The notes beneath the pieces are model-generated. The model saw only the letters and a list, made by a program, of their open reading frames with translations, was not told the DNA's origin and made no database searches. DNA of 51,428 nt from positions 1-51,428 of IMG/VR virus record IMGVR_UViG_3300032213_002040; one strand, 5' to 3'. The translations under genes were made by a program, and so were the position numbers. Below are positions 1 to 51,428 of the stretch, one piece after another (within the stretch, counting starts at the first letter, position 1; the number at the start of each line of letters is the position of its first letter). Source of the stretch: a virus.

Positions 1-125
1 CGTTTGGTGGTTGTGTTACTTTGGTGGCGTGCGTTTGGCGTTGGTCGTGGGTACTGGTTAGGGCTGGCACTGGTTGGACTGGTGGCGCTTGTTTTGGGTG
101 GGTTTGTTTCTATTGTTTGAGTGAG
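1..125. other. G/T-rich non-coding left end
   Basis: This stretch is rich in G and T and poor in A and C on the plus strand, and clearly richer in GC than the AT-rich remainder. It has many GG doublets, TTTGGTGG at 3-10 and 20-27, and ACTGGT at 53, 69 and 78. No plus-strand gene starts here. On the minus strand one frame stays open as Ser/Thr/Pro-rich text off the left edge but has no visible start. It may be a genome end, a control region or an assembly edge; I see no copy at the right end of the window. Confidence 0.4.
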
Positions 126-128
126 GAT

Positions 129-190
129 CGTAACAAAAATTTGTTTATATCGTAACAATTATTACATTTGCGTAACAAAAACCGTAACAA
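129..190 (+). promoter_or_regulatory. Four CGTAACAA boxes (putative operator)
   Basis: Identical octamers CGTAACAA occur at 129-136, 151-158, 171-178 and 183-190. Start-to-start distances are 22, 20 and 12 nt, so the first three lie on about the same face of the helix. They bracket the promoter at 140-170: one just upstream of the -33 element, one in the spacer, one at the expected transcription start, one directly abutting the ATG at 191. That arrangement suits a repressor site. The binding protein is unknown; the RHH-like tail of the gene immediately downstream is an obvious candidate (inference). Confidence 0.6.
140..170 (+). promoter_or_regulatory. Bacteroidota-type promoter for the left operon
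   Basis: TTTG at 140-143, exactly 19 nt of spacer, then TACATTTG at 163-170. This matches the known Bacteroidota consensus TTTG-N19-21-TAnnTTTG. Transcription would start a few bases downstream, near 175-178, leaving a leader of about 15 nt before the ATG at 191. Confidence 0.7.
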
Positions 191-892
191 ATGAAAGTAA
201 AAATTTTAAGCTGTCTTTATTGCGAACAAGAAATGGAAGTAGTTACTTCTAAAAAAAGATTTTGTTCAGACAAGTGCAGAGTATATTACAATAGAGAAAA
301 TCGCCATTATAAAGGCGGATTTGTATATTGTCTTAAAAACCCATTAGAAGATAATAAAATATTTTATATTGGTAAAACAATCGGATCATTGAACAAAAGA
401 TTAAAAGAACATATAAACAATAAAAGTTTAAATGCAAATAAGGAAAATATAATTAAATTAATTTTAGATGCTCAAAAAGATGTAATAATTGAAGAAATTG
501 AATTTGTTGAAGATATTTCAATATTAGATGAAAGAGAAAAATATTGGATTAGAGAATTTTCTGAAAAAGGTTTATCAAATATAAATAATTATAAAAAATG
601 CAAAAGCAATCCAATTGGAGTTAGATTTGACTTAGAAAAGTTGGAATTAATTCAAAAAGAGCAGAATTTGACATCTCCCCAACAAGTAGTAAATTATTTG
701 ATGGATAATTACGGTGAAAAACAAGTTAAGAGAGGCGCACCATTTAAGGATATGCCTCCTTACGACAAAACCGCCTCAAATTTGGAAGATAATTCCAAAA
801 TAGAGGAAATACCTGTTGAAAACCAAAAAACGCCTCCAAATGGCTTAAAAGGTATAGATTTAGTTATTTGGAAATCTGAAAATTGGAAATAA
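191..892 (+). CDS. GIY-YIG nuclease with N-terminal zinc finger and RHH-like tail
   Basis: Likely a free-standing homing-type or site-specific DNA endonuclease. Residues 8-29 hold a Cys-x2-Cys...Cys-x3-Cys zinc finger (C8, C11, C25, C29). The GIY-YIG fold follows: GFVY at 43-46, FYIGKT at 58-63, the catalytic-type Arg at about 70, and a Glu in DEREKYWI near 114. Residues about 144-175 (VRFDLEKLELIQKEQ and the following helix ending in MDNYGEK) resemble a ribbon-helix-helix DNA-binding unit. The rest is a low-complexity polar tail. The start at 191 directly follows a CGTAACAA box and a strong promoter. A nuclease carrying its own DNA-binding parts behind repeated operator boxes recalls the autorepression known for I-TevI. 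Nuclease class is fairly sure; target and autoregulation are inference. Confidence 0.8.
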   Translation: MKVKILSCLYCEQEMEVVTSKKRFCSDKCRVYYNRENRHYKGGFVYCLKNPLEDNKIFYIGKTIGSLNKRLKEHINNKSLNANKENIIKLILDAQKDVIIEEIEFVEDISILDEREKYWIREFSEKGLSNINNYKKCKSNPIGVRFDLEKLELIQKEQNLTSPQQVVNYLMDNYGEKQVKRGAPFKDMPPYDKTASNLEDNSKIEEIPVENQKTPPNGLKGIDLVIWKSENWK

Positions 893-908
893 ATTCGTAA
901 ATTAGCGT

Positions 909-1061
909 ATGAAAAACAAATTAAAGATGATGAAACGCGCTGATGGATCATATTCACCGCGCGGATTGTGGGATAATATCCGAGCAAATAGAGGTTCTGG
1001 TAAAAAACCAACACCTGAAATGCTAAAACAAGAGAAGAAGATCAAAGCAGAAAGCAAATGA
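909..1061 (+). CDS. Small conserved phage protein (50 aa)
   Basis: A 50-residue basic protein whose core reads RADGSYSPRGLWDNIRANRG, followed by GSGKKPTPEMLKQEKKIKAE. I recognise this as a small conserved family seen in many environmental phages, usually beside the DUF6321-type protein that also occurs here two genes downstream. No function is known. The start is 17 nt after the nuclease stop; its stop overlaps the next start (ATGA at 1058-1061), so the two are probably translationally coupled. Confidence 0.7.
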   Translation: MKNKLKMMKRADGSYSPRGLWDNIRANRGSGKKPTPEMLKQEKKIKAESK

Positions 1062-1267
1062 TCTTTGAACCGCGTAATCGGGTAGAGGTTACAACGCCAA
1101 AAGGCGATGGCATTATTTGGCTTGTAACCGACTATGGCCATGAAACGGATACGATTTACACAGTCATTTTAAATGATACGGGTGAGTTGTGGCAATTTAC
1201 TCATAAAGATATTAGAACCAAATCAAACATAACTTATGGCAGGAGCTTGGCAGAGAAAAGAGGGTAA
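1058..1267 (+). CDS. Small hypothetical protein, possible beta-barrel
   Basis: A 69-residue protein with alternating beta-type segments (NRVEVTTPKGDGIIWLV, TIYTVILNDTGELWQF), suggestive of a small KOW/SH3-like barrel; that fold guess rests only on pattern. It overlaps the preceding gene by 4 nt (ATGA) and the following gene by 32 nt, placing it firmly inside the left operon. I do not recognise a named family. Confidence 0.6.
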   Translation: MIFEPRNRVEVTTPKGDGIIWLVTDYGHETDTIYTVILNDTGELWQFTHKDIRTKSNITYGRSLAEKRG

Positions 1268-1520
1268 AAACCCGGAAGGTGGTCTAAACGCAAAGGGTAG
1301 AGCATCTTATAATGCAGAAACAGGAGGAAATTTAAAAGCTCCAGTAAAAGCTGGAACTAATCCGCGTAGAGTTTCATTTGCAGCAAGATTTGCTGGCATG
1401 ACTGGTGCTATGAAAAAACCAAACGGAGAACCAACTAGGAAAGCATTGGCTTTGAAAGCTTGGGGATTTGGTAGCGTTGAAGCAGCTCGTAAGTTTGCTA
1501 ACGCACATAAGAAATCCTAA
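1236..1520 (+). CDS. DUF6321-type small phage protein
   Basis: A 94-residue basic, glycine-rich protein. It begins with the hallmark AWQRKEGKNPEGGLNAKGRA, continues with SYNAETGGNLKAPV, then SFAARFAGMTGAMKKPNGEP and TRKALALKAWG. This matches my memory of DUF6321, found in phages and some large DNA viruses, of unknown function. The basic composition fits nucleic-acid binding or a virion component (inference). Its C-terminus extends beyond the usual end with a helix rich in Ala and Lys. It is the last gene of the left plus-strand operon and ends tail-to-tail with the minus-strand gene at 1517. Confidence 0.75.
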   Translation: MAGAWQRKEGKNPEGGLNAKGRASYNAETGGNLKAPVKAGTNPRRVSFAARFAGMTGAMKKPNGEPTRKALALKAWGFGSVEAARKFANAHKKS

Positions 1521-1696
1521 GCGGCGTAATCTGGGAAAAAATCATAAGCAACAATTTCTTGCTTAAATCTGTTGCGTTTATATGCAGCCATGCATTTTTT
1601 GCACTGGGTACATCTTCCGCTTGTTGCTCGTTTATCTACTGAAAAATCTGTCGATGGTTTTTTAACCTTACACTTTGTACAAACCTGTTTCTTCAT
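1517..1696 (-). CDS. Small zinc-finger protein (59 aa)
   Basis: Starting at ATG 1696, the protein begins MKKQVCTKCKVKKPSTDFSV and continues through TSGRCTQCKKCMAAYKR. Two Cys-x2-Cys pairs (C6/C9 and C32/C35, with a further Cys at 29) make a zinc ribbon of the type found in phage proteins near HNH nucleases. It probably binds DNA. Its start overlaps the stop of the upstream minus-strand gene (TAATG), and its stop overlaps the stop of the convergent plus-strand gene at 1520. Last gene of the leftward early operon. Confidence 0.65.
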   Translation of the reverse strand: MKKQVCTKCKVKKPSTDFSVDKRATSGRCTQCKKCMAAYKRNRFKQEIVAYDFFPDYAA

Positions 1697-1917
1697 TATT
1701 CTTCTGGTTTTTCCGCTTCTAATATTGCCCTACCTGCATCCGTAATTGGTCTTGCAAATAATCTTACTTTTTTACCTGTTGTTGGATCTTGAAACATTAC
1801 GCCACCATCCATTACTGGGGTAATTTTTATTTCCATAAATCCGTCTGAATTTTCTGCTGCTGCAATTACATGAATTTCATCATTATCAAACTGCATACAA
1901 AAGTCAAATTGTTCCAT
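1696..1917 (-). CDS. Hypothetical protein (73 aa)
   Basis: A 73-residue acidic protein (MEQFDFCMQFDNDEIHVIAA at the N-terminus) with regular beta segments and a C-terminal AGRAILEAEKPEE helix. I do not recognise the family. It is coupled by TAATG to the zinc-finger gene below and sits 10 nt from the gene above, so it is part of the leftward operon from the promoter near 3562. Confidence 0.6.
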   Translation of the reverse strand: MEQFDFCMQFDNDEIHVIAAAENSDGFMEIKITPVMDGGVMFQDPTTGKKVRLFARPITDAGRAILEAEKPEE

Positions 1918-1927
1918 ATTTTTTATT

Positions 1928-2275
1928 TTATTTTTCTTCTATATCTATAATCTTAACATCTTGTCCATCCAACATTGCATCTAAGGTATTTTCTATAATT
2001 TCTCTTTGTTCTGGTGTTATTAATCCAACCTTTTCGATGATAGCTGGAACGGCAAACACATCACTCGCTATTTCTTTCTTTATGCCGTCCCTAACTTCAT
2101 CGGTGATATATGGATGGGTTATAATATCGGAAAATATAAAATCAATTCGCTTACTATATCCTTTAAATAAATGATAACCTTTAGTATTAGGGTATTGTCT
2201 GCAAAAATCATCAAATTGTTCTTGCGCCATCTTTAAATTTTGTATGGCATTAATTATATTAGCACCTCTTTGCAC
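1928..2275 (-). CDS. Hypothetical mostly helical protein
   Basis: A 115-residue, mainly helical protein without a recognised domain. Its start overlaps by one base the stop of the exonuclease-like gene at 2275, so it is very likely co-translated with it. Position suggests an accessory role in recombination or DNA processing, but nothing in the sequence proves this. Confidence 0.6.
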   Translation of the reverse strand: MQRGANIINAIQNLKMAQEQFDDFCRQYPNTKGYHLFKGYSKRIDFIFSDIITHPYITDEVRDGIKKEIASDVFAVPAIIEKVGLITPEQREIIENTLDAMLDGQDVKIIDIEEK

Positions 2276-3000
2276 TACTTGTTAAAATTTAAATGCGTTA
2301 ATTCAATTTCGTGTAAAAATTCTCTCGCCTTTTCTACTCTGTTTTGAATTCTTACAATATCATCTTCGTTTCTTTCTACCGTAAATACTAAAACTCTTTC
2401 TGCTATATCAATATCATCAAAAGTCATGTTGAATTCTAGTTTATTTGCTTCCTTTACATACTCTGGGCTTTCTTCTGATATAACATCCATTCTATTTAAT
2501 AAATATCTTTTCTCTTGCTCAACTATACCAAATGGAGTGTTAGATAAACAATATGCAATATGCCCTTTTGTTGCTCCAGTAAGCCACATATAAGACATTA
2601 ATTGCCAATAGTATAAACTATCTAACTTATCTGGCAGGTTGCCTAAAAAAGTCCATAAATCATAGCTTGATTTTATATCAACAACTTTGCCGCTATCTAA
2701 AATATCTGGATGTCCAGTAATAAAATCATTGGTATATCTATCTTGGTTCTTAGAATAACTGGTTCCCCAATACTTGTTAAGTAATTCAATAGATTGATCT
2801 TCTACTTCAATACCCTTTTTCATTTGTTTTGTTTGTATATCGCGTTTGCGACCATACTTCTCAGCAATGTAAACATCTAGCAAATGTCTTTGTGCAGTTT
2901 TAGAAAGCATACCAGCTTCTTTATCTGCTTTTGATTGTGGATCTGTCATTAAATAACCAACAGAACTTGCCCTAATAAGGGTTTCAGAAAAATTAATCAT
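2275..3000 (-). CDS. PD-(D/E)XK exonuclease, YqaJ/Cas4-like
   Basis: A 241-residue nuclease of the restriction-endonuclease fold. Visible catalytic motif: Glu in KKGIEVEDQ (about residues 61-68), Asp99 in ITGHPDI, then the D-x-K element VVDIKSS with D108 and K110. This order and spacing are those of phage recombination exonucleases (YqaJ, lambda-exonuclease and Cas4 relatives), which resect ends for annealing or repair. A separate single-strand annealing protein is not obvious in the operon. Start at 3000 overlaps the stop of the 3000-3344 gene by one base. Confidence 0.75.
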   Translation of the reverse strand: MINFSETLIRASSVGYLMTDPQSKADKEAGMLSKTAQRHLLDVYIAEKYGRKRDIQTKQMKKGIEVEDQSIELLNKYWGTSYSKNQDRYTNDFITGHPDILDSGKVVDIKSSYDLWTFLGNLPDKLDSLYYWQLMSYMWLTGATKGHIAYCLSNTPFGIVEQEKRYLLNRMDVISEESPEYVKEANKLEFNMTFDDIDIAERVLVFTVERNEDDIVRIQNRVEKAREFLHEIELTHLNFNK

Positions 3001-3344
3001 TATTTTTTAGTTTTAAAGGTGGCAATTTTAAGATCATAATAACTTTTAAGCACTGGGTTCTTTTGGCACATCAAATAAACCTCTCTTAATTCTCCTTCAG
3101 TCTTGCAAGAATCAATAAAAGCCATAGTGTTATCTACTTCTTGTTCTGGTGATACTACTATTTCTGGTTCTTGAATAACTTCTTTGAAGTTTTCTTTGTG
3201 GTATTCCTCTACTAGTGCTTTTGCTGTGTCTAATGCTTGTTTAGCATCTTCTCCAGCGTTTAAAACTATCTCAACTCCTATTTTTTCAGAAGAATAGTTT
3301 CCTAAATTAAATGTCTTTTGGTAATTAATAGTTTGAATATGCAT
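3000..3344 (-). CDS. Conserved phage protein of the recombination operon
   Basis: A 114-residue protein starting MHIQTINYQKTFNLGNYSSE and continuing KIGVEIVLNAGEDAKQALDT. This N-terminal pattern is one I associate with a small family common in Bacteroidota phages beside exonuclease genes; its function is unknown. The C-terminal half is acidic and helical. It lies 1 nt from the gene above and overlaps the exonuclease gene by one base. Confidence 0.6.
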   Translation of the reverse strand: MHIQTINYQKTFNLGNYSSEKIGVEIVLNAGEDAKQALDTAKALVEEYHKENFKEVIQEPEIVVSPEQEVDNTMAFIDSCKTEGELREVYLMCQKNPVLKSYYDLKIATFKTKK

Positions 3345-3345
3345 A

Positions 3346-3543
3346 TTATAATCTTCTAGTTACTGTAGTTACGTTATTTATTACTTTAATCTTAAAAATT
3401 TTATCTTGATGCTCTTGCTTTTTCTTTAAAAATGAAATCATTACTGCTACTGAAGAATAAGGATTATCTAATCTTATCGTTTCTCCAATTTTAAGGCTTG
3501 CCACCTTGCTAGATACTGAATCTGGACTTACTAATCTTGCCAT
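3346..3543 (-). CDS. Small hypothetical protein, first gene of the early leftward operon
   Basis: A 65-residue basic protein (MARLVSPDSVSSKVASLKIG at the start, ending TTVTRRL). No family recognised; a small DNA-binding protein is conceivable from the charge. It is the promoter-proximal gene, starting about 18 nt downstream of the TAATTTTG box at 3562-3569. Confidence 0.6.
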   Translation of the reverse strand: MARLVSPDSVSSKVASLKIGETIRLDNPYSSVAVMISFLKKKQEHQDKIFKIKVINNVTTVTRRL

Positions 3544-3561
3544 TTTTATTTATTTGTTTAC

Positions 3562-3592
3562 CAAAATTAAATTAATTTATTTAATTAAAAAA
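3562..3592 (-). promoter_or_regulatory. Promoter of the leftward early operon
   Basis: Read on the minus strand: TTTT at 3592-3589 (three of four matches to the TTTG -33 element), 19 nt, then TAATTTTG at 3569-3562, a full match to TAnnTTTG. It leaves a leader of about 14 nt before the ATG at 3543. Confidence 0.55.
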
Positions 3593-3660
3593 ATAAATTT
3601 TATTAAAAACATAAAAATTATTAATTTTATTTTAAGCATAGTAAGGTTTAAGCAATTAAT

Positions 3661-3692
3661 CGCCGCTACGTTTCTACGTTGGCGGCCTTTTT
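3661..3692 (+). terminator. Rightward intrinsic terminator
   Basis: A GC-rich hairpin in AT-rich surroundings: GCCGC (3662-3666) pairs with GCGGC (3682-3686), and ACGT (3668-3671) with ACGT (3676-3679), loop TTCT. It is followed on the plus strand by C and five T (3688-3692). No plus-strand gene ends here; it would stop rightward transcription coming through the convergent operon. Confidence 0.6.
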
Positions 3693-3696
3693 GTAT

Positions 3697-3723
3697 AAAA
3701 AAACCCCTATAAGAATATAGGGG
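3697..3723 (-). terminator. Leftward intrinsic terminator after the ninG-like operon
   Basis: Perfect 8-bp stem CCCCTATA (3704-3711) with TATAGGGG (3716-3723), loop AGAA. On the minus strand the stem is followed by seven T (plus-strand A run 3697-3703). It lies just beyond the stop of the minus-strand gene ending at 3776. Confidence 0.85.
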
Positions 3724-3775
3724 TATCGTTTTAACTAACTAAAAAACTAAAAAACTGATTACCTCTGTAAAAATA

Positions 3776-4321
3776 CTAATTTTTATTTATAAATTTCTTT
3801 TTTACTAGGTTTAGCTTTGACCTGTATTCAATGATCAAAGATTTAAGCTCATCTTTAGTTGGTTTAGTTACTTGTCTTGCGGTTTCTTGAAGATATTCTA
3901 CTAATCCGCTATTTTCTGTGTGTAATTTATTTTCATATTCTTCTAAGTTCCCAAATTGGTAACAATTACATTGCATACACTGGGGTCTGCAATTTTGTTC
4001 CATCCATCTTGTACCTAAATTTGATCTTGGTATAAAATGGCCACACTGGCTTTCTGGTATTGTCATTTTTTCATCACAAGTATAACATAATACAACGCCA
4101 TGTTTATCTGCGTGTTTATTTCTAATATACTGACTAAATATTCTATCAAGGTCAGATACTAAATACTGGAAACTTTCTCCATCTTCTTCAAATTCTTCCA
4201 TACGTTTTTGTGTACTATGTATTGTTGCGCATTGCTTGCACATCTTATTTGAAAAGTGGTAATCCATCTTGCCACAATTAGCACACTTTTTCTTTTTTAC
4301 TATTATTGTCGAGTTTCTCAT
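3776..4321 (-). CDS. NinG/Rap-like recombination nuclease
   Basis: A 181-residue protein of the phage lambda NinG (Rap) type, a structure-specific nuclease acting on D-loops and Holliday junctions. Residues about 13-31 hold a Cys-x2-Cys...Cys-x2-Cys zinc ribbon (CANC, CKQC). The family core follows: LDRIFSQYIRNKHAD, then LCYTCDEK, ESQCGHFIPRS and CRPQCMQCNCYQFGN, giving a second Cys/His cluster with the CGHF signature. It is preceded in the same transcript by the small overlapping gene at 4278-4448 and followed by a strong terminator. Likely works with the exonuclease operon to its left. Confidence 0.82.
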   Translation of the reverse strand: MRNSTIIVKKKKCANCGKMDYHFSNKMCKQCATIHSTQKRMEEFEEDGESFQYLVSDLDRIFSQYIRNKHADKHGVVLCYTCDEKMTIPESQCGHFIPRSNLGTRWMEQNCRPQCMQCNCYQFGNLEEYENKLHTENSGLVEYLQETARQVTKPTKDELKSLIIEYRSKLNLVKKKFINKN

Positions 4322-4448
4322 CTTCTTTTAATTTATGCAGTTTACCATCTATAAATTTATACTTACCAATATACTTCCCTTCTTTAGTTACTTCAATCAC
4401 CATATCCAACCTCTTAGCCATTTCATAAACTAAATCAGCGTTTTCCAT
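4278..4448 (-). CDS. Small protein overlapping the ninG-like gene (56 aa)
   Basis: Starting at ATG 4448 the frame encodes 56 residues, beginning MENADLVYEMAKRLDMVIEV, then TKEGKYIGKYKFIDGKLHKL, with a Lys/Glu-rich tail. It overlaps the start of the ninG-like gene by 44 nt in another frame. The promoter at 4453-4483 places the transcription start almost on its ATG. I recognise no family. The fit of start codon and promoter makes it likely real. Confidence 0.6.
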   Translation of the reverse strand: MENADLVYEMAKRLDMVIEVTKEGKYIGKYKFIDGKLHKLKEDEKLDNNSKKEKVC

Positions 4449-4452
4449 AAAA

Positions 4453-4483
4453 CAAAGGTATTAATTTAATTATTTAAAACAAA
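4453..4483 (-). promoter_or_regulatory. Consensus promoter giving a near-leaderless leftward mRNA
   Basis: On the minus strand: TTTG at 4483-4480, exactly 19 nt, TACCTTTG at 4460-4453, both perfect matches to the Bacteroidota consensus. The G of the -7 box is only 4 nt from the ATG at 4448, so transcription should begin at or within a few bases of the start codon. Confidence 0.65.
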
Positions 4484-4491
4484 ATAAAAAT

Positions 4492-4512
4492 TTGTGAAAA
4501 AATATTTCACAA
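4492..4512. promoter_or_regulatory. Palindromic operator between divergent genes
   Basis: A perfect inverted repeat: TTGTGAAA (4492-4499), 5-nt spacer, TTTCACAA (4505-4512). It lies between the leftward promoter (upstream of its -33 box at 4483) and the start of the HTH gene at 4557, and would overlap the -33 region of a rightward promoter whose -7 box may be TTACTTTG at 4529-4536. It is a good candidate site for the HTH protein encoded next to it. Confidence 0.65.
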
Positions 4513-4556
4513 TATCAAATATTATATTTTACTTTGTCAAAACAATCAAATTATTT

Positions 4557-4754
4557 ATGGAAAAAAAGGACATTAGAGATGAAATATTAGATCATCTCGA
4601 AAGCATAGAACGCCCATTGGCTTGGCTTTCCAACAAAACAGAAATACCTTACGCAACACTTTATTCAGTTTTTAAACAAAAGAATTTTGCTTTGTCAGAT
4701 TCAAATCTAGCAAAAATAAATAGAGTATTAGATACCGATTTTATTAACTATTAA
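4557..4754 (+). CDS. Small HTH regulator, Cro/repressor-like
   Basis: I place the start at ATG 4557, not at the GTG 4494, because the latter lies inside the palindromic operator and adds an unlikely Phe/Ile-rich extension. The resulting 65-residue protein begins MEKKDIRDEILDHLESI; the stretch LAWLSNKTEIPYATLYSVFK fits a helix-turn-helix of the lambda-repressor superfamily, and NLAKINRVLDTDF is its closing helix. It heads the replication operon and diverges from the ninG-like operon, so it probably controls both through the palindrome at 4492-4512. A lysogeny role is not supported: no integrase is in the window. Confidence 0.7.
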   Translation: MEKKDIRDEILDHLESIERPLAWLSNKTEIPYATLYSVFKQKNFALSDSNLAKINRVLDTDFINY

Positions 4755-4767
4755 GAAAGCATAAAAA

Positions 4768-5454
4768 ATGCCAAAAGATACATTTTATTTCTCACACGAC
4801 TATAATGTTCGTAATGATGAAAAAATAAAGAGGTTGATTAGAAAACATGGGATGCAAGGATATGGCGTTTTCTGGGCTATAATTGAAGATTTATATAATA
4901 ATGCGAACGCATTGCGAACGGATTACGATGGCATTGCGTATGATTTAAGGTCGGATAGCGAAATTGTAGCGTCCGTAATAAATGACTTTGATTTATTCGT
5001 TTTTAACGGTGATTTTTTTGGTAGTAATTCTGTACAAGAAAGATTAGATCAAAGAAATAGTAAAAGCGAAAGCGCAAGAAAATCAGCAAGTTATAGATGG
5101 GATAATGCAAACGCATTGCAAACGCAATCCGAAGGCAATGCTAAAAAGGAAAGGAAAGGAAAGGAAATAAAAGGAAATAAAATATATTATAGGGATAACG
5201 TTTCTTTGTCCGAAAAAGAAAATACGAATTTAATTACTGAATTTGGCGAAAAAGAAGTTTCTGAATTGTATGATTACCTTTCCGCTTACAAGATCGAAAA
5301 GTCTTATAAAACAAAATCCGATTACCTAACTATCAAAAGATGGGTCGTAGATGCCGTTAAGAGGCAAAATAAGACAGGATTTTCTAAAAATGGTAATACA
5401 TATCAAAATCAATTAGAAGCGGCTAGAAAAGCCTTTAAACCACAAGAGTACTGA
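4768..5454 (+). CDS. Replication initiator-like protein, Lin1244/DUF4373 N-terminal domain
   Basis: A 228-residue protein. The N-terminal 110 residues (KDTFYFSHDYNVRNDEKIKR, then LIRKHGMQGYGVFWAIIEDL) are the Lin1244/Lin1753-like domain (DUF4373), typical of phage replication initiation proteins in Bacteroidota and Firmicutes. A Lys-rich linker (KKERKGKEIKGNK) leads to a C-terminal helical domain (about 150-228) like those that load helicases. The gene carries two copies of an iteron-like repeat (4898-4922 and 5102-5126) and four GGAAA units at 5148-5167, so the origin may lie inside it. It overlaps the primase-helicase gene by one base (TGATG). Confidence 0.75.
   Translation: MPKDTFYFSHDYNVRNDEKIKRLIRKHGMQGYGVFWAIIEDLYNNANALRTDYDGIAYDLRSDSEIVASVINDFDLFVFNGDFFGSNSVQERLDQRNSKSESARKSASYRWDNANALQTQSEGNAKKERKGKEIKGNKIYYRDNVSLSEKENTNLITEFGEKEVSELYDYLSAYKIEKSYKTKSDYLTIKRWVVDAVKRQNKTGFSKNGNTYQNQLEAARKAFKPQEY
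4898..5167 (+). repeat. Iteron-like repeats inside the initiator gene (candidate origin)
   Basis: A 25-nt element at 4898-4922 recurs at 5102-5126 with 22 of 25 identities; each copy is itself a tandem of an 11-nt unit, roughly WTGCRAACGSA. A further TGCGAACGCA is at 6224-6233 in the helicase gene. A purine-rich run with four GGAAA units (5148-5167) and then AT-rich sequence follows. Iterons plus an AT-rich stretch inside the initiator gene is the layout known from the lambda O gene. The alternative is simple protein-level repetition (NANALRT/NANALQT). Confidence 0.4.
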
Positions 5455-7307
5455 TGATAACAATTTTTAAGAACATTTATTCTAAAGAACCCAATTATAG
5501 AACCGTTGAATATTGCTTAGATAGGATAAAAAACGGAGTTAGTAAAGCTGCTGTAGAAGAAATAAGAAACACAATAGACAAAGACAAGGCTGATAACCTA
5601 AAAAAGAATTTGCCATCCGTTTGTTTTAGTGGGAAATTCGGTGCAAATAGGCAAGATGTTGACCTTATTGCGCATAGTGGATTTATTGTCCTAGATTTTG
5701 ACAATGTTTACGAGCTTAGAGATAGGCAAACCGAAATTATATCTCAACCCTTTGTTTATGCTTGTTGGGTTAGCCCTTCTGGAAATGGATTAAAAGCTTT
5801 GGTTAAAATTGCGGATGGTTCAAAACATAGAGAGCATTTTCAAGCATTGCAAGAGGTTTTTGGCAATTTAGATAGAAGTGGTATTAACCCCAGTCGTGTT
5901 TGTTATGAGAGTTATGATCCTGAAATTTATATAAACGAAAAAGCTGAGGTTTTCAAAAAGGTTAAGAAAATTGAAAAAGTTGTTACCTACGAAAGAACGG
6001 CAGATGACCAAAAGATTTTCAAGAACATTTTGACTTGGCTTTCCAATAAGAACGAGGCATTTGTTACTGGTGAAAGGAATAACTTTATTTTTAAACTTGC
6101 TTCAGCTTGCTGCCGTTTTGGAATACACGAGATTACTGCAAATGGTATGATTCATAATGAATTTATTAGTAATTCAGAGTTTACTAAAAGAGAAGCAGAT
6201 AAAGCGATTGCATCAGCATATCGTGCGAACGCATCAAGATTTGGTAGTGCAAATTTTGATAAAGAACAATTGGTTGATAAAGTTACAAGAAAAGAAGTTG
6301 AAGTTGAAAAGGCTGTATTTGACGAGGGGATTAAGTTAAAAGATGTTATTTATGGAATTGATGTAAAGGAGCAGGCGTTAAGCATTTATGATAATGGTTA
6401 TACTCAAGTAGATGGTATAAATATACCAGATATTGATGAAAGATTTAAGCCAAAAAGAGGAGAGATTACAGTTCTTACTGGTATTGGTAACTACGGAAAG
6501 TCATCATTCAAAAAGTGGTATCAAGCAATGAGGATTTTATTGTACGGAGAAAAGTTTGCAACATTTTCACCAGAGGATAACCCACCAGAAGAATACTATC
6601 ACGATTTTGTAGAAATTATTTTAGGTTGCGATTGCAGTCCTAATAATCCACACAGACCTTCAAGACAAGTTTACGAACAAGTGTATGATATGGTTTGTAA
6701 ACATATATTTTATGTTTACCCAAAGGATGTTTCACCAACTCCGCAATATATCATGGAAGTATTTTTAGAGTTAATCATTAAAGAAAATGTAGATGGGGTG
6801 GATATTGATCCATTTAACCAGTTAACAAATGAATACCAGAAGTTTTCAAGAAGTGATAAGTATTTAGAGTGGGTATTATCGGTATTCTCAAGATTTGCTC
6901 AAGTGAATAATGTTTTCTTTTGGATTATAGCTCACCCAATTAAGATGGCTAAAGCTGGAGATGGAAACTATCCTTGCCCAGATGTATTTGATTTGACTGA
7001 TGGAGCAATGTGGAATAACAAAATGGATAATATTTTGGTTTATCATAGACCATTTGCTCAAACAGATCCGCAGAACCCCACTTGCGAATTCCATAGTAAG
7101 AAAATTAGAAGGCAAAAGATCGTAGGTAAAAAAGGTTTTACGGTATTTGAGATGGTTTTTAAAACAAGGAGATTTTTCTTTACCGGTATTGATTCTTTGC
7201 AGCTTTTATTAAACCAAAAGAATATAGATTTTAAACCAAAACAACCTACTCAACAAACATTAGAACAAGATGGCTGGATGCCATTTTCAGAAGAAAATAT
7301 TTTTTAA
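5454..7307 (+). CDS. Primase-helicase fusion (BT4734-like primase, RecA-fold helicase)
   Basis: A 617-residue replication protein. The N-terminal part fits the BT4734/VirE-N-type primase domain common in Bacteroidota: LDFDN at 80-84, WVSPSGNGLKALVKI at 105-119, SRVCYESYDPEIYIN at 147-161. A helical linker follows (about 185-290). The C-terminal part is a DnaB/Twinkle-like RecA-fold ATPase: Walker A in TGIGNYGKSSF (343-352) and the Walker B strand VDIDPFNQL (449-457), then WIIAHPIKM as a sensor-type strand. It should prime and unwind DNA at the phage fork. Coupled upstream to the initiator by TGATG; SSB follows 16 nt downstream. Confidence 0.83.
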   Translation: MITIFKNIYSKEPNYRTVEYCLDRIKNGVSKAAVEEIRNTIDKDKADNLKKNLPSVCFSGKFGANRQDVDLIAHSGFIVLDFDNVYELRDRQTEIISQPFVYACWVSPSGNGLKALVKIADGSKHREHFQALQEVFGNLDRSGINPSRVCYESYDPEIYINEKAEVFKKVKKIEKVVTYERTADDQKIFKNILTWLSNKNEAFVTGERNNFIFKLASACCRFGIHEITANGMIHNEFISNSEFTKREADKAIASAYRANASRFGSANFDKEQLVDKVTRKEVEVEKAVFDEGIKLKDVIYGIDVKEQALSIYDNGYTQVDGINIPDIDERFKPKRGEITVLTGIGNYGKSSFKKWYQAMRILLYGEKFATFSPEDNPPEEYYHDFVEIILGCDCSPNNPHRPSRQVYEQVYDMVCKHIFYVYPKDVSPTPQYIMEVFLELIIKENVDGVDIDPFNQLTNEYQKFSRSDKYLEWVLSVFSRFAQVNNVFFWIIAHPIKMAKAGDGNYPCPDVFDLTDGAMWNNKMDNILVYHRPFAQTDPQNPTCEFHSKKIRRQKIVGKKGFTVFEMVFKTRRFFFTGIDSLQLLLNQKNIDFKPKQPTQQTLEQDGWMPFSEENIF

Positions 7308-7323
7308 TTATAAACAAAAAAAG

Positions 7324-7716
7324 ATGATCAAATTACAATTAATCGGACACTTAGGCCAAGATGCTACGGTAAATGATGTAAACGGTAGAAAAGTTATTAA
7401 TTTTTCGGTGGCACATTCTGAAAAGTACAAAAACAAAGAAGGAGCTGAAGTAAACAGAACAACTTGGGCTTCATGCGCTTATTGGACAGATAAAGTTAAT
7501 CTAGCTTTGTATTTAAAAAAGGGTACTCAAGTTTATGTTGATGGATACCCAGAGGCTAAAACATACAGAAACAGCAATACAAATGAAGTAATGCCACAGC
7601 TAGCAGTAAGAGTCGCAAGCATACAATTATTGTCAAGTGGAAAACCCCAAACAAACAATGATTTTTTAAGTCAACCAAATGGATATGAACAAACTGACGA
7701 ACAACCCTTATTTTAA
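7324..7716 (+). CDS. ssb: Single-stranded DNA-binding protein
   Basis: A 130-residue OB-fold SSB. I choose ATG 7324 (MIKLQLIGHLGQDATVNDV) because the family begins here and the longer frame from 7270 overlaps the helicase gene. Typical family segments: INFSVAHSEKYKNKEGAEVN, RTTWASCAYW, YLKKGTQVYVDGYPEAKTY. The C-terminal tail is short, ends in EQTDEQPLF and so keeps the acidic-hydrophobic tip used to recruit partner proteins. It coats single-stranded DNA made by the primase-helicase encoded just upstream. Confidence 0.92.
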   Translation: MIKLQLIGHLGQDATVNDVNGRKVINFSVAHSEKYKNKEGAEVNRTTWASCAYWTDKVNLALYLKKGTQVYVDGYPEAKTYRNSNTNEVMPQLAVRVASIQLLSSGKPQTNNDFLSQPNGYEQTDEQPLF

Positions 7717-7787
7717 TTTCAGCAATTACAGTTGGAGTGGTAACTTTACTATTCCAACTTATTCATTAAAAATTAAATTTATAAAAA

Positions 7788-7910
7788 ATGGCTAAAGCAA
7801 AATCAGACTCTCAAAAAATAACATTTGGTAAAAGAAAAAGAGGTAATGCTAAAAAATCTTATAATAAACATTCCCCTAAACCAAAACAATATAGAGGACA
7901 AGGACGATGA
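7788..7910 (+). CDS. Small basic protein (40 aa)
   Basis: Forty residues, strongly basic: MAKAKSDSQKITFGKRKRGN, then AKKSYNKHSPKPKQYRGQGR. I recall similar Lys/Arg-rich small proteins ending in KKYRGQGR downstream of ssb in Bacteroidota phages; function unknown, nucleic-acid binding likely from charge. The start has the A-rich ATAAAAAATGG context typical of this genome. Its stop overlaps the next start (ATGA at 7907-7910). Confidence 0.65.
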   Translation: MAKAKSDSQKITFGKRKRGNAKKSYNKHSPKPKQYRGQGR

Positions 7911-8047
7911 AAGATTTAATAACCATAGTATTAATTCTTAGCCCTATTTTGATTTTTATGTCTATTTATTTAGTCTTATTAAGTAACAGTAATCATAAAG
8001 AAAAAAAACAAAAATGGTTTGATTCTGATGATTCACATATATTTTAA
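7907..8047 (+). CDS. Small single-pass membrane protein (46 aa)
   Basis: Forty-six residues with one hydrophobic segment, LITIVLILSPILIFMSIYLV, at about 4-23, followed by a polar, Lys-rich then acidic tail. It is most likely an inner-membrane protein with the tail in the cytoplasm. It overlaps the preceding gene by 4 nt. A small membrane protein in a phage can be a holin or an excluder, but nothing specific supports either, and no lysozyme gene is adjacent. Confidence 0.55.
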   Translation: MKDLITIVLILSPILIFMSIYLVLLSNSNHKEKKQKWFDSDDSHIF

Positions 8048-8049
8048 TT

Positions 8050-8325
8050 ATGAATGATCAAAAAGAATGGTTTGAGTATTACGATGAAGAAAATCCTCAG
8101 ATTTATGAATTTTTTAAAAAATATTCATTGACTGCAATACAAAGAGGACATAAAAATTTATCGGCAGAGTTTATTTTCAATGCAATTAGGTGGGAAACGC
8201 CTATAACAGCTGAGGGAGATTTTAAAATTAATAACAATGCAAAGCCATTTTATGCTAGGAAGTTTATGAAAGAATTTCCACAGTATAATGGGTTTTTCAG
8301 AAAAAGACACAGTAAAGCAGATTAA
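8050..8325 (+). CDS. Conserved phage hypothetical protein, winged-helix-like
   Basis: A 91-residue protein: ENPQIYEFFKKYSLTAIQRG, then LSAEFIFNAIRWETPI, KINNNAKPFYARKFMKEFPQ. The pattern is one I have met repeatedly in phage genomes near replication genes. The INNNAKPFYARKFMKEFP part looks like the recognition helix of a small winged helix; function unknown. It starts 2 nt after the membrane-protein stop. Confidence 0.6.
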   Translation: MNDQKEWFEYYDEENPQIYEFFKKYSLTAIQRGHKNLSAEFIFNAIRWETPITAEGDFKINNNAKPFYARKFMKEFPQYNGFFRKRHSKAD

Positions 8326-8326
8326 A

Positions 8327-8458
8327 ATGAATAAAAAAGCAAGTAAAAAATTAAGAAGATTAGCTGCTGCGATTGCAGTAAATAATAATCAAACACCAGA
8401 ACAAGCAAAAGTAATATACAAAAGATTAAAAGTAGTTCATAAATCAAATCCTAAATAA
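8327..8458 (+). CDS. Small basic protein (43 aa)
   Basis: Forty-three residues: MNKKASKKLRRLAAAIAVNN, then NQTPEQAKVIYKRLKVVHKS. Two amphipathic basic helices; no family recognised. It sits 1 nt after the previous gene and its TAA overlaps the ATG of the glycosyltransferase at 8458 (TAATG), which supports real, coupled translation. Confidence 0.6.
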   Translation: MNKKASKKLRRLAAAIAVNNNQTPEQAKVIYKRLKVVHKSNPK

Positions 8459-9903
8459 TGATAACATTAGAAAATGTTACAATAATCTGCATTGATACTG
8501 TTAATGTTGGAGAAGCTATAATTGCTTTAAAGAAAACACTTGAACAGGTAAAACCAACCAAGTGCAAGTTTCTTACGACATCTAATATTAAAATAGAAGG
8601 AGTTGAAACAATAATAATTCCAGAAATAAGAAGTGTTGATGAATACAGTAAATTTTGTATTAAAGAATTATATAAATACATTGATACGGATTTTGTATTA
8701 TTAATTCAGCACGATGGATATGTATTAAATGGTGAATTGTTTGATGAAAGGCTTTATTTGTATGATTATTGTGGTGCTTTATGGAATGAAAGAGATGGTT
8801 TAAATAATGGGAATGGCGGGTTTTCTTGGAGATCAAAAAAGCTATGCGAAGCACTGGGTAAGGATGAGATTATAGAAATATATACTCCAGAAGATGTTTC
8901 AATATGCAGAATATATAGAAGATATTTAGAAGGTAATTATGGTTTTAAATGGGCAACTGATGAAATAGCTGAGGGTTTTTCTTTTGAGTTAAAAGAACCC
9001 AAAAATAAAACATTTGGATTTCATGGTAGATTTCATCCAGAGTTTAAAGAAATAGTGGTAATTCAAAGAATGGGAGCTATGGGCGATGTTATTGGAGTTG
9101 AGCCAGTGTTAAGACATTTTTACGAAAATGGTTATAGAGTTGTTCTTCACACATTACCACAATTTAAAGAAATATTTAGGCAGCATTATTTTAAGATTGA
9201 ATTCTTTGACGAAATTGATAATAAAAGACTTCCTTATAAGTTTATTAACTTGGATATGTCTTATGAGTCTAACCCAAAAGAATTACATCTTAAAAGTTAT
9301 TATGAATTTGCTGGAATTAAGAATGGCATAATAAGAAACCCAAGACTTAGTCTTTATCAAAATTATAAAGCAGATATAAAGATATTTGAAAAATATTGCA
9401 TTATCCATGCAGACATTAGAGAACCATTTAGAAATATATATGATGTTAATTGGCCATTAATATGCAAAGATTTAAATAATAGAGGTTATTCTGTTTTTCA
9501 AGTAGGCACAAATGGATATGATATACCCGGAGCTATAAGGATAAATACACCATCTACACAATTTTTAATGTGGGTAGTGGCAAGTTCAGATATGTTTATT
9601 GGTATAGATTCTGGAATATCTCATATTGCTGCTGGGTTTAATATTCCATCAATTATTTTTTCAGGAAGTGTTGATTTAAGATATATTCATCCAAATATGG
9701 ATCATATAGTTTGGATACACAATCACGATAAAAAAGTATGTGATACGCCCTTTTGTTGGCATGATGCAATGGATGTGGTTGGTAAGCATTGTCCCGTAAA
9801 TGCAGTTAGGCCGCCTTGTACAAGATTTGATGATGATAATAAAATTTTAAATGCTATAAAAAAGATAACTTATGAACAAAGTTTGTGGGGTTCAGTTAAT
9901 TAA
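8458..9903 (+). CDS. Two-domain glycosyltransferase: DUF5672 plus GT9-like
   Basis: A 481-residue fusion. Residues 1-195 match DUF5672, a glycosyltransferase-like family: LIQHDGYVLNGELF at 82-95, YDYCGALW at 102-109, GNGGFSWRSKKL at 118-129. Residues 196-470 look like a GT-B heptosyltransferase (GT9): RMGAMGDVIGVEPV at 204-217 and the donor-site block FIGIDSGISHIAAGFNIPSI at 390-409. Near the end four cysteines (C428, C433, C445, C454) form a cluster like the iron-binding one of TibC-type protein heptosyltransferases. Sugar transfer is the expected activity; donor and acceptor are unknown. It is coupled to the gene before and overlaps the next glycosyltransferase by 32 nt. Codon use matches neighbours. 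Confidence 0.78.
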   Translation: MITLENVTIICIDTVNVGEAIIALKKTLEQVKPTKCKFLTTSNIKIEGVETIIIPEIRSVDEYSKFCIKELYKYIDTDFVLLIQHDGYVLNGELFDERLYLYDYCGALWNERDGLNNGNGGFSWRSKKLCEALGKDEIIEIYTPEDVSICRIYRRYLEGNYGFKWATDEIAEGFSFELKEPKNKTFGFHGRFHPEFKEIVVIQRMGAMGDVIGVEPVLRHFYENGYRVVLHTLPQFKEIFRQHYFKIEFFDEIDNKRLPYKFINLDMSYESNPKELHLKSYYEFAGIKNGIIRNPRLSLYQNYKADIKIFEKYCIIHADIREPFRNIYDVNWPLICKDLNNRGYSVFQVGTNGYDIPGAIRINTPSTQFLMWVVASSDMFIGIDSGISHIAAGFNIPSIIFSGSVDLRYIHPNMDHIVWIHNHDKKVCDTPFCWHDAMDVVGKHCPVNAVRPPCTRFDDDNKILNAIKKITYEQSLWGSVN

Positions 9904-10630
9904 AAATGGAGTTAAATATGATTATTGTTTTAAGGAGTCAATACAATCAATGCTTAATTGTTGCGACCAAGTAATTGTTTCTTACATACCGGGCGAAGAT
10001 AATACGTTAGAGGTACTAGAATCTATAAACGATGACAGATTGAAGATTTTACATTTAACTGAAGATGATTGGAATATGTATAATGATAAATACAGATTAT
10101 CATATTTAACTAATGTGGCTATTCAGGAAGCCGATAGACTGGGATTCCAATATATATTAAGCGTTCAATCGGACGAAGTTTTGCATGAAGATAGTTATCT
10201 TGCTGTAAGAAGGGCTGTTAATGATAATCATGAAGGTTATTTATGCACTAGGGTTAACTTATGGAAATCACCAGACCTTGAATTAAATGTACCACAAGAA
10301 AGATTGCCATGTAGTAATGAGGTTGTTAGATTAGCTAAAATATCATACAGGGCATTTGACGATGCTGAATCTTTATTTGCTCCGGGCATAGCAGACTATT
10401 TGGACGAAATTAAGATTATTCATTACGGATTTGTAAGAAAAAAAGAAGTAATGAAATCAAAAATTATAAATATGCAAGAAGGCGTATTTGGAATGGGGCA
10501 TCATGATCCAAAGTTAGATGAGGAAGAAATTTTTAATCCAGATTTATGGTTTGATCCATCTAAAGATTTAGTTCCTATAAATTTCAAGCATCCAGTTTTA
10601 ATACAAGACTGGGTAAATGAAAGGAAATAA
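9872..10630 (+). CDS. Glycosyltransferase, GT2-like (GT-A fold)
   Basis: A 252-residue protein with GT-A features: VQLIKNGVKYDYCFKESIQS and MLNCCDQVIVSY at the N-terminus, then AIQEADRLGFQYILSVQSDE at about 84-103, where SDE takes the place of the metal-binding DxD. The second half contains conserved aromatic and acidic residues (NLWKSPDLE, IHYGFVRKKEVM). Likely adds a sugar to a growing glycan or a protein. It overlaps the DUF5672/GT9 gene by 32 nt, so both are made together, and a bidirectional terminator closes the unit at 10634-10649. Confidence 0.72.
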   Translation: MNKVCGVQLIKNGVKYDYCFKESIQSMLNCCDQVIVSYIPGEDNTLEVLESINDDRLKILHLTEDDWNMYNDKYRLSYLTNVAIQEADRLGFQYILSVQSDEVLHEDSYLAVRRAVNDNHEGYLCTRVNLWKSPDLELNVPQERLPCSNEVVRLAKISYRAFDDAESLFAPGIADYLDEIKIIHYGFVRKKEVMKSKIINMQEGVFGMGHHDPKLDEEEIFNPDLWFDPSKDLVPINFKHPVLIQDWVNERK

Positions 10631-10633
10631 AAA

Positions 10634-10649
10634 AGCCCCCGAAGGGGCT
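10634..10649. terminator. Bidirectional terminator between convergent genes
   Basis: Stem AGCCCC (10634-10639) with GGGGCT (10644-10649), loop CGAA. On the plus strand it is followed within a few bases by TTCTTTTT; on the minus strand by a run of T (plus-strand A run 10628-10634). It serves the glycosyltransferase gene ending at 10630 and the reverse gene ending at 10667. Confidence 0.85.
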
Positions 10650-10666
10650 AACAGTTCTTTTTAATA

Positions 10667-10927
10667 CTATGCGTTAGCAGCAGTATTCAAAGTTGCAACT
10701 GTGTCAGCAGTGTAGAACTTCTGAGTTGGTTGGTTTAAACCCGTAGGTAAAACCTCAATTACAGAATTCATTGTTACACCACAAGCAACTACTCCATAAG
10801 CTGGAGTAATTAAAGCACCTTGAACTGAGAAGCTCACAGGTACACCTTGAGTTGCTGGAGTACCAGCAGCGTTGCTCAAATCGTAGGCATTTCTACGATA
10901 AATTGAGCTTAAAAAGCGTTGTGCCAT
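10667..10927 (-). CDS. Small reverse-strand protein, probably abundant (virion protein?)
   Basis: I take ATG 10927 (MAQRFLSSIYRRNAYDLSNA) as start; the longer frame to 10978 would run through the promoter. The 86-residue product is polar, beta-prone and lacks a signal peptide (GVPVSFSVQGALITPAYGVV, then GLNQPTQKFYTADTV). No named family. Codons resemble those of the capsid gene: Gly almost always GGT, Ala mostly GCT or GCA, Phe TTC in two of three, Asn AAC often. It has its own promoter (10968-10975) and a terminator, alone on the minus strand amid plus-strand genes. A decoration or cement protein would fit, as inference. Confidence 0.65.
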   Translation of the reverse strand: MAQRFLSSIYRRNAYDLSNAAGTPATQGVPVSFSVQGALITPAYGVVACGVTMNSVIEVLPTGLNQPTQKFYTADTVATLNTAANA

Positions 10928-10967
10928 TTTTGATTGTTTTTTTGATGAATAAATTGTTTTTGGCAAC

Positions 10968-10975
10968 CAAATATA
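10968..10975 (-). promoter_or_regulatory. -7 box TATATTTG for the small reverse gene
   Basis: On the minus strand TATATTTG matches TAnnTTTG fully; 19 nt upstream is TTTA (three of four matches to TTTG), inside the start of the divergent gene at 10982. The leader before ATG 10927 would be about 35 nt and A-rich. Confidence 0.6.
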
Positions 10976-10981
10976 CAAAAT

Positions 10982-11788
10982 ATGGAAGATGTAATAAAAT
11001 TTAAGACCTCAAGCCCAGCTGGCGACTTGTTATCAATGCTTGCTGGCATACAGCAATTGACCAAAGAAATAGGCAAAAAAGCTATTATTTATCAGCGTTT
11101 AAATATGACTGGAGTTGGTTATAATGGAGCTATTCATCCATTTAAAAATGATATAGGAGATGAGGTAGCTATGAATGAATATATGTTTCATGTTATGCGT
11201 CCTTTGCTTATCGAGCAAGATTATATTGAAGATTATATAATTTACGATGGGCAAGAATACAATTACGATTTAGACAAGGCTAGATTAGAAATATTTACCA
11301 ACCAGCCACATGGAAGCATAAATAGATGGATATTTTATGTCTATCCGCAAATGAGTTGTGATTTAAGCAAAGCGTGGTTAGATGTTCCTCAATCAGTTGG
11401 TAAAATTGAAAAGTTAATTATAAACTTTACTTACAGATACAGAAATAGCGTAATAGATTATTCTTTTTTGAGGAAATACCAAGATCATATTCTATTTGCA
11501 GGATTAAAAGACGAGTATGAATTTTTTAGCAACCAATGGAATTTAAGGATTGGGCATTTAGATGCGCCTGACTTTAAAAAAGTGGCTTATTTTATTAAGA
11601 ATTCTATTGGATTTTTGGGTAATCAATCTTCTTGTTATCAAATAGCTGAAGGTTTAAAAGCTCCTAGAATTCTTGAACTTTCTCCTGTAATGCCAAATGT
11701 TATTCCGTCTGGAGAAGGAGCTTTTGATTTTTATCATCAACAAGCTGTTGAATATTATGTAGAAAAATTTTTTAATTTAAAAAATTAA
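10982..11788 (+). CDS. GT9-like glycosyltransferase
   Basis: A 268-residue protein. The N-terminus KTSSPAGDLLSMLAGIQQLT resembles the GDxL loop of heptosyltransferase-type GT-B enzymes, and the C-terminal block IGFLGNQSSCYQIAEGLKAP followed by RILELSPVMPNVIPSGEGAF resembles their donor-binding half (small residue-rich loop, then a helix and a nearby proline turn). It is shorter than GT9 enzymes (usually 320-350), so part of the fold is reduced. Sugar and acceptor are unknown. The upstream gap of 55 nt carries a promoter only for the reverse gene. A GT call is moderately sure. Confidence 0.6.
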   Translation: MEDVIKFKTSSPAGDLLSMLAGIQQLTKEIGKKAIIYQRLNMTGVGYNGAIHPFKNDIGDEVAMNEYMFHVMRPLLIEQDYIEDYIIYDGQEYNYDLDKARLEIFTNQPHGSINRWIFYVYPQMSCDLSKAWLDVPQSVGKIEKLIINFTYRYRNSVIDYSFLRKYQDHILFAGLKDEYEFFSNQWNLRIGHLDAPDFKKVAYFIKNSIGFLGNQSSCYQIAEGLKAPRILELSPVMPNVIPSGEGAFDFYHQQAVEYYVEKFFNLKN

Positions 11789-11803
11789 TTTAATTTAGTG
11801 GTT

Positions 11804-12469
11804 ATGAAGTTAAAAGCACCAAAGAACAGAGTAGTAATTAAGGTAGATTTGGAAAGCAAAAACACGCACAAATTTGCCGATGGAACAACAATAAGACTAG
11901 AAAGACAATTTGATAATTTTAATATGCGTTATGTTAAGCCTACAAACGCAATTGTCGTAAGTGCTAACAATATTCCAGAAGGATCTGAAATTTTAATACA
12001 TCATAACTCAACGCATGATGTTTATAGAATTTTTAATTATTTACCCCCTACAACTGACGCATCTTCTGATGTTAAATATTATTCTATTCCAGAGGAGGAA
12101 TGTTTTTTCTGGAGAGAAAATATTGGGGATGACTGGAAACCTATGCCTAACTTTGTAACTGCACTAAGATTATTTAAACCTTATGTTGGTACTTTTGAAG
12201 GGGTGCCGCATACTTTATTAAAAGATCGACTGCTTATTACAAGTGGAGAATTAAAGGGGAAAGCTGTAATAACCTTAAAATCAAGCGATTACGAGATTAT
12301 ATATCAAAATGAAAACGGAACCGAAGATAGAGTTATTAGAGTAAGATATTATAACGAATGGAATGAAAGAAATGAAATTATTAGTATAGATGATAATCTT
12401 ACTGAAATGATTGATAATGGCGAAGTTTTGGTTGGTTTATCAAGTTCAGATGCAAAAACATTAAATTAA
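11804..12469 (+). CDS. Hypothetical protein, possibly a diverged GroES-like barrel
   Basis: I choose ATG 11804 over the GTG two codons upstream. The 221-residue product starts MKLKAPKNRVVIKVDLESKN and has features reminiscent of GroES: RVVIKVD, a disordered polar loop, NAIVVSANNIPEGSEILIHH, and a closing MIDNGEVLVGLSSSDAK. The match to the true GroES encoded at 22973 is weak and the protein is more than twice as long, so this is a hint only. It lies directly before the terminase genes (stop and next start abut at 12469/12470). Confidence 0.5.
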   Translation: MKLKAPKNRVVIKVDLESKNTHKFADGTTIRLERQFDNFNMRYVKPTNAIVVSANNIPEGSEILIHHNSTHDVYRIFNYLPPTTDASSDVKYYSIPEEECFFWRENIGDDWKPMPNFVTALRLFKPYVGTFEGVPHTLLKDRLLITSGELKGKAVITLKSSDYEIIYQNENGTEDRVIRVRYYNEWNERNEIISIDDNLTEMIDNGEVLVGLSSSDAKTLN

Positions 12470-12841
12470 ATGTCAGAAGAAAAATTAAAACAGCAAATAG
12501 CTTATTTAGAGGGGAAACTAGCTTACTACGAGCAGGATGGGCCGGCTAAGTTGTATTACAGCTTAATTCGTAAGTCAAACGAAATGGCCGAATTGCTTAA
12601 CAGAACAAGTTTGCTTAGTATTGAATTGGTGGATGCAAAGAACAAAGAGTTTGAAAGGTTACAGAAATTATGGACAGATGCAGGCTCTATTACCGCATCA
12701 ATCAAAGCTTTAGAAGTTTCAGCTGGAATTAATGTTGAGCCAAAAGAAGGCAAAAAAGAAGTGGCTCAAGTTATAAATAGGCCATTTACCCCAGAAAGTG
12801 TAGCGGATGCTGTGGGAGAAATTGCTGGAAGTAAAAAATAA
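12470..12841 (+). CDS. Putative small terminase subunit
   Basis: A 123-residue, mostly helical protein: EEKLKQQIAYLEGKLAYYEQ is a likely coiled coil; LYYSLIRKSNEMAELLNR and KEFERLQKLWTDAGSITASI are further helices; the tail (NRPFTPESVADAVGEIAG) is flexible. The call rests on size, helical build and position 2 nt before the large terminase; no HTH is obvious and family membership is not recognised. Small terminases bind the packaging site and stimulate TerL. Confidence 0.5.
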   Translation: MSEEKLKQQIAYLEGKLAYYEQDGPAKLYYSLIRKSNEMAELLNRTSLLSIELVDAKNKEFERLQKLWTDAGSITASIKALEVSAGINVEPKEGKKEVAQVINRPFTPESVADAVGEIAGSKK

Positions 12842-12843
12842 AT

Positions 12844-14895
12844 ATGTACGAAAAAATTGAAGGCGGTTCTGTAATTGATATTCAAGGATTAGAATGTAAT
12901 CTTCCACCAGAGGGTTATGTCTATAATATTTTAAGCAAACAGCTTGAATTCAGAGGGATTTATCAAAGATCAAATAAGAAAGAAGAACAATATTGGAAAA
13001 GAATACCTTTGCCTGATTGGTACTTAGATACCATGAAAAAGTGGGACGATTTTGATAAAAAAAAGAAAGAAGATGAGCTTGAGTTTTATGATGATAAATT
13101 AGAAGAATTTAAAAAACAAGAGTGGGATAGAAGATTGAATGGGTTTTGGTATATGAATAATGGGAAGCCTACTTATTTGACAGGTTTGCATTATTTATAT
13201 TTACAATGGTGGAGCATAGATATTGGTTACCCTAAATTTAGAATACCTGACTTAGAAAAGTTTTATTTTATGCAGTATTGCATAGAAGATCCGGTTTGTA
13301 TGGGTATGTTAGAAGTAACTAAAAGACGTTTTGGTAAGTCTTTTGTAGCTGGTTTGTTTGTAACAGAATATACTACCAGAACTAAAATGACCAACGGAGG
13401 TATTCAGTCTAAAACTGGTTCAGACGCTAAGAAATTCTTTGCTAAAACCGTAGTTAATCCATTTAGAAGGCTCCCTAAATTTTTTAGACCTGAATATGAT
13501 ATGTCGCTGGGTGTTAATCCTAAGTCAGAAATGCGTTTTCAAAAAACAAACGTAAGGGGTAAAAAAGCCGAAGAAAGTGTTGACAAGGATGAATTAGGTT
13601 CTGTTATAGATTTCCAGTCAGCAGATACGGTAGCTTATGACGGACAGAAATTACATAGATATGTTGCAGATGAGTGCGGTAAAACTACGGAAGTAAACGT
13701 TTATGATAGACACGAGGTTGTGCGTTATTGTTTATTAGATGACGAAGGTAAGATTATTGGCAAAGCTTTATATACAACTACCGTAGAGAAACTTACAACA
13801 GAAAAAGACGGGGTGCAAGATGCCTTTAAATTGCTTTGGGATGAAAGTGATCAGGGTAAAAGACAAGATAACGGAACAACTTCTAGCGGTTTGTATAGAT
13901 TCTTTATGTCAGCAAAACGCACTAGAAACTTTGATGATTTTGGTTACGCAGACGAAGAAAAGACTTTAGATCAAATTTTAGCTGATAGAGAAACAGTTAA
14001 GAATAACCCAAGAGCATTATCAGCCCGTATTAGAAAAGAGCCATTGACTATCGATGAGGCATTTAGTACCGATTCCGATAAGTGTATATTTAATGTTTTA
14101 AACATTTCAAATAGAGAACAATATTTAAGGGAAAATCCACCAATTATTAGAAGCGTTTGGTTCTATAGGGATATAGATCAAATAGTTAGATGGAGAGATA
14201 TAACAGACAAAGAACAAGATTTTCATTGGAAAATTACCCAATTCCCACCAAAAGGAGAAGAAAACAAGTTTACATTTGATGTTAAGTTAAGGCGACCTAA
14301 ACGCATAGCAGACGGGGCAATAGCTGTCGATGGATATAGTAATAGTCAAGGAGGTAAATTTGGTTCTAAGGCTTCGGCTTGGATAGGCAGAAGATATAAT
14401 CTAATGGAACCAGATAAAACCGGTAAAGCTATTGGGCATTTATATGGCAGACCACAAATCAAGGAAACTTTACACGAGCAAGTATTGCTGGCCGCCGAAT
14501 TCTATGGCTACAAAGTCTGGTACGAACATAATTCGGACGATTACCTGTCTTATTTTAGAGATAGAGGCAGAGTGGGATATTTGGGAAGTTATCCAACCAC
14601 TGCAATTGATCCAGCAAAGAGAGATAGTCAGGAGAGATATAAAGGATTCCCAACCACACCATTTAGCTTGACAAAACAAACCGATGTTGGTATTATGTAT
14701 TTTGAAAATCATATAGACGCAATAGATTACCAAAATTTACTAGATGACGCCAAGCAATTTGATCCAAACAACAGAACAGAATATGACCAAACCGTATCTT
14801 TTTTGATGCTTTTGGTGTGTTTAATGGAGCCATTACCGGCTCAGGGTAAAATAGAACCTTTGGTAAAAACGTATAGACCAAATTTAGTTAATTAA
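12844..14895 (+). CDS. terL: Large terminase subunit (TerL)
   Basis: A 683-residue packaging motor. Features in order: an N-terminal segment with YMNNGKPTYLTGLHYLYLQW (103-122), typical of terminases of Bacteroidota podophages; Walker A as EVTKRRFGKSFVAG (157-170); Walker B as HRYVADECGKT (271-281) with the D-E pair at 276-277; a coupling-type motif TTTVEKLT near 311; and the RNase-H-like nuclease with a first acidic residue in AIAVDGYSN (D496) and others in YEHNSDDYL (560-568). It cuts and pumps DNA through the portal encoded next. Length suits crAss-like and related TerL proteins. Followed by a promoter that drives the head operon. Confidence 0.92.
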   Translation: MYEKIEGGSVIDIQGLECNLPPEGYVYNILSKQLEFRGIYQRSNKKEEQYWKRIPLPDWYLDTMKKWDDFDKKKKEDELEFYDDKLEEFKKQEWDRRLNGFWYMNNGKPTYLTGLHYLYLQWWSIDIGYPKFRIPDLEKFYFMQYCIEDPVCMGMLEVTKRRFGKSFVAGLFVTEYTTRTKMTNGGIQSKTGSDAKKFFAKTVVNPFRRLPKFFRPEYDMSLGVNPKSEMRFQKTNVRGKKAEESVDKDELGSVIDFQSADTVAYDGQKLHRYVADECGKTTEVNVYDRHEVVRYCLLDDEGKIIGKALYTTTVEKLTTEKDGVQDAFKLLWDESDQGKRQDNGTTSSGLYRFFMSAKRTRNFDDFGYADEEKTLDQILADRETVKNNPRALSARIRKEPLTIDEAFSTDSDKCIFNVLNISNREQYLRENPPIIRSVWFYRDIDQIVRWRDITDKEQDFHWKITQFPPKGEENKFTFDVKLRRPKRIADGAIAVDGYSNSQGGKFGSKASAWIGRRYNLMEPDKTGKAIGHLYGRPQIKETLHEQVLLAAEFYGYKVWYEHNSDDYLSYFRDRGRVGYLGSYPTTAIDPAKRDSQERYKGFPTTPFSLTKQTDVGIMYFENHIDAIDYQNLLDDAKQFDPNNRTEYDQTVSFLMLLVCLMEPLPAQGKIEPLVKTYRPNLVN

Positions 14896-14925
14896 ATTTT
14901 TTTAATCGATTAGGCGAATATTTAT

Positions 14926-14933
14926 TATATTTG
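14926..14933 (+). promoter_or_regulatory. Promoter of the head operon (TATATTTG)
   Basis: TATATTTG, a full -7 match, lies in the 59-nt gap before the portal gene; the -33 region holds only T-rich sequence (TTTA at about 21 nt). The start of transcription would be near 14940, leaving a leader of only 15 or so nt to the TTG start at 14955. Confidence 0.6.
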
Positions 14934-14954
14934 ACATTATAAAATTATATTAAA

Positions 14955-17318
14955 TTGTCAGATAGCCCATTATATATCAGCGCAAATAGTGCGAGTGGTC
15001 AGGCGTTAAAAGATTTTCAACTGACTACGGATGTGAAGTCTAAAAAAGATTTTATTTACGGAAAAGAGGTTGCACAAAACATTTACTCAACTATTTACGG
15101 TAATCAAACTTATTTCTGGATTAGAAATAATCGTTTTAGAAAAAATAGACAGATTGCAAATGGTAAAATGGATATGAGCGTATTCCTTGATCGTTTAGAA
15201 ATGAATGGTAAAGCTAATTACGTTAATATTAACTGGAAATCAATCATCATTGGCAATACAATTGTTTCTCGTTTGGTTGGTTCTTGGATGAAAAGAAAAG
15301 AAAAAATTGTTGTTACTGCCGTAGATCCATTTTCTGCAAAATTGAAAAAGGAGTCAGCAGATGAAGCTGAATTTGTTTACCAAAATAAAGAAGTTCTTGC
15401 TCAATTACAACAAGAGTCAGGAGTTCCAATTATACCTCAAGATCAATTTATTGCAGAAGATAAAGATGATTTAGATTTATGGGTAAATGAATTCAATCGT
15501 TTACCAGAAGAAATTAAATTTAGCATGGGCGTTAATAATATTTTTGACGCTAATGGATGGAATGATGTTTTAAAAGAGAGAATATTACATGATTCTGCTG
15601 AGGTAGGATTGGTATGTACATATACATGGATGGATGATAATGGTGAAGTTCATGTTGATTGGATTAGACCAGAAAATGCTGTTTATTCTTATTCTGATTT
15701 TCCTGATATGCGTGATACTACTTATAGAGGTCATGTATCATCAATGAAGATTAGCGTTTTAAGATCAAGATTTGGCAAGGAGTTCGGAGGAACATTAACT
15801 GAAGAACAAATATTCCAAATTGCACAATTTTCTAAAGAATACCAATTAACAGACAAGATTAAATGGATGCAAGATTGGAATGTGGCTTATTTGCGTCCTT
15901 ATGATGAATGGAATATTGATGTATTGAATTTTGAAGTTAAAACTTTAGATTCAGAAGGTTATACAATAACAAAAACAAAAAAGAATGGTAGTACCATAAT
16001 TAGAAAAGGTAAACCAGAAAAGCTTGATGAAAATCAAGAATACGTTGAAGAAAAGAAATGGAACATTTATGAAGGCATTTATTGTCCAGTTACAAAGACA
16101 ATGCTAAAATGGAACATTAAAAAGAATATGATTCGTCCGCAAGATCCCAAAAGTATTGGTGATGCGGAATTCTCTTATAGTTTCTATATCTATCAAACTT
16201 ATGATATGAGAAACGTATCGGTTCCAGAAAAAATAGAAGAACCGATTGAACAAATGATTTTAGCAAGATTAAAGATTCAACAATTAGTTGCTAAGATGAA
16301 ACCAGCAGGAGCTTCTATTAATGTAGATGCTTTGCAAGAATTAGATTTAGGTTTAGGAGATTCAACTAAGCCAATTGAAATACAAAAGATTTGGGAACAA
16401 ACTGGTAACCTTTACTATCGTGGTAGAGATGCGGAAGGAAACCCAATTCCTATTCCAATTAACGAGCTTCCAAATACTGGATTTGCTCCTCAATTACAAG
16501 CGTTAATTCAATTATACGAATTCCATTATAAAGTTTTAAAAGATGAATTAGGGGAAGATCCAAGTTTGGCTTCTCAAGCTGCTATGCCAAGAGTAACTTC
16601 AGAAAACGTAGCTGCTGCTCAAGTTCTTCAAAATAACGCTACAGATTATATGTATGAAGCATATATTAATGTAATGGAAGAAACAGCAAGAAAGGTTGCG
16701 TGTCTTTTAAATAAGAGTGTAACTTATGGAGCTAAAAAGTATAGAGAATTACTTAAAGAAGAAGAAGTAAGAGATAGAGATTTTTCAACACAAATAAAGA
16801 TGATGCCAAGCGAGCTAGATTTAGTTAAGCTTGATGCTATGATGAATAATGCTATTGCTTCTAATCCAGATTTAGTATTGTATTTAGATCCATTTAAAGT
16901 AATGAAGATGGCTAGAGAAAATATTGAATTAGGAGAATTATATTTCAGACAAGCTCAAAAGAGATATATTAAAGCTAAACAAGAGCAAGCTGCACAAAAT
17001 TCACAAATGAATAATGAGGGTCAAATGCAATCAATACAAATGAAAGCACAGACCGATTCTGCACTTGAACAACAAAGAAACTTAGCAAGAGAAAAGCAAA
17101 TTATATTACAAGGTATTTTTGATTTAGCAAAAGCAAATATACCTGTACCTGCTGAGCTTCAAAATGTAGTATCAGAAATGTTGCAAAACGTAGAAGTTCC
17201 TATAAGTGTTCAAAATGATCAACAACAAGAGGCTTTGATGCAACAACAAGAACAAATGGCTCAGCAGCAAGAGCAAGAACAAATGGCTGCACAACAACAA
17301 CAATTACAAACAGTATAA
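14955..17318 (+). CDS. Portal protein
   Basis: A 787-residue protein at the standard portal position between TerL and scaffold. The only plausible start is TTG 14955: a stop codon (TAA) lies directly upstream in frame and the next Met is near residue 72. Family-type content: NIYSTIYGNQTYFWIRNNRF, VNINWKSIIIGNTIVSRLVG, the wing with acidic loops, a long helix region (PAGASINVDALQELDLGLGD), and a C-terminal Gln-rich tail (about 690-787) with runs such as QQQEQMAQQQEQEQMAAQQQ. Size and layout match portals of crAss-like phages. The dodecameric ring passes DNA and holds TerL or the tail. Confidence 0.83.
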   Translation: MSDSPLYISANSASGQALKDFQLTTDVKSKKDFIYGKEVAQNIYSTIYGNQTYFWIRNNRFRKNRQIANGKMDMSVFLDRLEMNGKANYVNINWKSIIIGNTIVSRLVGSWMKRKEKIVVTAVDPFSAKLKKESADEAEFVYQNKEVLAQLQQESGVPIIPQDQFIAEDKDDLDLWVNEFNRLPEEIKFSMGVNNIFDANGWNDVLKERILHDSAEVGLVCTYTWMDDNGEVHVDWIRPENAVYSYSDFPDMRDTTYRGHVSSMKISVLRSRFGKEFGGTLTEEQIFQIAQFSKEYQLTDKIKWMQDWNVAYLRPYDEWNIDVLNFEVKTLDSEGYTITKTKKNGSTIIRKGKPEKLDENQEYVEEKKWNIYEGIYCPVTKTMLKWNIKKNMIRPQDPKSIGDAEFSYSFYIYQTYDMRNVSVPEKIEEPIEQMILARLKIQQLVAKMKPAGASINVDALQELDLGLGDSTKPIEIQKIWEQTGNLYYRGRDAEGNPIPIPINELPNTGFAPQLQALIQLYEFHYKVLKDELGEDPSLASQAAMPRVTSENVAAAQVLQNNATDYMYEAYINVMEETARKVACLLNKSVTYGAKKYRELLKEEEVRDRDFSTQIKMMPSELDLVKLDAMMNNAIASNPDLVLYLDPFKVMKMARENIELGELYFRQAQKRYIKAKQEQAAQNSQMNNEGQMQSIQMKAQTDSALEQQRNLAREKQIILQGIFDLAKANIPVPAELQNVVSEMLQNVEVPISVQNDQQQEALMQQQEQMAQQQEQEQMAAQQQQLQTV

Positions 17319-17328
17319 AAAATAAAAA

Positions 17329-17961
17329 ATGGCAACATCAGTTAGTAAATTATTATTAAGTCTTACTAAATTTAGCAATAAAACAAGTAAGGTAATTGAC
17401 GCTACAGATTCGTTCAATGCAACTGGTAGTTTTTATCAGGATGTATCAGGATGGGATTCTGTAGTTGCTCAAATTGTTACCCCTTCTGAAACTATTTCAT
17501 TTAAGACAACAAATGATGATAATGAAATTACAGGAGATTTATTACCAGCACCAGAAGTCCCAACAAACTGGTTAGCAGTTGAAGGTATAAACCTTGCAGA
17601 TAAATCAGATGTTTCATCTGTAAATGCTAGCGCAAATGTTGCTTTTGGTATCGTTGGTAAATATTTGCAATTTGCAGGCGCAACTGTTTCAGCGGCTCCT
17701 TCTTTTGCTTATCTATTAACTAAGGAAAGTTATTCAACAGCTCAAAATGCTTGCGCTGCTAAAGTTTCAACTGGAGCTAGTGTAGTTTATGCATCAACAG
17801 CAACTCCAACTTCAGTAACTGCATTTTATGGAAATAGCGCATTAACAATGCCTGTTTTTGGAGATGCTAGTTATTACGGATTAAGATTAATGACAGGATC
17901 TACAATTTACTCAGCTACTATCAGTGCTACTGGTGCAGTTGCGTCTGTAACTTCTTGTTAA
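17329..17961 (+). CDS. Putative head structural protein (210 aa)
   Basis: A 210-residue protein low in charge and rich in Ala, Ser, Thr and Val, with repeated beta-type segments (TGSFYQDVSGWDSVVAQIV; ANVAFGIVGKYLQFAGATVS; SATISATGAVASVTSC). No family recognised. Its place between portal and scaffold, and its composition, suggest a head decoration or head-fibre protein. It starts 10 nt after the portal stop in the genome's typical A-rich start context. Confidence 0.6.
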   Translation: MATSVSKLLLSLTKFSNKTSKVIDATDSFNATGSFYQDVSGWDSVVAQIVTPSETISFKTTNDDNEITGDLLPAPEVPTNWLAVEGINLADKSDVSSVNASANVAFGIVGKYLQFAGATVSAAPSFAYLLTKESYSTAQNACAAKVSTGASVVYASTATPTSVTAFYGNSALTMPVFGDASYYGLRLMTGSTIYSATISATGAVASVTSC

Positions 17962-17984
17962 AAATATAACCAAATAAGCATTTT

Positions 17985-19157
17985 ATGCCAGAAAATCAAA
18001 TGTCAGCTCCAATCGAGCTAGCAGAAGGCTACGATCCTTTTTCAGAGGATGTATATGTGCCACAAGCACAGCCACAAGTAGAAGTAGCCCCTACTGTAAA
18101 CAATGAGCAACAAGAAACTGCTCAACAAAGTGTAGAAACAGAACAACAAGTTCAACCAGAAACTCAGGCTGCTTCTGAACAAACATCTTTTGATCCAAAT
18201 CAATTTATTAGAGAAAGATTTGGTTTTGAAAGCGTAGAACAAGCAGAACAAGAATTTAAAAAACTCAAAGAGGTAAAAACTCCAGAATTTGATTTTGAGA
18301 ATGAAACTAGCAGAAATTTATTTGCTGCAATTAAAGAAGGTAAGTCAGATGAAATTTTTCAAATCTTAGATCAACAAAAAAGGTTAGAAAAGCTTACAAA
18401 TTCAGAAATAAATGCTAATATTGCTGTAGAGATTATTAAAACCAATATTGAAAATAAATACAAGGATCTATCTAAAGAAGAAGTAGATATCTTGTTTTAC
18501 GACAATTACAACTTTCCTCCAAAGCCAGAACAAGGTTATGACGAAACAGAGGAAGATTATAATACAAAAGTTCAAAATTGGCAATCTCAAATTGAGTTCA
18601 TTGAAAAAAGAATGATTATCGATGCGAAGGTTATTAGACCTGAGCTAGAAAAACTTAAAAGTGAAATAAAGTTACCAGACGTTTACGGATTTGACCAGCT
18701 ACAAGCAGAATCTCAAGAGGAATTAGAGTCAATGCAACAAGCTAGACAAATTTATGAACAGACTTTAAATTCTGAATTTAACAATTTCAACGGATTTAAT
18801 GTATCGGTAAAAGACGAGGATGTCGAAATACCAATTGCATTTAATGTAGCTGAAGATGAAAGATTTAGAATGAAAGAAACGTTGTCTGATTTTGATAGTG
18901 ATAATTACTTTGGTGAAAGATGGTTTAACGAGGATGGAAAACCAAAAGTTCAACAAGTAATGTCTGATATTTACATATTAGAAAACTTTAACAAAATCTT
19001 ACAAAAAGTTGCTAATGAAGCTGCATCTCAAAGATTAGTAGCTCATATTAAGAAGTCAGGTAACATAACAATAAACAACCCAACGCCTCAAGGTCAGCCT
19101 CAGCAGAATCCAAATGCGCTTATGGATTCATTAGCTGATTGGGCTTTCCGAGATTAA
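17985..19157 (+). CDS. Putative scaffolding protein
   Basis: A 390-residue acidic protein with a Gln/Glu-rich disordered N-terminus (about 1-68, with NNEQQETAQQSVETEQQVQP), helical middle (RERFGFESVEQAEQEFKKL; LEKLTNSEINANIAVEII) and a disordered C-terminal TPQGQPQQNPNALMDSLADW tail. Position just before the capsid gene, acidity and coiled-coil build are those of phage scaffolds, which are removed or degraded during maturation. No protease gene is seen nearby. Family membership is not directly recognised. Confidence 0.65.
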   Translation: MPENQMSAPIELAEGYDPFSEDVYVPQAQPQVEVAPTVNNEQQETAQQSVETEQQVQPETQAASEQTSFDPNQFIRERFGFESVEQAEQEFKKLKEVKTPEFDFENETSRNLFAAIKEGKSDEIFQILDQQKRLEKLTNSEINANIAVEIIKTNIENKYKDLSKEEVDILFYDNYNFPPKPEQGYDETEEDYNTKVQNWQSQIEFIEKRMIIDAKVIRPELEKLKSEIKLPDVYGFDQLQAESQEELESMQQARQIYEQTLNSEFNNFNGFNVSVKDEDVEIPIAFNVAEDERFRMKETLSDFDSDNYFGERWFNEDGKPKVQQVMSDIYILENFNKILQKVANEAASQRLVAHIKKSGNITINNPTPQGQPQQNPNALMDSLADWAFRD

Positions 19158-19158
19158 T

Positions 19159-19176
19159 GCTTGGCAAGCGTAACAA
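19159..19176 (+). promoter_or_regulatory. GCTTGgCAAGC palindrome with a fifth CGTAACAA box before the capsid gene
   Basis: The 36-nt gap before the capsid gene holds an 11-nt palindrome at 19159-19169 directly abutting CGTAACAA at 19169-19176, the same octamer found four times at the left promoter. No TAnnTTTG box is visible here, so its role may differ, or the match may be chance. Confidence 0.35.
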
Positions 19177-19193
19177 ATTTAAATTAATATAAA

Positions 19194-20603
19194 ATGGCAG
19201 GGATACCTACATCTAATATTTTGCAACCCGGTGCAATATCGTTGCAAACCCAGAATCGCCAGTTGATGGTAGATTTACAATTATTAACACCACAGTACTA
19301 CAAGAAATATACTGAAAAGTATGGTAACGAAGATTTTACTTGGTGGTTAGCTGCTCATAGCGGCATGGAAGAAGTAAAAAACCAAAACTTCTTCTGGTTT
19401 GAAAACAGAGGTAAATTAATGCCTGCTGTAACTAATGCAAGCACAGTTGCTGCAACTGTTGGTGGTACTGTAACCTTAACTTTAGGTTCTGAAGCTTACT
19501 ACAACAATGGTACTCAAACTCCTTTAAGAGTTGATGAAACATTGCGTATTGCTTCTTCTAACATTGAAGGTGTGGTATTATCAATCAACAGCACAACTCC
19601 TTATGCTTGGACTTTCACTGTTCGTCCTAAGCAATCTACTCAAAGATTTGCTTCTGCTGGTTCTAACTCATTGTTAGCTGGTGAGGTATTATTATTTGGT
19701 GGTGATGTGGACGCTGGTGAAGCTTCTAACGCAATCAATCCATTAATCCATTTGGATGAGAAGTATAACAACAACATCACTGAAATCAGAGATGGTTGGA
19801 GCAATACTGACTTAGCTCAAATGGCTGATACTTACTACGAATTCCCAGTTTCAGCTGACATGGCTGCAAACGGTGTAACTGCGTTTACTTACAAGGGTAT
19901 GTACAAGACTCTTGTTCGTTTCAAAAACAACGTAGAAGCAAAATTAATGCGTGGTAACATCCAAAATAACACTGGTTTATCTAACTCTCCGGGCGCACAA
20001 GGTATCATCCCTAAAGTGGTAGCTGATGGCGAAACTGTAGGTTATACTCCGGGTACTTTGGATATCGCTAAATTACACGAGATTACTCGTATCATGGATG
20101 TTAATGGTTGTGCTAAGCAATCTGCTTGGTTAACTGACATCTTCCAAAGACAAGACTTCAGTGATGGTATCTTCGCTGCATACCCAGCTGGTGCTTTCGT
20201 TTATGGTCAAGGCGAAAAATCAAAAGAAGCTTCTGTAGCTTATGGATTCCAAGAAATCTTCATCGATGGATATTTATTATCTGTTAAGAAGTATTCTCAA
20301 TTCAACTCTGAAGTAACTACTGGTTTAACTCCTCAAGATGATTACTTCCGTAATTTTGGTTTGATCTATCCAATGGGTGAAACTAAGGATAGCAAGACTG
20401 CTGCTACATACAAGAACATTACAGTAATGTACCAAGAGCCACCAAAAGGCGGTACAGTTGGTAATGGTATCAGAGTATGGCAATATGGTGGTGGTTCTCC
20501 AAACCCAACAGACGGTACAATGACTAATCAAATCGCGATGATCACTTATAGATCAACTCGTGTTTGTGCAGCAAACCAATTCATCATCGTTCAAGGTAAC
20601 TAA
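19194..20603 (+). CDS. Major capsid protein
   Basis: A 469-residue protein in the standard place after the scaffold. N-terminus MAGIPTSNILQPGAISLQTQ and then LTPQYYKKYTEKYGNEDFTW; the body has long beta segments and an alpha spine-like stretch (EVKNQNFFWFENRGKLMPAV), consistent with an HK97-type fold, though the fold is inferred. Codons differ from neighbours in being rich in AAC, TTC, GGT, CGT, GCT and TAC, the mark of the most abundant protein in a phage. Followed by a hairpin at 20627-20657 that could reduce read-through and raise its relative yield. Confidence 0.82.
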   Translation: MAGIPTSNILQPGAISLQTQNRQLMVDLQLLTPQYYKKYTEKYGNEDFTWWLAAHSGMEEVKNQNFFWFENRGKLMPAVTNASTVAATVGGTVTLTLGSEAYYNNGTQTPLRVDETLRIASSNIEGVVLSINSTTPYAWTFTVRPKQSTQRFASAGSNSLLAGEVLLFGGDVDAGEASNAINPLIHLDEKYNNNITEIRDGWSNTDLAQMADTYYEFPVSADMAANGVTAFTYKGMYKTLVRFKNNVEAKLMRGNIQNNTGLSNSPGAQGIIPKVVADGETVGYTPGTLDIAKLHEITRIMDVNGCAKQSAWLTDIFQRQDFSDGIFAAYPAGAFVYGQGEKSKEASVAYGFQEIFIDGYLLSVKKYSQFNSEVTTGLTPQDDYFRNFGLIYPMGETKDSKTAATYKNITVMYQEPPKGGTVGNGIRVWQYGGGSPNPTDGTMTNQIAMITYRSTRVCAANQFIIVQGN

Positions 20604-20626
20604 TTAGTTTTTTGAATATTTTATCG

Positions 20627-20657
20627 GGTAGGGGCAACTTTATTGATTGCCTCTACC
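20627..20657 (+). terminator. Hairpin after the capsid gene (weak terminator or mRNA stabiliser)
   Basis: GGTAGGGGCAA (20627-20637) pairs with TTGCCTCTACC (20647-20657) through one G-T pair; loop of 9 nt. The following sequence is TATTTTAA, a poor T run, so partial termination or 3' protection of the capsid mRNA is likelier than full termination. Confidence 0.6.
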
Positions 20658-20682
20658 TATTTTAACACTTAAAAACCATTTT

Positions 20683-21570
20683 ATGGCTAGGTTAAAGGAC
20701 GTAAATTACTCTCAAAGTGGAGTAGAGGATACAAACAGAAGAATTCGACAAGAAGAAGAATCTGCAAATGCAATCAATCTTGCTCCAGACGTTGCTTCTG
20801 GGCAAACATTCCGAGTTTTTAAATTATCAGATACAACAAAAAATGGCAAATACCACATGGAGGGTATTGATGACATTTGGGACGCTGATAAGAAAAAAAT
20901 GGTGAGAATCAGGCTTTTAAGAGGTGTTGATACTATTTATTTAGATCAGCAAAAAGGCATTGATGAAAAGTACATTGTTTCAAACAGACGCACATTAACA
21001 TTTGATAGAAGGGTTTTAAGAGTGCCTGATTATGACACAGCGGCTATTGAATTCTTAGAAAAGAGCAATGCCAATGTGGATAATCCTAATAAAAAAGGCA
21101 CTAAAAAATTAACTTTTTTTGAATGGAATCCAATTAGACAAGCTGAATTAGAGCGTGCTAAGCGCGTAGCTAGAATTGAGGCAATTAAATTTGCTTCAGT
21201 GCAATCTGATGAGGATATGAAAAAACACGCAATTTATCTTGGAATACCACTATTTGATGAATTAAGTATGCCTAAAACTATGGAAGGTCTTAGGAATGAC
21301 TATGAATTCTATGCTGAGGCTCAACCTGCTAAATTCATGCAAAGTGCTGGTAGTAAAGAGGTAGAGGTGGCGTACATTGTTAAAAAAGCTATTATTGATG
21401 GTAAGATTGACTTAGGCGTAAAAGTCGGTTCAGCTTACTGGGCTAATGATGGAGGTTTTATTTGTAAAATGCCTTCTTCTCAAGAAGCTCAAACCTATTT
21501 AGTAGAATATGCAATGTTGCCTAACGATGAAAGTGTTACTTTCTTAAATCAATTGAAGAAGTTGCAATAA
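20683..21570 (+). CDS. Putative head or connector protein (295 aa)
   Basis: Start at ATG 20683; an upstream TTG at 20647 lies in the hairpin arm and is rejected. The 295-residue product begins MARLKDVNYSQSGVEDTNRR and has a basic, mixed alpha/beta body (RIRLLRGVDTIYLDQQKGID; NPIRQAELERAKRVARIEAI). No family recognised. It is the last gene of the head operon, followed by a terminator, so a role in capsid completion or as a minor head protein is likely by context alone. Confidence 0.6.
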   Translation: MARLKDVNYSQSGVEDTNRRIRQEEESANAINLAPDVASGQTFRVFKLSDTTKNGKYHMEGIDDIWDADKKKMVRIRLLRGVDTIYLDQQKGIDEKYIVSNRRTLTFDRRVLRVPDYDTAAIEFLEKSNANVDNPNKKGTKKLTFFEWNPIRQAELERAKRVARIEAIKFASVQSDEDMKKHAIYLGIPLFDELSMPKTMEGLRNDYEFYAEAQPAKFMQSAGSKEVEVAYIVKKAIIDGKIDLGVKVGSAYWANDGGFICKMPSSQEAQTYLVEYAMLPNDESVTFLNQLKKLQ

Positions 21571-21589
21571 TTCATACAATCAAAAAAAG

Positions 21590-21621
21590 AGCCTGTAACC
21601 TAAAAATTACGGGCTTTTTTA
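21590..21621 (+). terminator. Intrinsic terminator of the head operon
   Basis: AGCCTGTAA (21590-21598) pairs with TTACGGGCT (21607-21615) through one G-T pair, loop of 8 nt, followed by a run of T from 21616, then ATTTTTG. It is separated by only 14 nt from the next promoter. Confidence 0.88.
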
Positions 21622-21634
21622 TTTTTGTTTTTCG

Positions 21635-21642
21635 TATATTTG
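21635..21642 (+). promoter_or_regulatory. Promoter of the connector/tail operon (TATATTTG)
   Basis: TATATTTG fully matches the -7 consensus; the -33 region falls on the terminator's T run, with no clear TTTG at 19 nt. The predicted start is about 21649, with a leader of about 12 nt before ATG 21661. Confidence 0.65.
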
Positions 21643-21660
21643 TTGATATAACTTATATAC

Positions 21661-22329
21661 ATGAACGTTAATGATATGTACCGTATTTGCCAATACGCAA
21701 TAAATAAGGCACAGAACGGTTATTTAACAAGCTCAGAGTTTAATTTACTTGTAAATCAAGCTCAAACAAGCTATGTAGATTATCTATTAGGAGAGTTTCA
21801 ACAATATCAATACGGCAAAGCGCAAGCAAGAATAGACTACAATCAAAATTCAAATATTAGACAAAGACTTTCTCCATTGATTTATGGTCAAACTTTAACA
21901 GTGGATGCAAACGGTTTTTCTTCATATCCTAGTGATTATATTCAAACGGATGCATTATGGCATCCTAATGGTATTGCTAGATATAGATATGTAAAACAAG
22001 ATAGTCTATTTTCATATTACAATAGTAAGATTGATCCTATTGCAAGTAATCCTATTTATTTAATAGAACAAACTGGTTTTAGATTTTATCCAGCTAGTGT
22101 AGGTAGCGCAAGATTAACTTATGTTAAAAATCCTCCTACAATTACTTGGGGATATACTCTTGATGCAAATAACAGAGAAATTTACAGCCCTGCCGCAAGC
22201 ACTCAGCCTGTTTGGTCAGACGTAGATTTATTAGAAATAATAGCTAGAGTTTTGAAATTGGTAGGCGTGAACTTAAAAGACGGTATGGTTGCTCAATATG
22301 CTAATCAAGTAACTCAAATGGGACAATAA
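21661..22329 (+). CDS. Putative head-tail connector protein
   Basis: A 222-residue protein: MNVNDMYRICQYAINKAQNG at the start, a QAQTSYVDYLLGEFQQYQYG helix, beta segments in the middle, and a C-terminal helix DLLEIIARVLKLVGVNLKDG. The order (helical N-term, beta core, helical C-term) and place suit the ring/connector proteins below the portal in podophages such as P22 gp4-type or crAss-like ring proteins; I infer this from context. Its TAA overlaps the next ATG (TAATG). Confidence 0.55.
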   Translation: MNVNDMYRICQYAINKAQNGYLTSSEFNLLVNQAQTSYVDYLLGEFQQYQYGKAQARIDYNQNSNIRQRLSPLIYGQTLTVDANGFSSYPSDYIQTDALWHPNGIARYRYVKQDSLFSYYNSKIDPIASNPIYLIEQTGFRFYPASVGSARLTYVKNPPTITWGYTLDANNREIYSPAASTQPVWSDVDLLEIIARVLKLVGVNLKDGMVAQYANQVTQMGQ

Positions 22330-22961
22330 TGACTAGAAATCAATTAATAGAAAGAATATTAAGACAAATATATGGCGGTCAGCCAACTGATGATAGTAAT
22401 ATCACATTTAATCTTGTAAACCAATGGTTAAATGATGCTATCGGTGGTGCGGTTAAAAAGAATTATACAGACAGCATTCAAATGGATGGCGTTGCGTACA
22501 TAAACAATTCTTTTTACACTACATATTCTGGATTAACTATTGCTCAAGATGGCTCACCAGTAAATATGATTTACAAATTTACTTTACCTCAAATACCATT
22601 AGGGTTGGGTAGAAACGAAGGTGTTGCTTCAGTGCAATTTAAAGATACAAGCGGAAGGGCTTCTTATGATGCAGTTCCTTTGAGCATTAATCAAGTTTCA
22701 TACATAGAGCAATTAAGACCTATACAAAATAAAATTGTTTATTGGTCAGAAGGTACTTTTATTTATGCAAAAACTTCAATATTGCTTAATAAATATACCG
22801 CATCTGTTAGAATGATTAGTGGAGGTGATTCTTCTGATTTAAATTCTATTTTACTTATACCAGACGATTATATGCCGTTTATTATTGAATATATCAAAGG
22901 TCAATTAGCTTTTGAAGAAAGCAGACCACTTGATACATCAAATGACGGGAACGACCATTAA
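22329..22961 (+). CDS. Putative connector or tail ring protein
   Basis: A 210-residue protein starting MTRNQLIERILRQIYGGQPT, with NLVNQWLNDAIGGAVKKNY, then mostly beta segments, and a C-terminal helical PFIIEYIKGQLAFEESRP. It resembles the gene before it in general layout (helices at the ends, beta in the middle), so both may form stacked rings of the neck. Translation is coupled to the previous gene (TAATG). Confidence 0.55.
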   Translation: MTRNQLIERILRQIYGGQPTDDSNITFNLVNQWLNDAIGGAVKKNYTDSIQMDGVAYINNSFYTTYSGLTIAQDGSPVNMIYKFTLPQIPLGLGRNEGVASVQFKDTSGRASYDAVPLSINQVSYIEQLRPIQNKIVYWSEGTFIYAKTSILLNKYTASVRMISGGDSSDLNSILLIPDDYMPFIIEYIKGQLAFEESRPLDTSNDGNDH

Positions 22962-22972
22962 AAAAATAAAAT

Positions 22973-23242
22973 ATGAAACCATTAAGAGATTTAGTTTTAG
23001 TTAAGCCATGTGCGCCAGATAATGTAACAGAGGGAGGTTTGTTTATTCCTACAAGTGTTCAAGCAAGAAACAACAGGGCGTTCGTGGTTGAGGTTGGTAA
23101 TGGAACAAGTAAAATCGAAATGGAAGCAAAGGTTGGAGATACGGTTATTCATATCAAAGACGCAGGCGAAGAAGTTATTATCAATGGCGAAGCGCATTAT
23201 TTGATTCGTCAAAATGATATTTTATCTTACGTTTTAAATTAA
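22973..23242 (+). CDS. groES-like: Phage GroES-like co-chaperonin
   Basis: An 89-residue GroES homologue (cellular GroES is about 97). The pattern is clear: MKPLRDLVLVKPCAPDNVTE, then the mobile-loop region with GGLFIPTSVQARNNRAFVVE, VGNG, KVGDTVIHIKDAGEEVIING, and LIRQNDILSYVLN. The mobile-loop hydrophobic tripeptide (IVL in E. coli) appears as LFI. It would partner host GroEL to fold a phage protein, as T4 gp31 and RB49 CocO do for their capsids. It sits among connector genes, so the capsid or a neck/tail protein is the likely client. Confidence 0.85.
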   Translation: MKPLRDLVLVKPCAPDNVTEGGLFIPTSVQARNNRAFVVEVGNGTSKIEMEAKVGDTVIHIKDAGEEVIINGEAHYLIRQNDILSYVLN

Positions 23243-23248
23243 TAAAAA

Positions 23249-24022
23249 ATGGCATCGCAAGAAAGAAATTATATAACCCTAGAGTCTGTAATAAATGATT
23301 ATATTGACGAAAGTGAACAATCCGTACACAAATATGCTAAGTTATACAACATAGCTTATAGAGGTATGGAAAAGATGGGATTAGATTTTTTCTATAAAAT
23401 TAGAACTGTAAAATTACCAGTTGATACAACAAACTATACAGTTGAATTGCCTAATGACTATATTAACTATACAAAAGTTGGCGTTTTAAATTCAAGAGGA
23501 GAAATTATTCCTTTGATTTACAACGAAAAAATGACTTTTTATGCTGACCAGCAGCCTGATAGACTTGCTTTAACGCAAGATAATACACTAGTGGATTGGT
23601 ATAATCAAGATTATCCTCTATTTTATAATTACTGGGATGGATATGGATTTACAAATGTATATGGTTACCCTAGCGGATCGCCATTTGTAGGTTCTTTTAA
23701 AATTGATGACTCTAACGGAGTAGTTTTATTAAATCAAAACTTTTACTATGATTATTTAATGATCGAGTATTTGGCATCTTCAAATCCTGATGAAAAATAT
23801 ATGATACCTATCCAATTTAGAGAAGCTATGATTGCTTGGTTGGCTTGGAGAGATATTGCAAATATGCCTTCTACAAGAAAGGGTAATCTTGGTGATAAAA
23901 GAGATAGAAAAAGTGAATTTTATAATCAAAGAAGAATCGCTAATGCTCAATTTAAACCATTATATTTGAATGAAGCTTACGAATGGAATTTAATGAATCA
24001 AAGATTGACAGTTAAAGGATAA
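23249..24022 (+). CDS. Putative ring protein of the neck or tail
   Basis: A 257-residue protein: SQERNYITLESVINDYIDES, EQSVHKYAKLYNIAYRGMEK and MGLDFFYKIRTVKLPVDTTN, then beta segments and a helical end (REAMIAWLAWRDIANMPS). This is the profile I associate with the ring/tail-tube adaptor proteins of crAss-like phages; the family assignment is from memory. It lies between GroES and the muzzle-like protein and starts with the A-rich context TAATAAAAAATGG. Confidence 0.6.
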   Translation: MASQERNYITLESVINDYIDESEQSVHKYAKLYNIAYRGMEKMGLDFFYKIRTVKLPVDTTNYTVELPNDYINYTKVGVLNSRGEIIPLIYNEKMTFYADQQPDRLALTQDNTLVDWYNQDYPLFYNYWDGYGFTNVYGYPSGSPFVGSFKIDDSNGVVLLNQNFYYDYLMIEYLASSNPDEKYMIPIQFREAMIAWLAWRDIANMPSTRKGNLGDKRDRKSEFYNQRRIANAQFKPLYLNEAYEWNLMNQRLTVKG

Positions 24023-24025
24023 AAA

Positions 24026-27000
24026 ATGCCAATAATAAATAACGCTTTTAATGGTAAATTGAACTTAGATGTAGCTAATTATAGAATATCTAATGGAGAT
24101 TATATTGATGCACTTAACATAACAAAAGACGCAGAGGGTCAAGGTCAGGATAGAGTTGTTTCTAATATATTAGGAAACGAAAATGTGGCTTACACACTAC
24201 CAGCTGGCACAAACAAAGCGATTGGATTTTATGCGGATAAGATTAGAAATAGAGCGTATTATTTTATATGGAATAGCAATGGGTTTAATACAATATTATA
24301 TTATAACGGAGATACTAATGTAATTACAAAGGTATTAATAAGTAAGACAGATAGTGATGGTATAGATATTTTATCTTTTAATCCTTCTTACAAGGTATTA
24401 TCTGTTAATATTTTTTATAGAGATGATGAAGGGGATTTGTTATTTTTTAATGATGGATTAAATCCTCCAAAGGTAATAAATGTATCAGCAAACTACGGCA
24501 CTTCTTGGAAATTAGAGTATTTACTAATAGCTAAAGCTCCTCCAGTAATGACGCCTAAAGTAGTTTATGAAAATGATACTACTATTACAATTAATAATTT
24601 AAGAAATAAATTATTTCAGTTTTGTTATAGATATGTTTATGACAATAACGAAAAATCTGTATGGAGTTCAAAAAGTATAGTTCCTTTACCTCAGCAGCCA
24701 TCTTTAAATTTTACAGATAACACTGCTACAAATAATGCTAGAATAGCTGTATTATTTTCAACTGGAGGCATAGACGTAAGGGCTATTGAGTTGTCATTTA
24801 GAGAAACCACTAATGGTGTAACTAGCGATTGGTATTTAATTAAATCATTTGATAAGCAGGCGCTTTCGATTAGCGATAATGTAGTTTATGATTTTAAATT
24901 CTATAACGATGCAATTTACACACAAATAGATGTTTTAGAGGCAGATCAATTACAAGATTATGTTCCACTTAAAGCAAATGCCGCTGAATTAGCAAATGGT
25001 AATGTTTTATTATATTCTGGTATTACAGAAAGCTATAATAAAACCACTATGGATTTATCAATAGCTCAATATACTAATGAAACTGCTTATTATTACGATC
25101 AATGTGGGTTATTGTTTTTTGCTAGTGTAAATGGAATAGACAATGGTGCTGGTACTTCTATTACTTTTTATTTGTATGGTACAGGTACTAATGGAGGTAA
25201 CGGAACAGTTACTACGCTTAACAACGCAGCAGGTGGATATTATGTAAATATATTTGCTACTAATGGAACTGATTTAAGTACATCTTATTCAACTTCTGGA
25301 TTAACAACTTCATATACCGTTAATAGCATATTAAGTGGCCTTTCTGCTGCAATGGTTTTGAAAGGATTTACGCAGACATCTTTGGTTGGCAATAAACTTG
25401 TAATGAGTCTTTCGTCTGGTTTTGTTTTAACATCTACTGGATTTAAAACATTCCCAGTATTGGATAACGATAATACAAGATTTGCTAGCGTTTGGGATGC
25501 TGGTTATCAATATGCAGTTCAGTATTTTGATGCTCAAGGAAGAACAATTGGCGCACAGACGGCTATTGGTGGTACAATAAATACACCATCAAGAGTTCTT
25601 ACGTCTAATTTCCCAACAATATATTTGTCTATACTAAATAGACCTCCATTATATGCATCTTATTATCAAATTTTAAGATCAAATAATACTACATATAATA
25701 AGAGGCTTGGATGGATAAGCGCATCAGCATACTCTGGGATAACTTCAGCAATTGACAATACTAGATTTATTTATATAGGTATTGGCAATATTTCTGTTTA
25801 TAATGAATCTATAAGTTCAACACAAAATGTTGTTTCTTATAACTATACCGAAGGGGATAGAATTAAATTCATAAGAAGATACGATGTAAACAATAATTCA
25901 GTTAGTTTACCAGCTCAATATGATTATGAAATAGTTGGTACTGTATCAACATTTGAATATAACATTTCATATCCAGTACCCCTAGCGCCTGATAATAATA
26001 CATATACGGCTAATGGAAACTTTTTAAAAATAAGATATCCTTTAGCGGATATCGGTGTTAATTTTGATTTTCCGGGAACTGCTGATTTTCAACATTATGA
26101 AATATTATTGTATAATTATACAAGTAATTCTTCTTCAACGCAAAGATTTTTTTATGAATTTGGGCAAGGTTATGGAATTGGTAAACCGGGCACAGCTGAT
26201 AGATACCATTTTGGTGTTACTCAATTAGCAAATGGTGGCGCGGTTGTTCCTGTAACAAATGGCGATTTATTTTATAGACTAAGAAATGTACCATATAGCG
26301 ATAATTTTAATTATACATCGACTACATTTCAAATTCCTACAACTTCGCAAACAAGCGAAACTTTTCCTATAACAGTTACGCCTACAATAGATAACACTTC
26401 ATATACTATACAAACACAGCCTAATGCTGTTGCTGCTTTATCTGGGACAAGTTTCCCAATATGGTCTAGTACAGGATTTTTCTTTTATAATAAATCTGCT
26501 AGTGCTGAAAAGGTATTATCTATTAAGGGGTCTTTGCAAGTTACGTCTAATGGTAACTCAAGTTTTTCTGTTTACGCTATAATTTGCACTAATTTAATAC
26601 CTCTTGCGCCTAAATTTACTATTTCATTACTTCCATTAGAAGTAAATTCTTTACTTGCTAATACAGCTGCTACTTATGAAATTAATAAAAGATTTAGCGT
26701 TCCACCAACTGGTAAAGTTTGGATAGTTGCGACTATAACAAGTACTGGTATTAATAATTTAGTTTTACAACCATTTGATTTTGAATTCGATATAGTAAAA
26801 GACAATATAATTGAAATAATAGAGTCAAGCTTTAGTGATAACTATAATTTAGTTACAAATAGTAATGGAAGGCCTTCGGTAGTAGATGAAAATGCAAAAC
26901 AAACATATTTCCCTACTTTAATTAGATTTGGAGGTGCTTATCAAGTAAATACAAACATCAACCAAATAAACAATTTTAAGTACGAAAATTTTGACGAATA

Positions 27001-29554
27001 CGATAGAAGCTTTGGTGATGTAATGAGGCTTCATGTGAGAGATAGATACTTAAAAGTGTATCAAAAATTCAAAGTGGGCAATGTTCCTATTTTAACGCAA
27101 ATAGTTAAAGATAGTGCCAACAACCCATTACAAGCAAATACAGATCAATTAATTAACAAAATCCAGTATTATTCTGGAGATTATGGCATAGGGGATGCAT
27201 CAACAAGCCTTGCATGGAATAACTTTGCAGACTACTTTGTTGACAACTATAGAGGAGTTGTTTGTAGATTAAGCCAAGATGGTATTACGCCAATTAGTAT
27301 AACTAATCTAACTAATGCCTTTTTCGTAGATAAGTTAGCCGCATATAGACAAGAATTAAACAATGGAATTCCAAGCAATGGTGTTTATACAGGTAACCCG
27401 TGTATTTATGGTGTTTTTGATGCTTATACAAATAAATATATTCTTGCATTAGAGGAAATTAATAGATATATTACTACTACAACAACAACATCTACTACAA
27501 CCACAACAACATCTACTACAACAACAACGACTGCTGCCCCAACAACAACTACTACAATAAGTCCAACAACAACAACAACAACAACGCTTGCTCAAGAATG
27601 GTATTATATTTATGACTGCTCTAATGGAAGTATAGTTACAAGTACTAATTATGTTCAGGGTACATTTACTTTGAATCAAACAGTATTTAGTCCTATCACT
27701 GGAAGGTATTATTATATTTCAAATATATCAGCAACTAATCCGGGTGCGCCTAATTATTTTATACAAGCTTTTGCAGGAACTTTATGTCCTTCCACAAGTA
27801 CTACAACAACCACTTTACCTCCAATAGTACTTAATTTAGAAGTATTATGTGATAATGTAGGTACAAATAAAGGAAAAGTAGTAGCTACATGGACTGGAGG
27901 TAGTGGAACTGGTTATCAATTAAGAGCAGGGTATGGGTTTATTTATAGTTCTTATAGGTCTATGGGTACAACACAAACTTTAACATTAACAAGTGATACA
28001 AACCCTTACGATGGCGCAAGTGGATTAAGAAATACAACGGGAGGTAGTGATATCTTTTCTGTTCAAGTAATTGACAATAATGGAACCGGCTCCTTTAATT
28101 CCACAACCAAAAATACTGCTATTAATTGCGCAATTACAACTACAACTACTAGCACTACAACTACTACTACATTAGCTCCAGTTAATTTCGGAGTTTCTGG
28201 TGGATGTACTGACATAGGTGGTGATAATGGAGCTGGAACAATGACAGGTTTTAGTGGAGGATCTGGAGTATATCAAGCATCTAACAATACATATTCAACA
28301 GAAAACTTAGCATTAAATGGTATTTATACTGATGTAAGTTCTATAAGAACATTTTCTGGTTTATCCGTTGGTACATACTTTGTAGCATTAAGAGATAAAA
28401 ATGATACAAATAACAAAATAGCTAAATCATTTGCGGTAACAGATTGCCCTACAACGACTACTACGACTCAGCCTCCTGTAACTTTTAACATGAGTGCAGT
28501 TTGTACGGGGGTTACTCAATCAATAACAATTGACACATTTGCTGGAGGAGATAATACTAATTATTACGCAAATACGATTACTTATGTTGACGCTGTTTCA
28601 GCTATTAACGGAGCAACAACTTTGGTTGGAGGAACTGGAAGTTCTAGAACTTTTACTGGACAAACTTCTGGAACTAGATACGTTTACGTTTATTCTGGCA
28701 CAAGGTCATTGGTAAAGGCAGCTGGCAATTCTTGTACAACAACTACGACCACAACTACAACTACTTTACCTCAAGTATGGTATTTATTATACAATTGTGC
28801 TACTGGTGAAAATACTACATCAACCAATTATTTACAAGGAACATTTGCTTTAAATGATAGAGTAACAGCAATAGGACAAACATATAGAATAGATCAAGTT
28901 TATTTTAGTAATCCGGGAGGCACTCAATTGTCAATTACTGCTACTGGCTCTACTGGATGCCCAGCTACAACAACTACTACAACTACAACAACTTTAGCAC
29001 CTGTAAACTTTAATATAAGTTCAGTTTGCGATGGAGGTTTCCAAGATGTTACAATTAATGGATTTACTGGAGGTAATGGTAGCTACCAAGCAAACGATAC
29101 TACATACGACAATGCGTCTGCTGCAATTTCAGGAGCGTTTAGTGCCGTATCTGGTAGTAGATTTTATAATAATCAACCGGGAAACACAGATAGATATGTA
29201 GCCGTAAAAGATAGTACTGGTTTTGGTTTAGTGATTAAATTTGTTAATGCAAATTGTGCTACTACAACTACTACGACTACCGCAGCTCCTACAACTACAA
29301 CTACTACTGCGGCTCCTTATGATGTATTTATCATGACAGAGTATGGTTGCAGTGGAGGTTCTTGTGTTGCAACTGGTTTAGAACAATATGGTGCATTCCC
29401 GGTAGGGTTTACTCCAAATGCTATTAGATTTTATAGACCAGCTACTCCTACAGGATTTGCATATCAAGTTGGAACTAGATTCCAAGCTGGAACACCTTAT
29501 ATAATAATGAATTCTACTTCTTTCGTATCTTGTGCAACAGCCGCAGGATGTTAA
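24026..29554 (+). CDS. Muzzle-like tail protein with C-terminal array of domains on poly-Thr linkers
   Basis: At 1842 residues this is the largest gene. Residues 1-1148 look like the tail stabilisation/muzzle protein of podophages (PIINNAFNGKLNLDVANYRI, then SNGDYIDALNITKDAEGQGQ; repeated beta-sheet segments). From about 1149 on, seven beta-rich modules of 70-100 residues are strung on linkers made almost only of Thr (for example 27472-27590). Two kinds recur: a WYYIYDCSNG-type module (27597 and 28770) and a GGSG-type module with paired Cys (28177, 28477, 29003). The final module runs to the C-terminus. Such modules resemble surface-adhesin repeats of Bacteroidota. Likely role: muzzle plus adhesive tentacles, Thr linkers being good O-glycan acceptors (inference). 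Confidence 0.72.
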   Translation: MPIINNAFNGKLNLDVANYRISNGDYIDALNITKDAEGQGQDRVVSNILGNENVAYTLPAGTNKAIGFYADKIRNRAYYFIWNSNGFNTILYYNGDTNVITKVLISKTDSDGIDILSFNPSYKVLSVNIFYRDDEGDLLFFNDGLNPPKVINVSANYGTSWKLEYLLIAKAPPVMTPKVVYENDTTITINNLRNKLFQFCYRYVYDNNEKSVWSSKSIVPLPQQPSLNFTDNTATNNARIAVLFSTGGIDVRAIELSFRETTNGVTSDWYLIKSFDKQALSISDNVVYDFKFYNDAIYTQIDVLEADQLQDYVPLKANAAELANGNVLLYSGITESYNKTTMDLSIAQYTNETAYYYDQCGLLFFASVNGIDNGAGTSITFYLYGTGTNGGNGTVTTLNNAAGGYYVNIFATNGTDLSTSYSTSGLTTSYTVNSILSGLSAAMVLKGFTQTSLVGNKLVMSLSSGFVLTSTGFKTFPVLDNDNTRFASVWDAGYQYAVQYFDAQGRTIGAQTAIGGTINTPSRVLTSNFPTIYLSILNRPPLYASYYQILRSNNTTYNKRLGWISASAYSGITSAIDNTRFIYIGIGNISVYNESISSTQNVVSYNYTEGDRIKFIRRYDVNNNSVSLPAQYDYEIVGTVSTFEYNISYPVPLAPDNNTYTANGNFLKIRYPLADIGVNFDFPGTADFQHYEILLYNYTSNSSSTQRFFYEFGQGYGIGKPGTADRYHFGVTQLANGGAVVPVTNGDLFYRLRNVPYSDNFNYTSTTFQIPTTSQTSETFPITVTPTIDNTSYTIQTQPNAVAALSGTSFPIWSSTGFFFYNKSASAEKVLSIKGSLQVTSNGNSSFSVYAIICTNLIPLAPKFTISLLPLEVNSLLANTAATYEINKRFSVPPTGKVWIVATITSTGINNLVLQPFDFEFDIVKDNIIEIIESSFSDNYNLVTNSNGRPSVVDENAKQTYFPTLIRFGGAYQVNTNINQINNFKYENFDEYDRSFGDVMRLHVRDRYLKVYQKFKVGNVPILTQIVKDSANNPLQANTDQLINKIQYYSGDYGIGDASTSLAWNNFADYFVDNYRGVVCRLSQDGITPISITNLTNAFFVDKLAAYRQELNNGIPSNGVYTGNPCIYGVFDAYTNKYILALEEINRYITTTTTTSTTTTTTSTTTTTTAAPTTTTTISPTTTTTTTLAQEWYYIYDCSNGSIVTSTNYVQGTFTLNQTVFSPITGRYYYISNISATNPGAPNYFIQAFAGTLCPSTSTTTTTLPPIVLNLEVLCDNVGTNKGKVVATWTGGSGTGYQLRAGYGFIYSSYRSMGTTQTLTLTSDTNPYDGASGLRNTTGGSDIFSVQVIDNNGTGSFNSTTKNTAINCAITTTTTSTTTTTTLAPVNFGVSGGCTDIGGDNGAGTMTGFSGGSGVYQASNNTYSTENLALNGIYTDVSSIRTFSGLSVGTYFVALRDKNDTNNKIAKSFAVTDCPTTTTTTQPPVTFNMSAVCTGVTQSITIDTFAGGDNTNYYANTITYVDAVSAINGATTLVGGTGSSRTFTGQTSGTRYVYVYSGTRSLVKAAGNSCTTTTTTTTTTLPQVWYLLYNCATGENTTSTNYLQGTFALNDRVTAIGQTYRIDQVYFSNPGGTQLSITATGSTGCPATTTTTTTTTLAPVNFNISSVCDGGFQDVTINGFTGGNGSYQANDTTYDNASAAISGAFSAVSGSRFYNNQPGNTDRYVAVKDSTGFGLVIKFVNANCATTTTTTTAAPTTTTTTAAPYDVFIMTEYGCSGGSCVATGLEQYGAFPVGFTPNAIRFYRPATPTGFAYQVGTRFQAGTPYIIMNSTSFVSCATAAGC
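27472..29312 (+). repeat. ACN codon repeats encoding poly-threonine linkers
   Basis: Linkers at about 27472-27590, 27798-27825, 28135-28175, 28450-28470, 28737-28767, 28969-29000 and 29260-29312 are runs of ACA, ACT, ACC or ACG with occasional TCT, GCT or CCA. The third bases vary, so the DNA is only loosely repetitive while the protein is almost pure Thr. Similar linkers could recombine and thereby swap or change the number of modules. Confidence 0.85.
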
Positions 29555-29571
29555 TTATAAAAGTGTAAAAT

Positions 29572-29733
29572 ATGTATAATATAACATTAAATTTTTTAAA
29601 AGATAACGCAGTGCCAATAGCCATAAATTATGTGGCTTTGGGCAGTACATACGAAGAAGCTGTAGAATCTGTAAGATTGCTTGCTGAAGAAAGAATTTTA
29701 ATTATGGGCGGATCAATTATATCAATTATATAA
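29572..29733 (+). CDS. Small hypothetical protein (53 aa)
   Basis: Fifty-three residues: MYNITLNFLKDNAVPIAINY, then ALGSTYEEAVESVRLLAEER. It reads like a small alpha/beta domain with a hydrophobic C-terminus (LIMGGSIISII). No family recognised. It fills the gap after the giant tail gene, 2 nt before the next start, with regular codon use, so it is probably expressed. Confidence 0.55.
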   Translation: MYNITLNFLKDNAVPIAINYVALGSTYEEAVESVRLLAEERILIMGGSIISII

Positions 29734-29735
29734 AA

Positions 29736-30284
29736 ATGGCAGCAACATTAGTATTTCATCAAGACCCTTATACCATATCCTTTGACGAGGTAGGTAATGG
29801 ATTTGAGTCTTTTTACTCATATTATCCAGAATTTATGGGCAACCTTAACACTACCATGTTTTCTTTTAAAAATGGCGGATTATGGACTCATACAAGCAGT
29901 ACTTATTGTAATTTCTATGGAATACAACATCCTGCTTCTATAACTACCGTATTTAATTCTGGTGCATTGGATAAGAAAACATGGATTTCCTTGATGGAAA
30001 CAGGCAATACAATATGGGCTGCTCCTTCTATTTATACCCAAATGAATAGCTACGGCACAACTCCACAGCAAAGCCAGCTTTTGGCTTCGGATTTCCAAGT
30101 GCTAGAGTCTGAGTATCACGCTTCATTTTTAAGAGATTCCAACAGTATTGGGGGGCTTATGAATGGGAGTACATTAAAGGGTGGTTATATTGTAATAAAA
30201 TTTGAGAAAACTAATGCAAATACTTTCGTATATTTGAACAGCGCAACAGTTAAATTTATTGACTCACCATTGAACAATAGGTAA
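29736..30284 (+). CDS. Hypothetical virion-associated protein
   Basis: A 182-residue protein, polar and aromatic-rich (NGFESFYSYYPEFMGNLNTT, FSFKNGGLWTHTSS, YIVIKFEKTNANTFVYLNSA). Mostly beta. I recognise similar proteins in Bacteroidota phages beside a cupin-like gene, as here, without a known role. A tail or baseplate component by context. Its TAA overlaps the ATG of the cupin-like gene (TAATG). Confidence 0.55.
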   Translation: MAATLVFHQDPYTISFDEVGNGFESFYSYYPEFMGNLNTTMFSFKNGGLWTHTSSTYCNFYGIQHPASITTVFNSGALDKKTWISLMETGNTIWAAPSIYTQMNSYGTTPQQSQLLASDFQVLESEYHASFLRDSNSIGGLMNGSTLKGGYIVIKFEKTNANTFVYLNSATVKFIDSPLNNR

Positions 30285-30778
30285 TGATAGTAAGGGAAAA
30301 CGATATTCAAATAGATGAGCTTGAGTCTGTTATGATTCAAAGCCCAGATATTATAGATGCCCCTTTAGCACATAAATTTACTGATGGTATGTATATTAGA
30401 GAAATCTTTATGCCAGCAGGCTCTTTATGGACAAGTAAAATTCATAAAACAGAGCATCCTTATGTCGTTTCTCATGGCAAAGTAGCAGTTTCAATAGATG
30501 CACAAGAATGGTATGAAATAACAGCTCCATATACAGGAATTACCAAGCCCGGTACTAGGAGAGTTTTATATATTTTGGAAGATTGCATTTGGACTACATT
30601 TCATAGAATTGATGGAATGAAATCTGAATATAATGATTTGCTTTTAGAAGAAGTTGAAAAAATAGTAGAACAAATAGAAGATAAAATATTAGAGCCTCAT
30701 ATTAATCATATTACTGGTTCAGATGTTGGCAAAGAATATAAAGAAATTTTGAATAACATTAAAAATTTGCAATTATGA
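30284..30778 (+). CDS. Cupin-like phage protein
   Basis: A 164-residue protein whose first 110 residues have a cupin (RmlC-like) rhythm: LAHKFTDGMYIREIFMPAGS, SKIHKTEHPYVVSHGKVAVS, then TGITKPGTRRVLYILEDCIW and TTFHRI. Histidines at the HKTEHP motif may bind metal. The C-terminal 55 residues form a charged helix that could oligomerise. This cupin family recurs in phage structural regions; function unknown, carbohydrate or metal binding possible. Coupled to the genes on both sides (TAATG, ATGA). Confidence 0.6.
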   Translation: MIVRENDIQIDELESVMIQSPDIIDAPLAHKFTDGMYIREIFMPAGSLWTSKIHKTEHPYVVSHGKVAVSIDAQEWYEITAPYTGITKPGTRRVLYILEDCIWTTFHRIDGMKSEYNDLLLEEVEKIVEQIEDKILEPHINHITGSDVGKEYKEILNNIKNLQL

Positions 30779-31578
30779 GTTTTGCAGTATTAGGCGTTGG
30801 CGGAGGTATAGCGGCAATAGCAGCTGGCACAGGAGCTGCCGCTTCAGGAGCAATGGCACTTGGATCTAACCAGAGAAGAAGAAGGAGAGAAAGAGAGTTG
30901 GACGAGTATGCTAAACAAAGTCCTTTATATCAAGGTAGCAAACCTATTAGTGAATACTATCAGGCTGCTATGAATAGATTTAATGAGAATCCTTATCAAT
31001 CGCAACAATATCAAGTAGGCGCAAGAAATATTCAAAGAGCAACAGCTCAAGGATTAGGTGCATTGCAAGATAGACGTTCTGCATTAGGAGGTATTTCTCG
31101 TTTAGCTCAAGGTCAGGCAGATGCTTTAACTAATTTAGGTGTAAATGCTGAAGCTCAAAGAAATGTTAGATTTGGTCAATTAGGTGGTGCTACACAGATG
31201 AAAAATCAAGACTTAATGCAACAATTCCAAATTAACAAAATGGATCCATATCAAAGACAATTGCAATTAAAGCAATTAAAATCTCAAGCTGCAAACCAAG
31301 AGTATGCTCAAGATGTTAGCAATACAATAGGTAGTTTAAGCAATGCTGCCTCTATTGGCCTTAGTGCTGGTTCAGGAATGGGCGGCGGAGGTGGTAATAA
31401 AGGAGGATTGTCCGGTGTTGACTTAGCAAAAAATGACGCTATACTAAATGAATTTAATGCAACAAGAGGTAAATTGAATCCAAATTTTATACCTAATGCA
31501 AGGGGAATATATCCTCAACAATCTGATTTTATGAAAAATATGTCAAACTGGAATGCTTCTCGTAGTTTAAAAGGTTAA
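30775..31578 (+). CDS. Putative internal virion protein
   Basis: A 267-residue protein with a hydrophobic Gly/Ala N-terminus (FAVLGVGGGIAAIAAGTGAA), an Arg cluster RRRRRE at about 35-40, a long helical Gln-rich middle (QDLMQQFQINKMDPYQRQLQ) and a Gly-rich tail. A membrane-active N-terminus plus long helices is the hallmark of podophage internal proteins released during infection to help DNA cross the envelope. No sequence family recognised. It overlaps the cupin gene by 4 nt. Confidence 0.55.
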   Translation: MSFAVLGVGGGIAAIAAGTGAAASGAMALGSNQRRRRRERELDEYAKQSPLYQGSKPISEYYQAAMNRFNENPYQSQQYQVGARNIQRATAQGLGALQDRRSALGGISRLAQGQADALTNLGVNAEAQRNVRFGQLGGATQMKNQDLMQQFQINKMDPYQRQLQLKQLKSQAANQEYAQDVSNTIGSLSNAASIGLSAGSGMGGGGGNKGGLSGVDLAKNDAILNEFNATRGKLNPNFIPNARGIYPQQSDFMKNMSNWNASRSLKG

Positions 31579-31602
31579 TTTTAAAATATAAAAATATAAA
31601 AA

Positions 31603-32928
31603 GTGGCAACAGGATTATTAGGAATAAACCCATATTACAAAGGTGTAAGTATAGATATATCTAAACCAATTAATTTAGCTATTCAATTACAACAAAAAGA
31701 ACAAGCTAAAGCGGAAGCATTGGAAAAATATTATATGGATTACGAAAAATCCATAAATCCAAAAGGTTTGGGGAGGGGAGAAGCAGAGGTGTTTAATAAA
31801 AAATTCAACACAGCGAGAGAATATTGGATGAAAAACAAAGAAGCCATTTTAAATCCCAGAAGATACGGTATGGATGCTCAAAGCACATATATGGCTGCAT
31901 TAAAAGATGCACAAGGATACATTGAGTTAGGGAAACAAGCTACAGCTGAAAGAAAAGCTTTTGTAGATTATATTAATAAACAAAAAGCACAAGGTAAACA
32001 TATTTCAGATAATTATTTACAAGTAATGGAAAATGCAATGAGGCCGGTTGAAGGCGGATATGTTGCACCAGATTTTTCTCAAATAAAAATTTATGATCCA
32101 CATGATCCAATTAAGTTTGGTCAAAAATTAGACTTGATTCTTAAAAGAACAGAAGGCGTACCAACAAAAGAGTTTTTGCCGGGTTCTAGAACAGAGTTTC
32201 AATGGGCTACTCCAAAAACAATTAATAAAGATGAAGCAAGGTCTATCGCTTATAGCGAATTGCAAGACGATGGTTATAGAGAATATATTTCTAATGTAAC
32301 AAAAGACCCAGTATTTTTAAAATCATTAGGTGATGTTTATAAAAAAAGAACTGGTCAAAATTTAAATGTTAATGATTTAAGAGAAGTTTCGTATGCAAAT
32401 GTTTTAGCTCAAGCTCCAGATGTTGTAGATAGAGTGAAGCCAGAATTAACCGAGTCTGAAAAAACAAGATTAGCTTTATCTAGGCAAAAATCAACGACTC
32501 CAATAACAATGCCTGAGGAGGGCAATTTGTTAGATCAAATTCCAGATATTAATTTAGCTTCTGGTGGGAAGATTTCTTCAGGAATTGCTTACGATAAAAG
32601 CGGGAAGCCATTAAATGGGGAGATTTATATAGAAAAAACAAAACTTCCTAATGAATGGTTTTCAGTAATTGGTAATCCAAAGGGAGTTAATGGTTTTAAT
32701 GTTAAATTTATTGATGGAAGTCCAGAAGTAATAAGTAATAAAAGAATTGGAACTATCAATAGACAGTCTATGATTAATTATCAAAGGAAATATAATACAG
32801 AGCCTAAAAGTTCACCTCAGTTAGATTTTAGCAATAGTAAATATACTGCGACTAGTGCAAATGGAATGAAGATATATTCAAAAGATGGCGTAAACTGGTT
32901 TGATAATAAAGGTAAAAAAATTCAATAA
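31603..32928 (+). CDS. Hypothetical virion protein, GTG start
   Basis: A 441-residue, hydrophilic, mostly helical N-terminal protein (LQQKEQAKAEALEKYYMDYE) with a beta-rich end (SNSKYTATSANGMKIYSKDG). It starts at GTG 31603; no ATG is nearby in frame. Context places it in the block of proteins packed in or attached to the virion. It is coupled to the giant gene downstream (TAATG at 32926-32930). No family recognised. Confidence 0.55.
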   Translation: MATGLLGINPYYKGVSIDISKPINLAIQLQQKEQAKAEALEKYYMDYEKSINPKGLGRGEAEVFNKKFNTAREYWMKNKEAILNPRRYGMDAQSTYMAALKDAQGYIELGKQATAERKAFVDYINKQKAQGKHISDNYLQVMENAMRPVEGGYVAPDFSQIKIYDPHDPIKFGQKLDLILKRTEGVPTKEFLPGSRTEFQWATPKTINKDEARSIAYSELQDDGYREYISNVTKDPVFLKSLGDVYKKRTGQNLNVNDLREVSYANVLAQAPDVVDRVKPELTESEKTRLALSRQKSTTPITMPEEGNLLDQIPDINLASGGKISSGIAYDKSGKPLNGEIYIEKTKLPNEWFSVIGNPKGVNGFNVKFIDGSPEVISNKRIGTINRQSMINYQRKYNTEPKSSPQLDFSNSKYTATSANGMKIYSKDGVNWFDNKGKKIQ

Positions 32929-35900
32929 TGCCGGAAAACGATAAAATACAATTACCGAAAGGTTTTAAGTTAGATCAAGGAGCTGGTCAACCAGAGGTTA
33001 AATTACCTAAAGGTTTTACTTTAGAAACTGCCGATGTAAAAAAAAAAGTTGGTGGAGAAGAATCTTCCCTTACAGAATTATCATCGAAAGGATTTAGTCC
33101 AGAGCAAATTAGCTTACTTCAAACCGGCACTAAGCCGCCTAAACCTGTTGGTAAAACAGGGGCTACAACTATTATCCCAACAAATATTACGCCTGATCAA
33201 AAAGCTTACGAAAGAGAATTAAAGCGTCAAGATGCAGCTATAAATACCCTTAAAAACACTTACAGCAAAAAGGGTTTAAATTTTAACGAGAAAAGCAAGA
33301 GAGGTCAAGAACAAATAGCCGAACTATTAGATAAAGAGATTAATAATGATCTTACTTTAGTTACTGGTAAAGATCAAAAGCCATATTTAGTTAGAGGTGA
33401 AGGATTTTTAGAATCAGCTGGTAGAGGCATTTTAAGAAGTATTATAGACCCAATAGAATCAACAAAAATTAATTTTACCAATGATGCTGTGGAATTAGCA
33501 GACTTATTGGATGAAAAGATAAAAGAAGAACCTAATGTACCAGAAAGTGCGCCAACAAGAGTTGGTGGGTATTTAGGAGAATTAGCTGGTGGGTTGCCTA
33601 AGATGATGGCTTTATTGGCTATCCCTGTTGCGGGCGAATCTGCAATGGTTGGAGAAATGTATCATAATGCCCTTGCAAATCAAAGGAGAGTACTATATGA
33701 GAGAGGATTGCAAGAAGGAATGGATAGAACAACAGCTGCCCAAAATGCAATGAAAAATGCTCCAATTACAGCAATTCCAGATGCAATCGTTGGTGCAGCA
33801 TTGGCTAGAGGAGTAGGAGGCAAACCAGCCGGTGCTGAAATTATACCTAATGCCGCTAAGGAGTCATTCTTAAAAGCAACCGGTAATGGATTAAAAGGTG
33901 TTGCTAAGGTTTCTGGTATTGGTGGTGCGGCAGAATTTGGAAGATCAAAAGCAGAACAACAATTAGGATATAATGTTACTGACGCAGAAGCTATTGAGAA
34001 TGGTTTAAGAGGTATGGGAGAATATGCAATTATGGATGCTGCATTTAAGCTTGCTCATTCGGGGCCGAAATATTTAAGCTCAGCAGCTAAGAATTTATTA
34101 TCTAGTGTGCCTAAAGAGGTATTAGAAGTAGCCGCAGAAAAATATCCTGATGGCAAACAGACTCTTGAAGATGTAGCTAAGTTTACAGAAACAAAAGCCA
34201 AAGTACAAGATTTTGTGCCAGAAGAAAAGGTTGCAGCGGTTGCTGGTTTGACTGAAAAAGCTGATAATTTAAAATTAGATATTGAAGCCTTAGAAGAAAA
34301 GAAGAAAGCGCTTCCACCAGCGATAGCGTCTAAAGTTGATGTTGAAATTGCAGATAAAAATAAAGAAATTAAATTTTATGACAATCAAATTAAGAAAGTT
34401 GTAGAATCAAAAGATATTACTGGTATTAAAGAAGAAATAGACGATTTAACAGGATTAAAAGCTGGAGAAATTCCTGTTGAAGAATATGATTTAAAGAATG
34501 GAGATATAATTACCGCAAATATTTACGGTAAACAAGAAAAAGGCAAAGTCATTGGAGTGGGTACCAAAAGAGGGGAAATAGTAATTGACTTTATAGATGA
34601 AAATAATAATCAAAGATTTGTTTATGCTGATCAGGTTCAAAACATAGAAAGAGGTCAAGCGGAAATAGATAATCTTTCTAGTAGCCAAAAAGCTAGATTA
34701 AATGAATTGCTTAATAAAGAAGAATTAACTCAAGAGGATCTTGCTGAAATAAGTCAATTGAATAAAGCTAAAACTGAAGTTAAGCAAATAGAAGCTCAAT
34801 TCCCAGAAACATTAAAAACAGAAAAATATGCCGTACAAGAGCCAAGCCCAGAGGGCGTACTTCAACCTGAACAAGAAAGAGTTAGAGAAACAGGGGGTGA
34901 ACGTAAAAGAGTGGAACCAAGCGTCAAAGGGAAAGAAATTGCCAAAGAAGGTAAGCAAGCTAAAATCGATGAAAAAAGAACCCCGCAAGTAAAGCCACTT
35001 TCAGAATTTAAAGTTGGCGATAAATTTGTTTTTGCCACAGATAAGGGTGGTTCAGAACATACAATAGTTTCTATCGACAATGGAATTGTAAAGTTTAAGA
35101 CAAAAGGATCTAAAGAAGTTTCTTCTGCTTCAGAAATTCAAAGACTGGGAAATGATTTAGCATTATTAAAATCTGATTGGAATAAGGGAATTAGACCAAA
35201 TGAATCAGAATTAAAAGGAAGCAGATTTAAAACAAAAATAAAAACGACTAAAGAGCAGATAAATAATCTTACAAAGGAATTATTAAAAGTAGATTACGCG
35301 GGAGCAGAGCCAAAAGAAAATCCTGAATCAGCTAAAGATTTTTATGAAGATGTAGCAAGAAGATATTTAGAAAATGATATTGACATTGTAAAAGTAGTTG
35401 ATGATCTGCATGGCGGGAAGGATAGATTGCAAGAAATAATAAATGGGGTGGCTCCTAAAAAAACATATCAAGAGGCTTTAAAAGAAAAGCAAGAAGCTGA
35501 AAAGAAACAAACAAGACAAGCAGCTGGAGAAAAAGCAGCGGTTAGCAGAAGAATATTTGATAGAGTGTTTAAGATGGATGTTCCTGAAGATGCTGAGCAA
35601 ATAGCATTGAGATATTTGGCTGATGGCGGCAAAGTTAGTAAGGCGGCTGTAGATGAAGCGTATGGCTCAGTAAAGCGTGCTGCATTGAATACCGGCAGAA
35701 GGGAGCTTTTGTCTGAAGAAGTAAAATCTAAAGATTTTGTTGGTGGTAAAGAAACTTTGGATGAAATAGCTCATAAATTATGGGAAGAAAGTGGTCAAAG
35801 AGTACCAGAAAGTGAAATTAAGGATAGATTAATGGCTGAAATTGGTAATAATAATACCAGATTAGAAGCGGCCGAGGCTTATTTAGAAAAATATGATTTT

Positions 35901-36311
35901 GAATATCAAGAAGAAAAAAGATATGAAAGATTAGCTCAAGAAGCTGAAGCAGAATTCCTAGAGGAGCAAGCTAAATTAGAAGAAGAACTTAGAAAACCAT
36001 TGGACGAACAAATTGAAGGCGAAGCGTCTGAAGAACACATAAACAACTTAATAAAACAATATGAAGCAGAAATTAAAGGAGAAGATCAACAACTTAGACC
36101 CGAGAGTAAGGGAGAAGCTGTTAAAGAGATTAGCAGCAGAGAGGCTGGAGAAAAGGTTGCAAAAACAGAAGCCGAGTTAGCAAAAGACTACAAAGAGGTA
36201 ATTAGTAAGGCTAGTAAAAAAGCCAAAGAAAATGCCAAAAAAGACTTTGTAGATCGTAACTTTGATAGCATAGTAGCAAAATTAAAAATTCAAATAAAAT
36301 GCCCAACGTAA
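32928..36311 (+). CDS. Giant internal (polyvalent-type) virion protein 1
   Basis: A 1127-residue protein. It opens with the LPKGF repeats typical of phage polyvalent proteins (IQLPKGFKLDQG, KLPKGFTLE), then a central amphipathic and hydrophobic region (MMALLAIPVAGESAMVGEMY; AAFKLAHSGPKYLSSAAKNL) and very long Lys/Glu-rich helices. The last 300 residues are charged coiled coil. Such proteins are packaged and ejected. I recognise no enzymatic motif. It overlaps the ferritin-like gene by 13 nt. Confidence 0.6.
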   Translation: MPENDKIQLPKGFKLDQGAGQPEVKLPKGFTLETADVKKKVGGEESSLTELSSKGFSPEQISLLQTGTKPPKPVGKTGATTIIPTNITPDQKAYERELKRQDAAINTLKNTYSKKGLNFNEKSKRGQEQIAELLDKEINNDLTLVTGKDQKPYLVRGEGFLESAGRGILRSIIDPIESTKINFTNDAVELADLLDEKIKEEPNVPESAPTRVGGYLGELAGGLPKMMALLAIPVAGESAMVGEMYHNALANQRRVLYERGLQEGMDRTTAAQNAMKNAPITAIPDAIVGAALARGVGGKPAGAEIIPNAAKESFLKATGNGLKGVAKVSGIGGAAEFGRSKAEQQLGYNVTDAEAIENGLRGMGEYAIMDAAFKLAHSGPKYLSSAAKNLLSSVPKEVLEVAAEKYPDGKQTLEDVAKFTETKAKVQDFVPEEKVAAVAGLTEKADNLKLDIEALEEKKKALPPAIASKVDVEIADKNKEIKFYDNQIKKVVESKDITGIKEEIDDLTGLKAGEIPVEEYDLKNGDIITANIYGKQEKGKVIGVGTKRGEIVIDFIDENNNQRFVYADQVQNIERGQAEIDNLSSSQKARLNELLNKEELTQEDLAEISQLNKAKTEVKQIEAQFPETLKTEKYAVQEPSPEGVLQPEQERVRETGGERKRVEPSVKGKEIAKEGKQAKIDEKRTPQVKPLSEFKVGDKFVFATDKGGSEHTIVSIDNGIVKFKTKGSKEVSSASEIQRLGNDLALLKSDWNKGIRPNESELKGSRFKTKIKTTKEQINNLTKELLKVDYAGAEPKENPESAKDFYEDVARRYLENDIDIVKVVDDLHGGKDRLQEIINGVAPKKTYQEALKEKQEAEKKQTRQAAGEKAAVSRRIFDRVFKMDVPEDAEQIALRYLADGGKVSKAAVDEAYGSVKRAALNTGRRELLSEEVKSKDFVGGKETLDEIAHKLWEESGQRVPESEIKDRLMAEIGNNNTRLEAAEAYLEKYDFEYQEEKRYERLAQEAEAEFLEEQAKLEEELRKPLDEQIEGEASEEHINNLIKQYEAEIKGEDQQLRPESKGEAVKEISSREAGEKVAKTEAELAKDYKEVISKASKKAKENAKKDFVDRNFDSIVAKLKIQIKCPT

Positions 36312-36814
36312 AAAATTTATTAAGCCCTAGCATGAAGAAGGGCTTGCAAAAAGCAATATACCTAGAACTGTATCAATCTAACTTATGGAAACATACAGCT
36401 AACCAGTTACAAAGATTAGGTTATTTTGGTAGTCAAAAGTATTTCTTAGCGGAAAGCGCAGAGGAATTAACACATTATCAAATATTAGTTGATTTTATCA
36501 ATGATATGGGTGATGTGGCGGAAGTTCCAAAAATTGACGAAGCAGACGATACAATTGATTCATTAGCTACAGCATTGCAGGTGGCTTATGATATGGAGCT
36601 AGAAGTGTATAATCAATACAAAAAATTATATGCTGAAGCTGACGAAGAAGATTGCGCTGTTGCAATTTTCTTACAACAATTTGTTACTATCCAAGTAAAA
36701 GCCGTTGGCGCTTACGGAGATTTAATCAGTCGTTATAATAGATGCGGAACAAACGAAGCTGCTATCTTAGAATTTGATGAGTATTTATCAGAACAAAATA
36801 ATACATATAAATAA
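36299..36814 (+). CDS. Ferritin-like protein
   Basis: A 171-residue four-helix-bundle protein of the ferritin type: LYQSNLWKHTANQLQRLGYF, FLAESAEELTHYQILVDFIN, the D-x-D loop, then ALQVAYDMELEVYNQYKKLY and FLQQFVTIQVKAVGAYGDLI. Ligands visible: E23, the EExxH set (E55, E56, H59), E102 and Q132. The helix-D glutamate expected in FV-x-EQ is Ile131 here and the following EE pair is lost, so the iron-oxidation site appears incomplete. It lies between two giant virion proteins, overlapping the first by 13 nt and coupled to the second (TAATG), so it may be carried in the particle. Fold fairly sure; iron role unsure. Confidence 0.72.
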   Translation: MPNVKNLLSPSMKKGLQKAIYLELYQSNLWKHTANQLQRLGYFGSQKYFLAESAEELTHYQILVDFINDMGDVAEVPKIDEADDTIDSLATALQVAYDMELEVYNQYKKLYAEADEEDCAVAIFLQQFVTIQVKAVGAYGDLISRYNRCGTNEAAILEFDEYLSEQNNTYK

Positions 36815-39800
36815 TGGGTTGCATTTACGTTATAGATGGTGTAGAGTATAATGAAGCACAGCTTAAAGAATACTTGGCTAAAAACTTGGAAGCTTTTTCT
36901 GAAGAATTAGCTGGCGAAGAATCTGAAATAAGAGGAATCAACAAAGCCGCTAATGAAATAAGAAGAAACTTTTTAGGTATGGAAAGCTATGATCCAGATG
37001 TTATTACCAATTATGAAGCAAATCAAAAAGCTGAACAATTGATGAGAGATGGCTATGACGTAGATAAAATGCTTACTCGATTAGAAAGAGGCGATCAAGT
37101 TACTTTAGTTGAGCAAGAAATGATTAAAATTCTAAACATGGAATTGGATGCTAAAATAGCAGAAAATCCAACAGACGAATTGCTTGCAAAACAAAGAAGA
37201 TTAACGCAAATAAATGATTTAATTGGTAGCGATCCAGCTAGAATATTACAAGCTAGAAGGGGTATGCCAGAACCAATGACAAGAATATCCGATTTCTATG
37301 TAGATAAAATGAATAGAAATGGAGTTGAGATATTGACTGCTAAACAAAAATTAGAGGCAAAGCAAGACTATGAAAACTTGCAAAAAGCAAATGAGGAAGT
37401 AGAAGGTTTGAGAAATAAAGTAAATGAAGTTGCTGCCAAAGATTTAGTTGAAAGAGAAATAAAAGAAACAAAAAGCACACCGAAGAAAAAAAGAGATTAC
37501 GCTGCTGAAAGAAGCAAGGTAATAGGAAGTATTAAGCAAAAGCTAAAAGATATTCGTCAAGGTAGAAGTGGCGTAACAGCCGTGCCATTACCGGGCGTTC
37601 AAGAATTTATTGAGATTGCTCCAGATGTAGCAAAATTAGCTAGATTATTTGTAGAAGAAGGTTTTGATAAATTAGATGATGTTGTAACTAAGGTACATGA
37701 AGTATTAAGAACAGAATTAGCAGGTCTTACAAAGAAGGATGTGCAAGACATGATTGCTGGCAAATACAGCAAACCAAGAGAAACCAAATCAGAAATACAG
37801 GTAAAAGTTGAGGCATTAAAGAAAGAGGCAAAACTACTTAATGAAATTGAGGAAGTAAAAGCCGGCAAGCCAAAAACAGAAAAAGAAGAAGTAAGAAAGA
37901 ATCAAAGAATTGCAGATTTAAATAAGCAATTAGTACAAGCTAAAAAAGAAGCTGGTTACTACGATGATACTAGAATCAAACAAGCAGAAAAAGCTGTATC
38001 TAAAAACATAGAAGAATTAAAAAGAAGAATTGAGGATAAAGATTTTGAAGTAGAAAAAGCTGCAAAGGTTAGTAGTCCTAAATTAGAGGAATTAAGAGCA
38101 GAGCAAAAAGCTTTAAGAGATGAATTTAATGCTTTAAAAAATGAGCAGAAAGTTAAAAAAGATGCAGGAGAAACTAAGCTTGAAAGTTCCGTAGGTAGGG
38201 TAGAAAAAGACATCGCAGAATTAGAAAGAAGATTAGCGGAGGGTGATTACTCAGACAAACCAAAGCGTCTAAACATATTGGACGATAGAGAATTAAGAAA
38301 AAGGAACCCAGAATTATTTAATAAATACTTAGATGCTATTGACAAAAGAGATACGTTATTGCATGAGTATGAATTAAAAATGGCAAGAGAGGAAATTAAT
38401 GCTAAGAAAGGTTATGAAAAAATAGCTGCCGAAACCGGTAAATTAGCTAAAGAAGGATTTAATACAGTTAAAGCGCTTAAAGCCGGAGTTGATAACTCTG
38501 TAATATTTATTCAAAACGGATTGGCTGTAATGAATCCAATGAATATTAAAGCTACACTAAAAGGACTTGAGGCTCAGTTAGATGTAGTTGGAAGTGAAGG
38601 TAATTTTAGAAGAAGATTAGTTCAAATACATGAGAATAAGCCATTGATGGATATGATTACTAGGTCTGGATTGGATATTATTGATCCAAAAGGATTTAGG
38701 GAGTCTGTTACCAATGAGCAATTTGGAGGGGCAAACTGGTTAGAAAAATTAAAAATAAAAGTAAAAGGTAAAGAATATAAAGCTTCAATGCTTACGGCAC
38801 CTTTTGAAAGAATATTTGCTGCATTTAGTAACGAATTTAGACTTCAGATATTTTTAAGAGGAGCAGAAAGATTAATAGCTAAGGGTAAAACATTAGATAA
38901 TAACATTGAGGATTTCAAAAGCTTAGCAAGCTATGCAAATAACATTACTGGTAGAGGCAAGATACACGAAGCATTGAAAAGAGCAGAGCCTGTAATTTCA
39001 TCTTTAATATGGGCGCCTAGTCTTATGTCATCTTCATTAAACCTAATGGGACTAGGAGATGTGGTAAATTTAGGTAAGAATAAGGGTTATTATAGAAATA
39101 TGACTCCTGAAGTAAGAAAATATGCTATTAAAGAAACAGCTGCTGGTATTGCTATGGGTGCATTAGTTATGGGTGCAATGGCGCTTGATCCAGATAAAGA
39201 AGTGGATTATGATCCTACCAGTGTAACATTTGGTCAAGTTAGAGATACCAAAAATGGCTGGTCTTATAATGTGTTTGGTAGATTTACGCCGTATGTAAGA
39301 TACCTAGCAATGATGTCTTTGAGAGGCAAGAGAATTGATGGCAAGCCAGTTAAATTTGATGCTAAAGCTGAAACATATAAGTTCCTTAGAGGTAAAGCTG
39401 CTCCAGTAGCAGGTGTAGGCGCTGACTTGTTATTTTCAAAGAATTTTCAGGGTAAAAACTATTCTTTAGATGATAAGGGGCAGATTGCTAGTGATTTATT
39501 TGAGCCATTATTTGTTGCAGATTTAAGAAAACAAATGGAAATAGATGGCACAGACGCCCTTTTAACTAGAGGTATCCCATCTTTTGTAGGTATCAAGGTC
39601 GTAAATGAAAAAATGTATGATGAAAGAGATTTATCATCTTTGCTTAAAAACACTCAAGATTCAGAGTCAATGGATAAAAACCTTATCGTAAACTATAATG
39701 ATAACGGAAGATACATAACCAAAGAGGAATTTAAAGAATTCGCCAAGCAAAGAGATGAATTAATAGGGGAATATATTACCAAAATACATGAAAAAGGCGT

Positions 39801-40017
39801 ACCAGTTTTAGAGGAAGAAAAGGTAGTAATTAAGCCTATTACAGAAGTTCCAAAAGAAGATTTGATAAAAGAAATCAATAGACTTAAAACGCTTGCAACC
39901 AAAAAAGTTAAGGAAAAATTATTCGGTGAAAAGCCAGAACCAGAAGATTATTTAAAAGACGAATTACAGCTTACAAGAGATGATTTAGGTATAGGCGCTG
40001 AGCAAGAAGAACCCTAG
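36814..40017 (+). CDS. Giant internal (polyvalent-type) virion protein 2, LPD38-like region
   Basis: A 1067-residue protein. It begins MGCIYVIDGVEYNEAQLKEY, continues with Lys/Glu-rich coiled coil (about 190-560), then a denser region where MLTAPFERIFAAFSNEFRLQ, LASYANNITGRGKI and VISSLIWAPSLMSSSLNLMG resemble the LPD38-type domain of large polyvalent phage proteins, and a hydrophobic stretch TAAGIAMGALVMGAMAL. These proteins are co-injected with the DNA. Family match is from memory and tentative. It ends 34 nt before the fibre promoter. Confidence 0.6.
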   Translation: MGCIYVIDGVEYNEAQLKEYLAKNLEAFSEELAGEESEIRGINKAANEIRRNFLGMESYDPDVITNYEANQKAEQLMRDGYDVDKMLTRLERGDQVTLVEQEMIKILNMELDAKIAENPTDELLAKQRRLTQINDLIGSDPARILQARRGMPEPMTRISDFYVDKMNRNGVEILTAKQKLEAKQDYENLQKANEEVEGLRNKVNEVAAKDLVEREIKETKSTPKKKRDYAAERSKVIGSIKQKLKDIRQGRSGVTAVPLPGVQEFIEIAPDVAKLARLFVEEGFDKLDDVVTKVHEVLRTELAGLTKKDVQDMIAGKYSKPRETKSEIQVKVEALKKEAKLLNEIEEVKAGKPKTEKEEVRKNQRIADLNKQLVQAKKEAGYYDDTRIKQAEKAVSKNIEELKRRIEDKDFEVEKAAKVSSPKLEELRAEQKALRDEFNALKNEQKVKKDAGETKLESSVGRVEKDIAELERRLAEGDYSDKPKRLNILDDRELRKRNPELFNKYLDAIDKRDTLLHEYELKMAREEINAKKGYEKIAAETGKLAKEGFNTVKALKAGVDNSVIFIQNGLAVMNPMNIKATLKGLEAQLDVVGSEGNFRRRLVQIHENKPLMDMITRSGLDIIDPKGFRESVTNEQFGGANWLEKLKIKVKGKEYKASMLTAPFERIFAAFSNEFRLQIFLRGAERLIAKGKTLDNNIEDFKSLASYANNITGRGKIHEALKRAEPVISSLIWAPSLMSSSLNLMGLGDVVNLGKNKGYYRNMTPEVRKYAIKETAAGIAMGALVMGAMALDPDKEVDYDPTSVTFGQVRDTKNGWSYNVFGRFTPYVRYLAMMSLRGKRIDGKPVKFDAKAETYKFLRGKAAPVAGVGADLLFSKNFQGKNYSLDDKGQIASDLFEPLFVADLRKQMEIDGTDALLTRGIPSFVGIKVVNEKMYDERDLSSLLKNTQDSESMDKNLIVNYNDNGRYITKEEFKEFAKQRDELIGEYITKIHEKGVPVLEEEKVVIKPITEVPKEDLIKEINRLKTLATKKVKEKLFGEKPEPEDYLKDELQLTRDDLGIGAEQEEP

Positions 40018-40050
40018 AAATTTTTTGGAGTTAAATAGCCTGAAATTTCT

Positions 40051-40058
40051 TATATTTG
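40051..40058 (+). promoter_or_regulatory. Promoter of the fibre module (TATATTTG)
   Basis: TATATTTG full -7 match in the 59-nt gap before ATG 40077; the nearest TTTG is at 40024-40027, with a 23-nt spacing, slightly long. Predicted leader about 12 nt. Confidence 0.6.
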
Positions 40059-40076
40059 GTCTAAATTTTAAATACA

Positions 40077-40595
40077 ATGCCGTTAACTCCCAATTTTTCA
40101 GCTAGCCAGAATTATGGTACACCATCGGTTATTACTTTAACAGATACCTCAACTGGTTCTGATGGAACTATAGCAAAAAGACGAGTATATATGTTGCAAG
40201 CTAATGGTACTTATTTAGTGCCAGCAGGAACAACTACAAATTATGTAGATTGGTCTTTAGCAGATACTTCAATTAGTTTAGATGTTTTAGCTCAAGATTC
40301 AGCATTAAGTATAACTGTTCAATGGTTAACTTCTGGTAATACAGTTGTTCAATCAAAAACAACTTCATTCGCATTTACAGCATACAATGAAACCTTTTAC
40401 TATGGCTTAACAGAGAGCCAAGTAGCAAATTCTAATTTGACTGCAAGTACTAATTGGTATCAAAATAAAATGACATTAAGAGTGGAGTTAGATAGTGCAA
40501 CACAAGCAATTTCATTCGCTTCGGATATATTTAGTGCGCAATCAGCATTGAACAGAGCAACTTATATTTCTACAAACTCAAATTTCTTTTTCTAA
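40077..40595 (+). CDS. Fibre-region protein, Ig-like
   Basis: A 172-residue, Ser/Thr-rich, beta-sandwich-like protein (NFSASQNYGTPSVITLTDTS; YVDWSLADTSISLDVLAQD; LSITVQWLTSGNTVVQSKTT). It carries no charge-rich segment or signal peptide. It looks like an Ig-like or adaptor domain placing fibres; no named family. First gene of the operon; its TAA overlaps the next ATG (TAATG). Confidence 0.55.
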   Translation: MPLTPNFSASQNYGTPSVITLTDTSTGSDGTIAKRRVYMLQANGTYLVPAGTTTNYVDWSLADTSISLDVLAQDSALSITVQWLTSGNTVVQSKTTSFAFTAYNETFYYGLTESQVANSNLTASTNWYQNKMTLRVELDSATQAISFASDIFSAQSALNRATYISTNSNFFF

Positions 40596-41146
40596 TGGCA
40601 ACACCAGCAGAAGTAATATCATTAGCTAAAATATCCGAATACCTATGGAATGACGCTATACCAAAAGAAAGCGCATTTTTTGGTGGTACGATTGATCCTC
40701 GTAAAGCAACACAACTTTACATGGAATGGAAAGCTTTAGAATATGGCAATAACCAAAACATAACAAACGGAACAGGCGACTCCCCACAAACATTACAAGG
40801 TGTAGCTAATTATGTTTATGCTCTTTGTGGAGCTAAATTAGCTTTGGCAAATCAAATATTAGTAGCAGGCGGTGGAGGCGGATCAGTTGTACCGGGCGGC
40901 GGTGGCTTAGGTGTACGCGAGTACTCTAAATTCGCTGTTGAAGGCACATCAAGTATTAGCTTCCCAGAAGCAATTAATTCAACATTGCTTTATGCATCTC
41001 GTGGAGGTATTGATGTGGGAGCTATCCTTACTTCAGGTACTCCAACAGGAAGCCAAGTATTATGGAATTCAACTTCAGGCACTTTAACTGTAGCATCTGA
41101 TGTTCCATTCTACTTAAATGAATTTGTAAGAATATTAGTTAAATAA
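40595..41146 (+). CDS. Fibre-region protein with Gly-rich hinge
   Basis: A 183-residue protein: an N-terminal helical part (TPAEVISLAKISEYLWNDAI), a Gly-rich hinge (AGGGGGSVVPGGGGLGVREY, about 91-110) and a C-terminal beta domain that ends in VPFYLNEFVRILVK. The hinge separates an attachment part from a distal part, as in short fibres or fibre adaptors. No family recognised. A homing nuclease gene follows 4 nt downstream. Confidence 0.55.
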   Translation: MATPAEVISLAKISEYLWNDAIPKESAFFGGTIDPRKATQLYMEWKALEYGNNQNITNGTGDSPQTLQGVANYVYALCGAKLALANQILVAGGGGGSVVPGGGGLGVREYSKFAVEGTSSISFPEAINSTLLYASRGGIDVGAILTSGTPTGSQVLWNSTSGTLTVASDVPFYLNEFVRILVK

Positions 41147-41150
41147 TTAT

Positions 41151-41663
41151 ATGCGCCAATTAAAAGATAATCCAAACTACTTAGTAACCCTTGATGGTAA
41201 GGTATTCTCTTTACATTCAATGAGATTTTTAACTCTTGCAGAAAAGAATGACTATATGTATGTTAAAATTGGATCAAAAATGCATAGAGTGCATAGATTA
41301 GTGGCGCAAACTTATTTACCAAATCCAGAAAACAAAGCAACAGTAAATCATATTGATGGGAATAAATTAAATAATTTAATTTGTAATTTAGAATGGATGA
41401 CACAATCTGAAAACATTCAGCACGCTTGTGATACAGGACTTAGACCTGTAAGCGAATTAATGCGTGAAAATGGCAGAAGGATGAAAGGTAATTTGCTGAC
41501 AGGAAGCAATCCCCATACAATGAAATTAGTTTTAAACGAAGAAACTGGGATTTATTATGAAAGCGCAACTGAGGCAGCAGAATCGATAGGGATGAAACCC
41601 AAAAATTTTTGGAGAAGGTTGAATGGAGATATGAAAAATAATACAAACTTTAAATACGTTTAA
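41151..41663 (+). CDS. HNH homing endonuclease with NUMOD-type domains
   Basis: A 170-residue free-standing nuclease. Residues 1-40 (NPNYLVTLDGKVFSLHS) are a NUMOD4-like DNA-binding unit; residues 44-90 (MHRVHRLVAQTYLPNP, NHIDGNKLNNLICNLEWMTQ) are an HNH_3 nuclease with the N-H-I-D-G and N-L-E-W signatures; residues about 120-170 (GIYYESATEAAESIGMKPKN) are a NUMOD1-like helix-turn-helix. Such genes copy themselves into intergenic sites of related phages. It sits between the hinge protein and the main fibre, 4 nt after one stop and 2 nt before the next start. Confidence 0.85.
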   Translation: MRQLKDNPNYLVTLDGKVFSLHSMRFLTLAEKNDYMYVKIGSKMHRVHRLVAQTYLPNPENKATVNHIDGNKLNNLICNLEWMTQSENIQHACDTGLRPVSELMRENGRRMKGNLLTGSNPHTMKLVLNEETGIYYESATEAAESIGMKPKNFWRRLNGDMKNNTNFKYV

Positions 41664-41665
41664 CT

Positions 41666-44600
41666 GTGGCAATACAAGGTCTTTTTTCAGGCGATTTAAA
41701 AGTAAGGGGACTAAACGGAGTTCTTATTGCTAGCGATGGTATCGTTACAGCAACGAGTTTTTCTTCTGGTTCAAGCGGTACTAGTGGATCGAGCGGTTCT
41801 AGTGGTACAAGTGCTACTAGTGGAACTTCTGGTACAAGTGCAACAAGTGGAACTAGTGGTACAACTGGAACGAGTGGTAGCAGTGGAACTAGTGGCACGA
41901 CTGGATCAAGCGGTAGCAGTGGTACAACTGGTACTAGTGGTTCTAGTGGCACAACTGGCACAAGTGGATCTAGCGGCAGTAGTGGAACTTCTGCAACTGA
42001 TGGAACTGGTGGTACAAGTGGTACGACTGGAACTAGCGGCAGCAGTGGATCAAGTGGAACAAGTGGTACAGATGGTACAGGGGGAACGAGTGGAACAAGT
42101 GGCACAAGTGCTACGTCAGGTACGAGTGGAACCAGCGCAACTAGTGGAACCAGTGGTACTTCTGGCACCAGTGCGACAAGTGGCACAAGTGGTACTAGCG
42201 GCGTTCAAGGTGATAGATATGCCACAACTTCAACAACAATATTTACATTGGGTAATGCAGGAACAATAACTGTAGGTACTCAATTGGCATATACGGTAGC
42301 TCAATCTATTATTGTGGTTTATGATGCTAATAACTTCCAAGAGTGTGAGGTTACAGCTTATAATCCATCAACAGGCGTTTTATCTTTTGCAGCTCCTACA
42401 AGAACAGTAGGTAGTGGAACTTACAGCACATGGTCAGTGAATCTGGATGGTGCGAGTGGAGGTGATGGATCTAGCGGTACGAGTGGAACTAGTGGCTCCG
42501 CTGGAACGAGTGGAACTACTGGAACTAGTGGTTCTAGTGGATCTAGTGGAACGACTGGCACAAGTGGATCAAGTGGTAGCAGTGGCACTTCTGGCACAAG
42601 TGGTCGTAATGGTATTGATGGTTCTTCAGGAGCTTCTATTGCAAACTGGTATGGTGCGTTTTCAAGTACAACTACTCAAGTGGTTACTGGTGCGAATCAG
42701 GCAACAGCAATAACTTATAATCATGAAGAATTAGCAAATGGTATAGCTTATGCAGGTTCTCAAATCACAGTTCAACATACTGGTATCTATGAAATAGCAT
42801 ATTCTTTACAAGTAGAAGTTACTTCAGGTGGTGCAGCAGTAAACGTAGATATTTGGTTAAAAAAGAATGGTGCAAATATTATCAGAACAGACTCAATCTT
42901 AGGATTACAATCTAACTCTGGTAAGCAATTACCATACGTTTCAATTATAGATAGCGCAAACGCGAATGATTATTACGAAGTTTATTTCTCATCAACATCT
43001 GCCAATACTCAAATCACAGCAGTAGCAGCAAATGGAATTCACCCAGCAGCACCCTCAATCATTACCAACATCAAACAAATTGGTATTGCTGTAGGTACAA
43101 CATCGGGAACTTCTGGTACGAGTGGTGTTAATGGTTCTTCTGGTATGACTGGTAGTAGTGGTTCGGCTGGTTCATCTGGCACCTCTGGTACAAGTGGTAT
43201 TGATGGATCAACAGGTTCTTCTGGTTCGGCTGGATCGAGTGGTACAAGCGGTTCGAGTGGAACTACTGGTACAAGTGGATCGAGCGGTACGAGCGGTACG
43301 AGTGGCACAAGTGGTACGAGTGCAACTAGTGGTACGAGTGGTACGACTGGAACTTCTGGAACAAGTGCGACTAGTGGAACGACTGGTACGAGTGGTAGTA
43401 GTGGTACATCAGGTAACGCAACGACTTCAGCGAGAGCGGTTCAGACTTATACTTCAACAGCAGGACAAACTACATTTACTGTAACGAATGGTTATAATTT
43501 AGGAATGGTAGATGTGTTTGTGAATGGAGTTAAATTTGTGAATGGTGTAGATTACACAGCAACAAATGGTACAACAGTGGTATTGACAGATGCATTAACT
43601 GCAAGTCAAATTGTGGAGATTGATAATTACTTGACTGCGTTTTTACCAACCAATGCTCTTAGAACAATAACTACTTTTACTGCGACTGCTGGTCAAACAA
43701 CATTTAGTGTTACATATACTCAAGGATTAATAGATGTTTATTATAATGGTTCTTGTTTAGCTCAATCAGAATATACAGCTATCAATGGTACAAGTATAAT
43801 ATTAGCAACTGCTTGTCAAGTAAATGATATAGTAGTAGTATATGCTTATAACTATTCAGTAGGAGCTTTTAGTGGAATTGGTGGATCTGGTACAACTAAT
43901 TATGTTTCTAAATTTGCATCTTCAAGTACGATTGGTAATAGTCAAATCTTTGACAACGGAACTAATGTAGGTATAAGTACTGCAACTCCAAGTCAAAAAT
44001 TAGAAGTTAATGTTACTTCTCAAGATGATGGGGTTAGAATAACTTCGTCATCTTCTAAACCAACATTAAGATTTTATTCAAGTGCCGCTAATTCATCTAA
44101 TAGAAACTGGGCTATTAGTCCTAATGGACAAAATTTTGGAGATTTACAAATATGTACAAGTGCCGCACAGAATGGCGACCCAACCGCAGCAGATAGATTA
44201 ACAAGATTAATTATTACTAATACTGGTCAAGTAGGAATTGGAACAACTACTCCAAATGATTTATTAGAAGTAAGAGGTGGCTTTATAAGATTATCTGCAA
44301 CGGCAGGTAATGGGCCACAATTTAATTTATATTCAAATGGACAAACAAGTAATCATGTTACTTTAGCACAAGGATTTGCACTTGCAACAGATAATGTAGG
44401 ATATTTATATAATAGGGCTAATTCAGATTTTGTTTTTGGAACTAATAATACTGAAAGAATGCGAATTCAGGCTGATGGAACAATTTTAGCTGGTACAACT
44501 AATGACGGTTTTTTTAATGGTAGTATTCAAGGTGTAGGTTTATTTGGTTCAAATGGATTTATTGCAGCTTCAAGAAATGGAAGTTCTACTGCATTTTTTA

Positions 44601-44986
44601 ATAGATATACATCTACTGGCGATGTAGTTAATTTTAGGTATGCTGGTAGTAATGTAGGTAGTATTTCAACAAATGGCTCAACTGTTACTTTTAGTGGTAA
44701 CGCAGTATCAGATGAAAGATTTAAAGAAAATATTAAACCAATTGAAAATGCTTTGGATTCTATAAATAAAATTGAATTTAAAACATTTGTTTATAAAAAT
44801 AATCAACAATTTAGCGCGGGCGTAACTGCACAACAATTACAAACAATTGAAGAATTGTCAAAATATGTAATTGACGGAATTGACGAAGAATCTTATAAAG
44901 CGGTTGATTACAATGCAATAATTGGTTATTTAGGCAAAGCTATCCAAGAGTTAAAACAAGAATTAGACGAATTAAAACAAAAGTAA
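41666..44986 (+). CDS. Tail fibre with Ser-Gly-Thr repeats and S74 auto-chaperone
   Basis: An 1106-residue fibre starting at GTG 41666. Order: attachment segment (1-32), SG-T/S/A repeat block 1 (about 33-178), a beta domain with AQSIIVVYDANNFQECEVTA, block 2 (about 261-324), a C1q-like jelly-roll region (ITVQHTGIYEIAYSLQVEVT), block 3 (about 480-585), two short TFTATAGQTTF-type beta repeats, a shaft with GIGTTTPNDLLEVRGG and ERMRIQADG, and a C-terminal peptidase_S74 chaperone (VSDERFKENIKPIENALDSI) that probably cleaves itself before that Ser. The trimeric fibre should bind the host surface. Block 1 alone is over 140 residues of triplets. Confidence 0.85.
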   Translation: MAIQGLFSGDLKVRGLNGVLIASDGIVTATSFSSGSSGTSGSSGSSGTSATSGTSGTSATSGTSGTTGTSGSSGTSGTTGSSGSSGTTGTSGSSGTTGTSGSSGSSGTSATDGTGGTSGTTGTSGSSGSSGTSGTDGTGGTSGTSGTSATSGTSGTSATSGTSGTSGTSATSGTSGTSGVQGDRYATTSTTIFTLGNAGTITVGTQLAYTVAQSIIVVYDANNFQECEVTAYNPSTGVLSFAAPTRTVGSGTYSTWSVNLDGASGGDGSSGTSGTSGSAGTSGTTGTSGSSGSSGTTGTSGSSGSSGTSGTSGRNGIDGSSGASIANWYGAFSSTTTQVVTGANQATAITYNHEELANGIAYAGSQITVQHTGIYEIAYSLQVEVTSGGAAVNVDIWLKKNGANIIRTDSILGLQSNSGKQLPYVSIIDSANANDYYEVYFSSTSANTQITAVAANGIHPAAPSIITNIKQIGIAVGTTSGTSGTSGVNGSSGMTGSSGSAGSSGTSGTSGIDGSTGSSGSAGSSGTSGSSGTTGTSGSSGTSGTSGTSGTSATSGTSGTTGTSGTSATSGTTGTSGSSGTSGNATTSARAVQTYTSTAGQTTFTVTNGYNLGMVDVFVNGVKFVNGVDYTATNGTTVVLTDALTASQIVEIDNYLTAFLPTNALRTITTFTATAGQTTFSVTYTQGLIDVYYNGSCLAQSEYTAINGTSIILATACQVNDIVVVYAYNYSVGAFSGIGGSGTTNYVSKFASSSTIGNSQIFDNGTNVGISTATPSQKLEVNVTSQDDGVRITSSSSKPTLRFYSSAANSSNRNWAISPNGQNFGDLQICTSAAQNGDPTAADRLTRLIITNTGQVGIGTTTPNDLLEVRGGFIRLSATAGNGPQFNLYSNGQTSNHVTLAQGFALATDNVGYLYNRANSDFVFGTNNTERMRIQADGTILAGTTNDGFFNGSIQGVGLFGSNGFIAASRNGSSTAFFNRYTSTGDVVNFRYAGSNVGSISTNGSTVTFSGNAVSDERFKENIKPIENALDSINKIEFKTFVYKNNQQFSAGVTAQQLQTIEELSKYVIDGIDEESYKAVDYNAIIGYLGKAIQELKQELDELKQK
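41762..43420 (+). repeat. Ser-Gly-Thr coding repeats, three blocks
   Basis: Blocks at about 41762-42201, 42447-42638 and 43105-43420 are built of 9-nt units coding S/T-G-T/S/A. At the DNA level the units use many synonymous codons (AGT, AGC, TCT, TCA; GGT, GGA, GGC; ACA, ACT, ACG), so the protein is repetitive but the DNA is degraded as a repeat. Reading other frames gives long spurious open frames. Confidence 0.88.
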
Positions 44987-44987
44987 A

Positions 44988-46427
44988 ATGCCATCATTAA
45001 ATACAAAACTAGCCACAGCACCAAACGTATCGGCAAATTATGTCCTAAAAGCAACAACAAGCACTACTATAGGTAATAGCTTAATATTTGATAATGGAAC
45101 TGCTATTGCAATAGGTAATGGTTTATCATCAGCAACACCACAATTAGGATTAATAGAAGCTACCGATGGTAGTGGTACTAATATAGCAGGTGCTGAATTA
45201 AGATTACAAGGTGGTCAAGGAACAGGAACAGGAGCTGGTGGAGCTTTAACATTCTATACAAGTGCTGCTGGTTCTAGTGGTAGTTCTACTAATAATGCAT
45301 TGGAAAGAATGAGAATAGTTTCAAATGGCAATGTAGGGATTGGAACAACCAATACAACTGCAAGGTTTAATATTCAAGCATCTGCGAATTTTGAAACTCC
45401 AACTTTAGGTGCTGCAACTGGTACTATGGGCTATTTATCTGCTAATGGTCTTTATGGAATGTACATAGGAATTGGTAATAGTGGTAATACTTGGTTACAA
45501 TCACAAAGAAACGATGGAGCAACTACTGCATATAATTTATTATTAAACCCTAATGGTGGTAATGTAGGAATTGGTACAAGTAGTCCAGCAAACTATTTTA
45601 CTACTACTTTAACTATTGATGGTTCATCTTCTCAAGGTATAATGTTTAGAGCAAGTGGAACTGATAGAGGATTCTTATTTCAAGATGGTAGCTTTATTCA
45701 ATTAGGCTCAAATGCTGGTGGTGTAATATTTAAGTCTAACGATACCGAAAGAATGCGTATTACAAGTGGGGGTATAATTTATGCTTTAAATAATGGTGTT
45801 GATGCAAACTACCAGCCAATGATTGGAGGAATGTATAGAGATAATACTAATGAAACTAATCTAATCCTAACGGCTGTTTCATCAGCAGCTTCTCAATCTG
45901 GATTTAGATTTGATGTTTCCAATGGTGCTGGTTCTACTGGTAGAACTACATCAATGACAATTAATAGGTCAAGTGTTACTATTGTTGGTTCATTATCAAA
46001 AGGTTCTGGTTCATTTAAAATTGAACATCCTTTAGACAGTAAAAAAGATACGCATCATTTAGTACACTCATTTGTTGAATCTCCTCAAGCTAATAATATA
46101 TATAGAGGTAAAGTACAACTTGTAGATGGCAAAGCAGAGGTTAATTTAGATGAAGTTTCTACAATGACAGAAGGTACATTTGTACTTTTAAATAGAGAAA
46201 TTCATACTTACACATCTAATGAAACAGATTGGTATGCAGTAAGAGGAAATGTAATTGGCAATATATTGCATATAGAATGTCAAAATGAAGAATCTAATGC
46301 AATTGTATCTTGGTTAGTTATTGGAGAAAGACAAGATAAGCACATGATGGATACTGAATGGACAGATGAAAATGGTAAAGTAATAGTAGAACCATTAAAA
46401 CAAATTATAACCACAGAACAACAATAA
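44988..46427 (+). CDS. Tail fibre 2, shaft repeats with non-S74 C-terminal domain
   Basis: A 479-residue fibre. The N-terminal half repeats shaft motifs (ERMRIVSNGNVGIGTTNTTA, NGGNVGIGTSSPANYFTT, TERMRITSGGIIYA) also present in its neighbours. The C-terminal 140 residues begin with GSGSFKIEHPLDSKKDTHHL, then VHSFVESPQANNIYRGKVQL, a family found at the ends of tail and surface proteins, unlike the S74 domain of the two flanking fibres. It follows the first fibre by 1 nt. Likely a receptor-binding fibre; the specificity is unknown. Confidence 0.75.
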   Translation: MPSLNTKLATAPNVSANYVLKATTSTTIGNSLIFDNGTAIAIGNGLSSATPQLGLIEATDGSGTNIAGAELRLQGGQGTGTGAGGALTFYTSAAGSSGSSTNNALERMRIVSNGNVGIGTTNTTARFNIQASANFETPTLGAATGTMGYLSANGLYGMYIGIGNSGNTWLQSQRNDGATTAYNLLLNPNGGNVGIGTSSPANYFTTTLTIDGSSSQGIMFRASGTDRGFLFQDGSFIQLGSNAGGVIFKSNDTERMRITSGGIIYALNNGVDANYQPMIGGMYRDNTNETNLILTAVSSAASQSGFRFDVSNGAGSTGRTTSMTINRSSVTIVGSLSKGSGSFKIEHPLDSKKDTHHLVHSFVESPQANNIYRGKVQLVDGKAEVNLDEVSTMTEGTFVLLNREIHTYTSNETDWYAVRGNVIGNILHIECQNEESNAIVSWLVIGERQDKHMMDTEWTDENGKVIVEPLKQIITTEQQ

Positions 46428-46452
46428 ACTCACTTATTAATAGATAAAGAAT

Positions 46453-47595
46453 ATGGGTAAGACTTTTTCAACAGGACTACTAACAAACGGTTTATGGCAA
46501 GACGCATCTAATAACATAGGTATAGGTGGCTCTCCTTCTGGTAGCTTTAAATTAGAGGTTACTGGTGCATCTAAGATGAGTGGCTTTTTAGGTGTTAATG
46601 GTAGCCCAGCTACATCATTCCCATTTGAGGCATATATCAATAGTTCTACTGCTTATTCATCTACATCAAGAGGTAATGTGATGAGAGTATATAATTCTAA
46701 TACTGGTGCTAATATTTTTGCAGGTATAGAATTAGGTGGTGCTGGAACTGCTAATGATGGATTAGCTGGATTAAACGCAGTAGTAACTGGTAGTGGTAGT
46801 GCTGCTTTAACTTTTTATACAAGAGATGGCGGAACTTTTGCTGAGAGATTAAGAGTAGCTGCGAATGGTAATGTATCACTTGGTACGGACTCACCAACAA
46901 ATTATAGTGGTTATACTACATTACACATTAACGGAAAAAGTGGTGCTGCTGGTGGATTATTGAGGCTAACTGCATTTGATAATAGTTCAAGCGTTAATAT
47001 TTATGCTGCTAATGGTATAAATTTTAATACAACATCCGCAGTACCTTTTATATTTCTTACTCAAGATACCGAAAGAATAAGAATTACCTCTGCTGGTCTT
47101 GTTGGTATAGGAGTTTCAAATCCAAGTTCTGTTTTGGAAGCTAATGGAGATATTTGTACTGTTGGTTCAAACAGTTCTTTATCATGGGCAAATAGAAGTG
47201 GAAGTGGTAGATTTTCATGGTATGCACCAACTGGAAGTTATACATATTTATACAACTTAGGCAATATTGGTAATTTTAATATGTCAAGTGGTGTTTATAC
47301 TGCCACATCAGACATTAATAAAAAGAAAGATTTTGAAGAATCAAATATTGGTTTGGATGCAATAATGAGTATAAAGCCAATGTTGTATAGAATGAAAAGT
47401 GATAATGAAAATGCTGAAAAACAATTAGGTTTTATTGCTCAACAAGTTCAACCTTTTATACCACAAGCATACATGGAAGATGGAGAGGGAGAAGATAAAT
47501 TTATAGGTTTAACAGATAGACCAATTATAGCAGCTTTAGTTAAAGCAATACAAGAATTAAACGCTAAAGTATCAGCATTAGAGAATAAATCCTAA
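46453..47595 (+). CDS. Tail fibre 3 with S74-type auto-chaperone
   Basis: A 380-residue fibre. N-terminal attachment (MGKTFSTGLLTNGLWQDASN), shaft repeats (AERLRVAANGNVSLGTDSPT, TERIRITSAGLVGIGVSNPS), then a C-terminal S74 region: TSDINKKKDFEESNIGLDAI, KPMLYRMKSDNENAEKQLGF and IAQQVQPFIPQAY, with helices for trimerisation and likely self-cleavage before the Ser. It is the last plus-strand gene, converging on the minus-strand glycosyltransferase with an 8-nt gap and no clear terminator. Confidence 0.82.
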   Translation: MGKTFSTGLLTNGLWQDASNNIGIGGSPSGSFKLEVTGASKMSGFLGVNGSPATSFPFEAYINSSTAYSSTSRGNVMRVYNSNTGANIFAGIELGGAGTANDGLAGLNAVVTGSGSAALTFYTRDGGTFAERLRVAANGNVSLGTDSPTNYSGYTTLHINGKSGAAGGLLRLTAFDNSSSVNIYAANGINFNTTSAVPFIFLTQDTERIRITSAGLVGIGVSNPSSVLEANGDICTVGSNSSLSWANRSGSGRFSWYAPTGSYTYLYNLGNIGNFNMSSGVYTATSDINKKKDFEESNIGLDAIMSIKPMLYRMKSDNENAEKQLGFIAQQVQPFIPQAYMEDGEGEDKFIGLTDRPIIAALVKAIQELNAKVSALENKS

Positions 47596-47603
47596 ATTTG
47601 TAG

Positions 47604-49652
47604 CTACAAGGGTAGTTTGTCTATAACCATTTGAGCTGTTATTGAGGTTTGACACTCAAACATTCTTGTTGTATTCTTGTGATTTGGGCAAAAAAGATAG
47701 TCCCCAGCGTCAAAACGCACATCTGGTTTATTCCAACAAGCATGGCATACTTTATGGTTATAAGGGCGGATGCAACTGAATTCATGATCTTGTTCACTAA
47801 ATCCAGCTATCATAACTACTTCTTTACCTAATGACCACGCAAGCCAGCTAAGGCCGCTACTAAGTCCCAAAAAAAGTTCAGAATGATAAATAACAGACAT
47901 GGTATTCTCTATGCTTGTATCTTCTAATTGGTAGCAATTATTGAATGGATTGCGTTCTTTTGATACATTAATGACTTTATAGCCCCTTTCTACCAAAAAG
48001 TCTATAACTTCCTGCCACGAGCTTTTAAGCCAAAATTTAAGCCCCGCAGTGCTATTTGTGGCTATTGTTATGTATTTGCCATACATATTGGGCTTTTCTT
48101 CAAATTTTACCTTTGGTTTAATCTCACGATAGTCCAAGCCTAAGATATTGCTCGCTGATTGCTGAAGTGGTATAGTGTTGCATAATACCGGCTCTTTATT
48201 TGAATCCCAATGCCATCCCAAGTTGTATAAGGCGTAACATCCTGTAACATGACCGGGTTCTACCAATTCAAGCTCAGGATAGTCTAGTATTTTATTCCAA
48301 AAAGTGGACACTACCACCTCGCATTTATGCTTATTTTTAAATTCTAAGCAGTATGGTATCCAAGCCAATGTATCACCAATTGCTTTACTATCTATGGAAA
48401 TAAACACACGCTTACCTTCCAAGTCCAGCGTATTGCTATAGATTAACTCCCCGTCTTGATATACCTTCGCAGTCCATTTTGTATAATATTGCCTGTTAAG
48501 TTTTACCCAATGATTTGCTTTTATGGTATTGGTATAATGACATTCGCCTTTTTCATCAAAGAACTTAACCAAGAAATCGCTATCAGATATACCTTTAATT
48601 TCCAAAAAAGGTTGACTAATAAAATTTTGGGTAATTTGCACAGATTGTTTTCTAATGGGAAACTTTAGGATAGCATCATAGGCTTTTTGGTGATCAAGGG
48701 CAAACCTTCTTGAGTTATTGCTATTTGGTATCTTGTAGTCCCTTGTAATCGTATTTAAATCGGTTTGTAGCGGCTTTATGTATTTATCCAATGTTCCTTC
48801 ATAAGATGGTAAATTATTGGCTACAATAGGCAAACCAACCTCAACAGCATGGCGTATGGATAGTGGTGAACATTCATTGGTAGATGGGAAGATAAAAATA
48901 TCAGCTGCCTGCAATAAGGTATCAATGTCGCTTCTTTCTCCAAGTGCTTTAAAGTTTGATGGCAAGTCCTTGATTAACTCCTCCCAGTAAAACTGAAAGT
49001 TAGATGCCATGTTCCCAGCCACCACAAAGTCAATTTCCGGATATTTCCGCGCAATAGCAATTGTTTCTTTTTGGTTTTTTTGCGGAGTCCAAAGCCCAAC
49101 CTGTAAAGCAGTTTTTCTATCTAAAGAAAAGCCAACTTTCTTCTTAGCCTCCAATCTCATTTCAGCAGTTACTTTTTTTTCTTCTATTGGGTATTGGATG
49201 GTAAAGTAACGAGAATCCATGTCCGAGTATAAATTTTCATGGAACGGAGTGCAAAAAGCATACAAGTCTGGATGGTAAACTTTATCAGTATCAGGATTAA
49301 ATATGTTATCATGTGGCGTTTCCACAATCCTATAAGACCTATCGTTAGAATACAAGGCAGTTGCAAGTTCCTTTGGTAACCTTTCCGCCACATCTTCAAT
49401 ATGAACTATATCTGGCTTAACTTCATTAATTATGTCCATTACTCGCATCTTACTCTCTCCAGCTTCATAAAACCTTTCGCCAAGTAAATCTACTATCTGA
49501 TTTCTTTGTACCACATAAGCAGCTCCATGAAAGTTAAGCTCAATGCAATGTACTTCTACATCCGTATGTGTCAGTAAACTTTGTATCCTTTTAAGGGCAA
49601 ACATTGGTGCGCCCGATGTGCTAAGGTGCAATTCAAGTAGTAATAATTTCAT
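47604..49652 (-). CDS. Glycosyltransferase fusion: GT4 plus TibC-like O-heptosyltransferase
   Basis: A 682-residue, two-enzyme protein. Residues 1-330 are a GT4-type GT-B enzyme with ALQVGLWTPQKNQKETIAIA at 182-201 and the E-x10-E donor motif PSTNECSPLSIRHAVEVGLP (E260, E271). Residues about 415-682 match the protein O-heptosyltransferase type (TibC/Aah): VFISIDSKAIGDTLAWIP at 416-433, FLGLSSGLSWLAWSLGKEVV at 594-613 and a Cys cluster C636-x2-C639-x15-C655-x11-C667, analogous to the iron-binding cluster of TibC, which decorates autotransporters on Ser. A phage copy next to Ser/Thr-rich fibres suggests it glycosylates virion proteins (inference). Its start overlaps the nuclease gene by 20 nt. 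Confidence 0.8.
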   Translation of the reverse strand: MKLLLLELHLSTSGAPMFALKRIQSLLTHTDVEVHCIELNFHGAAYVVQRNQIVDLLGERFYEAGESKMRVMDIINEVKPDIVHIEDVAERLPKELATALYSNDRSYRIVETPHDNIFNPDTDKVYHPDLYAFCTPFHENLYSDMDSRYFTIQYPIEEKKVTAEMRLEAKKKVGFSLDRKTALQVGLWTPQKNQKETIAIARKYPEIDFVVAGNMASNFQFYWEELIKDLPSNFKALGERSDIDTLLQAADIFIFPSTNECSPLSIRHAVEVGLPIVANNLPSYEGTLDKYIKPLQTDLNTITRDYKIPNSNNSRRFALDHQKAYDAILKFPIRKQSVQITQNFISQPFLEIKGISDSDFLVKFFDEKGECHYTNTIKANHWVKLNRQYYTKWTAKVYQDGELIYSNTLDLEGKRVFISIDSKAIGDTLAWIPYCLEFKNKHKCEVVVSTFWNKILDYPELELVEPGHVTGCYALYNLGWHWDSNKEPVLCNTIPLQQSASNILGLDYREIKPKVKFEEKPNMYGKYITIATNSTAGLKFWLKSSWQEVIDFLVERGYKVINVSKERNPFNNCYQLEDTSIENTMSVIYHSELFLGLSSGLSWLAWSLGKEVVMIAGFSEQDHEFSCIRPYNHKVCHACWNKPDVRFDAGDYLFCPNHKNTTRMFECQTSITAQMVIDKLPL

Positions 49653-50550
49653 TATTTTCTTTTTTTAAATATTCCCAGATGTACCCACCGGCATGACTAT
49701 AATTTTTATTTTTCTTCGCACAAAGGCTAATGCTTGTTGCGCTTATGTTTAATTCGGCGGCAGCTTCTTTTATTGAATCAAAATTTTTAATTATATTTTT
49801 ACTTATTCTATCTATTTGAGCAATTTTTTTGGATAATCTATTTTTCGCACCTCTATTACCCCAATTGCTATTTTTTTCGCCTGTTCTATTTCTAAGTTTA
49901 ATTCGTGTTTCTTCACTAATTATTTTATTTTTATGAATAAAAGATATTTTTTTCCTTGTTTCTTCTGACATTATCCTGCCAATTCCTCTGCCTTTATTCT
50001 TTTGAGATATTTTTAATTTATGTTCTTCAGATAATTTTTTGCCTTTTTGTGCATTAGATTTATTTATCCTTGTTTGTACAAAAGAATTAACTATTTCTTG
50101 ACTTTTTTTCATTTTTAAAATAGAATCTGAAGACATTTTTTTACCCATATTGCCTTTAGATATATTTTTTCTATGTTCTTCTGTTAATTTTTTACCTAAA
50201 AAAGATTGAGTATGTTTATTGTTTTTTCTCATTTTCTCCCTTGTCTGTTCAGAAGGATAGCATCCTAATTGTCCATCTCCTCCGTCAGTCAAATTGCATA
50301 AATTCCCTAATCCTAAATCTTTTCTTCCATAAAATTTAATTAATTCTTTTTCCATTAAGCAAGCTTCTTCCCAAGTAAGATTATCTTTTACTATAGAACC
50401 TGTAAATCCATGCTTTTTAACAATGTTTTTCCAAAATCTATTTCTACTTAATGTTTGATAAACTCTTTTTTTAGTCCCAATTCCAACATAAAAAACACTT
50501 TCGTGATCGTTTTGAATATCGTTTCTACGATGAATGTAAACGTATGCCAT
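49633..50550 (-). CDS. GIY-YIG homing endonuclease with NUMOD3 repeats
   Basis: A 305-residue free-standing homing nuclease. The GIY-YIG domain is near the N-terminus: AYVYIHRR at 2-9, VFYVGIGTKKRVYQ at 19-32 (R29 catalytic type) and a Glu in EEACLMEKELI. Residues about 95-225 hold NUMOD3-type repeats (LTEEHRKNISKGNMGKK; LSEEHKLKISQKNKGRG; MSEETRKKISF). The C-terminus (IKNFDSIKEAAAELNISATS) is an IENR1/NUMOD1-like HTH. It lies between two glycosyltransferase genes, overlapping the start of the downstream one by 20 nt; its own start is 11 nt after a strong RNA hairpin. Confidence 0.87.
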   Translation of the reverse strand: MAYVYIHRRNDIQNDHESVFYVGIGTKKRVYQTLSRNRFWKNIVKKHGFTGSIVKDNLTWEEACLMEKELIKFYGRKDLGLGNLCNLTDGGDGQLGCYPSEQTREKMRKNNKHTQSFLGKKLTEEHRKNISKGNMGKKMSSDSILKMKKSQEIVNSFVQTRINKSNAQKGKKLSEEHKLKISQKNKGRGIGRIMSEETRKKISFIHKNKIISEETRIKLRNRTGEKNSNWGNRGAKNRLSKKIAQIDRISKNIIKNFDSIKEAAAELNISATSISLCAKKNKNYSHAGGYIWEYLKKENNEIITT

Positions 50551-50561
50551 AATAAAAAATA

Positions 50562-50654
50562 CCCAGTAATAGATGACTTACCCCTTATCACATAGTGAAT
50601 GGGCATCTAAAACTGGGCAAAAAAGTTATTATTATCATGTAATAAAGGGTAAGT
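50562..50654 (-). promoter_or_regulatory. Structured RNA element before the GIY-YIG gene
   Basis: On the minus strand, reading leftward: CCCAGT (50617-50612) pairs with ACTGGG (50567-50562); TAGATG (50609-50604) with CATCTA (50575-50570); CCC (50603-50601) with GGG; TCAC (50598-50595) with GTGA (50591-50588). The stem is followed by TATTTTTTATT and then the ATG, so it could end transcription or hide the start. A competing pairing exists: ACTTACCC (50654-50647) with GGGTAAGT (50583-50576), extendable by three pairs. Two mutually exclusive folds suggest a switch. Confidence 0.6.
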
Positions 50655-50658
50655 ACCG

Positions 50659-51428
50659 CTAAGATACTAAATATTCTATGAATTTATTTATGTTTTCTAT
50701 GTTTTTTTCGCCATGCCAAAAGTAATGGTTACTTTTTAATGGAACTTTCTTCCACTCACCCATAAAATATTCTTGATGCCTATATTCTAGTTTATCATAC
50801 AAACCATTTATGTAACAATAAGGCAAGCCATTGAATTGCTTTTTCTTCCATAAAAGGCAGTTTGCAATTGACTCCTCATTGAAGGGAGCATACCAGCCAT
50901 TGTCTTTTAAAATCTTGGGATGTTGTGTCATCCATGCCCATTCTTCTAACCATTCAATACAATTTTGACCAGCAACAAAATAACCCGTTTGTCTATACTT
51001 TTGTCTAACTGATTGATCTATGCCAAATAATTCACAAGCCGGTGCCTCCAATGTACCACTTAAATCTTCTCTGGTTACAGCCCCACCTCGCCCATTAATG
51101 ATTAAATAGTCATATATGCCCTCTACAAAGTAAGGGTAATCAGAATTGCGTGGAAAATTGTCAAACATTTCATTAATTGAGGCGTTTGCTACGCTATCTG
51201 TGTCCACATAAGCTACCACTTCAGCAAACTTTTCTAATGCGTGCTTTACTATCTTAGGGCGTTCTATTAATAGCTTATAAATCTGTTTATCTTCTCTATT
51301 AATGTACTCGTTTCTTTTCTTTAAATGCTTTACATCACAATCCCATCTAATGGTGGTGGTATTTTCTACCTGTACTTTATTGTCCGAATTAAGTAGATAA
51401 ACATAAATAGGATAAGTGCTAAAATTTC
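50659..51428 (-). CDS. Glycosyltransferase, GT-A with DxD motif (partial, cut by window end)
   Basis: The frame stays open to the right edge, so the N-terminus is missing; a GTG at 51219 is not the true start. Visible residues begin NFSTYPIYVYLLNSDNKVQV, pass TTTIRWDCDVKHL and ERPKIVKHALEKFAEVVAY, and reach the DxD motif in VAYVDTDSVAN, which binds the metal and nucleotide sugar. Further on are YFVEGIYDYLIINGRGG and WYAPFNEESIANCLLWKKKQ. At least 256 residues are present. It would add to the five-gene glycosylation set; acceptor unknown. The homing nuclease and the structured RNA lie directly downstream on the same strand. Confidence 0.7.
   Translation of the reverse strand, partial: NFSTYPIYVYLLNSDNKVQVENTTTIRWDCDVKHLKKRNEYINREDKQIYKLLIERPKIVKHALEKFAEVVAYVDTDSVANASINEMFDNFPRNSDYPYFVEGIYDYLIINGRGGAVTREDLSGTLEAPACELFGIDQSVRQKYRQTGYFVAGQNCIEWLEEWAWMTQHPKILKDNGWYAPFNEESIANCLLWKKKQFNGLPYCYINGLYDKLEYRHQEYFMGEWKKVPLKSNHYFWHGEKNIENINKFIEYLVS

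Follow-up and report, generated by a model that had tools for sequence, protein, structure and literature searches.

A TibC-type transferase gene beside a collagen-like fibre gene: a probable fibre O-glycosylation system in a phage

Introduction

Few cases of glycosylated phage virions are known. The phage DNA analysed here, a 51,428-nt window of IMG/VR record IMGVR_UViG_3300032213_002040 (all coordinates are positions in this window), raises the question of whether a phage might glycosylate its own tails. An initial annotation placed five glycosyltransferase genes (starting at 8458, 9872, 10982, 47604 and 50659) around a region encoding Ser/Thr-rich structural proteins, read them as one system decorating the adhesive tails, and proposed structure prediction of the transferases and a survey of phages for repeat/transferase co-occurrence as checks.

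Results and Discussion

The fibre-linked module

The genes at the right end of the window were as follows.

41666–44986, plus strand: collagen-like tail fibre with an S74 intramolecular chaperone, proposed substrate (PF01391, 1.2e-33; PF13884, Peptidase_S74, at the C-terminus, 1.2e-12)
41768–42217, plus strand: Gly-X-Y run 1, 50 triplets, mainly GTS/GSS
42449–42637, plus strand: Gly-X-Y run 2, 21 triplets
43106–43420, plus strand: Gly-X-Y run 3, 35 triplets
44988–46427, plus strand: tail-fibre protein encoded between the genes for the collagen-like fibre and the transferase (phrog_9942, 2.9e-7)
46453–47595, plus strand: tail-fibre protein with an S74 chaperone, its gene and that of the transferase being convergent (phrog_1980, 7e-23; PF13884, 8e-11)
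47604–49652, minus strand: two-domain glycosyltransferase of 682 aa, N-terminal GT4 and C-terminal TibC-type O-glycosyltransferase domain, core of the proposed system
49633–50550, minus strand: homing-endonuclease-like gene (NUMOD; PF07460, 1.5e-8)
50659–51426, minus strand: C-terminal part (255 aa) of a longer protein whose gene runs off the contig; putative enzyme of sugar modification or transfer, partner of the TibC-type enzyme

The three runs of the fibre at 41666–44986 comprised 106 triplets (318 residues) with 108 Ser, 78 Thr and no Pro, in agreement with the more than 300 residues of S-G-T triplets first annotated. Independent collagen and tandem-repeat matches indicated that this repeat was not due to chance.

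The TibC-type transferase

The TibC-like domain of the initial annotation was confirmed. The C-terminal part of the 47604–49652 product matched TIGR04414 (8.6e-72; 242.1 bits, above the curated NCBIfam cut-off of 200) and aligned with the TibC structure 4rap with an E value of 2.4e-48, and its other domain matched GT4 (Pfam PF00534, E 9e-14). Residues named for TibC include the catalytic base D110, the donor-binding T226, K230 and W305, and four iron-finger Cys (PMC4358343). As seen in the alignment, Asp110, Thr226, Lys230 and Trp305 were all kept in the phage protein, as were equivalents of C339, C342, C358 and C370 of the iron finger, and most viral homologues also kept these eight residues.

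Two other features of TibC were altered. R286 of TibC touches the adenine of ADP-heptose, and heptosylation was lost or greatly lowered when this residue was mutated (PMC4358343). The equivalent residue was Thr in the window protein and in 82/86 viral rows of the alignment, as against Arg in 92/98 bacterial rows. The β-hairpin thumb, required for the active TibC dodecamer, had 19 residues in the window protein versus 29 in TibC and in 88/98 bacterial rows, and F265 and V266 of the TibC thumb were missing. With the adenine-reading Arg absent and 10 of 29 hairpin-region residues missing, both the donor and the architecture are uncertain; TibC activity is thus not simply transferable to this protein, and, with this Arg replaced, heptose as the sugar gained no support. 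Among 45 phage records, gmhA (TIGR00441) had no match, and TIGR02199 (rfaE-like, ADP-heptose synthesis) was matched solely below its cut-off, in five.

Loss of R286 and of the thumb in every viral member was considered and rejected: some viral members found via the repeat alone retained a thumb of 31–33 residues, and they include R286 together with a 31-residue thumb. In a quick tree, the virus-type TibC-like enzymes formed a branch separate from the bacterial ones (SH-aLRT 99). Judged by its sequence, the 47604–49652 enzyme is not an ordinary TibC and belongs to this virus-type branch. No autotransporter was matched among the window proteins scanned with Pfam, PHROG and NCBIfam, the neighbour of the enzyme being the collagen-like fibre.

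The partner gene and the insert

The GTG start listed for the 50659 gene was wrong, since the frame was 5′-open across its 255 aa. Its product had no family match in Pfam, PHROGs or NCBIfam, and the AlphaFold prediction (pLDDT 42) gave no usable match. Among the viral homologues listed, 47/80 had a TibC-type domain in the same ORF and 74/80 in the same locus; these fusions link the gene, on comparative grounds, to the TibC-type system. In relatives a methyltransferase-like part lay N-terminal to it (in L103, Methyltransf_23 at 4e-5, below its cut-off). The gene at 49633–50550 is an insertion between two module genes and stands outside the function.

The accessory cassette

The three remaining transferase genes of the initial annotation formed a cassette in the left part of the window.

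8458–9903, plus strand: first cassette gene, DUF5672 plus GT9-like protein (PF18922, 4e-14)
9872–10630, plus strand: cassette gene with a GT2-like look only, no family match
10982–11788, plus strand: cassette gene with a probable GT-B (heptosyltransferase-like) fold from a model, at low confidence

The GT9-like C-terminus of the first product scored below the cut-offs (PF01075, 19 bits of 22; TIGR04414, 27.6 of 200), and the second had no credible match in Pfam, PHROGs, NCBIfam or the PDB. The third also had no family match, and its model (pLDDT 60) retrieved WaaF, WaaC and related chains in Foldseek with a best E of about 4e-4, a weak and only GT-B-like resemblance. Pfam scans of relatives of the 9872, 10982 and 50659 products, at E up to 10, gave chance-level matches only. 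The annotations of 47604 and 8458 were confirmed, those of 9872, 10982 and 50659 being weaker.

The cassette filled the slot between SSB and GroES in only 3/75 relatives. It was therefore called an accessory insert, an optional addition, and was rejected as the core of the system. The five genes fall into two modules, the accessory cassette (8458–11788) and the conserved fibre-linked module (47604–51426), and the reading of all five as one system gained no support.

Co-occurrence of the enzyme and the Gly-X-Y repeat

The proposed survey bore out the association in both directions, with counts that are partly dependent through shared descent. In the clade set (contigs of at least 56 kb found through TerL, n = 16), the enzyme and a collagen-like fibre were both present in 15/16 contigs, the exception being a mirror-image assembly with neither; fibre and transferase genes were syntenic and convergent, and all complete members had a syntenic collagen-like fibre. 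In a sample of those listed viral TibC-type loci whose downstream sequence reached 9 kb or more (n = 42), a Gly-X-Y gene was found downstream in 31, always convergent and 1.2–9.9 kb distant, whereas 0/80 random viral loci had a downstream collagen-like gene. Of the clusters formed at 70% identity, 14/15 contained a Gly-X-Y protein. Conversely, TIGR04414 was present in 18/47 viral records picked for the Gly-X-Y repeat alone versus 0/38 random ones (Fisher p 5e-6). A TibC-type gene was undetected in the other 29/47 repeat-bearing viruses, some of which were fragments, and certain large enzyme-bearing records had no Gly-X-Y nearby. The pairing thus recurs beyond chance in unrelated phages.

The same pairing was found in the genome of Microcystis phage Mel-JY01 and in huge phage LR756501; the hypothesis is directly testable because a named Microcystis phage genome has the pair. 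Nucleotide-level neighbours among cultured phages were not found. The Y position was Ser in 76% of triplets in the viral TibC-type loci. Several loci without Gly-X-Y had other Ser/Thr-rich repeat proteins close by, and at some of them TPT or GGGxN repeats replaced Gly-X-Y.

Proposed function and alternatives

A TibC-type enzyme beside a Ser/Thr-rich fibre, in a pairing that recurs in unrelated phages, suggests that the phage probably glycosylates its own fibre. We put the probability that the module at 41666–51426 is a virion-fibre O-glycosylation system at roughly 0.7. If so, the likely course of events, from donor sugar and acceptor to the gain for the phage, would be as follows. The fibre would be synthesized in the host cytoplasm before sugar transfer, and the TibC-type domain of the 47604–49652 protein would move sugar from a host nucleotide-sugar to it. 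The acceptors are probably Ser/Thr of the collagen-like fibre, namely the hydroxyls of many Ser (perhaps Thr) within GTS/GSS triplets. The GT4 domain and the 50659 protein would probably lengthen or cap the glycan, which, by analogy with TibA and BclA, likely hydrates, stiffens and protects the proline-free collagen-like rod.

The first alternative is that the transferases modify LPS, capsule or proteins at the surface of the host and so shut out other phages, their proximity to fibre genes reflecting a shared host-interaction region. This is the customary account of phage glycosyltransferases, e.g. in pelagimyophages (PMC7029224); the 8458–11788 cassette varies among relatives like a moron, and GT4, one of the domains, is frequent in LPS and capsule synthesis. 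However, the characterised relatives TibC and AAH modify proteins (PMC4358343), TIGR04414 was absent from the random viral records, and a host-surface role does not predict that the enzyme should track Ser/Thr-rich repeat fibres, convergently, in unrelated phages. We consider it unlikely, though the strongest of the alternatives.

Somewhat less likely still is that the enzyme acts on a different virion protein, the collagen-like fibre being a mere neighbour. Candidates are other fibres, small Thr-run neighbours and the following tail protein, which matched the annotated 1842-aa protein with poly-Thr linkers.

24026–29554, plus strand: tail structural protein of 1842 aa carrying ten Thr-rich runs, a possible further substrate (phrog_14478, virion structural protein, 3.2e-59)

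Its ten runs span 27473–29308, small Thr-run ORFs often lie between fibre and transferase, and the loci with TPT or GGGxN repeats also fit this view. However, the residue modified by TibC was Ser, not Thr (PMC4358343), and the Thr-run tail protein was seen in the clade only, whereas the collagen-like repeat accompanies the enzyme repeatedly in unrelated phages. The initial proposal that the phage decorates its own tails gained comparative support for the fibre, while neither the poly-Thr linkers as target nor the suggested purpose, as shield or for receptor binding, did.

Glycosylation of the phage DNA as base hypermodification against restriction, as some phage glycosyltransferases perform (PMC12619734), is very improbable, since TibC-type enzymes target proteins, the linkage is to fibre and not to replication genes, and general family libraries, in the window parts scanned with them, revealed no gene for base hypermodification.

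Fibre glycosylation may extend beyond this phage. We tentatively propose, at rather less than even odds, a widespread virus-type TibC-like branch that has lost both the thumb required for the dodecamer and the Arg in contact with adenine, has fused with other transferases and methyltransferase-like parts, and specialised on Ser/Thr collagen-like phage fibres and produced a proline-free, sugar-stabilised viral collagen. Should the reading of fibre glycosylation be right, an enzyme and its substrate would be named for an entire class of phages from the environment; it would also hint at how proline-free collagen-like rods might gain stability and show viruses re-tooling a family of protein O-glycosyltransferases.

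Comparison with known systems

The phage enzyme resembled the bacterial autotransporter heptosyltransferases (TibC, AAH; TIGR04414) in domain score, in catalytic and Cys positions and in the location of its gene beside that of a repeat-rich Ser/Thr surface adhesin. It differed in R286 (replaced by Thr), in its shorter thumb and separate branch, in being fused to GT4 (and, among relatives, also to a part resembling methyltransferases), and in having a collagen-like fibre instead of an autotransporter as its partner.

Mycobacteriophages use glycosyltransferases to decorate their own capsids and tails (Freeman et al. 2023, cited in PMC12619734); there the glycans are reported at the C-termini of capsid and tail-tube subunits, whereas the present case points to a collagen-like fibre and an enzyme of the TibC type. 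Mimivirus collagen and BclA of Bacillus spores are glycan-bearing collagen-like surface proteins, and mimivirus modifies its own collagen (PMC8968730). The enzymes differ, however, and mimivirus also hydroxylates its collagen (PMC8968730), while the phage repeat is Pro-free and nearly all GTS/GSS.

In the literature searched, mostly papers available without subscription, we found neither a paper linking TibC-type enzymes to phage collagen-like fibres nor a dedicated transferase for such fibres. Like the phage collagen-like tail fibres described earlier (PMC3368898, PMC7029224), the present one carries Gly-X-Y repeats in a tail-fibre-type protein; unlike them, its repeat is nearly all Ser/Thr and is paired with a transferase.

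Phage genes and relatives

The linear virus record (51,428 bases) carried terminase, portal and structural genes matched by PHROGs. Because its terminase resembled those of Flavobacterium, Cellulophaga and Maribacter phages (28–29% identity), sequence comparison makes a Bacteroidota host likely. Close relatives were abundant among environmental viral contigs, a terminase search yielding at least 80 loci, mostly 84–97% identical. The features concerned were:

191–892, 41151–41663 and 49633–50550, homing-endonuclease-like genes (GIY-YIG, HNH, NUMOD)
8458–11788, accessory cassette including genes 8458, 9872 and 10982
24026–29554 (+), 1842-aa tail protein
36299–36814, ferritin-like gene (PF00210, 2.5e-16) within the structural operon
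41666–44986 (+), collagen-like fibre
47604–49652 (−), TibC-type enzyme, 682 aa

The ferritin-like gene was 55–89% identical across the clade, and the homing-endonuclease-like genes bordered or split fibre and transferase genes.

Two gene modules

The initial annotation proposed five glycosyltransferases as a candidate system by which the phage decorates its own Ser/Thr-rich tail proteins; its observation was partly confirmed and its interpretation is partly supported. The TibC-like domain was borne out: the 47604–49652 product contained GT4 and TIGR04414 (autotransporter heptosyltransferase, BAHT) domains, the latter at 242 bits (cut-off 200) and matching the TibC crystal chain with E 2.4e-48. 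The 8458 product comprised DUF5672 and a GT9-like part scoring below threshold, and that of 10982 was predicted, at low confidence, to be probably GT-B. Family-library searches gave no credible match for 9872 or 50659. The latter was the truncated end of a longer protein, whose N-terminal part was methyltransferase-like in one relative; 50659-type and TibC-type domains shared one ORF in 47 of 80 viral homologues.

These genes formed two modules, not one. Among 75 relatives having the SSB/GroES-like slot, three had it filled by the 8458–11788 cassette (two of them also with inserted methyltransferase-like genes, one confirmed by Pfam). The 47604–51426 module was conserved: the terminase search gave 16 contigs of 56 kb or more, and TIGR04414 and collagen repeats were both present in 15. 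The sole exception, with neither, was G015 (L025, L026, L140), a 59.9-kb mirror-image duplication of one phage end and an assembly artefact. Gene order was fixed: g40077, g40595 and the collagen-like fibre came first, followed in some cases by further fibres or small ORFs, and the convergent TibC-type gene stood last.

In L101 (12979–16449), L102 and L104, FkbM methyltransferase, 50659-type, GT4 and TibC-type domains lay in one ~1150-aa protein (domains verified in L101). A DegT-type sugar aminotransferase gene (L121, 18269–19423) beside the TibC-type cluster of a 112-kb phage hints at amino-sugar glycans.

Co-occurrence of enzyme and repeats

The Ser/Thr-rich proteins were as described: fibre 41666, which bears an S74 chaperone, had 318 residues in three Gly-X-Y runs (108 Ser, 78 Thr, 0 Pro), and the 1842-aa tail protein had ten Thr-rich runs. 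The proposed survey of repeat–transferase pairing showed co-occurrence beyond the clade. A viral-contig profile scan gave 80 TibC-type loci from a larger number of matches. For 42 of them the contig continued for 9 kb or more downstream, and 31 of these had a Gly-X-Y gene in that stretch, always convergent (31/31) and 1.2–9.9 kb from the enzyme gene. None of 80 random 16-mer viral loci had one; these were shorter on average (0.76 vs 1.27 Mb summed), which does not explain the difference. Clustering at 70% identity gave 15 clusters, 14 with a Gly-X-Y protein. Conversely, TIGR04414 was found in 18 of 47 viral records selected solely by a GT[S/T] repeat pattern and in 0 of 38 random viral records (Fisher p 5e-6, ignoring shared descent); PF01391 alone occurred in 3 of the 38. 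The pair was also present in Microcystis phage Mel-JY01 and huge phage LR756501; LR756504 had no such repeat within the stretch read. That the pairing recurs across separate clusters and in phages unrelated to one another is a stronger argument than the p-values.

Collagen-like repeats were found in 6 of 80 bacterial TibC-type loci. In the tree, four of these (L337, L338, L339, L343) fell with the viral sequences, and at least two of the four, L339 and L343, appear to come from phages. Structural-type genes and a virus-type enzyme gave L339, L340, L343 and perhaps L337, all MAG-filed bacterial or archaeal contigs, this appearance.

Within the triplets of the viral loci, Ser occupied Y in 76% and Thr occupied X in 64%. 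Several viral loci without Gly-X-Y held TPT-type mucin-like (L162, L192, L206, L211, L198) or GGGxN-ASG (L191, L194, L198) repeat proteins near the enzyme, which suggests that it accompanies repeat-rich Ser/Thr surface proteins generally. Several relatives' contigs (L128–L137) terminated within collagen repeats, so these may break assemblies and hide an adjacent transferase.

Proposed function

We put the probability that the phage glycosylates its own fibre at roughly two in three; heptose as the sugar, poly-Thr as a target and participation of the 8458 cassette are each less probable. The TibC-type domain would most likely add a sugar to Ser (perhaps Thr) of GTS/GSS triplets, and the glycan would then be lengthened or altered by GT4 and the 50659-type protein. 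The host probably supplies the donor, since 45 phage records gave no TIGR00441 match and only TIGR02199 matches below cut-off. BclA glycans are thought to improve hydration of a collagen-like rod (PMC8968730), and glycosylation affects TibA stability and conformation (PMC3835316). The phage might benefit from protection, from receptor tuning or from a proline-free rod stabilised by sugar.

Comparison with TibC

In TibC, which modified Ser and not Thr, Asp110 serves as base and the donor is bound by Thr226, Lys230 and Trp305; Arg286 touches adenine, four Cys hold iron, and the active dodecamer requires a hairpin thumb (PMC4358343). The window protein retained the equivalents of Asp110, Thr226, Lys230, Trp305 and all four Cys, but had Thr at the Arg286 position and a thumb region of 19 rather than 29 residues. 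Position 286 was Thr in 82 of 86 viral rows and Arg in 92 of 98 bacterial rows; the thumb was short in 82 of 86 and of 29 residues in 88 of 98, respectively. In a quick tree, a branch with 99% SH-aLRT set the viral rows, together with eight MAG rows, apart from the rest. Because the sample had been collected using a viral profile, members identified by the repeat alone were checked: most shared both changes, but several retained Arg286 and a 31-residue thumb. The changes thus mark a major virus-type branch, not every viral member. Assignment to BAHT proper was rejected on Arg286, the thumb and the autotransporter partner; the window enzyme is classed instead as a divergent relative of virus type, probably similar to a BAHT in how it works.
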